This document shows, in pieces, positions 1 to 64,000 of a stretch of 64,000 nucleotides of DNA. The notes under the pieces are model-generated. The model was not told the origin of the DNA and did no database searches. It saw only the letters and a program-made list of their open reading frames with translations. Within the stretch, counting starts at the first letter, position 1; each line of letters opens with the position of its first letter. The DNA is taken from contig NZ_JASISP010000016.1 in the NCBI RefSeq assembly GCF_030063185.1, positions 1 through 64,000 of the forward strand, read 5' to 3'. The translations under genes were made by a program, and so were the position numbers. The DNA is from Arthrobacter sp. H35-D1. GTDB taxonomy: Bacteria > Actinomycetota > Actinomycetes > Actinomycetales > Micrococcaceae.

Positions 1-175
1 GCGCACCAGCACGCTGCAGCAAACTACGCATAATGAACTGGGCACGCTCCGTGCCACGATCCTGAATCAACGAATCCAAAGACTCAAGCCACTCGGCAGT
101 CTCCTCCGGATCACGATCAGGAAGCTGATTAGTCAACCCGCTAAGGATATGGGAGTTTTCGTCTCGCTGAACCAC
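1..175 (-). CDS. aceE: Pyruvate dehydrogenase E1 component, homodimeric type (N-terminal 58 residues; continues beyond the window)
   Basis: Reading the minus strand from a GTG at 175-173 gives a protein opening with VVQRDENSHILSGL, then TNQLPDRDPEETAEWLESLD, then a segment containing GTERAQFIMRSLLQRAGA. This is the characteristic N-terminus of AceE, the thiamine-diphosphate E1 subunit that decarboxylates pyruvate and acetylates the lipoyl domain of E2. A purine-rich ribosome site (GGAAAGAGG) lies six bases before the GTG and fixes the start. The frame stays open to base 1, so the gene is cut only by the window edge. The identification rests on remembered family sequence, but the ERAQ(Y/F) and PEET(A)EW motifs are very typical. 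Confidence 0.9.
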   Translation of the reverse strand, partial: MVQRDENSHILSGLTNQLPDRDPEETAEWLESLDSLIQDRGTERAQFIMRSLLQRAGA

Positions 176-327
176 TGGATACCTCTTTCCATGTTGCCGT
201 TGCACCTCCGCTTTGGTGAGGTGCACGTAGTCCCGCCCGCCATGCGTTCTCCGTCGAACGAGGCGTAGGCGTGGGGCAGTCCTGATAAGGGCCCCATCAG
301 ATGATTATCACCATATGAAAACAAAAT

Positions 328-358
328 ATTGTATGTTGAGAATACTGTGTGTATCCAA
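328..358 (-). promoter_or_regulatory. Possible aceE promoter
   Basis: On the minus strand a TTGGAT (-35-like, 358-353) and a TACAAT (-10-like, 333-328) are separated by 19 bases, inside an AT-rich stretch unusual for this genome and about 150 bases before the aceE start. The spacing is longer than ideal, so this is tentative. Confidence 0.3.
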
Positions 359-424
359 GGGATGCAAGACCTATCCGTCCTTTAGTCATGCGCACGCGTC
401 GGCTTGACCCGCAGTGAGCTGACT

Positions 425-444
425 CATATGATGTACTTCATATG
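425..444. promoter_or_regulatory. 20-bp palindrome, candidate operator
   Basis: The arms CATATGA and TCATATG surround a central GTAC with one unpaired base on each side. The site lies in the 420-base divergent region between aceE (start 175) and the SDR gene (start 596), 151 bases before the latter. It has the size and symmetry of a dimeric repressor site. No regulator gene lies beside it in this window. The rest of 176-595 shows no gene. Confidence 0.4.
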
Positions 445-595
445 TCAAAAACGGTTTCGCACTTGCTGAAAACATCACCTGACAGCTGAATGATGCTGCT
501 GCGTCCGCCCCGCGCACCGCCGGGCCGTGGCTTGCCCAGCCACCCACAGCCGGTTTAATGTCATCCCCGATGGCAGCCATCATCAAGGAGCGGAC

Positions 596-1390
596 ATGAG
601 AAGTGAACCATCACCGTCGGCACACGCCGGGGGACAGGGGCAAGATGCCTCCAAGGTCCTGCTCGTCACTGGGGCCGGTTCCGGCATAGGGCTGGCTGTG
701 GTCCGTGCAGCCCTTGCCGAGGGCTACAGGGTTGTTCTGGCGGGTCGCGGCGAAGCCGGGCTCCTGGAGGCGGCGCAGGGCAATTCACGTGCTTTGTGCG
801 TTCCGACCGACGTTTGCGATCCGGAGCAGGTGGAGAATCTCTTCCGCCGGGCCGTGGATCACTTTGGACGTGTCGATGTGCTCTTCAACAATGCAGGGAT
901 GTTTGGTCCCAGCGGGGCCGTCGATGAGATCTCGCTGGTTGACTGGAATGCCACCCTTGCCGTCAATCTGACCGGTTCCATGATCTGTGCCGCGGCCGCC
1001 ATGCGCACCATGAAGGCACAGCAGCCCCAGGGTGGACGGATTATCAACAACGGTTCCATTTCCGCGCACTCCCCGCGACCGAAGTCCGCTGCCTACACGG
1101 TGAGCAAGCACGCCATCAGCGGCTTGACCAAGTCCATTGAATTGGATGGGCGTGCCTTTGGCATTAGTTGCGGCCAGATTGACATTGGCAACACAGCCAC
1201 AGCCATCATGGCGGACCTGGGCGTCACCAGTGGCGCCCTGCAAGCTAACGGCAGCCTGCTGGTAGAGCCAACCTTCCCCGTGGCCGAAGCGGCCCGGACC
1301 GTCCTGTTCATGGCGGGGCTGCCGGCCAGCGCCAACATTGGCCAGCTTGTGGTCACGGCTTCAGGCATGCCGTTCGTAGGTCGCGGCTAA
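596..1390 (+). CDS. Short-chain dehydrogenase/reductase (SDR), substrate unknown
   Basis: A 264-residue classical SDR: an NAD(P)-dependent oxidoreductase of the Rossmann fold. The dinucleotide-binding motif TGAGSGIG is near residue 26, the NNAG motif is near residue 100, and the catalytic Ser/Tyr/Lys set is visible as NGSIS followed by YTVSK. The ATG at 596 is chosen over an in-frame ATG at 527 because AAGGAG sits seven bases upstream (585-590) and the extra 23 residues look non-coding. The gene stands alone, divergent from aceE, with a palindromic site upstream. The family name is secure; the substrate cannot be read from the sequence. Confidence 0.88.
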   Translation: MRSEPSPSAHAGGQGQDASKVLLVTGAGSGIGLAVVRAALAEGYRVVLAGRGEAGLLEAAQGNSRALCVPTDVCDPEQVENLFRRAVDHFGRVDVLFNNAGMFGPSGAVDEISLVDWNATLAVNLTGSMICAAAAMRTMKAQQPQGGRIINNGSISAHSPRPKSAAYTVSKHAISGLTKSIELDGRAFGISCGQIDIGNTATAIMADLGVTSGALQANGSLLVEPTFPVAEAARTVLFMAGLPASANIGQLVVTASGMPFVGRG

Positions 1391-1531
1391 CGCGTAGCCA
1401 GCCTGGCAGACCTGCTCCTCCCCGACGCTCCTGCAGATTCCGGGGTCAATTGCGCAGCGCTCCGGCACGGACTGAGGGAGCGTTCGGCAAAACACTCCTA
1501 AAGGTGCAGGAGCGTTGGTAATTGACGGCGG

Positions 1532-1560
1532 CGGTGATCCCTGGTGGGGGTCGCCGCCGT
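1532..1560. terminator. GC-rich hairpin after the SDR gene
   Basis: The arms ACGGCGGCG and CGCCGCCGT pair perfectly around a loop of about 11 bases, roughly 140 bases after the SDR stop. The 3' side runs into GGTTCTTTAAG, which is only weakly T-rich, so termination is plausible but unproven. Confidence 0.45.
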
Positions 1561-1561
1561 G

Positions 1562-1595
1562 GTTCTTTAAGTTCCCACGTTCTTTAAGTTCCCAC
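1562..1595. repeat. Tandem 17-bp direct repeat
   Basis: The unit GTTCTTTAAGTTCCCAC occurs twice head to tail (1562-1578 and 1579-1595). It lies in the 415-base non-coding stretch between the SDR gene and the purine permease. Confidence 0.8.
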
Positions 1596-1613
1596 TGGGA
1601 AAGTTCCAAACAA

Positions 1614-1678
1614 AAATCGAACGGGCAGTAGATTGCAGTGTCCGCGAAAAACATTGCCAACAACTACCCGTTCGATTT
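1614..1678. repeat. Inverted repeat with 15-18 base arms
   Basis: AAATCGAACGGGCAGTAG (1614-1631) faces CTACCCGTTCGATTT (1664-1678). The arms match except for three extra bases in the left arm, around a loop of 32 bases. It could be the remains of a small mobile element or a structured 3' end; no transposase is present. Confidence 0.6.
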
Positions 1679-1737
1679 CGAGGGGCGGGGAATCGATGAG
1701 ACGGGGACCGGGGACCCCCTCCGCATTGTTAAACGCC

Positions 1738-1774
1738 GCTGCCGCCGTACCCTCGGGAGGGGGACGGCGGCAGC
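1738..1774 (-). terminator. Hairpin downstream of the purine permease
   Basis: GCTGCCGCCGT and ACGGCGGCAGC form a perfect 11-bp stem, 31 bases past the permease stop when read on the minus strand. The exit side has only a short T run (GTTTAAC further on), so it is a GC-rich hairpin rather than a textbook terminator. Confidence 0.6.
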
Positions 1775-1805
1775 ATTGCGGAACGGGTCCGTGGGAACAG
1801 CAGAC

Positions 1806-3290
1806 CTAGTGGTCGGCCTCGATGGCACGGATCGGGATTTCATTGTCGTCGGCGTCAAGGAGCTTGCCGTCCGCCCAATGGTCGCCGTGTTGCAGGCAAT
1901 CCACCACCTCGGCCGGCATGAGCCGGTCACCGCCGGCAGCAAACACCGACGGGTTGTCCGGGTTGCCGAACTTCAAGTGGTTGAACAGCAGGTTCAACAA
2001 GATGGCCACCACGGCGGCGGAGCTGATGCCGGAGTGGAAGATCGTTGCGAACCAGGTCGGGAACTGATCGTAGAACGTCGGTGCAGCGATGGGGATGATG
2101 CCGGCGCCGATGGAGGTGGCAACGATGATCAGGTTCATGTTGTTCTTGTAGCTGACGGTTGAGAGCGTGCGGATGCCGCTGGCAGCAACTGTGCCGAACA
2201 GCACGATGCCTGCGCCACCGAGGACGGGCAGCGGCACTGCTGCCACGACGCGGCCCATGATGGGCAGAATTCCCAAGACTACGAGAATGACGCCGCCGGC
2301 GGCCACCACGAAGCGGCTCTTGATGCCGGTGACGGCGACCAGTCCCACGTTTTGGGCGAAGGCGCTCTGCGTGAAGGACCCGAATACGGGGGCCACGGCA
2401 CTGGAGATCATGTCGGCACGCAGGCCGTCGCCGAGGCGGCGGGAGTCAACCTTGGTGTCCACGATGTCTGCGACGGCTAGGATGTCGGCAGAGGTCTCGA
2501 CCAAGGTAACGAGAATGACGATGAACATCGAGATGATAGCAGCGAGGTGGAATGTCGGCATGCCCAAGTGGAACGGGGTGGGGAATGCAACAATGGCTCC
2601 TTCACCCACCTTGGAGAAGTCCGTCATTCCAACCAAGAAGGCGATGAGGGTTCCGATGACGATGGCCAGCAGGATGGAAAGACGTGAGATGGTGCTGCTG
2701 CCCAGCTTGCTCAGCAGCAGCACAATGACAAGCGTCGCTGCGGCGAGGCCAATGTTGGCGACGCTGCCATAGTCCTCAGCCTTCCGGTTGCCACCCATGG
2801 CCCAGCTTGCTGCCACGGGCATCAGCGACAGGCCGATGACGGTGATGACGGTGCCGGTGACCACCGGGGGGAAGAACCTAATGATTTTTGAGAAGATCGG
2901 TGAGATCGCCAGACCGAGCAATGAGGCGACAATAACGGCACCAAAAACGCTCTGGATTCCGCCGCCGCCATCCACAATCGCCACCATGGTTGCCACGCCG
3001 GCGAATGAGACTCCTTGGACCAGCGGAAGCTGGGAGCCGAAGAACGGAACGCCGATGGTCTGCAGAAGAGTTGCCAGACCGCCCATGAACAAGCATGCCG
3101 CAATGAGCAACCCAATATCACCGGGTTCCAGGCCAGCGGCCTGGCCCACAATCAGGGGTACGGCAATGATGCCGCCGTACATGGTAAGTACGTGTTGGAA
3201 TCCATAGGCAAAGCTTGCCCCAATTCCTAGTTTTTCGTCCTCTGGCCTACCTGTTTTTGCTACGGTGGCGGATCGTGAACCCTTGGTCAT
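1806..3290 (-). CDS. NCS2-family nucleobase permease, probably xanthine/urate
   Basis: A 494-residue polytopic membrane protein of the nucleobase:cation symporter-2 family, which imports purines or uracil with protons or Na+. It has the expected run of about 12-14 hydrophobic helices from residue 25 onward. The family signature appears as FAQNVGLVAVTGIKSRFV, whose QN-x-G form resembles the xanthine/uric-acid branch more than the uracil branch. The ATG at 3290 is preferred over one at 3329 because AAGGAGGT lies six bases upstream. It lies downstream of, and co-oriented with, uricase, HIU hydrolase and OHCU decarboxylase, which makes urate or xanthine the likely cargo. Confidence 0.88.
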   Translation of the reverse strand: MTKGSRSATVAKTGRPEDEKLGIGASFAYGFQHVLTMYGGIIAVPLIVGQAAGLEPGDIGLLIAACLFMGGLATLLQTIGVPFFGSQLPLVQGVSFAGVATMVAIVDGGGGIQSVFGAVIVASLLGLAISPIFSKIIRFFPPVVTGTVITVIGLSLMPVAASWAMGGNRKAEDYGSVANIGLAAATLVIVLLLSKLGSSTISRLSILLAIVIGTLIAFLVGMTDFSKVGEGAIVAFPTPFHLGMPTFHLAAIISMFIVILVTLVETSADILAVADIVDTKVDSRRLGDGLRADMISSAVAPVFGSFTQSAFAQNVGLVAVTGIKSRFVVAAGGVILVVLGILPIMGRVVAAVPLPVLGGAGIVLFGTVAASGIRTLSTVSYKNNMNLIIVATSIGAGIIPIAAPTFYDQFPTWFATIFHSGISSAAVVAILLNLLFNHLKFGNPDNPSVFAAGGDRLMPAEVVDCLQHGDHWADGKLLDADDNEIPIRAIEADH

Positions 3291-3430
3291 AGCGGACCTC
3301 CTTGTCTGCTTACCTGTGTCAAACGGCAACTCGCTTTGGGAGCTGCCGTGCTAGTTGAGCGGGGGGCCGAAGCCCCCCGCCCAACTATTCGTTCTGTACT
3401 GTCATGGGCTTCATGGAAGCCCGGTGTTTC

Positions 3431-4342
3431 TTAGCAGAAGCCTGCGACGCCATCCCAGACGTTGCCGGCATCCGATGCGTTTTCACGCAGTACGGTTCCT
3501 TCGATCAGGCCGTACGGACGGTCTGCTGCGAAGAAGACCTCGTTGGGGTTGTCCTGGCCGAAGTGGGACAGGTCAACGACGAAGTGGTGCTTGTTCGGCA
3601 TCGAGAACTTGATCTCGTCGATCTCCGGGTGTGCGTTGAGAACCTTCTTGCCCATTTCGAACAGGGTGTTCTGGAGAGCGTGCGAGAAGCCTTCGGTGAA
3701 GCCTTCAAGCAGGAGTGCCTTGACGTCTTCGTAGGACTTGTTGAAGTCGAAGTCGGCGTTGATGGCTTCCGGGTTGAAGCGCCAGCGGGCTGCCACGTCG
3801 GTGGCCAGAATCCGGTCGCTGGTCTCCTTCAAGGTGGTGTACTTGTCCACCGGGAAGCCTTCGAAGCCGGACTGCGTGGACTTCAGGACGGTGAGGTCCT
3901 TCAAGCCTGCCAGCACCTGGGTCTTGTCGCCATCCTTGACAACGACAGAGGTGCGCACTTCCTGGTTGCTCTTGACGAACGAGTGGTCGTGGGCCTTGCC
4001 GGCAGCCTGGATGCGGTTCCAGCCGTACTGCTCGGCTGACCAGCGGCCGCCGTCGATCCATGCGAATTCGCTGGTGAAGTGCTTGCTCAGGCGAAGCAGG
4101 AATGCCTCCGGTGAGCCGACGCCGTCACGGGCGAACGAGTAGATGGTGTTCTTCTGCGTGTCGGTGGGGACAACGTGGGCGTTGTCGCCGTCGATGTGGG
4201 CTGCGTTGAAGTCGCCTCGAACCTCGGACGTGACGTTGAGATCTTCGATCTCGTGGCGGTCGGTCGTGCGGGTGAGCTTGACCAGACGGACCTCGGCTTT
4301 GCCGTACTGGTTGGCGCCCAAGATGATGTTGTTGTCAGTCAT
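3431..4342 (-). CDS. uox: Urate oxidase (uricase)
   Basis: A 303-residue cofactor-free uricase that converts urate and O2 to 5-hydroxyisourate and H2O2. The catalytic lysine is K15 in NQYGKAEVRL, the threonine of the proton relay is in VVPTDTQKNT (T60), and the histidine is in PNKHHFVVDL near residue 260. These correspond to the Lys/Thr/His set of fungal uricase. Length is normal for the family. The gene begins three bases after the HIU hydrolase stop, so the two are almost certainly co-transcribed and consecutive in the pathway. Confidence 0.96.
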   Translation of the reverse strand: MTDNNIILGANQYGKAEVRLVKLTRTTDRHEIEDLNVTSEVRGDFNAAHIDGDNAHVVPTDTQKNTIYSFARDGVGSPEAFLLRLSKHFTSEFAWIDGGRWSAEQYGWNRIQAAGKAHDHSFVKSNQEVRTSVVVKDGDKTQVLAGLKDLTVLKSTQSGFEGFPVDKYTTLKETSDRILATDVAARWRFNPEAINADFDFNKSYEDVKALLLEGFTEGFSHALQNTLFEMGKKVLNAHPEIDEIKFSMPNKHHFVVDLSHFGQDNPNEVFFAADRPYGLIEGTVLRENASDAGNVWDGVAGFC

Positions 4343-4345
4343 GAT

Positions 4346-4687
4346 TTAACTTCCTCTGTATGTTGAATAGGCGAATGGACTTAGCAGCAGGGGCACGTGA
4401 TAGTGCTCCTGGCTTTCCTCGACCGTAAAGGTCAGAGATACCTCCGGGAAGAAGGTGTCCGAATTGATGCCGGCGAAGTAGGCGCCCGTGTCGAACCGCA
4501 GTTGGTAGTTTCCGCTCTGCAGTCGCTCGGGGCCAAGGTCTTTCACCCGCCCGTCAGCATCAGTGGTGCCCGACGCAATCTGGAACCATGCCTCGCCGTC
4601 GCGGGCGTAAAGCTCGACGGCGACACCTGCAGCGGGTTTCCCTGCTGCGGTATCCAGAATGTGGGTGGTTATATGGGAGACGCTCAC
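4346..4687 (-). CDS. 5-hydroxyisourate hydrolase (transthyretin-like)
   Basis: A 113-residue member of the transthyretin-related family that opens 5-hydroxyisourate to OHCU, the second step after uricase. Two hallmarks are present: an N-terminal histidine in SHITTHILD and the C-terminal tetrapeptide YRGS. The ATG overlaps the stop codon of the decarboxylase gene by four bases (ATGA arrangement), indicating translational coupling. Length is standard. Confidence 0.96.
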   Translation of the reverse strand: MSVSHITTHILDTAAGKPAAGVAVELYARDGEAWFQIASGTTDADGRVKDLGPERLQSGNYQLRFDTGAYFAGINSDTFFPEVSLTFTVEESQEHYHVPLLLSPFAYSTYRGS

Positions 4688-5181
4688 GCGCTCATCACTC
4701 CTTCGAGCCGCAGCACTGCGATTTCACGCAGCTGCTGGGCAACTATGAGGTTTTCTTCTTCGGCGGTGTTTTTCATCCGCTGGTGAAGGGTGTCAATGAT
4801 TTCCTCCGGTGTCCGTCCAGCGGCCCGAATCAGGAAGACTTGGTCAAATTTGGCTTCGTAGGCGCGGTTGCCTTCTGCCAGTGCTGTGATGATGGCACTG
4901 TCGGTGGGGTCAACGGCGGATTGTTCCTTGCGGGACAGGTTGGCTTCTGTGCTGGGGCCTGCTGCACGCTCACCGATCCGGGGATGGTGGGCCATCGCAG
5001 AATCCACTTCTGCTGCGGTAAAAGGATCCGCGACTGTTGTGGCGCAGTCGAGGAGCTGCTGGAGATCGGCGAACGGGCGAGCCGCGACAATGCCGAGGCA
5101 CCAACGTTCAATATCGATACACGGGCGAAGTACAGTCATCAGCTCTGCTGGCTGTGCTTCATTAAACTCTTCAAGCTGCAT
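4684..5181 (-). CDS. OHCU decarboxylase
   Basis: A 165-residue 2-oxo-4-hydroxy-4-carboxy-5-ureidoimidazoline decarboxylase, which yields S-(+)-allantoin, the third step of urate breakdown. The conserved HHPRIGER motif contains the catalytic histidine. I chose the ATG at 5181, which has AAGGAC about ten bases upstream; an in-frame GTG at 5217 would add 12 residues but lacks a ribosome site. It is the first gene of the uricase operon and is preceded by a palindrome at 5228-5253. Allantoinase and later enzymes are not in the window. Confidence 0.92.
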   Translation of the reverse strand: MQLEEFNEAQPAELMTVLRPCIDIERWCLGIVAARPFADLQQLLDCATTVADPFTAAEVDSAMAHHPRIGERAAGPSTEANLSRKEQSAVDPTDSAIITALAEGNRAYEAKFDQVFLIRAAGRTPEEIIDTLHQRMKNTAEEENLIVAQQLREIAVLRLEGVMSA

Positions 5182-5227
5182 GGTGTGCAGTCCTTGCGGG
5201 TCTTTGCTGGCATCCACGGTGTCGGCT

Positions 5228-5253
5228 ATACGAAAGAGTATTTATTTTCGTAT
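5228..5253. promoter_or_regulatory. Palindrome ahead of the urate operon, candidate operator
   Basis: ATACGAAA (5228-5235) and TTTCGTAT (5246-5253) are perfect 8-bp arms separated by ten bases. The site is 47 bases before the decarboxylase start, in the divergent region shared with bcp. A purine-catabolism repressor is the natural candidate, but none is encoded next to it. Confidence 0.5.
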
Positions 5254-5390
5254 CGTGGAACTGTTATTTCAGCATATGAATAGTGAACCGCATCACAGCC
5301 GAGATGTCAATCACAAGATCCCCTACCTTCCGCAGGCTGGGCATGATGCGTTGCCCGATCCGGGCAGTTTGCCCAGTATTGGCGGCGACG

Positions 5391-5419
5391 TTGACGCCAC
5401 GCGATGCCGACTCTAAACT
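5391..5419 (+). promoter_or_regulatory. Promoter of bcp
   Basis: TTGACG (5391-5396) and TAAACT (5414-5419) are separated by exactly 17 bases and lie about 50 bases before the bcp ATG. This is a good housekeeping-sigma promoter by eye. Confidence 0.6.
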
Positions 5420-5470
5420 TATTCCGTAGAGCAATATTTCAATTCCACGTGACGAAATTATTGGAGAGAC

Positions 5471-5938
5471 ATGTCAACTCAACTTACGCCCGGCCAGAGC
5501 GCTCCCGGCTTCACCCTTCCTGATGCCAATGGCAAGGACGTCAACCTGTCCGACTTTGCCGGTCGCCAGGTTGTTGTGTACTTTTACCCGAAGGCGGCAA
5601 CGCCCGGCTGCACCACCGAGGCATGCGACTTCCGCGACAGCCTTGCTGCACTGAAGGCGGGCGGGGTGGATGTCGTTGGCATCTCCACGGACCCACAGGA
5701 AGCATTGACCGCCTTTGCCGAGGAATTCGACCTGAATTTCCCGCTCCTTTCCGACGCCGAGCATGCAGTTGCTGAAGCATGGGGCGCATGGGGCGAGAAG
5801 GTCGTGAACGGCAACAAGATGATTGGAACGTTGCGTTCCACTGTTGTGCTCAACGCCGACGGAACAGTGCGCAGCGCTGAATACAACGTGGCCGCAGACG
5901 GCCACGTATCGCGTCTGCGCACCGAGCTGGGCCTGTAG
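5471..5938 (+). CDS. bcp: Thioredoxin-dependent thiol peroxidase (peroxiredoxin Q/Bcp)
   Basis: A 155-residue atypical peroxiredoxin that reduces H2O2 and organic peroxides using thioredoxin. The peroxidatic cysteine sits in PKAATPGCTTEACDFRD, with a second cysteine five residues later that can act as the resolving residue, as in the Bcp subgroup. A GGAGAG ribosome site lies just before the ATG. Its neighbour uricase produces H2O2, so a role in mopping up that peroxide is attractive, although Bcp genes occur in many contexts. A very strong terminator follows. Confidence 0.95.
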   Translation: MSTQLTPGQSAPGFTLPDANGKDVNLSDFAGRQVVVYFYPKAATPGCTTEACDFRDSLAALKAGGVDVVGISTDPQEALTAFAEEFDLNFPLLSDAEHAVAEAWGAWGEKVVNGNKMIGTLRSTVVLNADGTVRSAEYNVAADGHVSRLRTELGL

Positions 5939-5995
5939 CAAACGCCTGGAGCCAAAGCTTGTAACCAAGGCTCGTAAAAGCCTGCGGTTTGGACA

Positions 5996-6065
5996 ATGCC
6001 GCCGCTTCCGCACCTGCACCAGGGCTGAATCCCTGGAGCAGGCGTGGAAGCGGCGGCATTTTTTT
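5996..6065 (+). terminator. Strong rho-independent terminator of bcp
   Basis: ATGCCGCCGCTTCC pairs perfectly with GGAAGCGGCGGCAT (6046-6059), followed by a run of seven T residues. The loop itself can fold into a second stem (CCAGGG with CCCTGG, CCTGC with GCAGG). The following 6066-6377 (about 310 bases) shows no convincing gene. Confidence 0.92.
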
Positions 6066-6377
6066 GTGTCAATACACGATCCCCGCGGTCGCGACGGCAA
6101 TGGGCTGCCGCTGCAATTCCAGTGAACGGGTGCCAGGGTTCCTCCTTACCCTCTTCTTCCCTCTGTATTATGGGTCTGCATCAAGGAGCCGTCATGGAAA
6201 CCTTCCGCACCTCCGAGCCCATGGCTGGGCGTGCCGCACCCGGGCCGACTCGGCAGTGAATGCTTGCATGCAAGGCGCGCGGGTGTGACAGTTGAGCTGT
6301 GCGCGGCAACGGCCGCAAGGCAGCGAAGCGCAAAGCTTGAAGCACGTGTTTTTTGGTGAAGCAAAGGGGCTTTGGTC

Positions 6378-7913
6378 ATGACAGCACAAACATCCGCCCA
6401 TCCCGGCTCGGACTGGACCGTCCGCGACCACCCCATGTGGGTCAATGGCGAGCCGGTTCCCTCCGTTGCGGGGCAATGGCACGATGTCAACAACCCGGCC
6501 CGGCGTGAAACCGTCATTGCCCGCGTTCCGGCCGGCACGCCCGAGGATGTGGACGTTGCGGTTGCCGCGGCACGGGCGGCGTTTCCGGCCTGGCGGTCGC
6601 TGCACTTTTCAGCCCGTGCCGCGGCCCTGTTGGCCATCGCCGACGAAGTGGAGCGGCGCACGGAAGAGTTCGCCCATCTCACTGCCTTGGACACCGGCAA
6701 CGCACTGCGCACCCAGGCACGCCCCGAAGTCGTCTCGCTTGTGGCCATGTTCCGCTACTTTGCCGGCGCTGCTGCCGAAGTGAAGGGAACCACGCTGCCT
6801 GCCGGCGAGGACCAGCTGCAGTACACCCGCTTGGAGCCGCTGGGCGTGGTGGCGGCCATCTTGCCGTGGAATTCCCCGCTGCTGATCGCAGCGTTCAAGA
6901 TCCCCGCAGCGCTGGCAACCGGCAACACCGTCATCGTCAAGGCTGCCAACGAAGCGCCGTTGAGCCTGTTGCTGTTGGCCGAGGTCTGCAACAAGCACCT
7001 GCCTGCCGGTGTGGTGAACACGCTCACCGGCACCGGCGAACTGATCGGCTCCGCGCTGGCGCTCCACCCGGGCGTGGACAAGGTCTCCTTCACCGGCTCC
7101 ACCAAGGTGGGCCGCCAAGTGGGCGCCCAGGCGGGGGAGCGGTTGGCCCACCAATCGCTGGAATTGGGCGGGAAGAACCCCTCGATTGTCTTCCCCGATG
7201 CGTGGACAGGAGGCAAGGACGACGACGAACTCCTCCAAAGCCTGCTGCTCGCCTCCCGCTTCGCCCGACAGGGACAAAGTTGCACGGCAGGGTCCCGGCT
7301 CTACATCCACGCCGACATTTTCGACGAGCTCGTCGGCACGCTCGGCGAGCGGCTGGGGGCCATGAAGGTGGGCGACCCGCTGGAGGAATCCTCCGACATC
7401 GGCGCCGTCATCAACGCCAAACAGCACACGGCCATCAGTGGATACCTGAAAGAGGGCCGCACCACCGCCGGCATGAAGGCTGTGATCGGCGGGGAGGAGC
7501 CGGCGTCGGGCCCGTTGACGGAAGGCTACTATCACCTGCCCACCCTGTTTACGGGGGCTACGAACGAGTTCAGGATCGCCCGGGAGGAGATCTTCGGCCC
7601 GGTGCTGCTGGCTATCCCGTGGCGCCGCGTCGATGAAGTCGTGGACATGGCCAATGACACCAACTACGGGCTGGCAGCGTACGTATTCAGCCACAACCTT
7701 GACGAGGCACTGACCACCGCGCACCGCATCGAGGCCGGGTGGGTGCAGGTCAACCAAGGGGGAGGGCAAGTGCCGGGGCAGTCGTACGGCGGCTACAAGC
7801 AAAGCGGGATTGGCAGGGAAGTTTCCCTCGAAGGCATGCTGGCCGGATTCACGCAGACCAAGCAAATCAACGTGAAACTTCGCATGCCAGGCGCCGGCGG
7901 ACCCCGTGCCTGA
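6378..7913 (+). CDS. NAD(P)-dependent aldehyde dehydrogenase
   Basis: A 511-residue member of the ALDH superfamily, oxidising an aldehyde to a carboxylic acid. The NAD-binding segment FTGSTKVG, the general-base glutamate in LELGGKNP and the nucleophilic cysteine in RQGQSCTAGSRL are all present, and the EEIFGPV motif lies in the C-terminal half. The ATG at 6378 follows AAAGGGGC at a good distance; a TTG six bases earlier is less likely. The gene overlaps the CoA-transferase gene by eight bases and heads a three-gene unit with it and a crotonase. That pattern suggests aldehyde to acid to acyl-CoA to hydration in the catabolism of some unidentified compound. Confidence 0.92.
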   Translation: MTAQTSAHPGSDWTVRDHPMWVNGEPVPSVAGQWHDVNNPARRETVIARVPAGTPEDVDVAVAAARAAFPAWRSLHFSARAAALLAIADEVERRTEEFAHLTALDTGNALRTQARPEVVSLVAMFRYFAGAAAEVKGTTLPAGEDQLQYTRLEPLGVVAAILPWNSPLLIAAFKIPAALATGNTVIVKAANEAPLSLLLLAEVCNKHLPAGVVNTLTGTGELIGSALALHPGVDKVSFTGSTKVGRQVGAQAGERLAHQSLELGGKNPSIVFPDAWTGGKDDDELLQSLLLASRFARQGQSCTAGSRLYIHADIFDELVGTLGERLGAMKVGDPLEESSDIGAVINAKQHTAISGYLKEGRTTAGMKAVIGGEEPASGPLTEGYYHLPTLFTGATNEFRIAREEIFGPVLLAIPWRRVDEVVDMANDTNYGLAAYVFSHNLDEALTTAHRIEAGWVQVNQGGGQVPGQSYGGYKQSGIGREVSLEGMLAGFTQTKQINVKLRMPGAGGPRA

Positions 7914-9303
7914 GGATGAGATGGCTGGGGGTGGGGCGCCTGAGGCCGGGTCGCCCGAGGCCGGGGCGCCCGGGCGGGAGACTCCTGGGGCGGATGCACT
8001 GGGCCAGGAGCGGCTTGGGCAGGTGCCGCCCGGGTCGGAGCTGCCACTGGCCGGCATCAAGGTCATGGACCTCTCCCGCGCGCTCGCCGGCCCTTATGCC
8101 GCCTCCCTGCTTGGTGACATGGGCGCCGAGGTGACGAAGGTGGAAAGCATCAAGGGAGGGGATTCCTCCCGGAGCTGGGCACCCTTCGACGGCGAACACT
8201 CGTTGTATTTCGACTCGGTCAACCGCGGAAAGAGTTCCGTGGCGGTGGATTTCTATTCAGCGGCAGGCAAGAAGCTGTTGTGGGAGCTCGCACTGGCCAG
8301 CGATGTGCTGATTGAGAACTTCCGCCCCGGCGTGCTGGCCTCCACCGGCCTCGACCCGGAGTTGCTGCGGGCAGCCAAACCGGGGCTGATCATTGCCTCG
8401 GTCACGGGTTTTGGCGCCACCGGGCCACTGAGCCAGGCGGCCGGCCTGGACCAGGTGGCGCAAGGCATGTCCGGGCTGATGTCCGTCACCGGTCTCGACG
8501 CCGAGCACATGTACAGGGTGGGCGTGCCCATCGTGGACCTTGTCACCGGAATCTACACGGCCTTTGGCATTGCCGCGTCCCTGGTCGGCAGAAAGGCGGG
8601 CGGGGCTGGGAGTGCCGTTTCGGCGTCGTTGTTGGAAACCGGGCTCTCGCTCTCCGCCTTCCAAGGCCAGCAGTTCCTCAGCACGGGGGAGGTGCCGGTG
8701 CCGCGCGGCAACAACCACCCCGTGCTGTCCCCGTACGGGGTATTTCAGACCGGCGACATCCCGCTCATCATGGCGGTCGGCAGTGAAAAGCAGTGGGTGC
8801 AGCTGTGCGAGCTGCTGGGCAGCCCCGAGCTGGCCGAGCACCCCGACTACGCCACGAGCAGGCTGCGCACGGCGCACAGTGAGGAGCTGCGCCTGCTGAT
8901 CGACGGGTTGCTCGCCGGGCAAACCGCGGCGCAGTGGCTGGCCCGGCTCAAAGCCGCGGGCATCCCGGCCGGGCCCATCTACAACTACGCGCAGGCGTTC
9001 GCCGACCCGCAGGTCAAGCACCTGGCGATGGTCCAAACCGTTCACCGCAGCGACGGCACCGTCCTGCCGCTGCTGCGCGGGCCCGTCTCGATCAACGGCC
9101 GGGCCCCGCAAGTGGCCAAAGCGCCGCCGGCACTGGGCCAGGACACGCTGGGGATCCTGGAGGGGCTGGGGCTGAGCGCGGCACAGATTGCCGGCTTGGT
9201 GGAAGCGGGCGTGGTGTACGACGCCGGCAACCCCGCCGGGCGGGAAGGAACCGTTGCGCCTAGGGGAACCGCCTCGCTTGGGGGGAGCGAACATCATGGA
9301 TGA
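7906..9303 (+). CDS. CaiB/BaiF family (type III) CoA-transferase
   Basis: A formyl-CoA-transferase-like enzyme that moves CoA between carboxylic acids. The family core starts at LPLAGIKVMDLSRALAGPYA (about residue 46) and holds the catalytic aspartate expected in GLDQVAQGMSGLMSVTG. The first 45 residues are a low-complexity Gly/Ala/Pro/Glu stretch not typical of the family, so the true start may be the GTG at 7906, the ATG at 7921, or a later GTG near 8020; I give the longest. It overlaps the aldehyde dehydrogenase upstream and the crotonase downstream by eight bases each, so the three are translationally coupled. Confidence 0.87.
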   Translation: MPEDEMAGGGAPEAGSPEAGAPGRETPGADALGQERLGQVPPGSELPLAGIKVMDLSRALAGPYAASLLGDMGAEVTKVESIKGGDSSRSWAPFDGEHSLYFDSVNRGKSSVAVDFYSAAGKKLLWELALASDVLIENFRPGVLASTGLDPELLRAAKPGLIIASVTGFGATGPLSQAAGLDQVAQGMSGLMSVTGLDAEHMYRVGVPIVDLVTGIYTAFGIAASLVGRKAGGAGSAVSASLLETGLSLSAFQGQQFLSTGEVPVPRGNNHPVLSPYGVFQTGDIPLIMAVGSEKQWVQLCELLGSPELAEHPDYATSRLRTAHSEELRLLIDGLLAGQTAAQWLARLKAAGIPAGPIYNYAQAFADPQVKHLAMVQTVHRSDGTVLPLLRGPVSINGRAPQVAKAPPALGQDTLGILEGLGLSAAQIAGLVEAGVVYDAGNPAGREGTVAPRGTASLGGSEHHG

Positions 9304-10120
9304 GCGGCGGACGGGTGCCGTGACGGTGGATCGTCGTGGCCCGGTGGCGGTGCTGGTCCTTGACAATCCCGTTATGCGCAACGCCCTGACACAGGACATG
9401 TGGCGCCAGCTTCCGCCGCTGCTTGCACAGTTGGCGGATGACGACACCGTGAAGGTGCTGGTGGTGCGCGGTGCCGGGGACCACTTCTCCGCCGGAGCCG
9501 ACATCGCCTCCGTGCAAAAGATCCTGCACGACCCGGCCACAGTGCAAGAGGACGGGGGCGACATCACCGTGGCTGAGGAAGCCTTGGCCGCCTTCCCCAA
9601 GCCGACCATCGCCGCCATCGACGGCTACTGTGTGGGCGGAGGGTGGCAGATCGCCGGTGCCTGCGACCTCCGGCTGGCCTCCGAACGCGCCGTCTACGGC
9701 ATCACACCCGCCAAGATCGGCATTGTCTACCCCCTGTCCGGAATCAAGCGGCTGGTGCAGCTGGTGGGTCCGGCAACGGCCAAATACCTGTTGTTCACAG
9801 GTGACTTTGTGGCGGCCGGGGAAGCGCTGGGGCTGGGCCTGGCCACGAAGGTGCTCCCCACGCATGCCTTTTGGGACGACGTTGCGGCGTTTGCCCTCCG
9901 CTTGGCTTCGGGCTCGCAGTTCTCCATTCGGGCTCAAAAGGATCTCATCAACCTCATCGGCGGCGATGCTGTGGGTGCTGCCGGGAGTGCTGCCGCCCTG
10001 GCTGAACGGAACCTCCATTGGCAGCGGGAAATGGCGGTCGGCGAAGATGCCGCTATTGGAGTCGCGGCGTTCCTGGCCAAGAAGACACCGCACTTCACCT
10101 GGGTGCGTACATCCGAATAA
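9296..10120 (+). CDS. Enoyl-CoA hydratase/isomerase family protein
   Basis: A 274-residue crotonase-fold protein. The two oxyanion-hole segments are clear: DHFSAGADI and YCVGGGWQIAGACDLRLAS. The region where classical hydratases carry two catalytic glutamates reads TPAKIGIVYPLSGIKRL, so both positions appear to be replaced. This variant is shared, as I recall, by a sub-branch of the family, and the reaction may not be simple hydration. The ATG at 9296 is set by GGGGGAG just upstream and trims 36 residues from the longest frame. It is the last gene of the ALDH/CoA-transferase unit and is followed at once by a hairpin. Confidence 0.87.
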   Translation: MDERRTGAVTVDRRGPVAVLVLDNPVMRNALTQDMWRQLPPLLAQLADDDTVKVLVVRGAGDHFSAGADIASVQKILHDPATVQEDGGDITVAEEALAAFPKPTIAAIDGYCVGGGWQIAGACDLRLASERAVYGITPAKIGIVYPLSGIKRLVQLVGPATAKYLLFTGDFVAAGEALGLGLATKVLPTHAFWDDVAAFALRLASGSQFSIRAQKDLINLIGGDAVGAAGSAAALAERNLHWQREMAVGEDAAIGVAAFLAKKTPHFTWVRTSE

Positions 10121-10149
10121 TTTCCGGGCCAGCAGGGCTGACCCGGAAA
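10121..10149. terminator. Shared terminator between convergent genes
   Basis: TTTCCGGG-C-CAGC pairs with GCTG-A-CCCGGAAA (one mismatch). The hairpin fills the 30-base gap between the crotonase stop and the stop of the ABC ATPase, so it can serve both strands. Confidence 0.75.
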
Positions 10150-10150
10150 C

Positions 10151-10882
10151 CTATAGAACTTTGTTCAGGAAGTCCCGGACACGCGGATTGGCGTTGTCGT
10201 CGGCAAAAAACTCCTCTGGAGGCATATCCGCGGCAATCACGCCGCCATCGACGAAGACCACACGATCGGCAACTTTTCTTGCAAAGCCCATTTCGTGCGT
10301 CACCACGATCATTGTCATGCCCTGTTTGGCCAAGTCTGTCATTACGTCCAGGACGTCGTTGACCACCTCGGGGTCCAAGGCGCTGGTCGGCTCGTCGAAG
10401 AGCATGAGCTTGGGGCTCATGGCGACGGCACGGGCAATGGCGATGCGTTGCTTCTGCCCTCCGGAGAGTTGGCTGGGGTAGGCGGTGGCGCGATGCGTCA
10501 TGCCCACTTTTTCCAGCAGCTCCATGGCATGGGCCTCTGCTTCGGCTTTACTCTTCCCCAACACGTTCATCTGAGGCAGCATCACGTTGCGCAGCGCCGT
10601 CAGGTTGTGGAACAGGTTGAACTGTTGGAACACCATACCCATGCGCGAGCGTAAGCGGTCCAGATCAACTTTTGGTGCAAGTAAGTCCTCGCCGTCAAAC
10701 AAGACCTGCCCGGACGTGGGTGTCTCCAACAGGTTCAGGCAGCGCAGGAACGTTGATTTGCCGCCGCCACTAGGACCAATGACGGCAACCACCTCGCCCG
10801 GCTCTATGGTGAAGTCGATCCCCTTGAGCACCTCAAGCGTGCCGAAGGTCTTCGTGATGGACTTGGTCGAAAGGAGTGCCAT
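10151..10882 (-). CDS. Polar amino acid ABC transporter, ATP-binding protein
   Basis: A 243-residue ATPase of the GlnQ/HisP type. Walker A is GPSGGGKST, the signature is LSGGQKQR, Walker B is LMLFDEP and the switch histidine is in VVTHEM. It powers the binding-protein/permease fusion encoded just upstream, whose stop codon overlaps this ATG (TAATG). It is the last gene of a four-gene operon with an IclR regulator and a HutG-like hydrolase, so histidine or a related nitrogen source is a reasonable guess for the cargo. Confidence 0.93.
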
Positions 10883-12399
10883 TAGATGTAAACCGCCAGT
10901 TTCTTTTCGAGGGTGTTGGCGATGAAGCCGATGATGTTGGTGATGATGTAGTAGACCAGACCTATGAAGATATAGACGGTTAGGGCGTCGAAGGTGCGCG
11001 AGATAATGGTTTGGCCTACTAGGAACAATTCACTGATGGTCACGAAGGACACCAGTGCCGAGTTTTTGGTCAGGGAGACAAACTCATTGCCCAACGGTGG
11101 GAGCATGCGAAGGAATGCTTGCGGGATGATGATGTGTCGCAGTGCAGCGCCGGAGCTCATGCCGCAGGAGCGTGCCGCTTCCATCTGTCCCTTGTCCACG
11201 GACTGGATGGCACCGCGGACAATCTCTGTCACGTAGGAACCGCTGTACAGGCCCAAGGCAAAGACTCCGGCCACCAGAGGCTGCAGCTGCAAGCCAAGTT
11301 GCGGTAGGCCAAAGTAAATCAGGAACAGCTGCACAATGAACGGCGTGCCGCGAATGACGGACACATAGGCCGTGCCGACCCAGCGGATGGGGGTGATTTT
11401 GGACAACTTCGCAAAGCCTCCCAGCATGCCGAACGTCAGGCTCAGCACCAAGGACATGCCGATGATTTCCATGGTGGTGACAAAACCGTTCCACAGCGGG
11501 AGGGCAGAGTTGGTGATGGAGGAGATGTTGATCAGTCCATGGGCCTTGGCCGGGCCGGTGACTGCCGTGGCTTCGTCGCCGAACCACTTGGACGTGAGCT
11601 TGTCATACGCGCCATTGGACTTCAGCGTCGCCAGGGAGGAGTTGAAAACGTCCCGGATGGCCGTATCGGATTTTTGGAAGGCATACCCGTAGTTTTCATT
11701 GGTGAGCCGTCCGCCCACCTGTTTCAGGCCACCCTGCTGGTGGATGAAGTACCGCCCTCCGGGCTGGCCGGTGACCACGGCGTCGGCCTGGCCCAGCTTT
11801 ACGGACGTGAACATTTGGTCGTTGGTCTGCACCTGCACCAAATGTGCCTTGGGCTGGTTTTGCTCCAGCCATTCCACGGATTTTGTGCCCACTTGCACGG
11901 CAACCTTTTTCCCGACAAGATCGGCCAGTGAGGTCACATTCGTGTTGTCCTCGTCGACGAAGATGGCCAGGCCACCGGGATAATACACCTCGGAAAAGTT
12001 GATGGCCTTGGCCCGCTCGTCACTGATGTAGATGGCGGAGGCGCCCACATCGATCTGGTTGGCCTGCAGCGCCGGGACGATGTTGCCAAACGGCATCTGG
12101 ATGAACTCAACGTTCTTGATGCCCGATTCCTTGGCCAGCGCCCGGACCAAGTCAATGTCAAAGCCCATCTTCTCGCCATTGGCGTCAGTGAACTCAAATG
12201 GCGGGAACGTCGCGTCGGTGCCGACCCGCAGCGTGAGCTTCCCCGACTGCAGATCATTGAGCTTGACCGAACTTTGCGGCGCCGCCGAAGGGTCGGCGGA
12301 GGGTGCAGCTGTAGCGGCCTGGGCAGCTACGCCGGTGATAGCGATCAGGACAGCAAGCAGAATAGCCCAAAAACGGTGGCGGTTGAACAGGTTTTTCAC
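10882..12399 (-). CDS. Fused amino acid-binding protein and ABC permease
   Basis: A 505-residue two-domain protein. Residues 1-35 form a signal/anchor segment. Residues about 50-280 form a periplasmic-binding-protein domain of the polar amino acid family, with [20 protein letters not shown] and [14 protein letters not shown]. Residues about 290-505 form a HisM/GlnP-type permease with the EAA-like loop [20 protein letters not shown] and the segment [20 protein letters not shown]. Fusing both parts in one chain is known in some Gram-positive glutamine/arginine systems. The GTG start at 12399 overlaps the HutG stop, and the stop overlaps the ATPase ATG, so all parts are translated as a set. Confidence 0.92.
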
Positions 12400-13424
12400 A
12401 GGAACTCAATTCCAGGTTGGGGTGAAGACGCCGGGATGGCGGGCGTCTTCGGTAGGACTGCCGTGTGTTCGGTGGCGATGGCGTGGACCAGCCGGGCCGC
12501 GGTGCGGGCCGTTCGGCCGTCGACGTCAAAGCGTGGATTCAGTTCAACGATGTCCACATGCACCAGTTTGGAGGAGCGGGCCAGTTGGCGACAGACCGCC
12601 AGGATGACCTCAAGCGGCACGCCCAACGTGGCTGGTGCGCTGACTCCCGGGGCCACGTGTGCGGGCAGGACGTCAAGGTCGATGGTGAGGTAGACGGCGT
12701 CGACCTCACCCAGGAAGTTGTGCACAAACTCCTTGACGGCAGGCAGCCCGGAGCTGCAGCAGTCCTCATCGAACATATGTTGTACGTTCAGGGCCGACGC
12801 CGTCCTGAACAGTTCCAGCGTGTTGTTTGCTTCGCTGATGCCCAGGACCCGATAGGTGAAGTCGCGTCCGGCAGCCAGCTCGGCTTCGGCGATTTGGCGG
12901 AACGGTGTGCCGGAAGACGGGACAGGGTCTGTCCTCAGGTCAAAGTGAGCGTCCAGGTTGATGATCCCCAAGTGCTTTCCTGCCAGCGTTCCGGACCCAG
13001 CCAGACCCAGGTAGCTGCCAAACGCTGTTTCATGCCCTCCGCCCAGGACCACCGGCAATTGCCCGGCTTGCAAGGCGGCGGCAACCGACAGGCCAAGCCG
13101 CTGCTGACCCGCTTCCATGGCCCCGTCGGCGACGGTGATGTCGCCAAGGTCGCAGGCGGTGAGTTCTGCCGGCGCTGACAGTGATGCCAGCGCGTCGCGG
13201 ATGACAGCAGGAGCCTTGGCTGCGCCGACGCGGCCCCTGTTGCGGCGCACACCTTCGTCGCTTTGGAACCCGATCACGGCAATTCCGCCATGTGGAGCAA
13301 GAGGTGGCAAATTGGAGCCGGCAGGGGACAGGGATTCGTTGATGGCATGATGCCAGCGGCGGCGTTCTGGCCCGGGTCCGTCGTCGCGTCCGGTCCATGA
13401 GGAGGGGGTCAGTTCGTGGGTCAT
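12396..13424 (-). CDS. hutG: Ureohydrolase-family enzyme, probably formimidoylglutamase
   Basis: A 342-residue binuclear manganese hydrolase of the arginase/agmatinase/formimidoylglutamase family. Metal-binding motifs are visible as GGGHE, NLDAHFDLR and TIDLDVLP. The overall layout, with a long N-terminal arm and GFQSDEGVRRNRGR, resembles HutG, which splits N-formimidoyl-L-glutamate into glutamate and formamide in histidine breakdown. Other hut genes are absent here, so agmatinase or guanidinobutyrase activity cannot be excluded. It is coupled to the IclR gene upstream (ATGA overlap) and to the transporter fusion downstream. Confidence 0.83.
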   Translation of the reverse strand: MTHELTPSSWTGRDDGPGPERRRWHHAINESLSPAGSNLPPLAPHGGIAVIGFQSDEGVRRNRGRVGAAKAPAVIRDALASLSAPAELTACDLGDITVADGAMEAGQQRLGLSVAAALQAGQLPVVLGGGHETAFGSYLGLAGSGTLAGKHLGIINLDAHFDLRTDPVPSSGTPFRQIAEAELAAGRDFTYRVLGISEANNTLELFRTASALNVQHMFDEDCCSSGLPAVKEFVHNFLGEVDAVYLTIDLDVLPAHVAPGVSAPATLGVPLEVILAVCRQLARSSKLVHVDIVELNPRFDVDGRTARTAARLVHAIATEHTAVLPKTPAIPASSPQPGIEFL

Positions 13425-14239
13425 TGGAGTCCCTTTTTCGCTGTGTTGAGTATGAGGGCGGCTGCACGTGTGACGGCAATAAGCCGTTTTTCATTTCGGA
13501 TGGCGCGGACAGATGGTGCCATGGTGCTGAGGGTGCCGGAGAGCCGCCCTAAAGCGTTAAAAATCGGGAAGCTGACGCCCCAAACGCCTGAATCAACGGC
13601 GCCTTGGCTCAGTGCAAAGCCGCGTGCGGCCGTAATGTCCAGGTCGCGGCGCAGTGATTCGTTGTCAGCAGCGTCCAATTCAAGGACGGATATTCTCTCG
13701 GCTCGCTCTGCATCCGTCAGGTGGGCCAGCAGGGACAGAGCGCTGGCGCCGCGGTGCAACGGCTGGGACAGCCCGGCCGAGTAGCTGCAGCGAAGCATTT
13801 GCGGACCTTCCGCGGCTTCCACGCAGAGGGCCTGGTTTCCGTTGACAACCAAGTAGGCGGCCAACTCCTGGGTTTCGTTGGCCAGTTGCTGCAGCTTGGT
13901 ACTGATGTGGCTGGCGACAGTGGTTTCCTGACGGAAGTTGGCGGCCAGTTGGAGGGTTGCCGGACCAGCAGAAAACTGGCTGCGGCTGTTGGCCGGAGCC
14001 AACAATCCGGTCTGGATCAGTGCGGACAGGTGTCGATACACTGCACTGGACGGGATGCCCGTGCGTGCCGAAACCTGCGCGGCCGTTAGGACCTGAAGCT
14101 GCGCAAACTGCAACAGTATCTCTAGAACGCGCGATTGCGCCGCGGATGGTTGCTCGGCTGTCTCTTGCACTCCACGTGCATCGCCAACTGGGGTGGGTCG
14201 TCGTTCAAACATGAAAGCGACGTTAGTGTCCGTAGTCAC
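13421..14239 (-). CDS. IclR-family transcriptional regulator
   Basis: A 272-residue regulator. An N-terminal winged helix-turn-helix spans about residues 38-90 (LTAAQVSARTGIPSSAVYRH is the recognition region). A C-terminal effector-binding domain holds GASALSLLAHLTDAERAERI and ITAARGFALSQGAVDSGVWG, typical of IclR proteins. The start used is a GTG at 14239; an ATG at 14212 is an alternative, and neither has a clear ribosome site. It is the first gene of the operon with hutG and the amino acid transporter, and a palindrome (14255-14273) lies 16 bases before the start. Autoregulation and control of the operon by a pathway metabolite are therefore likely. Confidence 0.88.
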   Translation of the reverse strand: MTTDTNVAFMFERRPTPVGDARGVQETAEQPSAAQSRVLEILLQFAQLQVLTAAQVSARTGIPSSAVYRHLSALIQTGLLAPANSRSQFSAGPATLQLAANFRQETTVASHISTKLQQLANETQELAAYLVVNGNQALCVEAAEGPQMLRCSYSAGLSQPLHRGASALSLLAHLTDAERAERISVLELDAADNESLRRDLDITAARGFALSQGAVDSGVWGVSFPIFNALGRLSGTLSTMAPSVRAIRNEKRLIAVTRAAALILNTAKKGLQ

Positions 14240-14254
14240 AAGTGAAAAGAGTTA

Positions 14255-14273
14255 ATTCCCATAAATTGGGAAT
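14255..14273. promoter_or_regulatory. Palindrome before iclR, candidate autoregulatory operator
   Basis: ATTCCCA (14255-14261) and TGGGAAT (14267-14273) form perfect 7-bp arms around TAAAT, directly ahead of the regulator gene. The size and AT-rich centre suit an IclR dimer. Confidence 0.55.
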
Positions 14274-14463
14274 CTCTTTGCCATGCAGTGGGTTATTTGC
14301 CAGTTGTCAGAGTCTCCTTCTTCGTCAGTGACCGGATGGGGACGTTGTTGTGCGCCGAAAGCGGGCGACCACGGAAGGCTGGAGCGCGGTACTTGCCAAG
14401 GAAACTCCGCAGTTCAGCTGGATTCGTCCGACCAGCCTGTGATGTAAAACATGCACAGATGTA

Positions 14464-14484
14464 AAGTTTGCAGTTGTGCAACTT
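14464..14484. promoter_or_regulatory. Inverted repeat before tetR, candidate operator
   Basis: AAGTTTGCA and TGCAACTT face each other around GTTG, differing by one bulged T, and lie 25 bases before the TetR start. This is the usual position for autorepression of a TetR/efflux pair. Confidence 0.5.
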
Positions 14485-14509
14485 GTGCGTGAGTGCATAA
14501 ACTGTAGTC

Positions 14510-15139
14510 ATGCATAAAACTCCTGTTAGCCTGCGCGAGCGCAACCGCCTTGACACCTGGGCCCTGATCCACGACCAGGCTTCGAGCCTTGCTTGTGAAC
14601 ACGGCCTGGCAAACACCACGGTTGAAGCCATCTCCGAAGCCGCAGGAGTTTCCAAGCGCACCTTCTTCAACTATTTCCCCACCAAGGAAGACGCCATCCT
14701 GGGCGTCCAAGCGCCCACCCTCTCCGAGGAAACCATCGCCGACTTCCGCGCTGGCGGGACCGGGGACCTCTTCGGACGGACGGTCCACCTCATGGTTACC
14801 GTCATCCGTTCCATGTTTCCCGAGGCCTCGCGCACAGAGCGGCGCATGATCCTGAAGAAACAGCATCCGGAACTGGCCAGGAGCCTGGTCTCGCATCTGC
14901 GAGCCTGCGAGGAATTGGTTGAGGCCGTGCTGCTGGAACGCTATCCCAATGGTCCCCAGGAGCAATCCTGGTCAGGACTGCCTCCCGGCCGGGACTCCGC
15001 GCTGGCCTTGTTGATGCTGGCAGGAACCGTCATGCGGTTCGCCTTCGCCAAGGATCCAAGTGCAACCACCAACGAGCAAAGCCCGGCCGTGCAAGAGGCC
15101 ATAGAAATTTTTAGAGACACCATTAAGGCAACGTTATGA
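14510..15139 (+). CDS. TetR-family transcriptional regulator
   Basis: A 209-residue repressor. The N-terminal helix-turn-helix is TTVEAISEAAGVSKRTFFNY (about residues 36-55) followed by FPTKEDAIL, a standard TetR pattern. The C-terminal ligand-binding part is not family-specific. Its stop overlaps the efflux-pump ATG by four bases, so the two form an operon and the pump is the likely target. No ribosome site is obvious before the ATG, and a leaderless or short-leader transcript is possible. An inverted repeat lies just upstream. Confidence 0.92.
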   Translation: MHKTPVSLRERNRLDTWALIHDQASSLACEHGLANTTVEAISEAAGVSKRTFFNYFPTKEDAILGVQAPTLSEETIADFRAGGTGDLFGRTVHLMVTVIRSMFPEASRTERRMILKKQHPELARSLVSHLRACEELVEAVLLERYPNGPQEQSWSGLPPGRDSALALLMLAGTVMRFAFAKDPSATTNEQSPAVQEAIEIFRDTIKATL

Positions 15140-16800
15140 GTTCCACCAAAATAAAAGCCGCAGTCCCAGCCGCCCCTGCGGCCCACGGGCACCCCGACCA
15201 CAGCGAAAAGCGCAACATCGTCCTCCTCTTCGCCGGCCTGATGGTGACGATGTTGCTGGCATCGCTGAACCAGACAGTGCTTTCCAGTGCACTGCCCACC
15301 ATCGTTGGTGAGCTCTCCGGCGTCGAACACATGGCCTGGGTCATTACGGCCTTCATCCTCGCCTCCACCATCATGATGCCCGTCTACGGCAAGCTCGGGG
15401 ATCTGTTGGGCCGCAAGCCCATGCTGCTGTTCGCGATTTCAATATTCCTTGTTGGCTCTGTCATTGGTGCCCTGGCGAACGACATGAACGTGCTCATCAT
15501 TGCTCGCGTGGTCCAGGGCCTTGGTGGTGGCGGTTTGATGATCCTCTCGCAGGCCACTATCGCCGACGTTGTGCCGGCCCGCGAACGCGGCAAGTACATG
15601 GGCATCATGGGCGGCGTCTTCGCGTTCTCCTCCGTTGCCGGGCCGCTCATTGGTGGCGGCTTGACCGAGGGCCCGGGGTGGCGCTGGGCGTTCTGGATGA
15701 ACGTGCCGCTGGCGCTCCTGGCCATTGCGGCCACCATCTTCTTGTTGCATGTTCCCCGCAAGGTCCATGCCACGCGTCCGAAGATCGACTACGTGGGCAT
15801 GATGCTCATTGCCTTGGCCACCACGGCCCTGGTCCTGGTCGGCACGTGGGGCGGTACGCAGTATGACTGGAACTCCCCGCAAATCATCGGGCTTGCCATC
15901 GCCGCCGTAGTGACAGGAACCCTCTTTGTCATTGTGGAAAATCGCGTTTCCGAGCCGGTCATGCCCATGCTGTTGTTCAAGAACCGCAACTTTGTCCTGA
16001 CTACCATCGCCGGCCTGCTGACGGGTATCGCCATGTTCGGCGCCATCGGCTACATGCCCACCTACCTGCAGATGGCCACGGGCTTCTCCGCCGCTGAAGC
16101 CGGCCTGCTGATGATTCCCATGATGTCTTGCATGCTGATTGTCTCGGTTGTGGTGGGCCGCCGCGTCTCCACCACGGGCCGCTACAAGGTTGCCCCCATT
16201 GTGGGCAGCGCGATCCTCGCCTTGGCACTTCTGCTGCTCTCCACGGTCTCCACCGGCACCCCGATCTACTTCATCTGCATCTACTTGGGTGTCATGGGCA
16301 TCGGCCTGGGTGCCAGCATGCAGATCCTCACGCTGGTGGCGCAAAACTCCTTCCCGCTGAAGTTTGTTGGAACGGCCACGGCCGGGCAGAACTACTTCCG
16401 CCAGGTCGGTGCCACGCTGGGCTCGGCCGTTGTTGGCGCCATGTTTGCCACACGACTGTACGATCTCATCGCGGAAAAGATCCCCGGCGGTACCGGTGGC
16501 GCCGGAGCCAGCTCCTTCACCCCGCACCTGGTGAACAGCATGCCCGAACCCGTCAAGTCCCTGATCATCGAGTCCTACAACGAAGCCTTGATCCCGCTGT
16601 TCCTCTTCATGGTCCCGCTGGCTCTGCTTGCCGCGATTGTGCTGTGCTTCGTGAAGGAAATTGCGCTCGAAACGAAGTCCGATAGAGAGAAGATCATTGA
16701 CGTCGCTCCCGAGCGGATGGCTGAGTTTGAGCAGGACATCACGCACGACGCCGTCGCCTCCGAATCAGCCGAATCGCCGGCCTCGCCGCCGCGCAAGTAG
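15136..16800 (+). CDS. MFS efflux transporter of the DHA2 (EmrB/QacA) type
   Basis: A 554-residue drug:proton antiporter with about 14 membrane helices from residue 25 to 515 and a short hydrophilic tail. Motif A is present as GKLGDLLGRKP, and motif C-like sequence appears in GVFAFSSVAGPLIGGGL. It is translationally coupled to a TetR regulator, so its expression is probably induced by a toxic substrate. The partial gene at the right end of the window (63111-64000) encodes a clear paralogue; their loop sequences FKNRNFVLTTIAGLLTGIAM and FKDRNFNLTTSAGLITGIAM match closely. Confidence 0.94.
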   Translation: MSSTKIKAAVPAAPAAHGHPDHSEKRNIVLLFAGLMVTMLLASLNQTVLSSALPTIVGELSGVEHMAWVITAFILASTIMMPVYGKLGDLLGRKPMLLFAISIFLVGSVIGALANDMNVLIIARVVQGLGGGGLMILSQATIADVVPARERGKYMGIMGGVFAFSSVAGPLIGGGLTEGPGWRWAFWMNVPLALLAIAATIFLLHVPRKVHATRPKIDYVGMMLIALATTALVLVGTWGGTQYDWNSPQIIGLAIAAVVTGTLFVIVENRVSEPVMPMLLFKNRNFVLTTIAGLLTGIAMFGAIGYMPTYLQMATGFSAAEAGLLMIPMMSCMLIVSVVVGRRVSTTGRYKVAPIVGSAILALALLLLSTVSTGTPIYFICIYLGVMGIGLGASMQILTLVAQNSFPLKFVGTATAGQNYFRQVGATLGSAVVGAMFATRLYDLIAEKIPGGTGGAGASSFTPHLVNSMPEPVKSLIIESYNEALIPLFLFMVPLALLAAIVLCFVKEIALETKSDREKIIDVAPERMAEFEQDITHDAVASESAESPASPPRK

Positions 16801-16834
16801 GCAACGGCAGCATCGCGTTCTTGCGCAACCCTTT

Positions 16835-16866
16835 CCGAGCCGTGCATGGCTCGCTGGACGGCTCGG
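16835..16866 (+). terminator. Hairpin after the efflux gene
   Basis: CCGAGCCGT and ACGGCTCGG form a perfect 9-bp stem 35 bases past the stop codon. There is no T run, so termination is inferred from position only. Confidence 0.5.
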
Positions 16867-16936
16867 GGAGTCGGTTGCGGGATTGTTCCGGCTAGACTAA
16901 AACCAGCAACCACATGCCGACTTATTTGAGGGTCAC

Positions 16937-18010
16937 TTGTCAGAATTTACCGCCCGATTTGCCACTGCCGTCGAGATCGACCAATGGGACACATTGGTCA
17001 CCGCCAACCCCAACGGCGGCAATTTGCTTCAATCCGCAGCGTTTGCGGCTGTCAAGGCGAATTACGGCTGGAACACACAATTCATTGCCTTTGAGGGCCC
17101 GGACTACACCAGCTACAACCTGGTGCTGGAAAAGTCCTTCCCCGTGCTCGGCAAGCTGTGGTACTTCATCAAGGGCCCCGACGCCGCCAGTGTGGGCGAG
17201 ATTCCGGCCATGCTTGATGCGCTGCGCAGCTTTGCCAAGCGGGCGAAGTTGAACATTTTTGCGGCCAAGATTGAGCCGGACGTCGTCGCCTCCGAAGAAG
17301 CCCACGCGATCTTGCAGGGAGCCGGGCTCGTCAAGGTTCCTGATTTGCAGCCCAACGACCACACCGCGCTGCTGGACATCTCTCCGGAGCCCAACGAATT
17401 GCTGCGCAAACTTCACTCCCGCGGGCGCAATGCCGTGCGCCGGGCCCTGCGCGAAGAGGTCGAGGTGGTCCGGATGGATGCCACCGACGCCACCATGGCC
17501 ACCATGTACGAGCTGATGGTGGGGACCATTGCGGCCAAGTCCACCAACCAGGTCCGAGGTTTCGACTACTACCGCCAGTTCTGGACCGAGTTCGTCAGCC
17601 GCGGCCAGGGACATTTCTACTTCGTGTACGAGGACGGGACCGCGTCTGTGGGCGCGTTTGTGATCAACTACGGATCCAAGGCCACTTACAAGGACGGCGG
17701 CTCGCTGCAAAAGCGTTCGCAGTATGGCGATTCGCACCTTGTGCAGTGGGTGGCCATCAACGACATGAAGGAATTGGGGGCCGGTGAGTATGACTTCTGC
17801 GGCACACCGCCCTCGGCGAGGCTCAAGGACACCACACATCCGCACCACGGGCTGGGCTTGTTCAAGACCAGTTTCACCAAGACTGTCACTGATTTTGTAG
17901 GTTGCTACGATCTGGTGCTCAGCCCCATGCGATATAAATTGTGGTCGAGGATCGGGGAGCGCGTGTTCAGGCAGCTGTACACCCGCCGCACCGGAAAGCA
18001 GTTCTACTAA
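16937..18010 (+). CDS. FemABX-family peptidoglycan bridge aminoacyltransferase
   Basis: A 357-residue member of the Fem family, which uses aminoacyl-tRNA to add residues to the peptide stem of lipid II on the inner face of the membrane. It shows NLLQSAAFAAVKANYGW near the start, LHSRGRNAVRRALREEVEV in the middle (a central Fem motif) and HLVQWVAINDMKELGAGEYDF in the second acetyltransferase-like fold. The start is a TTG with GAGGG four bases before it; no nearer ATG fits. In Arthrobacter-type A3-alpha peptidoglycan such enzymes build the interpeptide bridge; which residue this one adds cannot be told. Confidence 0.88.
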   Translation: MSEFTARFATAVEIDQWDTLVTANPNGGNLLQSAAFAAVKANYGWNTQFIAFEGPDYTSYNLVLEKSFPVLGKLWYFIKGPDAASVGEIPAMLDALRSFAKRAKLNIFAAKIEPDVVASEEAHAILQGAGLVKVPDLQPNDHTALLDISPEPNELLRKLHSRGRNAVRRALREEVEVVRMDATDATMATMYELMVGTIAAKSTNQVRGFDYYRQFWTEFVSRGQGHFYFVYEDGTASVGAFVINYGSKATYKDGGSLQKRSQYGDSHLVQWVAINDMKELGAGEYDFCGTPPSARLKDTTHPHHGLGLFKTSFTKTVTDFVGCYDLVLSPMRYKLWSRIGERVFRQLYTRRTGKQFY

Positions 18011-18079
18011 ACACTTCAACGGCGCGCGGCGGCAGCAGATCCTGTCGCCAGCACCGGGACTAGGCCCCAGGGAGCATCA

Positions 18080-19840
18080 ATGACCAACCATCCCAGCAGC
18101 CGGAACCACGACTCTCCCGGCCATGGCCAAGCAGACACCACACCTGCCAGCCCGGCGCCGTCACGCCCAGCGCCGTCCAACGGTGTTCCCGGCAAGGCTG
18201 CGCCAGCGAAGAGTGCGCCGTTCAACGGTGTTCCCGTCAAGGCTGCGCCAGCGAAGAGGGCGCCGGCCAAGTCCGCGCCGTCCAAGACGGTGCCAGCGAA
18301 GAAGGCTCCGCCTAAAATGACGTCGGCCAAGCCCACCCCTCCTAAGTCTGCGCCGGGCAAATCTGCGCCGTCCAAGACCACGGGGACGGGCACGGCGCCT
18401 GCCGCCGGGTTGATTCCCCTTGTTTCGCCCGTTCGGCCGAACAACAAGGCGGCCCGGTCCGTGCTGCGCAAGCTTGTACAGGGGGAGGCTCCGCCCACGG
18501 CGCCCATGAACATCGTCGAAAGGCTGGCAGGGACCCCCTACGCCAACTTCACGATCCAGGTGGGCCAGGCGGAGGAGTCGGCACGGAAAACCATTGACTT
18601 TGCCCTGCGCTTGGCCGAGACCATGTTCCGGTATGGCGCGGGTGCCCTGGAAGTTGAGACCAGCATCATCGCCGTCACTGCTGCGCTGGGGCTGCGCAAC
18701 ATTGAAGTGGACATCACGAACCAGTCTGTGGTCATCAACTATGCCCCTCATGAAGCGGTGCCCATCACGCTGTTGCGGGTTGTGCGGTCGTGGACCAACA
18801 ACTACGCCGGTCTGGTGGACGTCCACGAGCTGGTGACGGATATTGCCGGCGGCGGTGTCTCTCGCGAGGAGGCATCCAGGCGCCTTGATGTCATCACGAA
18901 GCGGCCCAAGCCGTTCCCGCGCTGGATGGTGGCGATGGCAGAGGCCGTTTTTGGTGCTGCAGTGGTTGGTGTCATCGGTGGCTCGGGCCTTGGTGCACTC
19001 GTGGCGTTCTTGACCATCTTGCTGGCAGGGCAGGTGGCGCGGGTGCTGGGCAAATGGAAGGTTCCGGACTTCTTTGTGACCGCCATCAGTTCTTTTATCA
19101 TCACCGTGTTGGCGCTGGTGTTCTTCATGTTGCACGTGCCGCTGAGCCCATCCATTGTGGTGGCCGGCGGGATCCTGTTGATGTTGCCCTCGGGTCGGCT
19201 TGTCTCGGCCGTGCAGGATGCCATCAACGGGTTCCCCGTCTCTGCCGCGGGCCGTTTCCTCTCCGCGTTTCTGACGTTTGGCGCCATTGTGGCAGGCATC
19301 TCCGTGGCCTTGGTTTTGAGCGCCTTGCTGGGGATGGCCAGACTGGATGTGACCGAGGACCTCAGGTCGGTCCTGCCTGTTTATTGGTCGTTGCTGTTGG
19401 TCGCTGTTGCCACAGTGGCTATTTGCATCGCCGAACAAACTGCCGTCAGGCTGCTGCTGCCGACCATGGCCGTCGCCGTGGTGGGCTATCTGGCCTATTT
19501 CTACGGCCTGGAGCTTGGGCTTGGCGGCCGTTTTGCTCCGGCGGTCGGCGCCGTCGCCATCGGCTTCCTGGCCCGCATTGTTGCCCTGCGCCTGAGAGCG
19601 CCGCAGCTGGTGGTGGCCGTCCCGTCCATCCTCTTCTTGTTGGTGGGGCTTTCCATCTTCCGGGCCATGTTTGTCTTGACGCTCACGCCGGACGATTCGG
19701 TGACGGGAGCCGTCGGGCTGTTCAATGCCCTTGTGGTCATTCTGGCCGTTGCTGCCGGGGTGGTGTTGGGCGACAACATGGCCCGCCCGTTCACCCGCGG
19801 CCAAGGCCACCGGGACAGGCGCAGCAACCGCAGGCGCTGA
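18080..19840 (+). CDS. thrE: ThrE-type threonine/serine exporter with a long repetitive basic N-terminus
   Basis: A 586-residue membrane protein. From about residue 150 it carries the ThrE cytoplasmic domain (TIDFALRLAETMFRYGAGALEVE, DVHELVTDIAGG) and then about ten hydrophobic helices (the two halves often annotated DUF1212 and DUF3815). It would export threonine and serine using the proton gradient. Residues about 20-110 are a Pro/Ala/Lys/Ser-rich low-complexity region with imperfect copies of SAPFNGVPVKAAPAK-like units, far longer than in typical family members and strongly positively charged. The ATG is preceded by GGGAG. It stands alone, convergent with the siderophore-interacting protein gene. 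Confidence 0.9.
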   Translation: MTNHPSSRNHDSPGHGQADTTPASPAPSRPAPSNGVPGKAAPAKSAPFNGVPVKAAPAKRAPAKSAPSKTVPAKKAPPKMTSAKPTPPKSAPGKSAPSKTTGTGTAPAAGLIPLVSPVRPNNKAARSVLRKLVQGEAPPTAPMNIVERLAGTPYANFTIQVGQAEESARKTIDFALRLAETMFRYGAGALEVETSIIAVTAALGLRNIEVDITNQSVVINYAPHEAVPITLLRVVRSWTNNYAGLVDVHELVTDIAGGGVSREEASRRLDVITKRPKPFPRWMVAMAEAVFGAAVVGVIGGSGLGALVAFLTILLAGQVARVLGKWKVPDFFVTAISSFIITVLALVFFMLHVPLSPSIVVAGGILLMLPSGRLVSAVQDAINGFPVSAAGRFLSAFLTFGAIVAGISVALVLSALLGMARLDVTEDLRSVLPVYWSLLLVAVATVAICIAEQTAVRLLLPTMAVAVVGYLAYFYGLELGLGGRFAPAVGAVAIGFLARIVALRLRAPQLVVAVPSILFLLVGLSIFRAMFVLTLTPDDSVTGAVGLFNALVVILAVAAGVVLGDNMARPFTRGQGHRDRRSNRRR

Positions 19841-19888
19841 CCCGTCGCCTGTCTGGGGCGCACAGTGGGGTGTTCCGCGGGTGGTGCC

Positions 19889-20743
19889 CTACAGAATTTT
19901 GCCGATAGGCTGCTTCTTCTCGGCCTGGAAGAAGTCTTCCGTGCGGCCACGGGCCCAGTAGCCCGAGAGTGAAACCTGCGAACGCTCAAGACCGCGCTGC
20001 TTGAGAAGCACGTCGCGCAGCTGCTTCATGCATTCCCGCTCCCCGTGCACGAACGCGTCCACCCGGCCCGCAGGCCAAGGCCCGTTCGTGACGGCGTCCC
20101 GCAGCAGCGAGCCCTCGTCCGTGGTCGTTCCGTTGCGGAACACCCAGGTGAGTTCGACGGCGTCGGGCTTCTCCAAGGGCTGGATGTCCGCGGCCGTCTC
20201 GACTTCAAGGTACACGTGGCCGCGGGCCTCTGCAGGCAGCGCCTCGAGGGATGCGGCAATGGCGGGCAGCGCCGATGCGTCGCCGGCGAACAGGTGCCAG
20301 TCGGCATCGGTATTGGGCTTGTAGGCCCCGCCGGGACCGGAGAAAATGATCCTGTCGCCCGGGGCGGCAGCGGCTGCCCACGGCCCGGCCAGCCCGGCGT
20401 CCCCGTGCACAACAAAGTCGATGGCCAATTCCTGAGCGGCCAGGCTGATCCAGCGAACCGTGTAGGTGCGGGTGATTGGCCAGTGCTCGCGTGGCATGGT
20501 TTCGCGCAGTGCAAACACATCAACCGGCTCGGCATACTCCACTCCGGGCTGCAGGAAGTGGATCTTTACGTACATGTCAGTGGCGTCCTTGGCCGTGAAC
20601 TCGGCCAGCCCGGGACCGCCGGCCACAATGCGCACCATGTTCGGGCCAAGCCGTTCGGTGCGCAGGACACGCAGGGTGAACTGGGTGCGTGGTTTTACGG
20701 CAGGCGCCACGACGGGGGAGGATTCGGTCTTGGCTGAAGTCAC
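19889..20743 (-). CDS. Siderophore-interacting protein (FAD-dependent ferric reductase type)
   Basis: A 284-residue protein of the ViuB/SIP family, which releases iron from imported ferric siderophores by reduction with NAD(P)H. The FAD-binding motif ITRTYTVRW, the FSGPGGAYKP loop, the LFAGDASALPAIAASLEAL segment and the C-terminal LSGYWARGRTED are all family hallmarks. A GTG start is fixed by AGGAG six bases upstream. A near-perfect DtxR/IdeR iron box lies 55 bases before the start, so the gene should be silenced when iron is plentiful; an IdeR-type regulator is encoded at 59374-60069. Confidence 0.93.
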   Translation of the reverse strand: MTSAKTESSPVVAPAVKPRTQFTLRVLRTERLGPNMVRIVAGGPGLAEFTAKDATDMYVKIHFLQPGVEYAEPVDVFALRETMPREHWPITRTYTVRWISLAAQELAIDFVVHGDAGLAGPWAAAAAPGDRIIFSGPGGAYKPNTDADWHLFAGDASALPAIAASLEALPAEARGHVYLEVETAADIQPLEKPDAVELTWVFRNGTTTDEGSLLRDAVTNGPWPAGRVDAFVHGERECMKQLRDVLLKQRGLERSQVSLSGYWARGRTEDFFQAEKKQPIGKIL

Positions 20744-20797
20744 AGTGAGCTCCTGATGCCGGGCAGACGCCCGGCGTGGTGGGCGCGACGGGCGCGC

Positions 20798-20819
20798 CTA
20801 GTTAGGTTGTCCTAACTAG
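20798..20819. promoter_or_regulatory. Iron box (DtxR/IdeR operator) before the siderophore gene
   Basis: CTAGTTAGG and CCTAACTAG are perfect 9-bp arms around TTGT. The core TTAGGTT...CCTAA closely follows the known DtxR/IdeR consensus. It lies between ung and the siderophore-interacting protein gene, upstream of the latter. Confidence 0.85.
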
Positions 20820-20820
20820 T

Positions 20821-21579
20821 CTAGATCAAGGGGAGGGCCCAGTCGATCTCAGCGCTGCCCTGGGTGCGCAACAACTCGTTGATCCGGCTGAACGGCTTGG
20901 AACCGAAGAAGCCCCGCGACGCCGACAACGGGCTCGGATGGGCCGACTCAATCACGGCCGTGCCCGCCAGCAACGGGGCCAGACGCTGGGCATCCTTGCC
21001 CCACAACACGCTGACAAGGGGCTGATTTCTGGCGGCAAGGGCGCTGATCACCGATTCGGTCACGGTTTCCCACCCGCGACGGCGGTGCGAACCTGCCGCC
21101 CCCGGCGCCACCGTCAACACCCTGTTCAGCAGCAGCACCCCTTGGTTTGCCCAGGCGCTCAAATCGCCGTGGGGGGAAGGGGCGATGCCCAGATCTGATT
21201 GGAGTTCCTTGAAGATGTTGTTCAAGCTGCGCGGGAGGGGGCGCGTTGCCCCGTCCACCGCAAAGGCGAGCCCCACCGAGTGCCCCGGCGTCGGGTACGG
21301 GTCCTGGCCCACGATCAAAACCCTCACGTTCGCCAGCGGGGTGCCCAACGCGCGCAGCACCCGGGTGGGCGGCGGCAGGAAGCGGGTGCCGGCGTCGTAC
21401 TCCTTCGACAGCATCTTCCCAAGGCTGAGCAAGGTGTTCTCCTGCGGCGCCAGCGCGGCGGCCCAGTCCGGGGCCATCAGGGACAAGGGGTCGCTGCGCA
21501 AGACCGCCAGGGCCTGCACCTGCCGGGCGTCCCACGGGTCGGGGGAGCGGAGTTCAAAGAGGCCGGGTGTGCTGTCCAT
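20821..21579 (-). CDS. ung: Uracil-DNA glycosylase, family 1
   Basis: A 252-residue base-excision repair enzyme removing uracil from DNA. The water-activating motif [16 protein letters not shown] and the minor-groove loop [18 protein letters not shown] are both intact. The ATG at 21579 has GGAA five bases upstream and gives a normal family length; earlier in-frame starts (21597, 21675) would add residues with no family match. It ends just before the iron box and seems to be a single-gene unit. Confidence 0.95.
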
Positions 21580-21826
21580 GGTTCCATTGTGGACCATGGC
21601 AGGCGCGCGGATACGGCAAGCTACGGGTTGAGGCACGGTCTGAGCTCGGCACGACCGGCGTTCATTGGCCCACACGTGGTGCCGACGGGTTCCCTGTCCA
21701 CAGTTTCCCGAATGACACAGCTGTCATTCGCCCCTATTATGGACAGAGCAGGCCGTGGAGCACGGCCGGCAAACGTGCACGCCATGCGTGAAATCCAGTA
21801 GATGAAATGCAAAGGGAGGGTCGCAA

Positions 21827-22135
21827 GTGGCCGAAGCAGTCCAGCACGGGCAGGGCCCTACGGACGCCGGCGCAGCGCCTGAACCCGCGGACGGGCTCAG
21901 CGAACGCGACCAGCAGATGCTTGACCTTGAACGCCAATGGTGGAAGTACGCCGGAGCCAAGGAACAAGCCATCCGCGACATGTTCGACCTCTCGGCAACC
22001 CACTACTACCAAGTGCTCAACGCGTTGATCGACACGGAAGCCGCACTGGCCCACGACCCCATGCTTGTCAAACGATTGCGTAGACTACGTGAGTCACGCC
22101 AACAGGCTCGGTCTGCACGCCGACTGGGCAATTGA
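21827..22135 (+). CDS. DUF3263 protein, small conserved actinobacterial protein
   Basis: A 102-residue protein whose core LSERDQQMLDLERQWWKYAG and SATHYYQVLNALID match DUF3263. The second part resembles a helix-turn-helix seen in sigma-factor-like DNA-binding proteins, but its function is unknown. A GTG start follows AAAGGGAGGG at six bases. The LytR_C protein gene follows 42 bases later in the same direction, a pairing that I recall as conserved in related actinobacteria. Confidence 0.88.
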   Translation: MAEAVQHGQGPTDAGAAPEPADGLSERDQQMLDLERQWWKYAGAKEQAIRDMFDLSATHYYQVLNALIDTEAALAHDPMLVKRLRRLRESRQQARSARRLGN

Positions 22136-22177
22136 CGCGCCCCGAACCCAACGCACCCACAAGGACAGCACTGCACT

Positions 22178-22777
22178 ATGAGTAATTACCCGCGGGATGA
22201 ATTCGACACCGTTGAGGAGAATTCGGCACGCCACGGCGTTCACCGGGCCTCGATGGAACCCCACAGGCGCTCGTTGATGCCCCTGATGATCTTTGGTGTG
22301 GCGGCGCTGTGCGTTGGCTTGCTGGCGTTTTTCATCATGCCCCAGATGCTCAACACGGACGCGGCACCCTTGGCCGCAGGGACCACGAGCACCGCACCTG
22401 GCTCCGCGCCGGCTTCGACCCAGTCCGCTGCAGAAGCGCCCACCCCTGTGGCGGTGGAAACACCCACACCCGAGCCGACGCCGGAACCAACTCCGGAGCC
22501 CGCAGTGAACAAAAGCAGCCCCGTTGCCGTCTTTAATGCCACGGGTGTTCCCGGCCTGGCAGCGCGGTACGCGGGCCTTGTCACCGGCGGTGGTTGGCCC
22601 GTGTCCCAGTCGTCCAACTGGGCCGGCCAACCGCAGCCGGCCTCGGTGATCTTCTACAGCGACACCGCGCAGAAGGCCAATGCCGAGGCGCTCAGCAAGC
22701 TGTTGAATATTCCAACCGTTGTGGAGACCGCCGAGCTGGGCCTGCCACTGGCCGTTGTGCTGGGTCCCGGAGCCTAA
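22178..22777 (+). CDS. Membrane-anchored LytR C-terminal-domain protein
   Basis: A 199-residue protein with a cytoplasmic N-terminus (1-32), one membrane helix (about 33-55), a Pro/Thr/Glu linker (about 60-108, with repeated TPEP units) and an external LytR_C domain starting at SSPVAVFNATGVPGLAARYA. This domain accompanies LytR-CpsA-Psr cell-wall ligases, yet here it stands without a catalytic domain, so a structural or accessory wall role is inferred. It shares a transcription unit with the DUF3263 gene. Confidence 0.85.
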   Translation: MSNYPRDEFDTVEENSARHGVHRASMEPHRRSLMPLMIFGVAALCVGLLAFFIMPQMLNTDAAPLAAGTTSTAPGSAPASTQSAAEAPTPVAVETPTPEPTPEPTPEPAVNKSSPVAVFNATGVPGLAARYAGLVTGGGWPVSQSSNWAGQPQPASVIFYSDTAQKANAEALSKLLNIPTVVETAELGLPLAVVLGPGA

Positions 22778-22792
22778 ATAGCTCCGCAATCG

Positions 22793-22849
22793 CCAGAAGC
22801 CACTTGTGGTGTCCAAAACTAGATTTTGGACACCACAAGTGTCTTCTGG
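22793..22849. terminator. Very long hairpin between convergent genes
   Basis: The arms 22793-22818 and 22824-22849 are 26 bases long with a single mismatch (22800 against 22842) around a five-base loop CTAGA. The core is CACTTGTGGTGTCCAAAA. It lies between the LytR_C gene and the TM2 gene and can act in both directions, although there is no T run. Confidence 0.7.
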
Positions 22850-22876
22850 GTGCTGGCCCTGACGTCGTGCCGTGGG

Positions 22877-23422
22877 CTATTCCTTTAGCGGAATGCCGCG
22901 CGCGTCCACCTTGAACGGGTCGGCCCCCACGAGGATCATGATGCCTTCAATGAAGCCCCAGATGCCGCCGATTCCGAAAGTGACGATGGTGACGACAATT
23001 TGAATGACGCCCATCTTGGTGTCTCCCAAGTAGAAGCGATGGATGCCCCAGGCCCCGAGCAGGATGCCGAGGATGCCGGCCACGAGCTTTGATTTTTGCT
23101 CGACGCCGGGGATGATGCCGTATCCCTGCTGCTGGGGGTAGCCCTGCTGTTGCTGGTAGCCCTGCTGTTGCTGTGGGTAGCCCGGCTGCTGGTAGCCCTG
23201 CTGTTGCTGGTAGCCCTGCTGAACGTTCTGCTGCTGGTAGTCCTGCGGCGCACCGGGCTGCGAGTAGCTGGGTGCAGTCGTGTCGCTGGCGGCAGGCGGC
23301 TGCCAACTGGGAGCCTGCTGGCCCGCCTGGCTGGACTGTAAAGGCTGGTCATAGCCTTCCGGCACTTCGGTGCGTTTTTCCGGCTGGGCCGGAGTCTGTT
23401 CGGGGTTGGTATTTTCACTCAC
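22877..23422 (-). CDS. TM2-domain membrane protein with Gln/Tyr/Pro-rich N-terminus
   Basis: A 181-residue protein. The N-terminal half is a hydrophilic Q/Y/G/P repeat region with many YQQQ and GYPQQ units. The C-terminal 60 residues form a TM2 domain: two membrane helices joined by a polar turn, with the typical GAWGIHRFYLGDTKMGV. The GTG at 23422, with AGGAG eight bases upstream, is preferred over an upstream start at 23491 that adds unrelated residues. TM2 proteins have no settled function. It is divergent from groEL. Confidence 0.88.
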   Translation of the reverse strand: MSENTNPEQTPAQPEKRTEVPEGYDQPLQSSQAGQQAPSWQPPAASDTTAPSYSQPGAPQDYQQQNVQQGYQQQQGYQQPGYPQQQQGYQQQQGYPQQQGYGIIPGVEQKSKLVAGILGILLGAWGIHRFYLGDTKMGVIQIVVTIVTFGIGGIWGFIEGIMILVGADPFKVDARGIPLKE

Positions 23423-23649
23423 GGTGTCTCCTGGTGCTGGTGCTGTTGCACAAGCTGCTGCCGGGAGGCAGAGCATCCATTGCTTATGCACACTTCGGAA
23501 TATTTACAGTCCCCACGCTATCCGTTTGTGGGCGCGGCGGATAGGTAACGACGTGGTGTTCAGCCAATATATCCTCTGGGGCCGTTCGCCTGAAGCTCAT
23601 ATCTGACGCTTCGCTTGCACTCCAAGCTCCCCAAGTGCTTATGATTGAG

Positions 23650-23676
23650 TTAGCACTCTGTAGTGGTGACTGCTAA
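23650..23676 (+). promoter_or_regulatory. CIRCE element, HrcA operator of groEL
   Basis: TTAGCACTC, nine bases, then GACTGCTAA. The consensus right arm is GAGTGCTAA, so there is one mismatch. It is 160 bases before the groEL ATG and marks heat-shock repression by HrcA. The rest of 23423-23836 holds no gene that I can support. Confidence 0.9.
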
Positions 23677-23746
23677 TTACTAGTGGGTCAACCGCCGTCG
23701 GGGTTTGAACTTTTCCTCATCGGGTGAGGGTTCGTGGCCGTTGTAA

Positions 23747-25471
<1,725 letters not shown>

Positions 25472-25521
25472 TCCCCACGCCCTCCCTAAGCCGAGCCGCT
25501 GACGCGTCTTGGCTTTGGGGC

Positions 25522-25586
25522 CCTCGGGCGCGTGGGCCCAAACGCCCTCCTCCTATTTGGGACCTCGGGCGCGTGGGCCCAAACGC
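25522..25586. repeat. Two copies of a 24-bp direct repeat after groEL
   Basis: The unit beginning CCTCGGGCGCGTGGGCCC and ending AAACGC is found at 25522-25545 and 25563-25586, identical in both copies, with similar TTTGGG flanks. Copy two can also fold (GCGCGT with ACGCGC). It may belong to the 3' end structure of the groEL transcript. Confidence 0.75.
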
Positions 25587-25611
25587 GCTCCGTCCGGAAG
25601 CTTGTGCGAGA

Positions 25612-25639
25612 GACGCTCCTGCCATTTGGCAGGGGCGTC
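25612..25639 (+). terminator. Terminator-like hairpin after groEL
   Basis: GACGCTCCTGCC pairs with GGCAGGGGCGTC (one T-G pair) around ATTT. The exit sequence CTTCGCATTTAAT is moderately T-rich. Confidence 0.7.
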
Positions 25640-25695
25640 CTTCGCATTTAATGGGGCTGTCATTGAACGTCCGGGATAGATGAAAGTATTGGCTC

Positions 25696-26697
25696 ATGAC
25701 AATTGTTGCAGCTGCCGATGGTTCGGCGTTGGGAAATCCCGGGCCTGCCGGCTGGGCGTGGTACGTGGACGAGAACTGCTGGCGTGCAGGCGGCTGGCCC
25801 CACGGCACCAATAACATGGGCGAACTCATGGCAGTCCTGGACCTTTTCAAGTCCACGGAGCATGTGCCGGAAGAACCGTTGCACATCCTGTGTGACAGCC
25901 AGTACGTCATCAACTGCATTACGAAGTGGATGCCCGGCTGGAAGCGCAAGGGCTGGCGCAAGGCCGACGGAAAGCCGGTGCTGAATCTTGAACTGCTCAA
26001 GGACATCGACGCAGCCATTCTGGGCAGAAAGTACACGTTCGAATGGGTCAAGGGCCATGCTGGCCACGACCTCAACGAAGCCGCCGACGACCGCGCCCGC
26101 GACGCCGCCACCGCCTATCAAGCCAAACGCACGCCCAACGCTGGTCCGGGCTTCCCGGGCGCGGGTTCGCCCACAGCCGAGCCCGCAGCGGAGTCCGGAG
26201 CGGAATCCGATCCTGTGGCCACCGTGGAGCCACCGGCGGCTCCCATGCAGCAAGCACCTGCGGCTCCCATGCAGCAAGCGCCGGCGGATGAGGTGCAGCC
26301 GGATCTGTTTTCCATGCTCGAGGACGACCTTGACCCTTCATTCCCCGCCGGCCGTGACGCGTCACTGGAGGCAGTAGTGCAGCTCGAACGCGAACTTCTT
26401 GACCCGGCCGTGCGGGCCGATCCGCTGCGGGCGTCCGAGCTGCTGCACCCCGACTTTGAAGAAATCGGTGCCTCCGGCCGACGCTTGTCCCGGCAGGAGG
26501 CCCTGGCCATGTTCAGCGACGAGACGGCTGGGCACACTAGCCTTGAGGTGCTCACACTGAACCGGCTCGACGACTCCACGGCCCTGTTGACGTACCGCAG
26601 CGATGCCCCGGACGGCAGCGCATTGCGCAGCTCAATCTGGCAGTTCGCCAGCGGCCGGTGGCAGGTGCGTTTCCACCAGGGCACCTCCGAAGCGTAA
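25696..26697 (+). CDS. Ribonuclease HI fused to an NTF2-like (DUF4440) domain
   Basis: A 333-residue two-domain protein. Residues 1-145 form an RNase HI fold that cuts RNA in RNA-DNA hybrids, with the catalytic acids visible in AADGSALGNPGPAG, NNMGELMAV, LCDSQYV and EAADDRARD, and the histidine in VKGHAGH. Residues about 150-210 are a Pro/Ala linker with a duplicated AAPMQQAPA unit. Residues about 215-333 resemble a DUF4440/SnoaL-like small-molecule pocket (LLHPDFEEIGASGRRLSRQE, LTYRSDAPDGSALRSSIWQF). The substrate of the second domain is unknown. The ribosome site is weak. Confidence 0.88.
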   Translation: MTIVAAADGSALGNPGPAGWAWYVDENCWRAGGWPHGTNNMGELMAVLDLFKSTEHVPEEPLHILCDSQYVINCITKWMPGWKRKGWRKADGKPVLNLELLKDIDAAILGRKYTFEWVKGHAGHDLNEAADDRARDAATAYQAKRTPNAGPGFPGAGSPTAEPAAESGAESDPVATVEPPAAPMQQAPAAPMQQAPADEVQPDLFSMLEDDLDPSFPAGRDASLEAVVQLERELLDPAVRADPLRASELLHPDFEEIGASGRRLSRQEALAMFSDETAGHTSLEVLTLNRLDDSTALLTYRSDAPDGSALRSSIWQFASGRWQVRFHQGTSEA

Positions 26698-26711
26698 GGC
26701 CGCGGGGCCTT
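26696..26711. terminator. Short convergent hairpin
   Basis: AAGGCC and GGCCTT flank GCGG exactly between the RNase H stop and the WXG100 stop. It is small but well placed for both strands. Confidence 0.45.
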
Positions 26712-27004
26712 TAGCGTGCCGTGAACATTCTCGTGTTGGCTTCTTCGGCCTGCGCGTATTGTGTCGCGGCCGTGGACAGGGCGCCGTTGATGCTCTCAAG
26801 GGACGCCTCAACTTTCAGTTCCGTGGCGTGCCATTCCTGCAGCAGCGACTGAAAATTGGTGGCGGCCGCGCCCGTCCACGTGGACTGCAGGTCCATGAGG
26901 TTGCGCTTCATGGCGTCCACCTCCATGCGGATTCGGTCGACCGAGCCTCTGACGGCCGTGCTTTTGAGTGCAAGGTCGTCGCTGTTGACGTTGAACTGTG
27001 CCAT
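26711..27004 (-). CDS. WXG100 (ESAT-6-like) protein
   Basis: A 97-residue helical-hairpin protein. It opens with MAQFNVNSDDLALKSTAVRG and has the central turn STWTGAAATNFQSLL, where W-T-G fills the WxG position. Such proteins are exported by type VII secretion systems or act as partners of larger substrates. The ATG at 27004, preceded by GGACAGGACC, is the family-typical start; a longer frame from 27103 is rejected. It is solitary: no EccC, EccD or partner gene is in the window. Confidence 0.9.
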   Translation of the reverse strand: MAQFNVNSDDLALKSTAVRGSVDRIRMEVDAMKRNLMDLQSTWTGAAATNFQSLLQEWHATELKVEASLESINGALSTAATQYAQAEEANTRMFTAR

Positions 27005-27114
27005 GGGAAGGGTCCTGTCCGGGAGGTTGAAACTTCGGTGTGTGCCGCTGACAGTTTCCAGCCTAGGAGCCGTTCCATGAAGCCAACAGCCACCCGGAGG
27101 CAACAGTGGGCAAG

Positions 27115-28635
27115 CTAGGCTGCAGCCTCTCCTGTGGAGGAGTCCTCGCCATCGTCGGCGGTACCGTCGGGCTCCGGCTCCTGGTGTGGAAGTTCGATGG
27201 CCATGGTTGCGCCGCCGCCGGGAGTCTGCTCCAGCCGCACTGTTCCTTCATGTGAAGCCACAATCGCCGAGACAATGGCCAGGCCAAGTCCGCTGCCTCC
27301 GGTGTTTCTGTCGCGAGAGGAATCGGCACGGTAGAAGCGCTCAAACACGCGCGGGGCCTCCTCTTCGGAGATGCCCGGGCCATGGTCGCGGATCTTGATG
27401 ACGGAGAATTTCTGTGTGCCCTCCGAGCGGGTGCCGACCACAATTTCAATGGGGGAACCCTCCGGTGTGTGGCGCAGTGCATTGCCCATGAGGTTGGCCA
27501 CCACCTGCCGCAACTTTGCTTCGTCGCCAACCGTGGGTGCGGGCGTGCCCGGGCCACCCTCGCGTCCGACGACGACAAAGGTCCGCTCCGGTGCCGATGC
27601 CCGTGCATCCAGGACGGCATCGTGGCCGATGATCAGCAGGTCAACCAGTTTGAGCTGCAGCTGACGCTGCTCGTCGATCCGGGCCAGCATGAGCAGGTCC
27701 TCCACAAGCTCGCCCATGCGCTTGGCTTCGCTTTCAATCCTGCCCATCGCCGTGCCCACGTCCTCGGGTTTTTGCAAGGCGCCGTGTCGATAAAGCTCCG
27801 AGAAGCCTCGAATGGTCACAAGCGGGGTGCGCAGTTCATGGGACGCGTCGGCCACAAAGCGCCGCATGCGCTTCTCCGACGCCGTCCGGGCAGCAAAGGC
27901 ATGCTCAATGTGGGCCAGCATGGTGTTCAGGGAGCCTGACAAGCGCCCCACCTCGGTGGCGGGGTTTTCAATGTCGACGCGTCGAGACAGGTCGCCGGCG
28001 GCAATCGCGGCTGCCGTCTTTTCCACCCGGCTCAAGGGCCTGAACGAGCGGGTGACCGTCCAGTACGCGATCATGGTCCCCAGGGTGATGGTGAGGATGG
28101 CGACGCCGGCAATGACCGCGGCCAGGCGTTGCATGGTGACGTTAAGATTTTCGTAGGGCAGCCCCACCACCACGTAGCCCACATATTCCGGACGGCTTTG
28201 GGTCAAGTCCGCCGGGCCGAAGTTGAACTTTTGCGGCGCGATGACGGTGACCCGCCAAGGCGCTCCGCCATCGGTGCTGGGTACCTTGAACTTCTTGCCG
28301 TTCAGTGCCTGCGCCTGCTCCATGGTGAAGGCGGGATAGACGGGCTTGTCCTTGCCTGAACGGTTTTGGTCCGCCAAACTGCCGTCGCCAAAATGGAAAC
28401 CCACATAGTAGTCAAAGGCGAAGGGTGTTTGGCCGGTGTTTTGCGAATCCACTGTGCCCACCACAACGATGGACTGCTGGAAGGTGGACAGCTGCGTGTC
28501 CATCTGGTCTTCCAGGAAGGAATGCAGCAAGAGGAAAGTTGTGGATCCCAGCGCCAGCAACGACAGGCTCAGCAAGGCGCTGATGATGGCCACCAACTGT
28601 GAGCGCAGGGAGGCGTTTTTCCACAACTTAAGCAA
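27115..28635 (-). CDS. Sensor histidine kinase (HAMP, HisKA, HATPase)
   Basis: A 506-residue membrane kinase. One helix is at about 12-35, an extracytoplasmic sensor at about 36-165 (with FDYYVGFHFGDG and APWRVTVIAPQ), and a second helix at about 168-192. A HAMP linker follows, then the phospho-acceptor in FVADASHELRTPLVTIRGFS, and the ATPase with N-box, DHGPGISEEE and GGSGLGLAIV. The start is a TTG five bases after the response-regulator stop, with a weak ribosome site. It forms a two-gene unit with the regulator; the signal is unknown. Confidence 0.92.
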   Translation of the reverse strand: MLKLWKNASLRSQLVAIISALLSLSLLALGSTTFLLLHSFLEDQMDTQLSTFQQSIVVVGTVDSQNTGQTPFAFDYYVGFHFGDGSLADQNRSGKDKPVYPAFTMEQAQALNGKKFKVPSTDGGAPWRVTVIAPQKFNFGPADLTQSRPEYVGYVVVGLPYENLNVTMQRLAAVIAGVAILTITLGTMIAYWTVTRSFRPLSRVEKTAAAIAAGDLSRRVDIENPATEVGRLSGSLNTMLAHIEHAFAARTASEKRMRRFVADASHELRTPLVTIRGFSELYRHGALQKPEDVGTAMGRIESEAKRMGELVEDLLMLARIDEQRQLQLKLVDLLIIGHDAVLDARASAPERTFVVVGREGGPGTPAPTVGDEAKLRQVVANLMGNALRHTPEGSPIEIVVGTRSEGTQKFSVIKIRDHGPGISEEEAPRVFERFYRADSSRDRNTGGSGLGLAIVSAIVASHEGTVRLEQTPGGGATMAIELPHQEPEPDGTADDGEDSSTGEAAA

Positions 28636-28640
28636 GGCGA

Positions 28641-29354
28641 TTAGCGCTTGTCGGCCGTTCGCAGCACGTAGCCCACGCCGCGCTTGGTCTGGATGAGGGC
28701 AGGCAGCGAGGCGTCAATGTCGACCTTGCGGCGCAGGTAGGAGATGTAGGACTCCACGATGGAGGCATCGCCGTTGAAGTCGTATTCCCACACATGGTCA
28801 AGGATCTGGGCCTTGGACAGCACGCGGTTGGGATTCAACATCAGGTAGCGCAGGAGCTTGAATTCAGTGGGGGAGAGTTCCACCGTCTTGCCCGCGCGGC
28901 GCACTTCATGGGCGTCGTCGTCGAGCTCCAAGTCGGCAACGCGCAACACGGCGTCGTCGTCTTCCATGGGTTGGGTGCGGCGCAGCACGGCACGTATGCG
29001 GGCTACGACCTCGTCCAGGCTGAACGGTTTGGTGACGTAGTCGTCGCCGCCCACTGTCAGTCCCGTGACTTTGTCCTCGGTGTCGTCGCGGGCGGTCAGG
29101 AACAGCACGGGGAAGTGCCGTCCGGCCGCGCGCAGGCGGCGGGTGACGGTAAATCCGTCCATGTCCGGGAGCATGACGTCCAAGACTGCCAAGTCGGGGT
29201 TGTGCTCCTCGGCTGCGGCCAGGGCCTCGCGGCCGTTGGCTGCTGCAACCACCTCAAACCCGGCGAAACGCAGGGAGGTGGAAAGGAGCTCGCGAATATT
29301 GGGCTCGTCGTCAACAACGAGCAGCTTTGCTTCAGGTCCTGTCTTCTTCACCAT
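28641..29354 (-). CDS. OmpR-family response regulator
   Basis: A 237-residue regulator. The receiver domain has the acidic pair in LLVVDDEPN and the phospho-accepting aspartate in LAVLDVMLPDMDG. The C-terminal winged helix carries LSPTEFKLLRYLMLNPNRVL and VESYISYLRRKVD. The ATG at 29354 has GGAG six bases upstream; a GTG three bases earlier is also possible. It is cognate to the kinase immediately downstream. A link to the sulfatase operon that ends 85 bases upstream is not shown by anything in the sequence. Confidence 0.93.
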   Translation of the reverse strand: MVKKTGPEAKLLVVDDEPNIRELLSTSLRFAGFEVVAAANGREALAAAEEHNPDLAVLDVMLPDMDGFTVTRRLRAAGRHFPVLFLTARDDTEDKVTGLTVGGDDYVTKPFSLDEVVARIRAVLRRTQPMEDDDAVLRVADLELDDDAHEVRRAGKTVELSPTEFKLLRYLMLNPNRVLSKAQILDHVWEYDFNGDASIVESYISYLRRKVDIDASLPALIQTKRGVGYVLRTADKR

Positions 29355-29438
29355 CACAGTCTCCGACCATTGGCTGGGAATATGCTGAATATTCCTTGGA
29401 TAAGTACTGTCAGCTTACGCCCAGTCAGCTCCCAGCTG

Positions 29439-30833
29439 CTAGTACGGGACGCGAAATATTTCCTGCTGGACGTCCGGACCGGCGGATTCGGGCAGCACCA
29501 GCTTCTTCAAGAATCCCGTGTCGCCATTCGCCAGTGCCCAGCGCAGGAGTTCCGCACGCATCCCCTCCAACTCGGGGGCGTACCGGGCTTCCACAGCCAG
29601 ATTCCGCTGCTCGCCCGGGTCGGCGGCAAGATCGTGCAGCTGTTCGCGGTGCCTTCCCCAGGAATACACCGTGTATTTCCATTGCCCCGCGATGATGGCA
29701 CGGCCCGCCGTTCCTGTACCCGGCATGGCGGCGGCGTCGGCAAACACCGTCTCCACCACGACCGGCTCTTCCGACGGATTCAGCACGGACCCCGCAGCCA
29801 AGCCTTCCGGGGCCGGAATCCCGGCTAGTTCGCACAGGGTCGGCAACAGTCCCAGCACGGCGGGCACGGGTCGCTCCTCCACTTCCGCAGCCTGCCCCGG
29901 CACGTGGACAAGGAATGGCACGCGGATGCACTCCTGGTACAGGGCGGTCTTTTGGTTCCATGCGTGGGAGGCGTCGCCGTCGCCGTGGTCGCTGACAAGT
30001 ACGACGGCGGTGCTCTCCAAATCGATCTCGTCCAGCAACTGGCCCATGCGCTTGTCGACGCGTTCCACGAGTGCGGAGTACGTGTGCCGGTAGTGGCGCC
30101 AGTCCTCCGGGGTATAGGAATTGCTGCCGTAGACCCTCGCCGCGAAGGCGCGCTCTGCGCCCAAGGCGTCGGGGGCAAAGGGTGCCGCCGTGAAGTTCGC
30201 TGGCAGGGGAGGGGTGTCTGCGAGGTCCGCGGCCGGCACCTTGCCGTAGGGCATGGCCTGGCCCCGGGCGTATTCACAAATGGTGTGGGGGTCGTCGAAG
30301 GAGGCGACCAGGAAGAAGGGGCGTTCGCCGTCGTTCCCGGCGCTGCCAGCGGGCCCGGTGCTGGTTGCCTTCGCGGTGCTGCCCACGTGACTGGCACGGT
30401 TCGCAAGCCACTGGTGGCACGCTTGCACCAATCCTTCGTCGCCGAAGGGATGGATCGCGGAGAAGCCGTCCGCGTCGGTGGCACTGGCCCGCAGGGCATG
30501 CCATTTGCCCGCATAGGCACAGTCGTAACCGGCGGCGCTGAACCAGTGTCCCAGCGATTCCGGGCCGTGACCGGGTTCTACGGCGGGAAAGGCGCCGGAG
30601 CTGGCGCCAAGACCTGCGTTGGACATGATGCCGAGCTGGTGTGGATATTTTCCCGTCACCATTGAGCTGCGGGCGGGCACACACAGTGGGAACGGCGTGT
30701 AGGCCTGGCTGAAATACGTGGAAGCCGCAACGAGGCGGTCAAGATTTGGCGTGTTGAAGTGGGCGTCGGTGGCCCGGCTGCGCTGCAGTGCGTGGGCGGC
30801 AAACTGATCTGCCATGACCAAGAGAATGTTCAT
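29439..30833 (-). CDS. Sulfatase 1 (formylglycine-dependent, S1 family), cytoplasmic
   Basis: A 464-residue sulfate-ester hydrolase. The metal-binding N-terminus is NILLVMADQF and the active-site cysteine C51 lies in PLCVPARSSMVTG, the CxPxR motif that is oxidised to formylglycine. GKWHALRA and VLVSDHGDGDASH supply further active-site and metal residues. There is no signal peptide. AAGGAG seven bases upstream fixes the start. It is the last gene of a five-gene unit with a sugar ABC importer and sulfatase 2, so its substrate is probably a sulfated sugar brought in by that importer. Confidence 0.92.
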   Translation of the reverse strand: MNILLVMADQFAAHALQRSRATDAHFNTPNLDRLVAASTYFSQAYTPFPLCVPARSSMVTGKYPHQLGIMSNAGLGASSGAFPAVEPGHGPESLGHWFSAAGYDCAYAGKWHALRASATDADGFSAIHPFGDEGLVQACHQWLANRASHVGSTAKATSTGPAGSAGNDGERPFFLVASFDDPHTICEYARGQAMPYGKVPAADLADTPPLPANFTAAPFAPDALGAERAFAARVYGSNSYTPEDWRHYRHTYSALVERVDKRMGQLLDEIDLESTAVVLVSDHGDGDASHAWNQKTALYQECIRVPFLVHVPGQAAEVEERPVPAVLGLLPTLCELAGIPAPEGLAAGSVLNPSEEPVVVETVFADAAAMPGTGTAGRAIIAGQWKYTVYSWGRHREQLHDLAADPGEQRNLAVEARYAPELEGMRAELLRWALANGDTGFLKKLVLPESAGPDVQQEIFRVPY

Positions 30834-30843
30834 GGTGTCTCCT

Positions 30844-32274
30844 TCATGCTGGCCCAGCCAATTCCTTCAGGGCATCTGCCCCGGTCCACTGTTGTCCGGC
30901 GGCGGCAAGTGCGGTTTCCAACGTTTTGGCGTGCTCGCGCACCAGCGCCGGATCCGTGATGTTGTGCAGTTCATAGGGATCCGCCACCAGGTCGTAAAGC
31001 TCGGTTGTCAGGCCGCCTGCAGGCTGGAATCGGGCGATGAACTTCGTGCTGCGTGATCTGATGCCGCGGATGTCCACATCGTCCGCATCGCGTGGGTAGT
31101 AAAAGTACAAGGCCGACTCCCCGGCTCCTGTGGGGGTGCCGGGCTCTCCCCGAAGCAAAGGCGCCAGGTCACGGCCCTGCATCTGGGCCGGAATGCCGGC
31201 CGAGAAGCCGAGCAACCCCAAAAGGGTTGGGGCGATGTCCACACTGGAGAGCACGGTGGTGGCAGCGGCTTCAGTGGACAATGCTCCCGGGCCGCGCATC
31301 ACAAAGGGGATGCGCATGGACTCTTCGTAGGGCACATTTTTGTAGAGCAGCCCGTGGCTGCCCATCTGTTGCCCATGGTCGGAGGTGAAAATGACAAGGG
31401 TGTCCTCGGCCAGGCCGAGATCGTCGAGCGCGGCCAGTAGCCGCCCCACTTGGGCGTCGATGGCGTTGACGGCGGCGTAGTACAGCGGGGCGATGGCGGC
31501 AGCGTCCCGGCCCGTGTCAGAATCCACGTCCACGTTGGGCCGGTTGAGCAGCTCGGCGGGGGACAACCCGGCATAGCTGGTGTCATACCCCTCCGGGAGT
31601 TGGTCGAAGGGCTGGTGCGGCGGGTTCCAGGAAACCGCCAGAGCAAACGGCGCACCACCGGAAGTTGCGCCGGAACCGCCGGAGGCTGCGCCGGCAGCCC
31701 GGCGGAGGAAGTCCAGGGCCACGTCCGTTTCATGCGCGGCTGACCAACCTTGAACGTCCACCCGTTCATGCCGTTCGGCGTTCCCGGTCCAATAATGGGG
31801 GGAGAGGTGCTCATCGGAGCACCCGTAGGAATACCAAAAATCAAAGCCGTGGCGCCGGTCAAGGGGGGAGTAGGCATCCCAGTAGCGCCTGTCTTCCAAG
31901 GGTCCGGTGCCGTAGATCGCATCCGCCGGAACAGGTGCCTCGAGGTGCCACTTGCCAATGTAGCCGGTTCTGTATCCTACGTCCCTCAACACGGCAGCCC
32001 ATGACGGGGCGTCGTGGTGCAGCCCAACACCCCAGGCGGCGGTTTCTGAGTTCACGTTGTGGGTGACTCCATTGGAGACAGGGTACTGCCCGCTCATCAT
32101 CATGGCCCTGTGCGGGCTGCACACGGGATAGTTACTGACAGCGTTGGCCAAGGACACGCCGTCGGACGCCAGGGCATCCAAAAAGGGGGTGGAAACGGCA
32201 TCGCCGCCCGGCTCCAGGCACATGGCCCGGAACTGGTCGGCGACGACAAACAACAAATTGGGATTGGTCCGCAT
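30844..32274 (-). CDS. Sulfatase 2 (formylglycine-dependent, S1 family), cytoplasmic
   Basis: A 476-residue sulfatase. It begins NPNLLFVVADQFRAM and has C52 in PVCSPHRAMMMSGQYP (CxPxR). YIGKWHLEAP and IFTSDHGQQMGSHG match the conserved family segments. It lacks a signal peptide. It lies seven bases after the permease gene and ten bases before sulfatase 1, so all are co-transcribed. Sequence differs clearly from the other three sulfatases here, implying another sulfate position. Confidence 0.92.
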   Translation of the reverse strand: MRTNPNLLFVVADQFRAMCLEPGGDAVSTPFLDALASDGVSLANAVSNYPVCSPHRAMMMSGQYPVSNGVTHNVNSETAAWGVGLHHDAPSWAAVLRDVGYRTGYIGKWHLEAPVPADAIYGTGPLEDRRYWDAYSPLDRRHGFDFWYSYGCSDEHLSPHYWTGNAERHERVDVQGWSAAHETDVALDFLRRAAGAASGGSGATSGGAPFALAVSWNPPHQPFDQLPEGYDTSYAGLSPAELLNRPNVDVDSDTGRDAAAIAPLYYAAVNAIDAQVGRLLAALDDLGLAEDTLVIFTSDHGQQMGSHGLLYKNVPYEESMRIPFVMRGPGALSTEAAATTVLSSVDIAPTLLGLLGFSAGIPAQMQGRDLAPLLRGEPGTPTGAGESALYFYYPRDADDVDIRGIRSRSTKFIARFQPAGGLTTELYDLVADPYELHNITDPALVREHAKTLETALAAAGQQWTGADALKELAGPA

Positions 32275-32281
32275 GGGTGCT

Positions 32282-33205
32282 CTACTTGCCCATTCCCAAG
32301 GTCAGGCCCTCCGTGAGTCGGCGCCCGAGCCAAATGTAGATGACCAGCATGGGCAGGATCACGATGCATAGGCCGGCGAACAGTCCGCCCCAGTCGGCAC
32401 CGGAGTAGGTCTGCTGCTGCACGAAGGAGATCAAGGCTACCGGCAGTGTGTACTTTTCGGTGCTCTGGAGCAGGGTCAGCGCCAGCAGGGTTTCATTCCA
32501 GCTCCCAACCACCAGCAGCACAAAGGCGGTGAGGATGCCGCCTTTGGCCAGGGGCAGTGTGACCTGGATAAAGGTGCGCAGGGCGGATGCGCCGTCGAGT
32601 GCAGCCGCTTCCTCCATTTCAAGAGGGAGACTGCGGAAGAAGGCCGTCAACAGGAAAACGGTGAACGGCAGCGACAAACCGATGTAGACCAAGTTCAAGC
32701 CAATCAAACTGTTGGTCAGGTGCACCTTGTCCAGCATGACAAAGAGCGGGATCAAGATGACCTGGGCTGGGATGCCCAGTCCAAGAATGAAGTACAGGCT
32801 CAGACCATCGGTGAGTCGGTTCTCCACCCGGCTGAGGTAGTAGGCGGCAGGTGCGGCAACGGCGACGCACACGAACGAGGACACTGCCGTGGTCAGAACA
32901 CTGTTAACCGTGGCCAAGGCGAAACCGCTGACGTTCCAGGCCGTGGCGAAGTTGTCGAAGTTGAACGACGTTGGCAAGCCCCATGGGCTTTCCAAGATTG
33001 CATGGGTGTCGCGGAAGGCCTGCAGCACCGTCCAGACGAGCATGGCGATGAATAGCACCACCACCGCCCACAGAATAAAGACTCCGATGCTGCGGACCCA
33101 GTTGTGATCGGCCTGCAGGGCGGGACTGACGCCGCCACGGTTTCTTTTGCGACGGACCGGCGGTGGAGCAGCTTTCTTGGACGGGGAAGGGATAAGGGTT
33201 GTCAT
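32282..33205 (-). CDS. Sugar ABC transporter permease, MalG type
   Basis: A 307-residue inner-membrane permease with six helices. The EAA loop that contacts the ATPase reads MEEAAALDGASALRTFIQVT followed by LPLAKGG. The positively charged N-terminus fits a cytoplasmic start. AAGGAA before the ATG supports the start. It pairs with the MalF-type permease ten bases upstream. No ATPase gene is present in the operon; many actinobacterial sugar importers share one MsiK-like ATPase encoded elsewhere. Confidence 0.93.
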   Translation of the reverse strand: MTTLIPSPSKKAAPPPVRRKRNRGGVSPALQADHNWVRSIGVFILWAVVVLFIAMLVWTVLQAFRDTHAILESPWGLPTSFNFDNFATAWNVSGFALATVNSVLTTAVSSFVCVAVAAPAAYYLSRVENRLTDGLSLYFILGLGIPAQVILIPLFVMLDKVHLTNSLIGLNLVYIGLSLPFTVFLLTAFFRSLPLEMEEAAALDGASALRTFIQVTLPLAKGGILTAFVLLVVGSWNETLLALTLLQSTEKYTLPVALISFVQQQTYSGADWGGLFAGLCIVILPMLVIYIWLGRRLTEGLTLGMGK

Positions 33206-33214
33206 GAGGATTCC

Positions 33215-34180
33215 TTAGAACTCAATGGCGTCACGGCGCATGGCACGGCGCAGGAGCACCACCAGTACGGTAACCAAGGCCAAAGAAATGATGGCTGATG
33301 CTGTGGCGGCACCATAGGCCGGGGTGGACATGCCGGAGAATGCGGTGACGTAGGTGTACACGGCCACGGACCAGGTTTGGGTGGGTGGCAGGCCTGCACC
33401 GCTACTGCCGCCAAAGACCCAGATGATTTCGAAGATCTTCACTGAAGAGATAGTCCACAGCACGGCACAAGTGCCGAACACGTCCCAAGTTAGCGGCAGA
33501 ATCACGTACCGCAGGCGCTGGAAGGCTGTTGCACCGGCAAGGGCGCAGTCTTCATAGAAGTACGGCGGAATCCGGTCCACACCGGCCATGATGATGGTGG
33601 TGAAGTAGCCCGTGGTGGTCAGCACCATGGTGGCCATGATCAGCGGAAAGATATTGTCCTGGGCCAGCCAAGCCGGCGGTTCCGTGACGCCCAGAGGCTT
33701 GAGCAGGCTGTTGACCATGCCCCCCGGGTTGAAGATGAAGCCGGCCAGGATGCCAAAGACAAGGGCATTGATCAGGTGAGGGAAGAAGATGACGTTGCGG
33801 GCGATCTTCTTTGCAGCCATGTCCCGAAGAACCAGCGTCATGGCAAAGGCCAGGATGAAGATTGCCGCACCCACCACGAACAACAGGAGCAGCGTGTTTC
33901 CGAAGGACTTCAGGAACAACGGGTCTTGGAAGACTTTAATGTAGTTCTTGATACCAACGAAGGTCATGGGGCCGGAACCGGCCCATTCGTTGAGGCTGAT
34001 CCAAACCGCCGCTATCGTGGGGACGATGAACAACACGGTGTAGAAGAGAAAAGCCGGTCCGACGAACGGTACCAGAAGCTTGCGGCGCTGGCGTTCAATG
34101 CTGCTGCCGCCCCGGCCCTGCCCGGGCTTGAGAGCCGGAGCAGGGTTGCGACGGGTGCGCTTGAGAGTAGAGGCGGACAT
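33215..34180 (-). CDS. Sugar ABC transporter permease, MalF type
   Basis: A 321-residue permease with six to seven helices. It includes WISLNEWAGSGPMTFVGIKN, typical of the MalF/UgpA group, and the EAA-like loop EDCALAGATAFQRLRYVILP. Its ATG overlaps the binding-protein stop by one base (TAATG). With the MalG-type partner it forms the channel for the oligosaccharide bound by the lipoprotein encoded upstream. Confidence 0.93.
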   Translation of the reverse strand: MSASTLKRTRRNPAPALKPGQGRGGSSIERQRRKLLVPFVGPAFLFYTVLFIVPTIAAVWISLNEWAGSGPMTFVGIKNYIKVFQDPLFLKSFGNTLLLLFVVGAAIFILAFAMTLVLRDMAAKKIARNVIFFPHLINALVFGILAGFIFNPGGMVNSLLKPLGVTEPPAWLAQDNIFPLIMATMVLTTTGYFTTIIMAGVDRIPPYFYEDCALAGATAFQRLRYVILPLTWDVFGTCAVLWTISSVKIFEIIWVFGGSSGAGLPPTQTWSVAVYTYVTAFSGMSTPAYGAATASAIISLALVTVLVVLLRRAMRRDAIEF

Positions 34181-35487
34181 TAGCCCTGCGCCTTCCAGTA
34201 AGCGATGGTCTCCGACTTCATTTTGGAGACAAACTCGCCAGCGTCAATCTTTCCCAAGAACAACTGATCGTCGGTCGGGTTGAAGTTCTTCTCCAAGTAA
34301 CCCGGAGCGGTGACACCGTCGTTGCCCAAGTAGATCTCCTCGGCGCCGTCAATGTTCTTCTTGAGTGCGGCGAGCTCCGGTGAAATGGCGGCATCAGCGC
34401 GGACGGGAAGGACCTTGGCTACGGTGCCCATGGCATCCTGGTTCTTCTTGGTCAACAGGAACGCAGCCAACTCCTGGGCGATGGCAGGGTTCTTTGCCTT
34501 CTTGGGAATGGCGAAGCCAGTGAAATCAGTGCGTGCCATGCTGGGCTGGCCGGCTACGGCCGGGTACGGGAAGGATGCATACTTGAATCCAGGCGAGGCA
34601 TAGGTGCCAGTCTCCGTGGGGATCCAGGAGCCGTTGAAGAGCAGATCTGCCCCGCCGGTGGCCCAAGCCTGCTGCTGGGCAGGCCACTTGCTGGCGTTAT
34701 AACCATCGATGAGGTAGTTGCCGTCGACGAGCTGCTGCACCGTTTTGGCTGCGGCCAGCACTGCGGGGGAGTCCCAGCCAGCGCCGGTCTTGTCCGTGAC
34801 AATCTTGTTGAACGCACCGGGTCCCTCGCTGTGGACCAGTGCGCTGACGAACCAGTAGGCGCTGTAGCCGGAGATGTCACCGTCTGCAGCAATTGGTGTC
34901 TGCCCGGCGGCCTTTTCCTTGTCAAGGAGACTTATGAAGTCGTCCCAGGATGCCGGCGGGTTCGTCACCAGATCCGGGTTCTTTTCGGCGTCGAACCAGA
35001 TGCCATCCGAAGTGAGGCTGTAAGGCACCATCCACGGTTGGCCGTCTTTGCCCTTGATGTTGCTCACGGCAGCGAACTTGGCGGGGATGAGCTCAGAGAG
35101 TTTCTTGCCGTCGATCTCGGTGTTGTAGGCATCCGTCATGGGGAGCGCCTGGCCGGTGCTGCCCAGTGCGATGTCAAGGTTGGCGTTGGAACCGTCAATG
35201 ATGTCCGGGACATTGTTGGTGTTCAGTGCCGGAATGATCTTTTTCGTGTTGGTGCGGCCCTGCCACTGCACGTCAACCTTGTTGCCGGTCTCCTTTTCGA
35301 AGTCGGCGATGGCGCTTGCGAGTACCTTTTGCTGTGCCTCGCCGACCTTCCACATGGACCAGTACGTCACTGTACCGCCGTCCTTGGCACCGGCATCGTT
35401 GCCGCCACCACCGCCGCAGGCTGTCAGGGCCATGGATGCGCCGGCCAGGACGGCCAGCGTTCGTACGATTCGGGATTTAGTACTCAT
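34180..35487 (-). CDS. Extracellular sugar-binding lipoprotein of the ABC importer
   Basis: A 435-residue solute-binding protein of the carbohydrate type (family 1). A lipoprotein signal ends in MALTACGGGGG, where the cysteine would be lipid-modified. The mature part shows TVTYWSMWKVGEAQQKVLAS, DFEKETGNKVDVQWQG and WDDFISLLDKEKAAGQTPIA, typical of oligosaccharide binders. The ATG at 35487 with GAGGTG eight bases upstream is preferred to 35538. It is the first gene of the operon and is divergent from the GntR/LacI-type regulator. Sulfated oligosaccharides from the two PL8 lyases are the inferred ligand. Confidence 0.93.
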   Translation of the reverse strand: MSTKSRIVRTLAVLAGASMALTACGGGGGNDAGAKDGGTVTYWSMWKVGEAQQKVLASAIADFEKETGNKVDVQWQGRTNTKKIIPALNTNNVPDIIDGSNANLDIALGSTGQALPMTDAYNTEIDGKKLSELIPAKFAAVSNIKGKDGQPWMVPYSLTSDGIWFDAEKNPDLVTNPPASWDDFISLLDKEKAAGQTPIAADGDISGYSAYWFVSALVHSEGPGAFNKIVTDKTGAGWDSPAVLAAAKTVQQLVDGNYLIDGYNASKWPAQQQAWATGGADLLFNGSWIPTETGTYASPGFKYASFPYPAVAGQPSMARTDFTGFAIPKKAKNPAIAQELAAFLLTKKNQDAMGTVAKVLPVRADAAISPELAALKKNIDGAEEIYLGNDGVTAPGYLEKNFNPTDDQLFLGKIDAGEFVSKMKSETIAYWKAQG

Positions 35488-35575
35488 AAGTAGACACCTC
35501 GTGAAGTTGTTGTGCCGTAGGTCACGACTCAGTGACATGACTCAAACAGTTCGCGAAGATAGGAATCAAGGTGTA

Positions 35576-35595
35576 TTTTCAAACTACTTGGAAAA
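35576..35595. promoter_or_regulatory. Palindromic candidate operator between importer and regulator
   Basis: TTTTC (35576-35580) and GAAAA (35591-35595) with inner AA/TT matches make a 20-base site symmetrical at 16 positions. It lies in the 260-base divergent region and could serve the adjacent regulator. The rest of this region is AT-rich and non-coding. Confidence 0.45.
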
Positions 35596-35749
35596 CGAGC
35601 GAAAATTTCAATGGTCAACCTCATGGGGAGACGAGGTGCAAGCGCGGCGGGCGCGACAAAATCGGAGCGCGGTACCTTTCAATTACACCTTTATTCATTA
35701 CTTATTCATCTGTCATGCTCGTCACCGACGGGCTAGCAGAAAGGGCGCC

Positions 35750-36889
35750 GTGATCAGCCGAGCAAAATCCGGGACGGTGCGCGACACCGACTCCCGCGAA
35801 CTAAAATTTCAGGCCTTGGCCGATGAGCTTCGTCGTGGCATTTTGGCCGGCACCTGGGCGGCCGGGGCTAAATTGCCCACCGAAGCCCAGCTTTCGGCCG
35901 AGACCGGAGTGTCGCTGACTACTGTCAGGCGGGCCTTCGACGAGCTTGTCCAGGAAGGGATCGTGGCTCGCCGGCAAGGGGCGGGAAGCTTTGTCTCCGA
36001 ACGCCCGGTGGCGCGGCGGCGTACCCGGCTGAGGGTGGGCGTGCTGCTGCCGGACACGCAACTGTATTATCCGCGGGTCCTCAAGGGCATCGAAGAGACA
36101 CTCTCGGCCCAGAATGTGGGCCTGCAATTGTCCACGTACAACTATGAGTCGGAGCGCGAGGATGCAAGCATCGACTTCCTCATTGATTCCGGTGTGGATG
36201 GGCTGATTTTGGTGCCCACCCTGAGCGGGATCGCTGATCCGCAGCAGCGGGTGCGGGATCTGGCGGCCCTGAATTTGCCAGTGGTCCTGTTGGAGCGCAG
36301 CTTGACGGACATGGGGCCCGGGGACCGCACGGAGCACGTGTGTTCGGACCACCAAGGCGGCGCGTACGACGCCGTCCGTCACCTTGTCGGCCTGGGCCAC
36401 CGCAGGGTGGGACTGCTGATACGAAGCCATACCCCCACTGAGCCTGCCATTGTGGCCGGCTATGAACGCTGCGCCAAGGATTTGGGTTTTGCGCCATTGG
36501 TGCTTCCCGCGCAGAAGGAAGACTGGGAGTCGGGGGCCGCAGAGCAGCTGTTGGCCCAGCTGCGTGATGCCGGTATCACCGCCGCCTTGGTTTTCGGCGA
36601 CAGGGAAGCGACATTTTTGGAGGCTGCCGCACGTCGGGCCGGGGTCAGGATCCCGGAGGACCTGGCCCTGGTGTCCTACGACGACGAATTGGCAGATCTC
36701 GCCGAAGTTCCCTTGACCGCCGTGGCCCCTGCCAAACACAGGATGGGGAAAATGGCAGCGGAAATCCTGCTCCGGCGTCTGGCGGAGGGCGACGATTGCC
36801 CCATCCACCAAGTGCGGCTCCGTCCGCGGCTGGTCATAAGAGAATCTTGCGGGGCCAAGAGGCAACCCGCGCAGCACGAAGAGGAATGA
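35750..36889 (+). CDS. Transcriptional regulator: GntR DNA-binding head on a LacI-type sugar-sensing body
   Basis: A 379-residue chimeric regulator of the AraR kind. Residues about 15-85 are a GntR winged helix (LPTEAQLSAETGVSLTTVRR, then GIVARRQGAGSFVSE). Residues about 95-365 are a periplasmic-binding-like sugar sensor (RLRVGVLLPDTQLYYPRVLK, GVDGLILVP, HRRVGLLI, DLALVSYDDELAD). The GTG at 35750 with AAGGG upstream gives the domain-matched start; the frame is open further upstream but without family match. It is divergent from the importer operon and is followed seven bases later by the dehydrogenase gene. It is the natural sensor for the glycan-use genes. Confidence 0.88.
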   Translation: MISRAKSGTVRDTDSRELKFQALADELRRGILAGTWAAGAKLPTEAQLSAETGVSLTTVRRAFDELVQEGIVARRQGAGSFVSERPVARRRTRLRVGVLLPDTQLYYPRVLKGIEETLSAQNVGLQLSTYNYESEREDASIDFLIDSGVDGLILVPTLSGIADPQQRVRDLAALNLPVVLLERSLTDMGPGDRTEHVCSDHQGGAYDAVRHLVGLGHRRVGLLIRSHTPTEPAIVAGYERCAKDLGFAPLVLPAQKEDWESGAAEQLLAQLRDAGITAALVFGDREATFLEAAARRAGVRIPEDLALVSYDDELADLAEVPLTAVAPAKHRMGKMAAEILLRRLAEGDDCPIHQVRLRPRLVIRESCGAKRQPAQHEEE

Positions 36890-36895
36890 GTTCAA

Positions 36896-37903
36896 ATGCG
36901 ATTGGGAATTGTTGGCGCAGGCGCCGTGGCTGGTCTGCACGCGCAAGGTGCATCCGTGCTTGACGGCGTCGAGCTGAGTGCTGTCTGCGACCTGAAGGAA
37001 GAGGTTGCCGCCGCGGTGGCACAACCGTGGGGCGCTGCCGTCTTCACCGACTACAACGCCATGCTGGCAGCGGGAGTGGTGGATGCCGTTGTCATCAACA
37101 CCCCGCACAGCCTGCACAAGGACATGGTGCTGGCCGCGGCCAAGCACGGCGTCCACGTCCTCGTGGAAAAACCCATGGCCACGACCCTTGCGGACTGCCT
37201 CCTGATGGAAAAGGCCTGTGCCAGCGCGAATGTGGTCATGGTGGTCGGCATGATCCAGCACTTCATGGCGGAAAAGATTGCGACGCAGGCCGCCTTGGCC
37301 ACGGGGCAGCTGGGACGGGTGCTCATGATTCACGATTACCGCAGCACCGACTACCGTCCGGGCACCCGGCCCGACTGGTTCTTTGACAAGGCAGTTTCCG
37401 GCGGCGGGGCGTTCATCAACATTGGCGCACACTGCCTGGACCGCAGCCTCTGGCTGGGCGGTGCGCGCGCCGTGCGCATATCCGCTACCACGCTCAGCCG
37501 TTTCGGTGCGCCGGTGGAAACCGACGGAACCATGGAACTGCTGCTGGCCAACGGTGTCCAGCTGCGTGTCACGATCGTCTCCGACACACCCCGGAACATA
37601 GACGAGATGCTCGTGGTGTGCGAACGCGGCACAATCACCGTCGACCCGCGTCAGGGAACGTTCATGAAGATCGACGGCGAACGGACCACCCTGCACACCA
37701 GCTCCCCGGATGACATTCAGACCGCCTTCACGGCCCAGCTGGCCGATTTCGTCGCCGCCGTGGGCGGGGCCGAACCCGGCGTGAGCGGCGAACATGCCAA
37801 ACACGTGGTGGAATTGGTGCTCGCCGCCTACGACTCCGTGTCCATGGGCACCGCTGTCGACCTATCAGACTCACCAATGTCCTCCCTGCAACCGACACGA
37901 TGA
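36896..37903 (+). CDS. Gfo/Idh/MocA-family oxidoreductase
   Basis: A 335-residue NAD(P)-dependent sugar dehydrogenase-like protein. The Rossmann motif is GIVGAGAVAGLHAQG, and the family motif EKP is in HVLVEKPMATTL (residue about 92). The catalytic-region histidine is in GGGAFINIGAHCLD. It would oxidise or reduce a sugar, uronic acid or inositol derivative in the cytoplasm. It is seven bases after the regulator and overlaps DUF2264 by four bases (ATGA). A role on a monosaccharide freed by the DUF2264 protein is inferred. Confidence 0.92.
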   Translation: MRLGIVGAGAVAGLHAQGASVLDGVELSAVCDLKEEVAAAVAQPWGAAVFTDYNAMLAAGVVDAVVINTPHSLHKDMVLAAAKHGVHVLVEKPMATTLADCLLMEKACASANVVMVVGMIQHFMAEKIATQAALATGQLGRVLMIHDYRSTDYRPGTRPDWFFDKAVSGGGAFINIGAHCLDRSLWLGGARAVRISATTLSRFGAPVETDGTMELLLANGVQLRVTIVSDTPRNIDEMLVVCERGTITVDPRQGTFMKIDGERTTLHTSSPDDIQTAFTAQLADFVAAVGGAEPGVSGEHAKHVVELVLAAYDSVSMGTAVDLSDSPMSSLQPTR

Positions 37904-39813
37904 CGGGCCCCGAGCCCGACTGGGAACAGGCCCCGTTCACCGGATGGGGCCGCCAGCATTGGGAGGCGGCCGCCGACGAACAAATTGCTGCGGCCTGGCG
38001 GCATTCATCCCCCGGCGGCGCACAGGTGCGCTTTCCCAGTGAACGCGAGCAAGACGACGTCGACCTTCTGGAAGGCTTCGCCAGGACGTTCCTGCTGGCG
38101 GCACAGCGGCTGGCCGGAGCCCGGGGAAACCTTGGCGGGAGCATGTCCGAAACCGCCCAATGGTATGCCCGTGCCCTCGATGCCGGGACGGATCCGGAAT
38201 CGGCAGAGCGCTGGCCCAGGCTCACCGACCATGGGCAAGCCACCGTTGAAGCCACAGCCGTGGTGCTGGGACTGCACTTTAGCCGCCCTTGGGTGTGGGA
38301 CGCCGTGCCCCAGCGGGTTCGGGACAATACGGCGGCATGGCTGCAGGCCTCGGCACAATCGTTCGGTGCCGACAACAACCACGTCATGTTCGCCGCAACG
38401 ATCCAAGCTTTTTTGGCTTCCGCCGGCTACGCCCACGACGCTGTCGGCATCGAGGCGGCACTGGCCAGGATTGAGGACTGGTACGTCGGCGACGGCTGGT
38501 ATTCAGACGGTGAAGGAAGGCGGTTTGATCACTACAACGCCTGGACTTTCCACCTGTACCCCTTCTTCATTCTTGACATGCTTGCGGAGCCGGACAGCAC
38601 CGGACGACGGCAGGTCTACAAGGACCGGCTGGCCCAGTTTGTGCACGGCTACAGCCATCTTTTTGGTGCCGACGGTGCGCCGCTGATCCAGGGCAGGTCG
38701 CTGATTTACCGCTGGGGTGTCGCTGCACCATTTTGGATGGCCCTGCGCGAAGGCGTCACAGCTGTTTCGCCCGGCCAAGCCCGCCGGCTTGCCTCCGGGA
38801 CGCTGAAATACTTTCTTGACGGCGGCGCTGCCCCGGACGGCGTGCTCACCCTTGGCTGGCACGGGGCGGACAGCAGCATCCTGCAGTCTTACAACGCCCC
38901 CGGCTCACCGCAATGGGCTGCAAAGGGATTTTTTGGTCTCCTGCTGCCTCCCGACCATCCGGCCTGGACCGAGCCTGAGCAGCCCCTGCCCGTGGAGCAG
39001 GGCGATTTCACCCTGCCGCTGGCCGGGCCCGGATGGTTCGCGGTCGGCACCCGGGAAACTGGAACTGTCAGGGTGCTCAATGCCGGAACTGACGGGCACC
39101 CGCAAAAGGACGGCCCCCTCTACCGGCGCCTGGCATTTTCCACTGCCACCGTCCCGTGGCTGGGACAACCCCCGGGCGTCCGCGACAATGACATCCACGT
39201 GCCGGGTCCCGGCGGCGGAAGCCGGCACCGCGGATTGCTGGGCGGCAGCGTGCGGCCCGGCGGCGGCGCCAGCACCTTTGTCCTGGATGCCAACGGCCGC
39301 GATGTCAGGGTGCAGTCCTCCTTTGCCGTGATCGACGGCGTTGAAGTGCGGGCCGCGAAGCTCACCGGCGTCGTGGGGCTGACCCCTGCCATCTCCGGAT
39401 ACCTGAGCAGCGCAAACGAGGCACTGCACAGCCGCGCGGAGCCGGGCGCCGCCGAGGCCGGCTCCGCGCCGGGCACCCAGTCGAGCCTGCTCCTGCTGGA
39501 CAGCAGCGGTGAAGCACGGGCACGTGTGGTTCACGGCGGAGCCACCATCCTTGGCACGTGCTCGGCGATGCCTGTTCTTGACTGGCTGCCGCTGCGTTCC
39601 AACGAACTTCGGGTGCTCTACCTGGTGGGCCTTGAAGTGTCCCTGGCCGGACTGCAGGACTTCGCCGTACGGCTTCACTGGGAGTGGGCGCCGGACGGGG
39701 TGCAGCTGCTTGTCGACGAGCAGCACGTGGTATTGCCGTGGCAGCGAAAAACGCCCTGGCTGGCCGATTCGATCAACCAGGGCGTTTTCCGTTGGGAACC
39801 ACCCAAAGACTAG
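37900..39813 (+). CDS. DUF2264 protein, putative intracellular uronidase
   Basis: A 637-residue protein matching DUF2264. The first two-thirds looks like an alpha-helical toroid (FTGWGRQHWEAAADEQIAAA, NNHVMFAATIQAFLASAGYA, FDHYNAWTFHLYPFFILDML, YRWGVAAPFWMALREG), and the last third is beta-rich. I recall that DUF2264 members have been assigned to a glycoside hydrolase family with beta-glucuronidase activity, but I am not certain of the details. There is no signal peptide. It is coupled to the MocA-type dehydrogenase and converges on a PL8 lyase gene with a four-base overlap. Since no GH88 is present, it is the best candidate for removing the unsaturated uronate left by the lyases. Confidence 0.85.
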   Translation: MTGPEPDWEQAPFTGWGRQHWEAAADEQIAAAWRHSSPGGAQVRFPSEREQDDVDLLEGFARTFLLAAQRLAGARGNLGGSMSETAQWYARALDAGTDPESAERWPRLTDHGQATVEATAVVLGLHFSRPWVWDAVPQRVRDNTAAWLQASAQSFGADNNHVMFAATIQAFLASAGYAHDAVGIEAALARIEDWYVGDGWYSDGEGRRFDHYNAWTFHLYPFFILDMLAEPDSTGRRQVYKDRLAQFVHGYSHLFGADGAPLIQGRSLIYRWGVAAPFWMALREGVTAVSPGQARRLASGTLKYFLDGGAAPDGVLTLGWHGADSSILQSYNAPGSPQWAAKGFFGLLLPPDHPAWTEPEQPLPVEQGDFTLPLAGPGWFAVGTRETGTVRVLNAGTDGHPQKDGPLYRRLAFSTATVPWLGQPPGVRDNDIHVPGPGGGSRHRGLLGGSVRPGGGASTFVLDANGRDVRVQSSFAVIDGVEVRAAKLTGVVGLTPAISGYLSSANEALHSRAEPGAAEAGSAPGTQSSLLLLDSSGEARARVVHGGATILGTCSAMPVLDWLPLRSNELRVLYLVGLEVSLAGLQDFAVRLHWEWAPDGVQLLVDEQHVVLPWQRKTPWLADSINQGVFRWEPPKD

Positions 39814-42185
39814 CGGTGCAGTTCGAAGACGGCTGTGCCTCCCACCAGCCCGGCCGTGGAAACGGTGATCACCGTGTTTCCGAAGCTGTCAGAGCCTAAG
39901 GTGGCTCCGGTGCCGGAGGTGATGCGCCGGTACTTGAGGCCCTTGAGCGTCACGGAGATGCTCTCGGCAGCCTGGGTGGGATCGGAAACGGCCAAGCTGC
40001 CGTGGCCGGGATTGCCTTCCCATTGGACACACGCAGCCTTGTCCGCAGAGACGGGTCCCACCGTTCCGGCTTGCCAAAACACTGCGGCAACGGCGTTCTT
40101 TCCCAGCTCCACACCCTGGCCCACGGCGTCGTTGCGCAGCACTTTCGGTGCGTCCTTGCGGGCGGCCTTTTCCGTCTGCTTGGCTGAAGCACCGGGCAGC
40201 AGCGCATAGGCATAGGACGCGGCGACTGGTGCGGCACCGTGCTCAAAGAGCAGAGTTGCATACTGCCGGCTGACGACGTCGGGCGTTCCACCGGTGTTGA
40301 TGTCCTTCCACGCGCCCGTGCGCTGCTCGCGCAAGACAGTGACCTCCTCCTTGCCGAGCAGGAGGTAGCCCCCGGTCCCTTCCACGTGCGCCCACTTCGC
40401 GTGACGGTAACGCACAGGGATTCCTGCCGCAGCGGTGTGCAGGTTGCCATCGACAGTCATTGGCTGCCCGCCGTCGGCTCCCAAGTTGCGGTGTTCCATG
40501 ACGCTTTCGACGGCGGCGCTGCTGGCGGTGTGGATGTCGGCGCCCAACGCCACCATCATGTCCTCAGTGTAGAACCAGGCCTTTCGGGCTTGCAGTCCTG
40601 TTCCGCCCGGGCCGATCAGGTGCATGCCGACGGTGCCGGTTCCGTCCAGGGTGAGCCCGCCGGTCCACTCGTTTTGTGGTGTTCTGCCACCCCATTCGCC
40701 TTCCACCTTCGGTGGCAGCGGAGTGGTGTCCGCGGTGATGCCCGGCAGGCGGGCGAGGTTTGCGGTGGGCCAGAAGTCGTCGTCGAAGTGTCCCTGGTCG
40801 CCGGCGTAGAGGTAGGCCATGCCGGAACCGGTCTGTGCACCAAGGTTGTTCTCGCCGTTGCCGCATTCGTACCAGGTGGTCCGGCGGCTGGACAGCCCCA
40901 GGGCCACAGCCCATCCCTTGCCCCGGTAGACCGAGCGGTCCATGCCCGGGAAGAAGCTGTGCCCCAGTGGTTCGGGCGCGGCGGGGACTGTTGAAGCGGA
41001 GAGTTCCTTGAACAGTGCCGTGCGTGGGATGGACGCGCCGGTCAGGGGGTTGCTGTACTTGTTGCGTGTCACCGCGCCCTTGCACAACGCCCGCCACCGG
41101 GCGGCGGTGGGCGCATCCACGGCACGGGCCAGCCACAGGATGGCCTCGAGGGTGGCGGTCCCGTCGTCGAAGCCGCGTTCCTGGGTCCGTGAGATGGCCC
41201 GCCCGCGGACGGAGTCCATCATCAACCCGTTGTGCAGGAACGGGGCAAAGGAATCCTCCACGGTGTCGAACAGGATGCTCCGTGTTGGGTCGCTCACAGC
41301 GTGGTCGGATCCGCCCAGCAGTGAAAAGAGTTTCGCCAGCCCGCCAAGGAGCACCACCCCGTAGGTGCCGGTGTAGGGAATAGTGGTGTGCTGGACAAAG
41401 GAGCCGTCGGTGTAGAAGCCGTTGCCGGAGGTGACGTACTGCCACACGGGGCTCAGTGCCGTGATGGCTGCGGCAAGTCGAGAGGTGTCGTTGCCGACGA
41501 TGGAACGGACGATGATCGCCTGGCAGATGTCCACCCTGTTGGCGCCTTCGGAGCGGATCTTGCCGCGGGAGTCCGGGAACTGTTTTGTGGGGTCCGGGAT
41601 GAAGTGGTCGATGGCTGCGGTGTACTTGGTCAGTAGTGCCGCGTCGACGTTGTTGCCCAGGATGGCGAGGGTGTCCGTCAGGGCCTTGGGGGTGCCGATC
41701 TCCCAAGCCCACCAGTTGCCGTATTCGGCCTGCTCGGCGTTGTATACGTACGTATTGCCGTCCTCCAGCGCCCCGATGATCTGGCTCAGCAGCGTTGCGT
41801 CGCCCAAGTATTTGGAGCTGGGGGTGGCCCAGGCAGTGGCCATCTGTGCCAGTCGCTGGTAGGTGGTGACAATTTTCGCTTCCTTCGCGAACGGTGCGTC
41901 GGTGAAGACGCCCGGCTGGCCGGGCCGTGGGGCCAAAAGTGAGACGGACTTCGCCACGGCCCTGTCCAGTCTGGCGATGGCCGCTGCGAAGTCGGGATCG
42001 GCCGGGTCGATCAGCTTGCGGCCGGTAATTTGATCCACCCAGCGTTCCCGCAGGGCGTCAAGGTCGCTTGGGGCTGCTGTTTCGGCGGCCTGGGCCATGG
42101 GGGTGAAGCCCGCAGCGAGCAGGCCCGCAAAAGTGAGGGCGCCTGCACCCTGAAAGATGTGTCGTCGGGATAGTTCATGCGTCAT
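39810..42185 (-). CDS. Tat-exported PL8 lyase, hyaluronate/chondroitin-AC type
   Basis: A 791-residue polysaccharide lyase. It starts with a twin-arginine signal (LSRRHIFQGAGALTFAGLLAAG) ending near AQA. The catalytic segment DGSFVQHTTIPYTGTYG (about residues 258-275) has His and Tyr nine residues apart, as in streptococcal hyaluronate lyase. The Asn site is in GANRVDICQ and the arginines are in DSVRGRAISR. NGENNLGAQTGSGMAYLYAG adds the conserved active-site floor, and the C-terminal half is beta-sandwich. It would cleave hyaluronan or chondroitin to unsaturated disaccharides outside the cell. AAAGGA before the ATG at 42185 fixes the start; it is divergent from the second lyase. Confidence 0.93.
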   Translation of the reverse strand: MTHELSRRHIFQGAGALTFAGLLAAGFTPMAQAAETAAPSDLDALRERWVDQITGRKLIDPADPDFAAAIARLDRAVAKSVSLLAPRPGQPGVFTDAPFAKEAKIVTTYQRLAQMATAWATPSSKYLGDATLLSQIIGALEDGNTYVYNAEQAEYGNWWAWEIGTPKALTDTLAILGNNVDAALLTKYTAAIDHFIPDPTKQFPDSRGKIRSEGANRVDICQAIIVRSIVGNDTSRLAAAITALSPVWQYVTSGNGFYTDGSFVQHTTIPYTGTYGVVLLGGLAKLFSLLGGSDHAVSDPTRSILFDTVEDSFAPFLHNGLMMDSVRGRAISRTQERGFDDGTATLEAILWLARAVDAPTAARWRALCKGAVTRNKYSNPLTGASIPRTALFKELSASTVPAAPEPLGHSFFPGMDRSVYRGKGWAVALGLSSRRTTWYECGNGENNLGAQTGSGMAYLYAGDQGHFDDDFWPTANLARLPGITADTTPLPPKVEGEWGGRTPQNEWTGGLTLDGTGTVGMHLIGPGGTGLQARKAWFYTEDMMVALGADIHTASSAAVESVMEHRNLGADGGQPMTVDGNLHTAAAGIPVRYRHAKWAHVEGTGGYLLLGKEEVTVLREQRTGAWKDINTGGTPDVVSRQYATLLFEHGAAPVAASYAYALLPGASAKQTEKAARKDAPKVLRNDAVGQGVELGKNAVAAVFWQAGTVGPVSADKAACVQWEGNPGHGSLAVSDPTQAAESISVTLKGLKYRRITSGTGATLGSDSFGNTVITVSTAGLVGGTAVFELHR

Positions 42186-42382
42186 TGCAGAAGTCCTTTG
42201 CTTGTTCGCAGCCGGCCGAGATGCCGGATGCGTGGGTTGCTTCGCAGTCAAGAGCACCCATGGGAAAGGAATAAAGCACTACTTCCCAACACCGTCCTGA
42301 TGGACAAAGTTCTGGACACTATCACCGTAGTTTGCGCGAAAGGGGGCACGCAAAACGTCATCTTCGGATGGAACACGAATTG

Positions 42383-42426
42383 GTACTTGAATCATATTTT
42401 ACTGAGGATGTGTACTGAATCACATT
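42383..42426. promoter_or_regulatory. Paired direct repeats between the two lyase genes
   Basis: GTACTTGAATCATATT (42383-42398) and GTACTGAATCACATT (42412-42426) are near copies with starts 29 bases apart, close to three helical turns. They lie 35-80 bases before the second lyase start, in the 276-base divergent region, and may bind a shared activator or repressor. Confidence 0.4.
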
Positions 42427-42461
42427 CGTTTACCAGGAGTGTTATCAGGAAGAGGATCCAC

Positions 42462-45400
42462 ATGACCCGCCCACCCATGGAAATCAGCCGTCGCGGACTG
42501 CTCACTGTTGCAGCAGCCGGCGCGGTCACCATCGCCGTCGTTCCGTTGTCGCCGGCGAATGCCGACACCCTTGCCATGCAGAAGACCTCGCCATCGACGA
42601 CACCGACGCCCACAACCGAACCCCCCACAACGTTGGCGGAGCTGGAAGCCAACGCGATGGCCCTCAAGCCGCCGGTATTCCTGCTGGAGACCACAATTCC
42701 TTCGCAGTTCAAAACCAATGACAAGTCACCGTTGAGCATTGTTTCCGACGTGAACCACACAGGCAATTCCAGCCTGCGCTGGGACTACAAGTCCCGTTCC
42801 ACGCTTAGCGTGAAGGCGCCGCTGGGGATTGTGCCTCCCTCGGGCGCTTCCGGCGGCAACGGTGCAGACATCGGTTACGACGTGAACACCTTGGCGTTCT
42901 GGGTGTACCAGTCCAAGGCTTCCTCCGGAAAACTGCGCATCGAGGCGGGGCGCGGCCAGCGCACAGACGCCTGGTGTGAGATGAACCTGAACTTCACCGG
43001 GTGGCGGACAGCCTGGATTCGCTATCAGGACATGAAGGGGAAGGCCCGGGCGGACATGGACACGCTGCGCTTCGTGGCGCCGTCCAGTGCGGGTACGCTC
43101 CACCTCGACCAGCTGATCGTCAACCGACCGCTGCGATCGAACTTCCCGACCCCTGACCGGCAGGTGCCGTTCGTCAACCCGGGCGTCCACACGGATCCGA
43201 ACCAGCACTGGCAGGACCTACTTTGGTTCTCCGAGCAGGCCGCAAAGCCCCTGCCGATGCCGACTCCGACCGCGGCGCAGCTGGCCGACCTCGCAGCAGT
43301 GAAGGAGGCGTTCAACGCCACCGTCCGCAAACAGGTGGCTGTAACGGCGGTTTCCGTTGATGTGCTCGTGGCGAAAATTGACTCGCTGGGGGTGCCGCAG
43401 GCCGGAGTGTTCGGCGGTGGAAAGCCGATCAACGGCTACCAGACGTCAATCTACCCGCCGGTCATCGCCGCAGACATAAACCGGCTGGCGCCAACAATTG
43501 GGTTGCGGCCCTTCACCGACCAGATGTATGCGGTTGCCTCGGCCTACGACTCGACGGCGGACGCGGCACTGCAGGGGCGGCTGGCCGACTTGTATGTGCG
43601 CTTGCTCGACTATTTCTATGACCAGGGATGGACCGACGGCAGTGTCCAGGGGACGATTCACCACCTGGGTTATCAGAACCGGGGATTCTACAATTCGGTG
43701 TGGTTGATGCGGGACCTGCTGGCCTCGCGCGGGCGGTTGGTTGATGTGCGGGCAACCCTCCACTGGATGGTGGGTCTGGGTAAGTTCCGGGTGGGGACGG
43801 GCGACGCCAATCTGTTCTACAACGGCATTTTCGACATCATCAACACCACGCTGATGGGCTTGCTGGGCAGCGTTTTGATCGCTGACGGCGAGACGGCCCA
43901 GGTGGCAAATCTGAGTCTGCTGCAGAATTGGTTCAACAACGCCATTAAACCCTCGCCCGGTATCCAGGGCGGATTCAAGCCCGACTTCGCCACCTTCCAC
44001 CACATGGGCCACTACCCGGCCTATGCGCGGGACGGGCTTAACGGCGGTTCGCCGGCGCTTGCCGTGCTCGCCGGTACCGGCTTTGCCATCTCCCAGGAGT
44101 CGCACGAGCGGTGGAACCAAGCTCTGCTGGCAATGCGATTCTATTCCAACAAAACCAACTTCCCGTTGAGCTTGTCCAATCGCCACCCAACGGGGACCGA
44201 TTCGCTGAGTCTCAACTGCTACCAGACGATGACCTTGGCGGGCAGCCCGGATGGCAAACACGAGCTGGACCCGGTCATAGGCGCGGCGTTCCTGCGACTG
44301 TTGCCGGCCAAGCCCTTCTCGGCGCAGCTTGCAGTGGCGAAACAGCTGGCGGCCGCCGGTGTGGTTGCGGAGCCGGACCCGAGCGGCTGCCAAGTGATGA
44401 ACCACGCAGCACTCGTCTCGCACCGTCGGGACAACTGGCTGGTGTCCGTGCGCGGACACAACCGCTACCTGTGGTCCACGGAGATGTATGGAGGCTCCAA
44501 CGAGTACGGCCGCTACATCACCTATGGCCACGTGCAGGTGATGAGCGGCGGTGATCCCGTGAGCAATACCGACTCGGGCTTTGTTCAGCCTGGCTGGGAC
44601 TGGAACCGGTTCCCGGGCACCACCGCGATCCAGCTGCCATTTGAGCAGTTGAACACGACCATCAACCCCTTGGGCGAGGAGATGTTGCTGACCGACCAAC
44701 GGTTGGGCGGCGGTGGCACGATCGGCGGTAAAAACGGCGCGTTCTTGATGAGCCTGCATGAGAGCGCCGTGTACGACGGTTCGTTCCATGCCCGCAAGTC
44801 GGTGTTCATGTTTGACAACAGGGTGGTGGCCCTGGGCAGTGGGATTGAGAACCACGACCGCAAGCACAGCACACAAACGACGTTGTTCCAGTGCCACTTG
44901 GCCAATACGTCCGTGCCGACGCAGGACTCACGGGTCGGGGCGATCGCCTCGGTGCCTTACAACAACACCGAGAAGCTGCATCACGACCCGGTGTGGCTCG
45001 TGGATCCGCAGAACGTGGGCTACTACGTGCCCGGCGGGCAGCAGCTGGTGGTTTCCCGCGCAGTGCAGACCGCGCCGGACCAGGGTGCCAAGACGGAGGG
45101 CACGCTGCCGTATGCAACCGCGGTCATTGACCACGGGAACAAGCCGAAGCGCGGGACCTACGAGTATTCGATGGTGGTGGGTGCCACGGCAGAGTCGATG
45201 GCCTCCTTCACAGCGGACATGGGCCAGCGCGACAAGGCGGCGTACAAGGTGCTTCGGCATGATGACACGGCGCACGTGGTGCAGGACCGGGCCACCGGAA
45301 TCACTGCGCACGCCGTGTTCGAAGCTGCAAAGAAGCTCACCGACGGTGTGGTGAAGGCGGTTGATACTCCCTCGGTGGTGCTGGTCCAACCCGACGGGGC

Positions 45401-45656
45401 CGAGCTGGTCCTGTCAGTGACGGACCCGGACCTGCGGTTCTACAACGGCAAGGACAAGTCCGACCCGGCCCAGTCGCCGTTCGGAGTGCCGTGGCGCGGA
45501 TCGCCCAGCCAGGGCAGCAAGATCACGGTTGAACTGGAAGGTCGATGGAAGTCCGGTACTGATGGTGTGAAGGCGAACGTCGGCCACAACACCACCCAGA
45601 TCACAGTGAACTGCGCGGATGGCCTGCCGACCGAATTGCGCCTGACCAAGGCCTAG
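42462..45656 (+). CDS. Tat-exported chondroitinase-ABC-type PL8 lyase
   Basis: A 1064-residue broad-specificity chondroitin lyase. It begins with a twin-arginine signal (ISRRGLLTVAAAGAV). Residues about 50-230 form an N-terminal sugar-binding jelly roll, then comes a helical toroid, then a beta-rich C-terminal half. The catalytic pair is in FHHMGHYPAY (about residues 514-521), matching HEGNYPGY of Proteus chondroitinase ABC I, as I recall it. NEYGRYITYG, GWDWNRFPGTTAIQLP and the tail AVIDHGNKPKRGTYEYSMVV are further shared segments. AGGAAGAGG six bases before the ATG sets the start, discarding 95 upstream residues. It would attack chondroitin and dermatan sulfates. Confidence 0.92.
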   Translation: MTRPPMEISRRGLLTVAAAGAVTIAVVPLSPANADTLAMQKTSPSTTPTPTTEPPTTLAELEANAMALKPPVFLLETTIPSQFKTNDKSPLSIVSDVNHTGNSSLRWDYKSRSTLSVKAPLGIVPPSGASGGNGADIGYDVNTLAFWVYQSKASSGKLRIEAGRGQRTDAWCEMNLNFTGWRTAWIRYQDMKGKARADMDTLRFVAPSSAGTLHLDQLIVNRPLRSNFPTPDRQVPFVNPGVHTDPNQHWQDLLWFSEQAAKPLPMPTPTAAQLADLAAVKEAFNATVRKQVAVTAVSVDVLVAKIDSLGVPQAGVFGGGKPINGYQTSIYPPVIAADINRLAPTIGLRPFTDQMYAVASAYDSTADAALQGRLADLYVRLLDYFYDQGWTDGSVQGTIHHLGYQNRGFYNSVWLMRDLLASRGRLVDVRATLHWMVGLGKFRVGTGDANLFYNGIFDIINTTLMGLLGSVLIADGETAQVANLSLLQNWFNNAIKPSPGIQGGFKPDFATFHHMGHYPAYARDGLNGGSPALAVLAGTGFAISQESHERWNQALLAMRFYSNKTNFPLSLSNRHPTGTDSLSLNCYQTMTLAGSPDGKHELDPVIGAAFLRLLPAKPFSAQLAVAKQLAAAGVVAEPDPSGCQVMNHAALVSHRRDNWLVSVRGHNRYLWSTEMYGGSNEYGRYITYGHVQVMSGGDPVSNTDSGFVQPGWDWNRFPGTTAIQLPFEQLNTTINPLGEEMLLTDQRLGGGGTIGGKNGAFLMSLHESAVYDGSFHARKSVFMFDNRVVALGSGIENHDRKHSTQTTLFQCHLANTSVPTQDSRVGAIASVPYNNTEKLHHDPVWLVDPQNVGYYVPGGQQLVVSRAVQTAPDQGAKTEGTLPYATAVIDHGNKPKRGTYEYSMVVGATAESMASFTADMGQRDKAAYKVLRHDDTAHVVQDRATGITAHAVFEAAKKLTDGVVKAVDTPSVVLVQPDGAELVLSVTDPDLRFYNGKDKSDPAQSPFGVPWRGSPSQGSKITVELEGRWKSGTDGVKANVGHNTTQITVNCADGLPTELRLTKA

Positions 45657-45820
45657 CACGTCCGGCACATCAGGATGGGGCCGGCAGCTGGATGCTGCCG
45701 GCCACATCCGTGCAAAAAATCGATATAGCCACACAAAATAGTCAGCATTGGACCCAGATGAACATCATGAAACCTCCAGGCAACAGCGAGACGTGGCAGC
45801 GGCCATCTGAGGGTAATGTC

Positions 45821-47590
45821 GTGGGTATGCCTTCGACACTCCCCGCAAAATCGTCCAAGTCTGCCTTTGTTGCACCAACCGCGGATGAGGGCGTCCATGG
45901 CCCGTCGGTCGTGCGACAGACCCCCGAAGACATCGCCCGGCGGGAGCTGTGGTCGGAATCAAGTTTCGGGGTTTTTGTGCATTGGGGCGTATCCGCCATC
46001 CTCGGTGGCCTGTGGCATGGAAAACATGTCGAAGGGCTGGCTGAATGGATCCAATTTAGGGCCAAAATCCCTCTGGCAGAGTATGCCGAGCTGGCCAAGG
46101 ACTTCAACCCGGCCGATCTCAATGCACGGGACTGGGTGCGCATGGCCGCAGAAGCAGGGGCCAAGTATTTTGTATACACAGCCAAGCATCATGACGGATT
46201 CGCCATGTATCACTCGCAGGCTTCCGCGTACAACGTCGTCGATGCGACGCCGTTTCAGCGCGACCCGTTGGCCGAAATAGCACAAGCATGCGTCGAGTAC
46301 GGCATCATGCTGGGGGTCTATTATTCCCAAACCATAGACTGGGAAGATCCTGATGCGGTGGGCCCCAGCTGCAACAGCTGGGACTTCGACACCGAAAAGG
46401 GAGATTTTCACAGTTACTGGCGTCGCAAGGCGGCCCCGCAGCTGCGTGAAATCCTCAGCAACTACGGCGACATCGGACTGATGTGGTTTGACATGCCCAG
46501 TGGCATCCCGGCCGAGTGCGCCCAGGAAGCATTTAGCCTGGTGCGGGAACTGCAGCCAGGCGCCGTCATCAACAGCAGGCTTGGCGGAGGGGTTGACGCC
46601 GACTACAACTCCATGGATGACAACTACTTCAACAACTTCCTGCCTGTGAATGCCTGGGAAACGGCTGCCACCACGAATGACAGCTGGGGATTCTCCAAGC
46701 TGGCAGCGGGCTGGAAGCCGGTTGCCAGCCTCTGCGAAACTCTGGCGTACACGGTCAGCCGCGGCGGAAACCTTCTGCTTAACGCCGGGCCCGACGCCAG
46801 CGGTGCGATCCCAGAAAAAGTTCAGGAGCAGTTCGCGGGCATCGGAACCTGGATGCAGCGGGCTGTATCAGCCATCCGTGGCGCCGGGCCATCGCCCTTT
46901 GCCGCCAGCTTTGACTGGGGCTACGTGACTGCCGGCGAATCGTCGGTCTATCTGCACGTTGCCGATCTCGGGAAGCAGGAACTGTCCCTGCGCGGCATTG
47001 CGAGCGCACCTGACTCCGTGCGTGATTTGGGCACGGGCACCCTGCTGCCTTTCACCCTGAGCGAAGCCGACGGCAGGGGGCCGCTTCTTACTCTGGAACT
47101 CGCTGCGCCCACCGATGAACTGCCGCGAACGATTGAGCTGGCCTTCACCGAGTTGCCGAGAGTCGATCAGAGCATTGTGCAGGTCCCGGGATCACCCCTT
47201 CGACTCGATGTGTGGAACGCGGAAACCGGCGCTGGCGAAGCGCTGCGGTGGAACTTCACTATGGCGACCCCCGGCGAGTACCGTGTGGTGCTTTTGAGTA
47301 AGGAGACGTTCGGCAACTTCAACCCACAGTGGTGGGCCGATGGCTTGACGGGGACGCTGGAAACGGAAGCCGGGAGTACGCCGTTTACGCTGCGCAGGGA
47401 CGGCGAAGAGCTTTACCCGATCCTGCACTACTGGAAGGTGGTTCGCAGCGAGATTGGAGTGCTTCACGTGTCCAGGACCGGCCAGCATAAACTGAATATC
47501 GAAGATTTGCCGGTTGTTGACTCGAAATGGGACCGCGGCGGAGTGAACATGATCGCGCTGAGGCTTGAGCCAGTCGCATCCGAGGACTAG
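45821..47590 (+). CDS. GH29 alpha-L-fucosidase, cytoplasmic
   Basis: A 589-residue glycoside hydrolase. The barrel begins at ARRELWSESSFGVFVHWG; the motifs YFVYTAKHHDGFAMYHS and DIGLMWFDMPSG (nucleophile aspartate) are typical of GH29. A beta-sandwich domain occupies the last third. There is no signal peptide, so it acts on imported oligosaccharides. The start is uncertain: the GTG at 45821 has GAGGG seven bases upstream, while ATGs at 45827, 45758 and a frame open to 45692 are possible. It follows the chondroitinase gene in the same direction. Fucose is not part of ordinary chondroitin, which hints at a fucosylated substrate. Confidence 0.9.
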   Translation: MGMPSTLPAKSSKSAFVAPTADEGVHGPSVVRQTPEDIARRELWSESSFGVFVHWGVSAILGGLWHGKHVEGLAEWIQFRAKIPLAEYAELAKDFNPADLNARDWVRMAAEAGAKYFVYTAKHHDGFAMYHSQASAYNVVDATPFQRDPLAEIAQACVEYGIMLGVYYSQTIDWEDPDAVGPSCNSWDFDTEKGDFHSYWRRKAAPQLREILSNYGDIGLMWFDMPSGIPAECAQEAFSLVRELQPGAVINSRLGGGVDADYNSMDDNYFNNFLPVNAWETAATTNDSWGFSKLAAGWKPVASLCETLAYTVSRGGNLLLNAGPDASGAIPEKVQEQFAGIGTWMQRAVSAIRGAGPSPFAASFDWGYVTAGESSVYLHVADLGKQELSLRGIASAPDSVRDLGTGTLLPFTLSEADGRGPLLTLELAAPTDELPRTIELAFTELPRVDQSIVQVPGSPLRLDVWNAETGAGEALRWNFTMATPGEYRVVLLSKETFGNFNPQWWADGLTGTLETEAGSTPFTLRRDGEELYPILHYWKVVRSEIGVLHVSRTGQHKLNIEDLPVVDSKWDRGGVNMIALRLEPVASED

Positions 47591-47638
47591 GTAAGCCCCG
47601 ACAGACAAATGGTGGGGTGCCGGACCTATGCGCCGTCC

Positions 47639-49093
47639 CTATACACCATCCCAATTGGGTCCGGTGAACGCCCCCAGCGGATCTGGCTGCCCGGCGGGGG
47701 AGCGCAGCGGGCTGTGCTGGCCGGCGCCGGCGACCGGCAGCGCGGCACCATCAAATTCGGGCACTCCGTGCTGCGAGAACCAGCCAGCCATACGCGAACG
47801 CAAGCCAACAAGCACGGGGTGGGCGCCGCCGTCGTCCATCAGGTTGTGCCGTTCCCCGGGATCTGCAACCAAGTCATACAACTCGTGCGGGCCGTGCGGG
47901 TGGCGGTGGACGTACTTGTGGCTGCGGGTGCGGATCATGCGCACGGGACCGTATTCGTCATACACCACCACGGCGTTTTCAGCCCGGCCGACAGCCTCGG
48001 CTGAGTCGTCAGTCGCCTGTAACACCGGGGCAAAGGAGGCGCCCGGGCCGGTCTCGAACGGGGCCGGTTCCAGGCCTGCCAGTTCCAGGATGGTGGCGGG
48101 AACGTCATAGGCGGAGAACAGTTCCTCGCGCACCTGGCCGGCAGCGATGCGGCCGGGCCAGTGGAAGATGGCGGGGACCTTGACGGAGGAGTCGTACATG
48201 TTTTGCGGGAACGTGCCGTTGCCCTTCCCCCACACGCCGTGATGGCCTGCGTTGAAACCGTTGTCGCTGCTGAAGATGACCAGTGTGTTCTCCGCGATGC
48301 CCAGCTTTTCAAGGTGCTCCAGGAGCGAGCCTATGGCGGCGTCCATGGCACTGACGGCGGCAAAGTAACCCACCAAGGCGGCCCGCACATCCGGTTCGCC
48401 GCCAATGGCGACGCCGTCCACTGTGGGCTGCCACGGGTGCGGTTCCTCCTGCGGGCAGCTGTCAAAGGCGCAGTCCGCGTACAGGTCTTCAAACTCCGGG
48501 GGGTGCTGGCCCTTCCACGGCTTGTGCGGGGCCGTGTAGTTGACCGCGAGGAAAAACGGCTCCTCGCGGGTGGCTTCCCGGTCAAGGAAGGCGTGCGCAT
48601 CGTCGGTGATGATGTCGGTCAGGTAATCGGTGACTTCCTCCCGCCTGCCATTGCGATACATGGTGGCACCCAAGTAGGGGCTGCCGCCGCCTTCGAGCCC
48701 ATACCAGTGCACAAATCCCTTCCTCGGCGCATCGTTGGCGCCAAGATGCCATTTTCCGGACAGGCCCATGCGGTAGCCGTGATCGGCGAGGACGTCTGTG
48801 AAGATGGCCTGACCGGCCAGGTAGTCCGGGGCCTGGGCTCCCACTTCGACCCCGGTGAGGTAGTCGTGCACGCCGTGTCGGGAGGGAATTTGCCCTGTCA
48901 TGAGGCTTGCCCGTGCGGGGGAGCAGACGGGGGAGACGCAAAAGAAGTTCTCCAACCGGGTGCCGTCTGCTGCAAGTGCGTCAAGGACGGGCGTGTGGAT
49001 TTCCTCGTTGCCTGCGCAGCCCAGCGCCCAGGGGCCTTGATCGTCGCTGAGGATGAAGACGATGTTTGGTGCCGCGGGGGACGAGCTGGCCAT
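47639..49093 (-). CDS. Sulfatase 3 (formylglycine-dependent, S1 family), cytoplasmic
   Basis: A 484-residue sulfatase. Metal-binding residues are in NIVFILSDDQG, and the formylglycine cysteine C57 is in PVCSPARASLMTGQIPSRHG (CxPxR). GLSGKWHLGAND and VIFSSDNGFNAGHHG are conserved family blocks. It lacks a signal peptide. AAGGAG upstream of the ATG at 49093 is clear. It converges on the fucosidase gene and is divergent from the TIM-barrel isomerase. Its closer likeness to broad GAG/arylsulfatase groups is an impression only. Confidence 0.92.
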   Translation of the reverse strand: MASSSPAAPNIVFILSDDQGPWALGCAGNEEIHTPVLDALAADGTRLENFFCVSPVCSPARASLMTGQIPSRHGVHDYLTGVEVGAQAPDYLAGQAIFTDVLADHGYRMGLSGKWHLGANDAPRKGFVHWYGLEGGGSPYLGATMYRNGRREEVTDYLTDIITDDAHAFLDREATREEPFFLAVNYTAPHKPWKGQHPPEFEDLYADCAFDSCPQEEPHPWQPTVDGVAIGGEPDVRAALVGYFAAVSAMDAAIGSLLEHLEKLGIAENTLVIFSSDNGFNAGHHGVWGKGNGTFPQNMYDSSVKVPAIFHWPGRIAAGQVREELFSAYDVPATILELAGLEPAPFETGPGASFAPVLQATDDSAEAVGRAENAVVVYDEYGPVRMIRTRSHKYVHRHPHGPHELYDLVADPGERHNLMDDGGAHPVLVGLRSRMAGWFSQHGVPEFDGAALPVAGAGQHSPLRSPAGQPDPLGAFTGPNWDGV

Positions 49094-49194
49094 TGCTGCT
49101 CCTTAAAGGGACGGGATGCACTAGAAATACCACGGAACCGGGAGAGGAATAAAGGTGTAGAGCGGATGCTGCCGATCCTCTTGCGGGCATTGTT

Positions 49195-49208
49195 GGAAAG
49201 CGTTTTCC
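49195..49208. promoter_or_regulatory. LacI-type operator before the TIM-barrel gene
   Basis: GGAAAGCGTTTTCC is a 14-base near-palindrome (12 of 14 positions symmetric) centred on CG, the form typical of LacI-family operators. It lies 51 bases before the ATG at 49259, in the region shared with sulfatase 3. Confidence 0.55.
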
Positions 49209-49258
49209 GGCATAGTGTTGATACTAGAGACTTCGATCACCCCGTTGAAAGGCCCACC

Positions 49259-50251
49259 ATGCCCTTGGCATTTTCCACCCTCGGCTGCCCCGGTGCTTCC
49301 CTGGCACAGGTCATCGGCATTGCCCGCGAAGCAGGTGCCACTGGCCTGGAGTTGCGCGCCGCAGCCGGTGAATTTATTTACCCAGGCATGGACGCCGCAG
49401 CATGCTCCGCAGTGGCCGGCGAGCTGGCCGACGCCGGACTTGAAGTGCTTGCGCTGGCGAGCTACGTCCGTGTGTGTGCTGCCAGCGACGGTACTGTCGC
49501 CGTGAGTGTCGCCGACGGTGCCGCCCCTGGTGCGGCCGACGGTGCGGCCGACGGTGCGGCCGTGTATGTCGCCGGCGGTGCCGCCCCTGGTGCGGGGTAT
49601 CCGGCCGATGCCCAGGCCGGATACCCAGCCGAGGATCCGGTGCTGGCGGAGCTGCTGGCCGCCTTCGACCTTGCCGCCGCACTCTCCACCGGCAACACGG
49701 GGCAGGGTGCACAAGTGCGGGTGTTTCCCGGGGCGGGGCTGGAACCGTGCGGGGTGGGGGAGGAGCCGTCGCCCGCCTTGGCTGCCGCCGACCTTCGTGC
49801 CGCACGCAGGCTCAACGCCGCTGCCGGGCATGCCCGCGACCTCGGGGTGGGCATCCTGCTGGAAACCCACGACTCGCACCCGCGCGCCTCCGATGTGGCC
49901 CGCATCCTGGCCCATGTTGAGGCGGATGCGCCGGTGAAGGTCATTTGGGACCTGATGCACCCGTGGCGCCACGATGAGACGCCCGAGCGGACGGCCGCCC
50001 TGCTGACGGAATCGCTGGCCTACGCCCAGTACAAGGACGGCGTGCGGACACCGGACACCCACGACGTGGTGCTCACGCTGCCGGGGGAGGGCCAGCTGCC
50101 TTTGCTGCGGATGAACGCCCTCGCAGCCGAAATTGCCGCCATGCAAGGCATTTTCGATCCCTGGGTTTCCCTTGAATGGGAACGGGCCTGGCACCCGGAG
50201 CTGCCGCCTGTTGGCCAGGCCCTTGCATCGCTGAAAGCACTCCTTGCTTGA
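49259..50251 (+). CDS. Xylose-isomerase-like TIM-barrel (AP endonuclease family 2) sugar isomerase/epimerase
   Basis: A 330-residue protein. It starts MPLAFSTLGCPGASLAQVIG and shows ATGLELRAAAGEF, GVGILLETHDSHPRASD and VKVIWDLMHPWRHDETPE, the metal-binding strands of this fold. It would isomerise a ketose or inositol-like product of glycan breakdown. Residues about 80-125 are an unusual Ala/Gly/Asp-rich insertion encoded by DNA repeats, placed where most relatives have a short loop. The ATG at 49259 has GAAAGG upstream; the open frame extends back antisense to sulfatase 3 but is not coding there. A long hairpin follows. Confidence 0.85.
   Translation: MPLAFSTLGCPGASLAQVIGIAREAGATGLELRAAAGEFIYPGMDAAACSAVAGELADAGLEVLALASYVRVCAASDGTVAVSVADGAAPGAADGAADGAAVYVAGGAAPGAGYPADAQAGYPAEDPVLAELLAAFDLAAALSTGNTGQGAQVRVFPGAGLEPCGVGEEPSPALAAADLRAARRLNAAAGHARDLGVGILLETHDSHPRASDVARILAHVEADAPVKVIWDLMHPWRHDETPERTAALLTESLAYAQYKDGVRTPDTHDVVLTLPGEGQLPLLRMNALAAEIAAMQGIFDPWVSLEWERAWHPELPPVGQALASLKALLA
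49507..49596 (+). repeat. Direct repeats inside the TIM-barrel gene
   Basis: A unit reading GTCGCCGACGGTGCCGCCCC then TGGTGCGG occurs at about 49507 and, with one change, at about 49569. Between them the 12-mer GCCGACGGTGCG is repeated in tandem. They encode the low-complexity insert of the protein. Confidence 0.75.
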
Positions 50252-50267
50252 CGAATATTTGACGAAG

Positions 50268-50326
50268 GACACCGTTATGGTCTTTCGCGCCCGGTAATAC
50301 CGGCAGCGAAAGACCATAACGGTGTC
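50268..50326 (+). terminator. Perfect 21-bp inverted repeat, probable terminator
   Basis: GACACCGTTATGGTCTTTCGC (50268-50288) is exactly mirrored at 50306-50326. The 17-base loop itself contains the palindrome CCGGTA/TACCGG. It starts 17 bases after the TIM-barrel stop and 51 bases before sulfatase 4. There is no T run. Confidence 0.75.
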
Positions 50327-50376
50327 ATTGACCGATAGCCCCGGCACACAGCCCCCTGACAATGAGAAGGATCTTC

Positions 50377-51906
50377 ATGCCCGCCACTGACACCACCGGC
50401 CAGCCCACCACGCGCCAGCCCACCACTGACACCACCGGCCAGCCCACCACGCGCCGGCCCAACATCATGGTCATCGTCTCCGACGACCACGGCTACGCCG
50501 ACCGGTCAATCTTGGGTGTGCAGGACGATGTGAGCACCCCCGCAATGGACCGCCTGGCCGCGCAAGGGGTGTCCTATTCCAACGCTTATGTCACGGCACC
50601 CATTTGTTCCCCGTCGCGCGCGGGACTGGCCGCCGGCTGCTACCAGCAGCGGTGGGGTGCGCGCTGGTTCACGGACTCGGAGATTTGCCCGCCCCAGGTG
50701 CCCACGATTGCCGAATTGTTGCGCGGGGAAGGCTACGCCACCGGCTACTTCGGGAAAGTCCACTACGGCACCGAGCACAGCGGAGACCGCGGCACGCCCC
50801 CGCAGCACGGCTACGACGAGTCGTTCTATGGGCTGGCCGGCGAATCCATGGGCCGGCTCAACTACATGCACCACTCCGAAGAGTCGGTGCAGGACTACGG
50901 TGAGGCTGCCTTCCCCATGGCCGTCCAGCCGCTGTGGAACGGGGAAGAGCCGCAGGAACTGGAAGGCTTCCTCACGGATGCCATCGGCGAACGGACCCGG
51001 CAGTTCGTCGCCGACCATGCAGACACCCCCTTCCTCGCAACCGTTGCGTTCAATGCGGTCCACAACTTTTGCTGGCAGCTGCCGGCGGAAGAGCTGGAGA
51101 AGCGCGGACTGCCCGCCTATGGCGACTGGAATCCGGGAGCCGGGGAATACATTGACTGGTACGACGGCGCCATCAGCCCCCACCTGGAAAACGGCCGTGC
51201 CTACTATTTGGCGCAGCTGGAATTGATGGATGCACAGATCGGGCTCATCCTGGACCAGCTGGATGAGTTGGGCTTGGCCGAGGACACCCTTGTCATCTAC
51301 CTGACGGACAATGGCGGCTCCACCTGCAACTACGGTGTCAACTTGCCTTTGCGAGGCACCAAATACACCTTGTGGGAAGGCGGGGTCAGGGTCCCGTTTC
51401 TGCTCCGCTGGCCGGGCCACGTCACTGCCGGCGAAACCCGCGCCGGTCTCACCAGCGCCATGGACATTGTGCCCACCGCGCTCGCAGCCGCCGGAGCGGA
51501 CCCCGCCGTGCATGCCCACTGCGACGGGCTCGACCTGCTGGCCGCAGCTCCTGCGACCCCGGATGCTGCCACGGAAACGGGCGCGGACGGCACACCAACT
51601 ACTGCCTCCGGCGGCGGACACGAAGTCCTGCACTGGGATTGCGGCTGGCAATGGTCTGTGCGCAAGGGCGACTGGAAGCTGCACTGGGCGGAGCCGGACT
51701 CGCCGGTGGCCCAGGCCATCAGGGACGTTGAGCATGCTGAGCCCGGCAGCGGCTACTTCTTGTGCAACTTGGCCGACGACCCGGCAGAGACCACCAACCT
51801 CCACGGAACTGAGCCAATCGTGGCGGCCGAGCTCACGGCACTGCATGATGCGTGGGCGGCCAGCATCGCTGGCGGCCGCTCATTGTCAGCGGCCGGCCGC
51901 GACTGA
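50377..51906 (+). CDS. Sulfatase 4 (formylglycine-dependent, S1 family), cytoplasmic
   Basis: A 509-residue sulfatase. The enzyme proper starts at RRPNIMVIVSDDHGYADRS. C77 is in APICSPSRAGLAAG (CxPxR), and TGYFGKVHYG and VIYLTDNGGSTCN are further conserved blocks. The first 27 residues are a duplicated TDTTGQPTTR(R/Q)P unit encoded by a 39-base tandem repeat, unlike a signal peptide. The ATG at 50377 has AAGGA six bases upstream; an ATG at 50362 is weaker. It follows the TIM-barrel gene in the same direction. Confidence 0.92.
   Translation: MPATDTTGQPTTRQPTTDTTGQPTTRRPNIMVIVSDDHGYADRSILGVQDDVSTPAMDRLAAQGVSYSNAYVTAPICSPSRAGLAAGCYQQRWGARWFTDSEICPPQVPTIAELLRGEGYATGYFGKVHYGTEHSGDRGTPPQHGYDESFYGLAGESMGRLNYMHHSEESVQDYGEAAFPMAVQPLWNGEEPQELEGFLTDAIGERTRQFVADHADTPFLATVAFNAVHNFCWQLPAEELEKRGLPAYGDWNPGAGEYIDWYDGAISPHLENGRAYYLAQLELMDAQIGLILDQLDELGLAEDTLVIYLTDNGGSTCNYGVNLPLRGTKYTLWEGGVRVPFLLRWPGHVTAGETRAGLTSAMDIVPTALAAAGADPAVHAHCDGLDLLAAAPATPDAATETGADGTPTTASGGGHEVLHWDCGWQWSVRKGDWKLHWAEPDSPVAQAIRDVEHAEPGSGYFLCNLADDPAETTNLHGTEPIVAAELTALHDAWAASIAGGRSLSAAGRD
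50384..50455 (+). repeat. Tandem repeat at the start of sulfatase 4
   Basis: A 33-base sequence (starting CCACTGACACCACCGGCC) is found identically at 50384-50416 and 50423-50455, period 39 bases. It keeps the reading frame and adds 13 residues per copy. Confidence 0.85.
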
Positions 51907-51912
51907 CCCCAA

Positions 51913-51934
51913 CCGGGCCTGCATGAGGGCCCGG
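51913..51934 (+). terminator. Hairpin after sulfatase 4
   Basis: CCGGGCC and GGCCCGG flank an eight-base loop directly after the stop. It also serves the convergent methyltransferase region. No T run is present. Confidence 0.45.
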
Positions 51935-51986
51935 GCCGGGTGACCGTCCGGTCCGCGAGACGGCCCGGACACCATTTCGGGGAGGC

Positions 51987-52781
51987 TCAGGGCATGTGCG
52001 CGTAGATCTCCACCGGAGCCAGCACACCTGCGCGGAACGCGGCCAGGAGGTTGGCGAACTGGATGTTCTGCACACCCTGGGGCCCGCCTCCCGCCATGCT
52101 TTGTTCCAGAAACTTGGCGGCTTCCGCCAGCGGAACCTTGGCCTCAAAGTCAACGCTGAACCCGGCTTGGGCCAAGGCATCGCTATATGCCAGCGGCGGC
52201 TGCGGGAAGGATGTCGCAGCGGTTTCGGCCCATGGCAGCGGATACTCCTCAACGTCTCCACCCATCAACATGACCTCGTAGATGGCCAAGACGGATCCCG
52301 GACGCAGCACGCGGGCGGCCTCGGCGAAAAGGGTGTCCTTGTCCTGGATGTTCATGCCGACGTGGAAGAGCACGGCCGCGTCGAAGGAATCGTTTTCAAA
52401 AGGCATCGACAGGGCGCTGCCGTGGGTGAACTCGACCAATTCCGCCAAGCCGGTGCGGCGGGTCAGCGACGTGGCTGCGGCCACAAACTCGGCCGTGAGT
52501 TCCAAGCCATGGACCGTGGCACCGAAATGACGGGCCAAATGCCGGGACACGCCGCCCAGTCCCGAACCGATGTCCAGCACCCTGTGGGAGGCGTTGATCC
52601 CCGCCCGCTCCGCAACGAGGGACGTGGCCGCGGCGCCGCCAACGTGGAGTTGGTCCATTCCATGCAGATCGGCAATGTCAAAATGCTCCGGGTCGTTGCC
52701 CGAAGCAGCAATTTTGGCCAGAATTTGTTCTTCAATCCTGCCGCGACCGTAGTGCGCAGCAACTGACTCCTCGATGCCCAT
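51987..52781 (-). CDS. Class I SAM-dependent methyltransferase
   Basis: A 264-residue methyltransferase. The SAM-binding motif is RVLDIGSGLGGVSRHLARHF, followed by the acidic residue in VHGLELTAEF and the motif SMPFENDSFDAAVLFHVGMN. The fold and the VLRPGSVLAIYEVM segment resemble glycine/sarcosine or tocopherol methyltransferases, but the substrate is not readable. CGGAGG before the ATG supports the start. It is a separate unit, downstream of the XPB operon in orientation, with a 57-base gap. Confidence 0.88.
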   Translation of the reverse strand: MGIEESVAAHYGRGRIEEQILAKIAASGNDPEHFDIADLHGMDQLHVGGAAATSLVAERAGINASHRVLDIGSGLGGVSRHLARHFGATVHGLELTAEFVAAATSLTRRTGLAELVEFTHGSALSMPFENDSFDAAVLFHVGMNIQDKDTLFAEAARVLRPGSVLAIYEVMLMGGDVEEYPLPWAETAATSFPQPPLAYSDALAQAGFSVDFEAKVPLAEAAKFLEQSMAGGGPQGVQNIQFANLLAAFRAGVLAPVEIYAHMP

Positions 52782-52838
52782 GACGCCTCCGAGCGCTTGG
52801 AACTGAATGCCTTGGCAGCGACCCGCTGTTTTTCGATC

Positions 52839-54512
52839 CTACTCCTGCAAGTCGTCGGGCGCGCGGGGAGCATCCCGGGCGTCCATGATCCTGTAGGCAT
52901 AACCCTGTTCGGCGAGAAAGCGCTGGCGCTTGGCGGCAAAGTCGGCGTCCACCGTATCGCGGGCAACCAAGGTGTAAAATCGAGCTGTCCGCCCGTCGGT
53001 CTTGGGACGCATCAGGCGGCCCAGTCGCTGGGCCTCCTCTTGGCGTGAGCCAAACGCACCGGAGACTTGGATGGCCACAGATGCCTCGGGCAGGTCGATG
53101 GAAAAGTTCGCCACTTTGGACACCACAAGGGTGGAAAGGCGTCCCTCCCTGAACTCCCCAAAGAGTCGCTCGCGCTCGGCCACCGGGGTGGTGCCGTTGA
53201 TCAGCGGCGCGTCCAGCCGGGCAGCCAGTTCATCGAGCTGACCAAGATACTGCCCGATCACCAGGATTTGTTCCCCGGCATGGGCCCGCACCAGTTGCTG
53301 GGCAGCCACCGACTTGGCCAGGGACGTGGCACACAGGCGATACTTCTCGCCGTCGTCCGCCGTTGCATAAGCCAGCCGCTCCGAACGCGCCAAATCGACG
53401 CGGACCTCCACGCAATCGGCTGGGGCAATGTAGCCCTGGGACTCAATGTCCCTCCACGGCGCGTCGTAGCGCTTGGGCCCGATCAAGGCAAAAACCTCGC
53501 CCTCCCGGCCATCCTCGCGCACCAACGTGGCTGTCAGCCCCAGCCTGCGGCGCGCCTGCAGCTCGGCCGTCATGCGGAAGATGGGCGCGGGCAGCAAGTG
53601 GACCTCGTCGTAGATGAGCAGCCCCCAGTCGTTTTCGTCCAACAGGTCCAGATGCTGGTAGCTGCCGTGGCGCTTGGTGGTCATGACCTGGTAGGTGGCG
53701 ATGGTGACGGGCCGAAGTTCCTTCACGGCCCCGGAATATTCGCCAATCTCATTTTCCGTCAGCGTGGTGCGCTTGAGCAGTTCGGCCTTCCACTGCCGTG
53801 CGGAGAGGGTGTTGGTGACAAGGATCAGCGTCGTGGTCCCGGCGGCGGCCATTGCCGCGGCGCCCACGATCGTCTTCCCCGCCCCGCACGGCAGCACCAC
53901 GACGCCGGAACCGCCGGCCCAAAAGTTCTCCACGGCCGTGCGCTGGTACGGGCGCAGCGACCACGGCGCAGCGCCGGTGTTTTCCGTCAGCGCGATCGGA
54001 TGGGAGGTGCCGTCGACATATCCGGCCAGGTCCTCGGCCGGCCAGCCTGCCTTGAGCAGCAGCGCCTTGAGTTCCCCGCGGGCGGAGCCGTGCACCACCA
54101 CTGACACGGCATCGATCCGCGGACCCAGCAGCGCGGCAATCTTCTTGCCATGGGCCACCTCCGCCAGGATCAGTTCGTCGTCGCTGCGCAGCACCAGCCC
54201 GTGTTGCGGATCCTTTTCCAGCCGCAGGCGTCCATACCGCGCCATGATCTCGGCAATGTCCAGCAGCAGCGCATGCGGCACGGGATAGCGCGAGTACTGC
54301 AGGAGTGTGTTCACGACCTGCTCGGCGTCAAGCCCCGCCGCCCGCGCATTCCACAGTCCCAGCGGAGTGATTCGGTAGCTGTGCATGTGCTCCGGGGCCC
54401 GCTCCAGCTCGGCAAAGGCGGCTATGGCGTGCCGCGCCTCGGTGGAGTCGGGGTGCGCCACCTCCAACAAAATGGTTTTGTCGCCTTGCACGATCAGGGG
54501 CCCCTCAGTCAT
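52839..54512 (-). CDS. XPB/Rad25-type DNA helicase
   Basis: A 557-residue superfamily-2 3'-to-5' helicase of the bacterial XPB group. The N-terminal 130 residues hold the conserved damage-recognition-like domain (GPLIVQGDKTILLEVAHPD). Walker A is LPCGAGKTIVGAAA, motif II is LLIYDEVHLLP, and motif VI is in QRLGRLMRPKTDGRTARFYT. It probably takes part in DNA repair or transcription-coupled strand opening. AGGAGG six bases before the ATG at 54512 fixes the start. It overlaps the partner gene upstream by eight bases, a coupling I recall in other actinobacteria. Confidence 0.93.
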   Translation of the reverse strand: MTEGPLIVQGDKTILLEVAHPDSTEARHAIAAFAELERAPEHMHSYRITPLGLWNARAAGLDAEQVVNTLLQYSRYPVPHALLLDIAEIMARYGRLRLEKDPQHGLVLRSDDELILAEVAHGKKIAALLGPRIDAVSVVVHGSARGELKALLLKAGWPAEDLAGYVDGTSHPIALTENTGAAPWSLRPYQRTAVENFWAGGSGVVVLPCGAGKTIVGAAAMAAAGTTTLILVTNTLSARQWKAELLKRTTLTENEIGEYSGAVKELRPVTIATYQVMTTKRHGSYQHLDLLDENDWGLLIYDEVHLLPAPIFRMTAELQARRRLGLTATLVREDGREGEVFALIGPKRYDAPWRDIESQGYIAPADCVEVRVDLARSERLAYATADDGEKYRLCATSLAKSVAAQQLVRAHAGEQILVIGQYLGQLDELAARLDAPLINGTTPVAERERLFGEFREGRLSTLVVSKVANFSIDLPEASVAIQVSGAFGSRQEEAQRLGRLMRPKTDGRTARFYTLVARDTVDADFAAKRQRFLAEQGYAYRIMDARDAPRAPDDLQE

Positions 54513-56538
54513 GCTCGTCCTCCTGCTCTTCGACCGCCGGTTCTGCCGCCACAATGCGATGGATGCTGAAGCGGCGCTCCCGCCCCGTGCCGGGCAAATG
54601 CGCCCTGAGCATGCCGGCCTCCAGCGACACCGGCTCGAGCAGCACGCGCTCAACGGTACCCGTGCCGTCCACGGCCTGCAGCAGGATGCGCCCGCCAATC
54701 CCCACAGCCTGGCGCAGTTGTTCCATGACCAGGGCCGGCCCAGACTCGCCACCGCCCGTATCCGCCCAGACGGGCCGACTGCGCAGTTGCACAATTTGCG
54801 CCTCCGCCTCGGCACGGGTGGCCGCAGTCTGGAGGGTTTCGGGATGCACGGCTTGGGAACGCTTGGCGTCGGGACGTGCGACGTCGGCCGGGAACTTTTG
54901 CGCTTTCACCGGCTGTCGCGGGGGAGCCGGGGAGACGACGCTTGGGGTTGTCGCTATGCCGGCCGGGTTTGCCGCGCCGAAGTTGTTGGCCGCGCCTGAG
55001 GGGTTGGGAAGGTAGTTGTTGTTGGGAGCAATGGCCGCGCGGGCTGCGGCGCCAATCAAGTAGCCAAGCGATTGTGGTACAGCTGTGCTGCAATGGTGCT
55101 GGAGGAAGCTGAGGATCGCATCTTTGTCCATGCCGGAACGGATGGCGACTTCCAGCGACCCCTGGCTGAAGCGGTAAATGCCGGCTGTGCCGTCGCCCTC
55201 CGGTATGGCCATGAGTTTTAGTTGGGCCGCCACGGCGGGTGCCAGGAAGCCGGGGGCAACGGCTGTCAGGTCCCCTTGGATGAGGAAATGCTGGATCGGA
55301 GCGGGCAGCAGCCCGCCCACGCAGTCGGCGGCACCGTCCCAGTCGGCATTCGCCACGGCGCACCCTGATCCGGACAAGGCGCCGGCGCCGGTGATGCCCA
55401 ATAGTTCCAGCTCGGCCAAGACGCCCGGCAACTGCGTGGCCATGTGTTCGCTTTGGCGCGGATGCCGCCAGGCCAGAAAAGAGAGCAGCGATGCGGAAGT
55501 CGGCGCTGTCGCGGCCGGAGCTGTGGCAGTTGTTGCTGTCGCAGCTAGCGCTGTGGTGGTGGAAGCTGTCGCGGTCGAAGCTGAGGCGGTGGGCATGCAG
55601 CCGGCGGGGATCGCGGCGGCGGGTGGATCGCTCAGCTGTGCCAGGGCCAAAACCACGTTGCGTCGCCAGGTTGCAGCGTGCCGGTGCGGCGTGGCCGGTG
55701 CCAGCGGCCTGGCGGCCAGCGGTCCGGCAGCCAGTGGCCTGACGGTTTGGGGCGACTGCCGGCCGTTGCCCGGCGCGAAGCCGGCCGCCGACGGCCGGCT
55801 GCTGTTCAACCAAGCCTGCACGAGCACGATCCACTGACCGGGACGGTCCAACGCGCTCCACTCGGCTGCCGCAACCCGCCACCGCAGGGCGACGCCATCC
55901 AGGGCGATCAGTCCGGCGATGGCGGCAAGCTCCAAGTAGAAGCACAATCGTGCTTCATCGAGCTGAGTGGATTTGGCCAGCGTTCGCAGGCCGCGGACGC
56001 CCACGGCACCGCCGCGCAAGGAGTCAATACCGGCCGCAGAGGCACAGTCGAGCAATGTGGCCATGCCGCGCAGGAGCATGTCGATGGCAGCCGCCGAGGC
56101 GTTGTCCCTGATCCGCAAGCGCACCGTGAGGGGCTCGGGCGGCGGGAGGAGCGGCGGCACTTCCGCAGCGAAGCCGCCGCCCAAGACTGGTGCCACGGCG
56201 GCGAGGGGGAGGAAATGGTGAGCACCGGCGTCGTGCCCCAATGGCCTGTGGGCCGGGGAAACCTGCACGACAAGGGCAAGATCATGCAGCGCGGGCAGGA
56301 AACGGCGGTGGCTGGGGGAGTGGGCCCCGACAACAAACCCGGCCAGCGTCTGCAACTGCAGGACGTTGAGCCGGTCCAGGGCGAGGTTGATGCTGGTTCT
56401 CATGGACAGTCGCGCGGCCAAGGCGGCGAAGTCGGGCACCGGCGGGGTCATGGCATCAGGGCGCAGCTGCAACAGGCGCAGCAGCTCCGCGTCGGAACGG
56501 CCCGACAATTCCGTAGCCAAAGCGGCCAAAGCGGCCAT
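54505..56538 (-). CDS. Helicase-associated protein, partner of XPB
   Basis: A 677-residue protein. The N-terminus ALATELSGRSDAELLRLLQL and the following DFAALAARLSMRTSINLALD match the actinobacterial helicase-associated family encoded next to XPB. The middle (about 290-400) is Ala/Pro/Thr-rich low complexity, with a run of alternating TA(S/T) and ATA units. The C-terminus contains ALVMEQLRQAVGIGGRILLQ, a WYL-like beta fold. The ATG at 56538 is chosen on family match, as its upstream is C-rich without a ribosome site. It is expected to assist or regulate the helicase. Confidence 0.85.
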   Translation of the reverse strand: MAALAALATELSGRSDAELLRLLQLRPDAMTPPVPDFAALAARLSMRTSINLALDRLNVLQLQTLAGFVVGAHSPSHRRFLPALHDLALVVQVSPAHRPLGHDAGAHHFLPLAAVAPVLGGGFAAEVPPLLPPPEPLTVRLRIRDNASAAAIDMLLRGMATLLDCASAAGIDSLRGGAVGVRGLRTLAKSTQLDEARLCFYLELAAIAGLIALDGVALRWRVAAAEWSALDRPGQWIVLVQAWLNSSRPSAAGFAPGNGRQSPQTVRPLAAGPLAARPLAPATPHRHAATWRRNVVLALAQLSDPPAAAIPAGCMPTASASTATASTTTALAATATTATAPAATAPTSASLLSFLAWRHPRQSEHMATQLPGVLAELELLGITGAGALSGSGCAVANADWDGAADCVGGLLPAPIQHFLIQGDLTAVAPGFLAPAVAAQLKLMAIPEGDGTAGIYRFSQGSLEVAIRSGMDKDAILSFLQHHCSTAVPQSLGYLIGAAARAAIAPNNNYLPNPSGAANNFGAANPAGIATTPSVVSPAPPRQPVKAQKFPADVARPDAKRSQAVHPETLQTAATRAEAEAQIVQLRSRPVWADTGGGESGPALVMEQLRQAVGIGGRILLQAVDGTGTVERVLLEPVSLEAGMLRAHLPGTGRERRFSIHRIVAAEPAVEEQEDEHD

Positions 56539-56555
56539 GGGTGGGGGAGGGAAAG

Positions 56556-56795
56556 TCAGAGCCGGCGCCGGATGGCCACTGAGCGCAGGACGCTGGCGCC
56601 CATCATGAAAAATGCTGCGGGCATGGCGAGCATGGCGATCCAATTGAACCCGGGCCACGGCGTACCGCCTGCCCATTTGCCGCCCAACACCACGATCAGG
56701 CAAATAAGTGCTGCAAACGCCAAGGCCATGGCCGTGTAGTTGAAAATCTGCCATCCGCGGTGCACGGTTTGCGGGGCAGAAAAATGCTGGCTCAT
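56556..56795 (-). CDS. Small two-helix membrane protein, DUF2530-like
   Basis: A 79-residue protein with two membrane helices: YTAMALAFAALICLIVVLGG and WIAMLAMPAAFFMMGASVL. The length, layout and position beside the helicase partner and the cold-shock gene suggest DUF2530. The ATG at 56795 is taken because upstream residues in the open frame lack any match. The function is unknown. It ends 17 bases before the partner gene and may share its transcript. Confidence 0.72.
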   Translation of the reverse strand: MSQHFSAPQTVHRGWQIFNYTAMALAFAALICLIVVLGGKWAGGTPWPGFNWIAMLAMPAAFFMMGASVLRSVAIRRRL

Positions 56796-56995
56796 GAACA
56801 CAACGCTAACAGCGGACAGGTTCGGCACAAAGCCGCGGAAGTTTCGCCAACACGGTAACCTATAAGCGAGTAGGGCTGCACAAACCGTGGCTGAAGGCAC
56901 CGGCCGAACAAATCACGGCCTCGTCAACGGCGAGCACGTTTAGCGCAGGCACAGGACACGGCTCGCCAGAACAAGACCTTTAAGGGGTAAAGCAA

Positions 56996-57376
56996 GTGCC
57001 AATCGGCAAAGTGAAGTGGTACGACAACGAAAAGGGCTTCGGCATCATTGCTGCCGACGACGGCCGTGAAGTTTTCCTGCGCGCCAATGCCCTGCCTGCG
57101 GATGCTGTTGAGATCAAGCCCGGAATGCGCATGGAGTTCGGTGTCGCCGACGGGCGCAAGGGTGCCCAGGCCATGGCCGCGAAGATCCTTGATCGCAGCG
57201 CGTCCGTGGCCAAGGCCAAGCGGATGCCCGCACGTGACCTGGCCCCTATTGTGCAGGACCTGGTCTCCTTGCTTGAAAGCTCCGTGGGACCCCTGACCAA
57301 CGGCAAGTATCCTGACGGCGACGCGAGCAAGATTGCCGCTGCGCTGCGCAAGGTTGCCGACAACTTCGACGCGTAA
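56996..57376 (+). CDS. Cold-shock-domain protein with C-terminal extension
   Basis: A 126-residue RNA-binding protein. Residues 1-66 are the cold-shock domain, with GKVKWYDNEKGFGIIAADDG (RNP1 is the KGFGII part) and the RNP2-equivalent VFLRANAL. Residues 67-126 are an extra helical tail, as in the longer actinobacterial Csp proteins. It starts with a GTG after AAGGGG. It is followed 11 bases later by DUF3027, and the two look co-transcribed. Confidence 0.92.
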   Translation: MPIGKVKWYDNEKGFGIIAADDGREVFLRANALPADAVEIKPGMRMEFGVADGRKGAQAMAAKILDRSASVAKAKRMPARDLAPIVQDLVSLLESSVGPLTNGKYPDGDASKIAAALRKVADNFDA

Positions 57377-57387
57377 CGGTGCCCATC

Positions 57388-57885
57388 ATGACCGAACTTT
57401 CCGGCGAATCCGCCGCCTCCTCCGCCCCCATCGAAGCATCGCGCCCCGGAGTTCCCGTCTGGCGGTTGGGAAAGCCCGATGCCATCCTCGCTGCCGATGC
57501 GGCCACTGCCCGTACTGCTGTGCAGGAGATCGCCGGCCCGGACGACATCGGGGCCCATCTCGGCGCCCGCAGCGAAGGCATCAGGTGCGTGACGCACTTG
57601 TTTGAGTCGAAAAAGCCCGGATACCAGGGCTGGGTATGGTTTGCCTCGTTGTCAAGGGTGGCCCGCGGCAAGGGTTCCACTGTCAATGAAGTGGGCCTGC
57701 TCCCCACCAACGACTCCGTCCTGGCCCCGGCTTGGGTGCCGTGGTCAGAGCGCGTGCTGCCAGAGGACCGGGAAGCCGACGCGCAACAGGCGGCTGCCGC
57801 CGGGTCCGCTGCAGGGACTGGTGAAGAGCCTGCACCGGACGAAACCGCACCGGCCGACGCTGCGACGGCCGAGGACTCCAACTAA
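57388..57885 (+). CDS. DUF3027 protein
   Basis: A 165-residue actinobacterial protein. The conserved core is DIGAHLGARSEGIRCVTHLF, KPGYQGWVWFASLSRV and STVNEVGLLPTNDSVLAPAW. It ends in an Ala/Pro/Glu-rich acidic tail. The ATG at 57388 is preferred to a GTG nine bases earlier, although neither has a good ribosome site; coupling to the cold-shock gene may drive translation. Its function is unknown. Confidence 0.85.
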   Translation: MTELSGESAASSAPIEASRPGVPVWRLGKPDAILAADAATARTAVQEIAGPDDIGAHLGARSEGIRCVTHLFESKKPGYQGWVWFASLSRVARGKGSTVNEVGLLPTNDSVLAPAWVPWSERVLPEDREADAQQAAAAGSAAGTGEEPAPDETAPADAATAEDSN

Positions 57886-57965
57886 ATCCAGTTGCACTCG
57901 ATCGGGACAAGGACCGCCGCTGACTGGTTTTTACCGAGGGTCTGCATGTTATTTCTGGACATAAC

Positions 57966-58002
57966 CGAGTGGGCCCCGCCGGAAACGGGCGGGGCCCACT
58001 CG
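57966..58002. terminator. Strong convergent terminator
   Basis: CGAGTGGGCCCCGCC and GGCGGGGCCCACTCG form a perfect 15-bp stem around GGAAACG between DUF3027 and serC, with GTTTAC on the exit side of the plus strand. Confidence 0.85.
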
Positions 58003-58019
58003 TTTACTGGCAGAATCTT

Positions 58020-59162
<1,143 letters not shown>

Positions 59163-59373
59163 TTAAGCGATGGAAGGTGTTTGGTGCCAAGGGCTGGTTT
59201 CAATTCTGCCGCAGATGCGGCCTCAAGAGAAAAATGTGCCAGCCGGAGGAATTTTCATGACCTGCCAAGAGTTCCGCAGAGTGGAGTTGTTTCCTCGGAT
59301 CGTGGCGATCAGGATAACGTAGGCACCAAGAGAGTTGCTCTAGAATCTTGCCCAATTACCGGAGGTTGCTGAC

Positions 59374-60069
59374 ATGGCTGATCTGATTGACACGACCGAA
59401 ATGTACTTGCGGACCATCCTGGAGTTGGAGGAAGAGAACATTGTGGCCCTGCGTGCCCGCATCGCGGAGCGGTTGCACCACTCTGGCCCCACCGTCTCCC
59501 AAACCATTGGGCGCATGGAACGTGACGGGCTCGTCATCGTTTCCGGCGACAGGCACCTTGAACTGACGCCGGAAGGCCGCAGCAAGGCGACGCGCGTCAT
59601 GCGCAAGCACCGCCTCGCAGAGCGGCTCCTCGCTGACGTGATCGGCTTGGACTGGGCCTATGTGCATGAGGAAGCCTGCCGTTGGGAGCATGTGATGAGC
59701 GAACGCGTTGAGCAGCGCCTCTTTGACCTGTTGGGCAAGCCGGAGGAATCACCGTACGGCAACCCGATTCCCGGACTTGAAGAGCTGGGAGGCGAAGTTG
59801 CCCCCGTTTTTGCCGCTGGGCTGCAGACGCTTGTCAATGCCATGGGAACTTACTCGGCCGGGCAGGAAGTGGTCATCCATCGCCTTTCAGAGCGCATCCA
59901 GGTGGAGCCGGAGCTGTTGGCGCAGCTCGATGAGGGCGGATTGCGCCCCGGTGCCAGGATCTCCCTGGAACGGGTGGGGGAGTACATTTCCGTTCGCGTG
60001 CCCGGCATTGAAGGGGCCTTGGAACTGCCCCCCGAGGTTGCCTCCCACATTTTTGTTTCCATGAGTTAG
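59374..60069 (+). CDS. ideR: Iron-dependent repressor of the DtxR/IdeR family
   Basis: A 231-residue metalloregulator. The winged helix at 1-73 contains LIDTTEMYLRTILELEEENI and HHSGPTVSQTIGRMERDGL. The dimerisation/metal domain has KHRLAERLLADVIGLDWAYV and HEEACRWEHVMS, supplying the Cys, Glu and His metal ligands; a C-terminal SH3-like domain follows (about 150-231). With Fe2+ bound it should repress iron-uptake genes, including the siderophore-interacting protein gene at 19889-20743, which carries a matching box. GGAGG before the ATG is clear. Confidence 0.93.
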   Translation: MADLIDTTEMYLRTILELEEENIVALRARIAERLHHSGPTVSQTIGRMERDGLVIVSGDRHLELTPEGRSKATRVMRKHRLAERLLADVIGLDWAYVHEEACRWEHVMSERVEQRLFDLLGKPEESPYGNPIPGLEELGGEVAPVFAAGLQTLVNAMGTYSAGQEVVIHRLSERIQVEPELLAQLDEGGLRPGARISLERVGEYISVRVPGIEGALELPPEVASHIFVSMS

Positions 60070-60172
60070 ATCACACGCAAAGATCCCGGAAACCCGCAGG
60101 ATCCGCACTATGCTTGATGAGCGGTTATTGACAAGCCAGATCACGGAGTTATCACGTTTACCGCATGTACCG

Positions 60173-60178
60173 TATAGT
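60173..60178 (+). promoter_or_regulatory. Possible -10 box for the M23 peptidase transcript
   Basis: TATAGT lies at the end of an AT-rich stretch about 70 bases before the riboswitch. A matching -35 at 17 bases is not clear. Confidence 0.35.
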
Positions 60179-60244
60179 AACAATCTGACGCCGTAATCAA
60201 AGCGTTACCATCCTGCGACACCGAACCTTGCCTTCGCAGACTGG

Positions 60245-60445
60245 TCATTCATCACTGAGGCAAGGGCGGAGGAACCACATTCGGCAGACAATCCAGTCTG
60301 CCTTGGGGTGAAGTCCTCGCTTGAAAAGCACAGCACTTTCTGACGCATTCCATTCGGCTGCGCCATGGATGCCCCTGTGCCAAGAGCGTGGACCGGAGAA
60401 CAGAAACACTCTCAGATCCGAATCCGACAGCTAACTTCGCAGGTG
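60245..60445 (+). ncRNA. c-di-AMP riboswitch (ydaO/yuaA type), copy 1
   Basis: Conserved blocks are present in order: GGCGGAGGAACC (60265-60276), TTGGGGTGAAG (60303-60313) and CCGAATCCGACAGCTAACTTCGC (starting near 60418; shown split here as CCGAATCCGACAG plus CTAACTTCGC). The element ends about 20 bases before the GTG of the M23 peptidase. In actinobacteria this riboswitch normally turns off cell-wall hydrolase genes when c-di-AMP is high. Exact ends are estimates. Confidence 0.88.
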
Positions 60446-60464
60446 CTTTACAGAGAGGTTATTT

Positions 60465-61274
60465 GTGTCAGATGTTAAACTGCGGGGACGCCGTCGTGCG
60501 TCGTCGCCGGCAACTCACGAGCTTTCGGCAAACCCCGGAAGTCGTCGTGAAGCCCTGGCTGCAGAACGTGCAAAATCAGCGTCCAGCATTTCAGTGGCTC
60601 AGTTGCTGCGTACTGGTGCAGCCAGCGGTGCAGGCCAAAAAGTGGGTGTGGCCATGGCCGCAACGGGCTTGGTCCTGGCAGTTACCCTGCCTTCGGCCCA
60701 GAGCCTCGAGACCGTCCAGATTGAGCCTATCGCCGCTGCTTCAGTGGAAACTGTTGTCTCCGCGGGCGCCGAGATACCCATTGCCTTTGCTGCCCCGGAG
60801 ATCGCCAGTGAACTGAACCCTGACGGCCACCTCAAGGAAGCCTTGAAGGTCAACGCGGCCAATGTCGCCCCCCAGGCGGCCAAGGGAACCCTCTCCGCGC
60901 CCCTGAAGGAGATGGTGACAAGCTCGCCGTTCGGTGGACGAATCAATCCGATCACGGGACAGATGGGCGAGCAGCACACGGGGCAGGACTTTGCCATTGC
61001 GTGCGGCAACCTGGTGTTCTCAGCCGCCGGCGGCACTGTGAGCTTCGCAGGCTGGCACAGCTACGGCGGAGGCAACCGAGTGGTCGTGGATCACGGCAAC
61101 GGCCTCTCAACGTCGTACAACCACATGAGTGAGATCAGCGTCAAGGTGGGCCAGAAGGTCGATCGCGGCACGCAGGTTGGCCTCAGCGGCACAACTGGAG
61201 CCTCCACCGGCTGCCACCTGCACTTCGAAGTGATTGTGGACGACGAAACCGTCGATCCCATCGACTGGCTTTAA
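60465..61274 (+). CDS. Secreted M23-family peptidase (LytM-type)
   Basis: A 269-residue peptidoglycan peptidase. A basic N-terminus is followed by a hydrophobic helix at about residues 60-80 (GVAMAATGLVLAVTLP), serving as a long signal. The C-terminal LytM domain (about 150-269) shows MGEQHTGQDFAIACG, YGGGNRVVVDHGNGLSTSYN and TGCHLHFEVIVDDETVDPI, with the zinc residues H-x-x-x-D and HxH. It would cut peptide cross-links of the wall. The GTG start follows AGAGAGG. It is under a c-di-AMP riboswitch, which ties its expression to wall and turgor state. Confidence 0.92.
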   Translation: MSDVKLRGRRRASSPATHELSANPGSRREALAAERAKSASSISVAQLLRTGAASGAGQKVGVAMAATGLVLAVTLPSAQSLETVQIEPIAAASVETVVSAGAEIPIAFAAPEIASELNPDGHLKEALKVNAANVAPQAAKGTLSAPLKEMVTSSPFGGRINPITGQMGEQHTGQDFAIACGNLVFSAAGGTVSFAGWHSYGGGNRVVVDHGNGLSTSYNHMSEISVKVGQKVDRGTQVGLSGTTGASTGCHLHFEVIVDDETVDPIDWL

Positions 61275-61439
61275 TCCCTCCACAGGCCATATTTAGTTAC
61301 GACTTAGTCACACGACCGTGACCTGAACGTGACATTGGAAAAAATCTGTTGTACCGTCGTAACCGCGTCTACTTCCAATAAAGGTGACGCCCTTGAGTGG
61401 ATTGCCTAGCTCTGCCACTGCTCATGGTCCGTTCGCATC

Positions 61440-61612
61440 AATTCGTCTGGCAGAGGCGGGGGAACCAAGAATCGGACTTCGCATCACGTCGAAGTCCTTG
61501 GGGTGAAGCCGCGACACGTTACACACACAAAAGATCAAACGATCTATTTATGTGCCATGACGTGGAGCGGCCGGGTGACTCCCATCCGAATCCGACAGCT
61601 TACCTCGCAGGC
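61440..61612 (+). ncRNA. c-di-AMP riboswitch (ydaO/yuaA type), copy 2
   Basis: The same ordered blocks recur: GAGGCGGGGGAACC (61453-61466), TTGGGGTGAAG (61498-61508) and CCGAATCCGACAG with CTTACCTCGCAGG (61585-61611). It ends seven bases before the AGAGG ribosome site of the NlpC/P60 gene, so ligand binding could also affect translation. It is diverged from copy 1 in the variable stems. Confidence 0.9.
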
Positions 61613-61631
61613 ATTGGGAGAGGAAACCTTT

Positions 61632-62483
61632 TTGGCTTCAAATACTGCCCTTGGGCGCCACCGCGCCGAGGATACCAAGACCACTTCAATCTCGACCCTC
61701 ACGAAAGCCGTCAGCTTCAATGCCGGCGGAGTGGGTCGTCAGGCCGCCGTTATCGTGGCTGCAACCGGTCTTGTATTGACTTCCGGCATTGCTGCAAACG
61801 CATCCACTCCCACTGTGGAGCGCGCTTCAGACGGTGCCACTACGCTGAACCTGAACACGGAACTTGCTTCCTCGCTCACGGCAGCATCCACGGTGAAGAT
61901 CGCCTTCCCCGAACCTAAAATTGTTAGCACCCCCGCTCCCGTTGCTCCTGTTGTCGAAGAGCCGGCAGTTGTAGAGGCCCAGAGCAGCGAAGTTGTTGAA
62001 GAAGTTCCCACAGCAGTGGCAGAAGCCCCCGCTCCCGAAGCTGCTCCGGCAGCCGCGGTTGCTGCTCCGGCCGCCCCGGTTGCTGCTCCCGCAGCAGCGC
62101 CGACGGTAACCACTTCAGCGCCTGCACCGGCGGCCAAACCCGCCACCAAGAGCGGTATCGGCGCCACCATCGCCAGCGCTGCACTGGCGCAGGTCGGCGT
62201 TTCCCAGGATTGCACGGCCCTTGCCCGAAACGCACTCTCTGCCGTCGGAATCAGCCACCCCGGTTGGCCCGCAAGCTACCTGAGCCTTGGCCGCACGGTT
62301 TCTGCCGCTGAAGCTCAGCCGGGCGACCTCGTTTACTACGCAGACGGTGGAGCGGGCGCTGCCCACATCGCTGTCTACATTGGTAACGGCCAAGCCGTAC
62401 ACGGTGGATGGACAGGTTTCACGACCACTGTCTTCTCCGTCAACGTCGGCTCGGGCCCCGTCTTCATCGCGATGGGCCACTAA
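61632..62483 (+). CDS. Secreted NlpC/P60-family peptidoglycan hydrolase
   Basis: A 283-residue endopeptidase. A signal helix lies at about residues 35-58 (AAVIVAATGLVLTSGIAANA). A Val/Pro/Ala/Glu-rich wall-spanning linker runs from about 95 to 165. The catalytic domain follows: the cysteine is in VSQDCTALARNAL and the histidine in AAHIAVYIGNG, with the GDLVYYADG turn between. The start is a TTG at 61632 with AGAGG eight bases upstream; the open frame from 61503 runs through the riboswitch and is not coding. Together with the M23 enzyme it forms a c-di-AMP-controlled pair of wall hydrolases. Confidence 0.9.
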   Translation: MASNTALGRHRAEDTKTTSISTLTKAVSFNAGGVGRQAAVIVAATGLVLTSGIAANASTPTVERASDGATTLNLNTELASSLTAASTVKIAFPEPKIVSTPAPVAPVVEEPAVVEAQSSEVVEEVPTAVAEAPAPEAAPAAAVAAPAAPVAAPAAAPTVTTSAPAPAAKPATKSGIGATIASAALAQVGVSQDCTALARNALSAVGISHPGWPASYLSLGRTVSAAEAQPGDLVYYADGGAGAAHIAVYIGNGQAVHGGWTGFTTTVFSVNVGSGPVFIAMGH

Positions 62484-62497
62484 GAACGTTTTACCCC

Positions 62498-62533
62498 AAT
62501 GAACCCCGTCTTCGGACGGGGTTCATTTATTTA
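62498..62533 (+). terminator. Terminator of the NlpC/P60 gene
   Basis: AATGAACCCCGTC and GACGGGGTTCATT close on a stable TTCG tetraloop, followed by TATTTAA. This is a strong rho-independent signal. Confidence 0.9.
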
Positions 62534-62636
62534 ACGGGCCTGAGCCCGGTGAGCGAGACCCAAAGCTCGACGGCAGTCAGCCAGCTTCGCAAGCACAGCC
62601 CGCTATCGGCCATCGACCGCCTGCCATCGGCCGTCC

Positions 62637-62769
62637 GCCGTCGTGCGTCTGCGCCCGGGTGGGGCCTGCTGCCCGGCTGCTTGCCTTCACGGCAGCTTTC
62701 GTTTGGCAGCTGATGCGGGTGTTAGGCGAGAACACCCGCATCAGCTGCCAAACAGATGAGCTCGCCCGG
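62637..62769. repeat. 133-bp direct repeat, copy A, with a perfect 23-bp palindrome
   Basis: Copy A matches copy B (62854-62986) without gaps and with about six differences. It contains a perfect inverted repeat, arms 62701-62723 and 62731-62753 (core TTTGGCAGCTGATGCGGGTG), around a seven-base loop. The whole of 62534-63110 (about 580 bases) is non-coding by my reading. Confidence 0.88.
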
Positions 62770-62853
62770 GCAATACGAGTCGAGCGGGCTGAGGCCGAGC
62801 AGTCGCAGCGCGGCATCGGCCATCTGCCATCGGCCGCCCTCCGCACGCGATCA

Positions 62854-62986
62854 GCCGTCGTGCGTCTGCGCGCGGGTGGGGCCTGCTGCCCGGCTGCTTG
62901 CCTCCACGGCAGCTTTCGTTTGGCAGGTGATGCGGGTGTTCGGCGAAAATACCCGCATCAGCTGCCAAACAGATGAGCTCGCCCGG
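62854..62986. repeat. 133-bp direct repeat, copy B
   Basis: The same unit as copy A. Its inverted repeat (62918-62940 and 62948-62970) carries two mismatches. A further isolated right arm, identical to that of copy A, follows at 62989-63011, and short GATGAGCTCGCCCAG and ATGAGCTCGCCCAGG remnants follow at about 63015-63055. Confidence 0.88.
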
Positions 62987-63110
62987 ACAACACCCGCATC
63001 AGCTGCCAAACAGATGAGCTCGCCCAGCCAATCCGGTATGAGCTCGCCCAGGCTATACGAGACATGCACGTAGGAACAATACGAGTCGAACGGGCTGGAA
63101 TCGATCGGGT

Positions 63111-64000
63111 TCAGCCCCCGGCATTGCCGGTTTCCGGCTGGGCTACCGCTGCATGCCTGCCCCGAGCCTGCGCACCCGCGGCGTAATCTGCCTCTGCCCC
63201 ATCACGCTCGGTGCCAACATCTTTCGGCTCGGGGCCCTCCTCCAAAATCGGCTCGCGGTCGATGCTGGTGGCCAGCGGAATCTCCTTGAGGAACAGCAGC
63301 AAGACCCCGGCCAATAGCAGCAGCGGCACCATGTAGACAAATATGGGTGTCAGGGCGTCGTTGTAGGAGCCGATCACAACCGAGCGCAGCTGATCAGGCA
63401 GCTGACGCACAATTTGGGGTGTCAGCGAGTTCAGGCTGCCGGCGCCCGGTCCTCCACTGCCCGCAGCGGCTCCGCTTTCGGCGAGACGTTCGGTCAGGAT
63501 TTGGACCAACCGGTGGGCAAACAAGCTGCCGACGACGGCCGAGCCCAGCGACGCACCGATCTGGCGGAAGTAATTGTTGGATGCCGTGGCCATCCCGACC
63601 TGCGAATTCGGGAACTGGTTTTGCACAATCAAGACGAGGATCTGGATGCTCATGCCCAAACCGATGCCCATGATGGCCAGGTACACGCAGATGATCCACA
63701 CGGGCATGGTGGCCGTCATGCTGGAGAGCAACACCAGCGCACCGGCCACAATGAACATGCCGGTGATGGGGAGCCACTTGTAGCGGCCGGTCTTGGTCAC
63801 CAATTGTCCGGAACCGATGGACGTCAACAGCAGCCCGGCCATCATCGGGATCATCAGGAATCCGGCCTGTGTGGCATTGGCGCCGGTGACCATTTGCAGG
63901 TAGGTCGGCAGGTACGCAAGCGTGCCAAACATGGCGATGCCCGTGATCAGCCCCGCCGACGTGGTGAGATTGAAGTTGCGGTCCTTGAACAAGTGCAGGG
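63111..64000 (-). CDS. MFS efflux transporter of the DHA2 type (C-terminal part; start lies beyond the window)
   Basis: The frame is open through the window edge (a TTG at 63992 is internal, preceded in frame by residues L-H). The 296 residues seen cover about the last seven helices and a hydrophilic tail. FKDRNFNLTTSAGLITGIAM and SNNYFRQIGASLGSAVVG align closely with the pump at 15136-16800. It is a drug:proton antiporter of the EmrB/QacA group. Its regulator, if adjacent, is outside the window. Confidence 0.92.
   Translation of the reverse strand, partial: LHLFKDRNFNLTTSAGLITGIAMFGTLAYLPTYLQMVTGANATQAGFLMIPMMAGLLLTSIGSGQLVTKTGRYKWLPITGMFIVAGALVLLSSMTATMPVWIICVYLAIMGIGLGMSIQILVLIVQNQFPNSQVGMATASNNYFRQIGASLGSAVVGSLFAHRLVQILTERLAESGAAAGSGGPGAGSLNSLTPQIVRQLPDQLRSVVIGSYNDALTPIFVYMVPLLLLAGVLLLFLKEIPLATSIDREPILEEGPEPKDVGTERDGAEADYAAGAQARGRHAAVAQPETGNAGG

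Follow-up and report, generated by a model that had tools for sequence, protein, structure and literature searches.

The 64,000-nucleotide stretch of Arthrobacter sp. H35-D1 analysed here (the window) harbours a locus for the degradation of sulfated glycosaminoglycans (GAGs), a reading supported by its predicted complement of exported lyases, an ABC importer and cytosolic sulfatases, and the nearest solved relatives of the lyases and sulfatases narrow its likely target to chondroitin/dermatan sulfate. What is new is a gap which the first-pass annotation had missed, and which constitutes the main puzzle of the locus, as no textbook enzyme for splitting the imported disaccharide is present. We assign a probability of roughly 0.5 to the reading that this is a chondroitin/dermatan sulfate locus in which the disaccharide is opened, by a chemistry that we infer, through an AP_endonuc_2 TIM-barrel protein (TIM) and a Gfo/Idh/MocA dehydrogenase (MocA) without GH88. 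Two exported PL8 lyases would cut the polymer to 4,5-unsaturated disaccharides, which would enter the cell by a lipoprotein-dependent ABC importer and be stripped of 2-O, 4-O and 6-O sulfates by cytosolic S1 sulfatases, while TIM with MocA would do the work of GH88, KduI and KduD so that the uronyl unit leaves without GH88. In the favoured order TIM would open the unsaturated uronide by metal-dependent hydration and MocA would then reduce the released keto sugar; DUF2264 would dehydrate saturated glucuronate ends and thus feed the same route, and a GntR/LacI regulator would work through the candidate operator GGAATMAAGGNGTA. Comparative support comes from the families to which the genes belong, a conserved core, the absence of GH88, KduI and KduD matches, the DUF2264 active site and a shared motif, whereas the substrates of all enzymes, those of TIM and MocA above all, and the order of reactions are inferred.

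Every family that the first-pass annotation had named between 29439 and 51906 was confirmed by Pfam within that span, and its claim that two PL8 lyases, four S1 sulfatases, a GH29 protein, DUF2264, MocA, TIM, an ABC importer and a GntR/LacI regulator sit together was borne out (Table 1). The start of the regulator gene at 35750 was our choice, and a Pfam scan of the importer genes revealed no ATPase domain among them.

Table 1. Features of the putative chondroitin/dermatan sulfate locus, in window positions.
Feature	Position	Strand	Evidence
S1 sulfatase A, predicted cytosolic, probable uronyl 2-O-sulfatase	29439..30833	-	PF00884; 3b5q, 5g2t; CVPAR
S1 sulfatase B, predicted cytosolic, probable CS/DS 4-O-sulfatase	30844..32274	-	6j66; CSPHR
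ABC permease 2	32282..33205	-	PF00528
ABC permease 1	33215..34180	-	PF00528 at 26.2 bits (cut-off 26.4); kept in orthologous loci
Solute-binding lipoprotein (SBP)	34180..35538	-	PF01547; lipobox LTAC
Candidate operator GGAATMAAGGNGTA, two inverted copies between importer and regulator	35562..35697	.	
GntR-N/LacI-C regulator	35750..36889	+	PF00392, PF13377
Gfo/Idh/MocA dehydrogenase (MocA)	36896..37903	+	PF01408
DUF2264 (former GH154), two-domain, probable beta-D-glucuronate dehydratase	37900..39813	+	PF10022; BcGDH residues; fold match
Predicted exported PL8 of the chondroitin AC lyase type, with Tat-like leader	39810..about 42185	-	1rw9; leader
Degenerate candidate operator copy, lyase-lyase intergenic region	42268..42281	+	2 mismatches
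Predicted exported PL8 of the chondroitinase ABC type, with Tat-like leader	about 42462-45656	+	PF09092/PF09093; 2q1f, 1hn0
GH29-family protein, variable accessory gene, no leader by eye	45692..47590	+	PF01120
S1 sulfatase C, probable SulA1 counterpart (GalNAc4S sulfatase)	47639..49093	-	484 aa; six residues
Exact candidate operator copy upstream of TIM gene	49146..49159	+	
AP_endonuc_2 TIM-barrel protein (TIM), candidate unsaturated-uronyl-processing enzyme	49259..50251	+	PF01261; 55-row alignment; AlphaFold model
S1 sulfatase D, candidate exo 4S/6S type	50362..51906	+	6prm, 7stt

Both lyases possess Lyase_8 domains and the N-terminal domain of their type, and their leaders are twin-arginine-like (SRRHIF and SRRGLL), so that Tat export, as suggested earlier, is predicted from motifs. 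The best solved relative of the AC-type enzyme is the chondroitin AC lyase 1rw9 (E 1.7e-251), that of the ABC-type enzyme is the chondroitinase 2q1f (E 2.5e-147) followed by ABC lyase I (1hn0), and the nearest solved structures of lyases and sulfatases taken together are mostly CS/DS enzymes. Within the wider GAG target proposed previously, these structures thus favour chondroitin/dermatan sulfate; hyaluronan is a possible substrate, and heparin and xanthan find no support among the nearest relatives. A different target polymer (fucosylated chondroitin, for instance, or heparin or xanthan) might be read from the presence of GH29, from the inclusion of xanthan and hyaluronate lyases in family PL8, and from the closeness of sulfatase D to a carrageenan sulfatase, but we consider it scarcely credible, as the AC-type lyase is far closer to chondroitin AC lyase than to xanthan lyase (E about 1e-100), sulfatase B matches a CS/DS sulfatase, and GH29 occurs in just seven of the 17 genus genomes in which SBP, permease 1 and the regulator are found together (hereafter carriers).

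The four sulfatases share a motif of the form C-x-P-x-R (CVPAR in A, CSPHR in B), and all four combine C-x-[PA]-x-R with a Sulfatase domain; no leader was seen by eye in the first 30 residues of any of them, and a formylglycine-generating enzyme (PF03781) is encoded in 23 of 23 genus genomes, that of H35-D1 included. Sulfatase A is nearest to 3b5q, which is named just as a putative sulfatase (E 3.7e-36), and to the 2-O glycosaminoglycan sulfatase 5g2t (E 4e-36), B to the CS/DS 4-O-endosulfatase 6j66 (E 2.3e-94), C to a GlcNAc-6-sulfatase (E 5.7e-45), and D to the kappa-carrageenan 4S sulfatase 6prm (E 4e-52), with the GalNAc-6-sulfatase 7stt (E 2.2e-43) appearing later among its matches. Sulfatase C equals SulA1 in length (484 aa) and in the six residues checked (C57, D17, D18, H190, D277 and N278), and since SulA1 is described as active only on the GalNAc4S monosaccharide and inactive on the unsaturated disaccharide (PMC10972148), the uronyl unit would have to go before that sulfate. 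The order put forward earlier, import and then desulfation inside the cell, is thus in keeping with cytosolic sulfatases but incomplete, as uronyl removal would precede SulA1-type desulfation.

GH88 is commonly set as the step following a GAG lyase. The genome of H35-D1, listed as 100% complete, gave no match to the GH88/GH105 unsaturated-uronyl hydrolase family (PF07470), nor did any of the 26 genomes with PL8 in a set of 245 from the family, in a search that covered the genus apart from seven genomes (G245-G251) and that returned matches in three of 14 control genomes as a positive control. KduI (PF04962) was likewise without a match in the H35-D1 genome, and KduD (TIGR01832) was above cut-off in none of 23 genomes, H35-D1 itself scoring below it; KDPG aldolase is present. 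GH29, whose substrate class is likewise alpha-L, was ruled out as a general uronyl hydrolase owing to its restricted distribution among carriers. Neither TIM nor GH88 was found in ten of the 26 PL8 genomes, which implies that other routes exist. The literature searched, outside which lie most subscription journals, yielded no paper on a route through GAGs without GH88 in Actinomycetota.

In related genomes the same genes are grouped between hk-rr and mt-xpb, and the cluster is therefore not a product of chance. MocA is encoded in all 17 carriers and TIM is in place in 16, as compared to nine for DUF2264, while the lyases vary, so that besides the sulfatases the enzymes kept are MocA and TIM; in two decayed loci (G245 and G246) only TIM has persisted. 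Such near constancy of MocA, TIM and sulfatases argues against an alternative that we hold to be possible though doubtful, namely that TIM is an isomerase and MocA a reductase of free 5-keto-4-deoxyuronate, acting as non-homologous replacements of KduI/DhuI and KduD/DhuD, with cleavage of the unsaturated disaccharide falling to a hydrolase whose family is not recognised and whose gene lies elsewhere in the genome. This alternative would be consistent with the state of KduI and KduD in the H35-D1 genome, with the known swapping of isomerase-reductase pairs for 5-keto-4-deoxyuronate (PMC12838403), and with the 2-hydroxyacid dehydrogenase that is present where MocA was not found in other TIM loci, for example Luteimicrobium L165, a replacement to be expected of a reductase. 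In Foldseek comparisons of the TIM AlphaFold model, the nearest structures are isomerases/epimerases as much as dehydratases, and most neighbours are sugar isomerases/epimerases; given these mixed folds, a KduI-like role for TIM would fit equally well. However, in genomes with no GH88 match and with overlapping 2-hydroxyacid dehydrogenase, DUF2264 and TIM genes, such as Nesterenkonia alba, that alternative would assign cleavage of the glycosidic bond to none of these gene products. KduI detection near 80 TIM loci depended on a single good query, since the second extracted sequence was just 77 aa long.

Less probable still is a route in which MocA oxidises the uronyl C3-hydroxyl and TIM eliminates GalNAc from C1, through an intermediate isosteric with 3-dehydroshikimate, to yield the aromatic pyrone comenate, and we deem this unlikely. 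The nearest solved relatives of MocA are 4,5-dihydroxyphthalate dehydrogenase and DgpA (E 5.7e-33), with the glucuronide-3-dehydrogenase 8tdi further down (E 1.2e-21), and AsbF, a probable 3-dehydroshikimate dehydratase, is both the top TIM profile hit (E 1.4e-5) and sixth in the Foldseek ranking; of these relatives DgpA, 8tdi and AsbF would suit such chemistry. The metal-site pattern E202, H204, D231, Q257 and E306 is retained in 55 of 55 rows of the TIM alignment (A4, comprising 54 of 75 listed TIM loci and the window protein, with no plasmid rows) and would also agree with it, but the pattern does not tell eliminases apart from isomerases, and ExH motifs are common in the TIM superfamily. 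Further precedent is provided by AtOGE, a TIM-barrel 'sugar phosphate isomerase' shown to be a beta-eliminase acting after C3 oxidation (PMC10628242); against the route, the 2-hydroxyacid dehydrogenases that stand for MocA elsewhere are ill-suited to C3 oxidation, and no comenate-breakdown gene lends support. MocA was also considered as a GH109-type NAD-dependent glycosidase and rejected, as the GGHGG loop (which appears in the title of a work cited as reference 31 by PMC12269599) was not seen in alignment A1, the window protein reading GGGAFINIGAH at 169-179.

DUF2264 is a relative of glucuronate dehydratases with probable dehydratase activity: nine of ten BcGDH active-site residues are kept in the window protein, Trp178 corresponding to His161, where residues were mapped through alignments and E74/R78 through 8oi4 and spacing only, and the predicted fold matches 9o4u/9nwf. 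The two GH154/DUF2264 members tested in PMC12269599 are both reported as dehydratases. We judged it unlikely that DUF2264 is the missing hydrolase, as it is absent from eight of the 17 carriers, has no match in the G024 genome at E 1e-20, and keeps the dehydratase residues; for those same reasons, and given the tested members, it is very improbable that removal of the unsaturated uronyl unit falls to DUF2264 itself, in the manner of a GH88-like hydratase, with TIM and MocA acting downstream. That idea draws on its presence in the other nine carrier loci, on the resemblance of the two-domain model to polysaccharide lyases across both domains, at a low TM-score, and on the histidine at the position of BcGDH Trp178, which distinguishes the GAG-locus clade (7/7 rows versus 0/19). 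For the genome searches with DUF2264 five candidates at most were scored per genome, which could have left some relatives out.

The preferred reading, in which TIM and MocA open the disaccharide, may extend beyond the genus, and we tentatively propose that branches of the TIM family represent a new unsaturated-uronyl-removing class in Actinomycetota, which would partner with MocA or a 2-hydroxyacid dehydrogenase, follow PL8, a heparinase-like lyase or DUF2264, and provide a GH88-free route through GAGs and other glucuronides. Among 245 genomes TIM co-occurs with PL8 in 16 (3.3 expected) and with DUF2264 in 25 (4.4 expected), although Fisher values overstate the significance because related genomes are not independent samples, and with at most ten TIM candidates scored per genome some relatives could have escaped notice. 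At 39 of the 80 TIM loci fetched the stretch contains PL8, a heparinase-like lyase or DUF2264, joined in 31 of these 39 by MocA or a 2-hydroxyacid dehydrogenase, and at the remaining 41, some of them short stretches, neither of these lyases nor DUF2264 was found; the gene caller assigned TIM to its cluster at 54 of the 80 loci, hence neighbour lists are incomplete, and Nonomuraea H4/L112 came without annotated features. Of 19 genomes in which DUF2264 lies near TIM, 13 gave no GH88 match, yet 18 of 50 TIM genomes (completeness not given) have one, 15 of them above cut-off, and TIM is therefore not generally exclusive of GH88, as in a Luteimicrobium whose PL8 locus holds TIM and whose genome has a GH88 match. 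TIM relatives in Streptomyces have other neighbours, and five odd-length translations were left out of the TIM tree. A strict coupling of MocA and TIM was weakened by the 2-hydroxyacid dehydrogenase of other loci and by the two decayed loci with TIM alone. A large secreted protein encoded in MN05-02 and in Pseudarthrobacter L155 was not counted as heparinase-like, there being no Pfam heparinase domain in the MN05-02 copy.

A shared candidate operator motif appears to mark the promoters of the locus. GGAATMAAGGNGTA occurs as an exact copy at 35562 (+) and with one mismatch at 35684 (-), and within one mismatch it has 22 hits in 402 kb of PL8-type loci as compared to 0 in 549 kb of controls, 18 of the 22 being supplied by the genus loci used for motif discovery (53 intergenic regions, some fetched twice). 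Of the four hits outside the genus, three (L047, L048 and L141) lie in regions beyond the 53, L047 and L048 being near-copies. The form AAGGTGTA was not upheld as a motif across orthologs, while the wider form GGAATMAAGG was. The regulator may bind GGAATMAAGGNGTA.

If TIM and MocA do perform this task, they would represent a new way of breaking a glycosidic bond, 'sugar phosphate isomerase/epimerase' annotations would be corrected, and the placing of DUF2264 dehydratases next to TIM where a genome has no GH88 match would be explained; the locus could also supply enzymes for the processing of chondroitin and dermatan. Such loci had been called little described in soil actinobacteria, a claim to novelty that is reduced by marine Arthrobacter sp. 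MAT3885, whose ChoA1 and SulA1 come from such a cluster (PMC10972148). The MAT3885 cluster (ChoA1, SulA1, SulA2) resembles the window in having a PL8 AC lyase next to a 484-aa cytosolic S1 sulfatase whose catalytic and calcium positions are identical, whereas the window has a second, ABC-type lyase; the nearest relative of MAT3885 by 16S is A. cryoconiti (PMC10972148), of which contig L133 carries the core of the locus. In the parts of that paper that were consulted, the subject is the lyase and the sulfatases, with mention of a hypothetical protein and of sugar-metabolism genes that are not named, and the words glucuronyl, isomerase, oxidoreductase and transporter are absent from its text. 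The chondroitin PUL25 of Bacteroides caccae similarly couples a lyase with a GH154/DUF2264 dehydratase priming saturated glucuronate ends, but has GH88, which is unmatched in the H35-D1 genome, where the importer is of the ABC type and the sulfatases are predicted to be cytosolic (PMC12269599). Haloarchaeal plasmid GAG loci share PL8 lyase, GH154, sulfatase and ABC importer with the window, but those of the described isolates include the GH88 for which H35-D1 has no match (PMC13260240). AtOGE and the puerarin C-glycoside pathway likewise combine a sugar C3 dehydrogenase with a TIM-barrel 'sugar phosphate isomerase/epimerase', although the substrates shown there are 3-keto-glucosides, and the window TIM is a relative at superfamily level only and sits with predicted uronide-generating enzymes (PMC10628242). 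The KduI-KduD and DhuI-DhuD clusters occupy the same metabolic slot after a polysaccharide lyase (PMC12838403), whereas in H35-D1 KduI is unmatched, KduD is below cut-off, and TIM and MocA belong to other families. Where a Bacteroidetes-type PUL has a SusC/SusD pair, the locus has an ABC importer.

All of the gene families named in the first-pass annotation were recovered by Pfam scans within the span it had given, and from its nearest relatives the locus is read here as directed at chondroitin/dermatan sulfate, hyaluronan being a possible further substrate. The closest solved relative of the AC-type PL8 lyase is the chondroitin AC lyase 1rw9 (E 1.7e-251), whose sister entry 1rwa is titled Arthrobacter aurescens, with xanthan lyase far behind (E about 1e-100), while the solved structures nearest to the ABC-type lyase are chondroitinase 2q1f and ABC lyase I. 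The nearest solved relative of sulfatase B is a CS/DS 4-O-endosulfatase (E 2.3e-94), those of sulfatase A are 3b5q and a GAG 2-O-sulfatase, and that of sulfatase D is a carrageenan 4S sulfatase, a GalNAc-6-sulfatase ranking lower. Naming by nearest structure can mislead, as sulfatase C, although nearest to an N-acetylglucosamine-6-sulfatase, agrees in length (484) and in C57, D17, D18, H190, D277 and N278 with SulA1 of the marine Arthrobacter MAT3885, a comparison covering this length and the six residues reported in the accessible text; according to that text SulA1 desulfates GalNAc4S only, GalNAc6S and Delta-di4S not being attacked (PMC10972148). Formylglycine is required by all four sulfatases, and FGE was found in all 23 genus genomes.

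Positions of features in the window and in other stretches
Feature	Position	Strand	Remark
Sulfatase A	29439-30833	-	
Sulfatase B	30844-32274	-	
GGAATMAAGGNGTA	35562		window motif scan
GGAATMAAGGNGTA	35684		inverted, one mismatch
GGAATMAAGGNGTA	36177		outside locus promoters
MocA	36896-37903	+	
DUF2264	37900-39813	+	
AC-type lyase leader	~42185	-	Tat-like; start later than longest ORF
GGAATMAAGGNGTA	42268		two mismatches
ABC-type lyase leader	42462		Tat-like; start later than longest ORF
Sulfatase C	47639-49093	-	
GGAATMAAGGNGTA	49146		window motif scan
TIM	49259-50251	+	start later than longest ORF
Inverted repeat	50268-50326		perfect, 21 bp, loop of 17 bases; TIM-sulfatase D intergenic
Sulfatase D	50362-51906	+	
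GGAATMAAGGNGTA	52963		outside locus promoters
RF00379 c-di-AMP aptamer	60243-60460	+	beyond locus
RF00379 c-di-AMP aptamer	61424-61627	+	beyond locus, ~1 kb from the first
Second DUF2264 gene	G000:C8:31036-32307		47% identical
Split ABC-type lyase gene	L088 9694-14563		G024
Interrupting ORF	L088 12686-13828		
Nesterenkonia alba genes	L162 6973-7986, 7983-9992, 9989-10789		three, overlapping

The GH88 profile PF07470, which we take to cover GH105 as well, gave zero matches in the window genome (4.46 Mb in 86 contigs, listed as 100% complete; source contig C7). Among 245 family genomes PF07470 was matched in 6 and PL8 (PF02278) in 26, and never both together (0.6 expected, p = 1); as GH88 genomes are so few this is chance level, and the weight of the count is that GH88 is lacking beside lyases, not that the two are mutually exclusive. 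The window genome lacks a KduI (PF04962) match, as do 11 of the 17 carriers, here genomes with SBP, permease 1 and regulator side by side, and the matches in the other 6 may be IolB. KduD was above cut-off in none of the 23 genus genomes, and KDPG aldolase is present. As SulA1 is inactive on the disaccharide, the uronyl unit must go before that desulfation step.

The carriers represent 17 of the 23 genus genomes (G000, G052, G076, G096, G113, G128, G157, G170, G024, G192, G202, G221, G231, G182, G247, G248 and G251); remnants survive at the site in G239, G245 and G246, the flanking hk-rr and mt-xpb genes of G211 and G250 enclose no locus gene, and G249 is left unassigned. MocA occurs in all carriers and TIM in place in 16, G231 keeping its TIM elsewhere, with DUF2264 present in 9 and GH29 in 7. 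Sulfatases A and C were not seen in G231, and the stretches retrieved for G248 and G251 did not reach sulfatases A and B. PL8 had no genome-wide match in G076, G113, G157 and G182, the last having lyase fragments, and these four may feed on disaccharides freed by others. The G182 copy (L253) is decaying, its AC-type lyase and sulfatase B matching in pieces only, and in G024 the ABC-type lyase gene is split by an ORF taken, by eye, as a transposase. In L249/L259 (G245), L252 (G246) and L254 (G239) TIM, or TIM with sulfatase D, is what is left of the locus, which may reflect the order of decay or a separate function of TIM. Related gene sets occur in three genomes of other genera (G098, G046 and G070).

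At up to two mismatches GGAATMAAGGNGTA has six matches in the window against 0.97 expected. When one mismatch is allowed, the 182 kb of genus loci from which it was derived yield 18 hits, a further 220 kb of PL8-type loci yield 4, and 549 kb of controls yield none, suggesting that it marks one regulon in which the GntR/LacI regulator would bind it as a candidate operator. The inverted repeat beside TIM has no second exact copy within the window, the 17-base core of its arm is absent from eight orthologous stretches at up to three mismatches, and the repeat may have been inserted recently or may form an RNA hairpin.

The TIM model is confident (mean pLDDT 89.8, with a single loop under 50), and E202, H204, D231, Q257, K259 and E306 are the same in all 55 alignment rows. 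Its fold neighbours are a mixture of isomerases, epimerases, AsbF and a keto-glucal hydratase at TM-scores around 0.6, so that the fold cannot decide its role; the strongest rival is that TIM is a plain isomerase and that a separate, unrecognised hydrolase splits the disaccharide. In the order we favour, TIM would open the glycosidic bond of the unsaturated uronide and the dehydrogenase would then reduce the released alpha-keto acid, roles assigned in this way because a 2-hydroxyacid dehydrogenase is present where MocA was not found. Oxidation first and elimination after has a precedent in AtOGE, as far as the accessible text describes it (PMC10628242), and its 3-keto-unsaturated-uronide attractively resembles 3-dehydroshikimate, but it fits the MocA/2-hydroxyacid dehydrogenase swap less well.

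The N-terminal domain of DUF2264 matches BcGDH, a beta-D-glucuronate dehydratase, by sequence (E 2e-27) and by fold. In the accessible text on BcGDH, ten residues are without activity when mutated to alanine, as assayed on a poor substrate (PMC12269599); placed through sequence alignments, nine of these are present in the window DUF2264 and eight in all 26 alignment rows, the Trp178 position being His in 7 GAG-locus rows and Trp in the other 19. We infer that DUF2264 would dehydrate saturated glucuronate ends, an accessory job that fits its absence from 8 of the 17 carrier loci. The 20 kb fetched around the second DUF2264 gene of the window genome gave no matches to locus partners.

Beyond the genus, 79 of the best 80 of 363 TIM relatives carry Actinomycetota names, and the Sporosarcina label of the other (L130) is probably wrong. 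A PL8, heparinase-like lyase or DUF2264 lies in 39 of these 80 stretches, and in 31 of the 39 MocA or a 2-hydroxyacid dehydrogenase is present as well. PL8 is the neighbour in Agromyces, Luteimicrobium, Streptomyces mangrovisoli and Actinospica. Catenulispora, Amycolatopsis and the Arthrobacter plasmid StoSoilB3 have a heparinase-like one, and Nesterenkonia, Nocardiopsis and Saccharothrix have DUF2264 together with a 2-hydroxyacid dehydrogenase; a Haloterrigena archaeal plasmid has a heparinase-like neighbour and a distant TIM. The Luteimicrobium PL8 locus has a 2-hydroxyacid dehydrogenase and no MocA match, with GH88 elsewhere in the genome. A 2-hydroxyacid dehydrogenase also adjoins PL8 in further loci of G024 and G239 (L090, L097), and a MocA-DUF993-second TIM-barrel trio recurs near TIM in several Actinomycetota (L204, L162, L163, L147, L173). 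Across the 245 family genomes TIM is found in 31, with PL8 in 16 (3.3 expected) and with DUF2264 in 25 (4.4 expected), excesses inflated by kinship. PF07470 was matched in 18 of 50 TIM genomes, 15 above cut-off, and unmatched in 13 of the 19 among them with DUF2264 near TIM. In many Streptomyces relatives the neighbouring genes are different ones (GH3, peptidase S37, DUF993), and the family is thus not of one function. Both TIM and GH88 are missing from ten PL8 genomes (G008, G019, G047, G063, G071, G086, G091, G097, G114 and G151), which argues against TIM as the only replacement; two PL8 loci sampled from these (L098, L099) hold an ABC importer and a regulator.

That branches of the TIM family represent a new class of unsaturated-uronyl-removing enzymes, with MocA or a 2-hydroxyacid dehydrogenase as partner, is given a probability of roughly 0.35, the reading being weakened because a uronide generator lies in only 39 of the best 80 TIM loci and because the heparinase-like neighbour ascribed to one TIM branch did not hold up. 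No report of the GH88-free design or of the TIM/MocA candidate was found in the open-licence literature searched; such a cluster is itself already partly published, the accessible text of PMC10972148 describing a lyase and one sulfatase.
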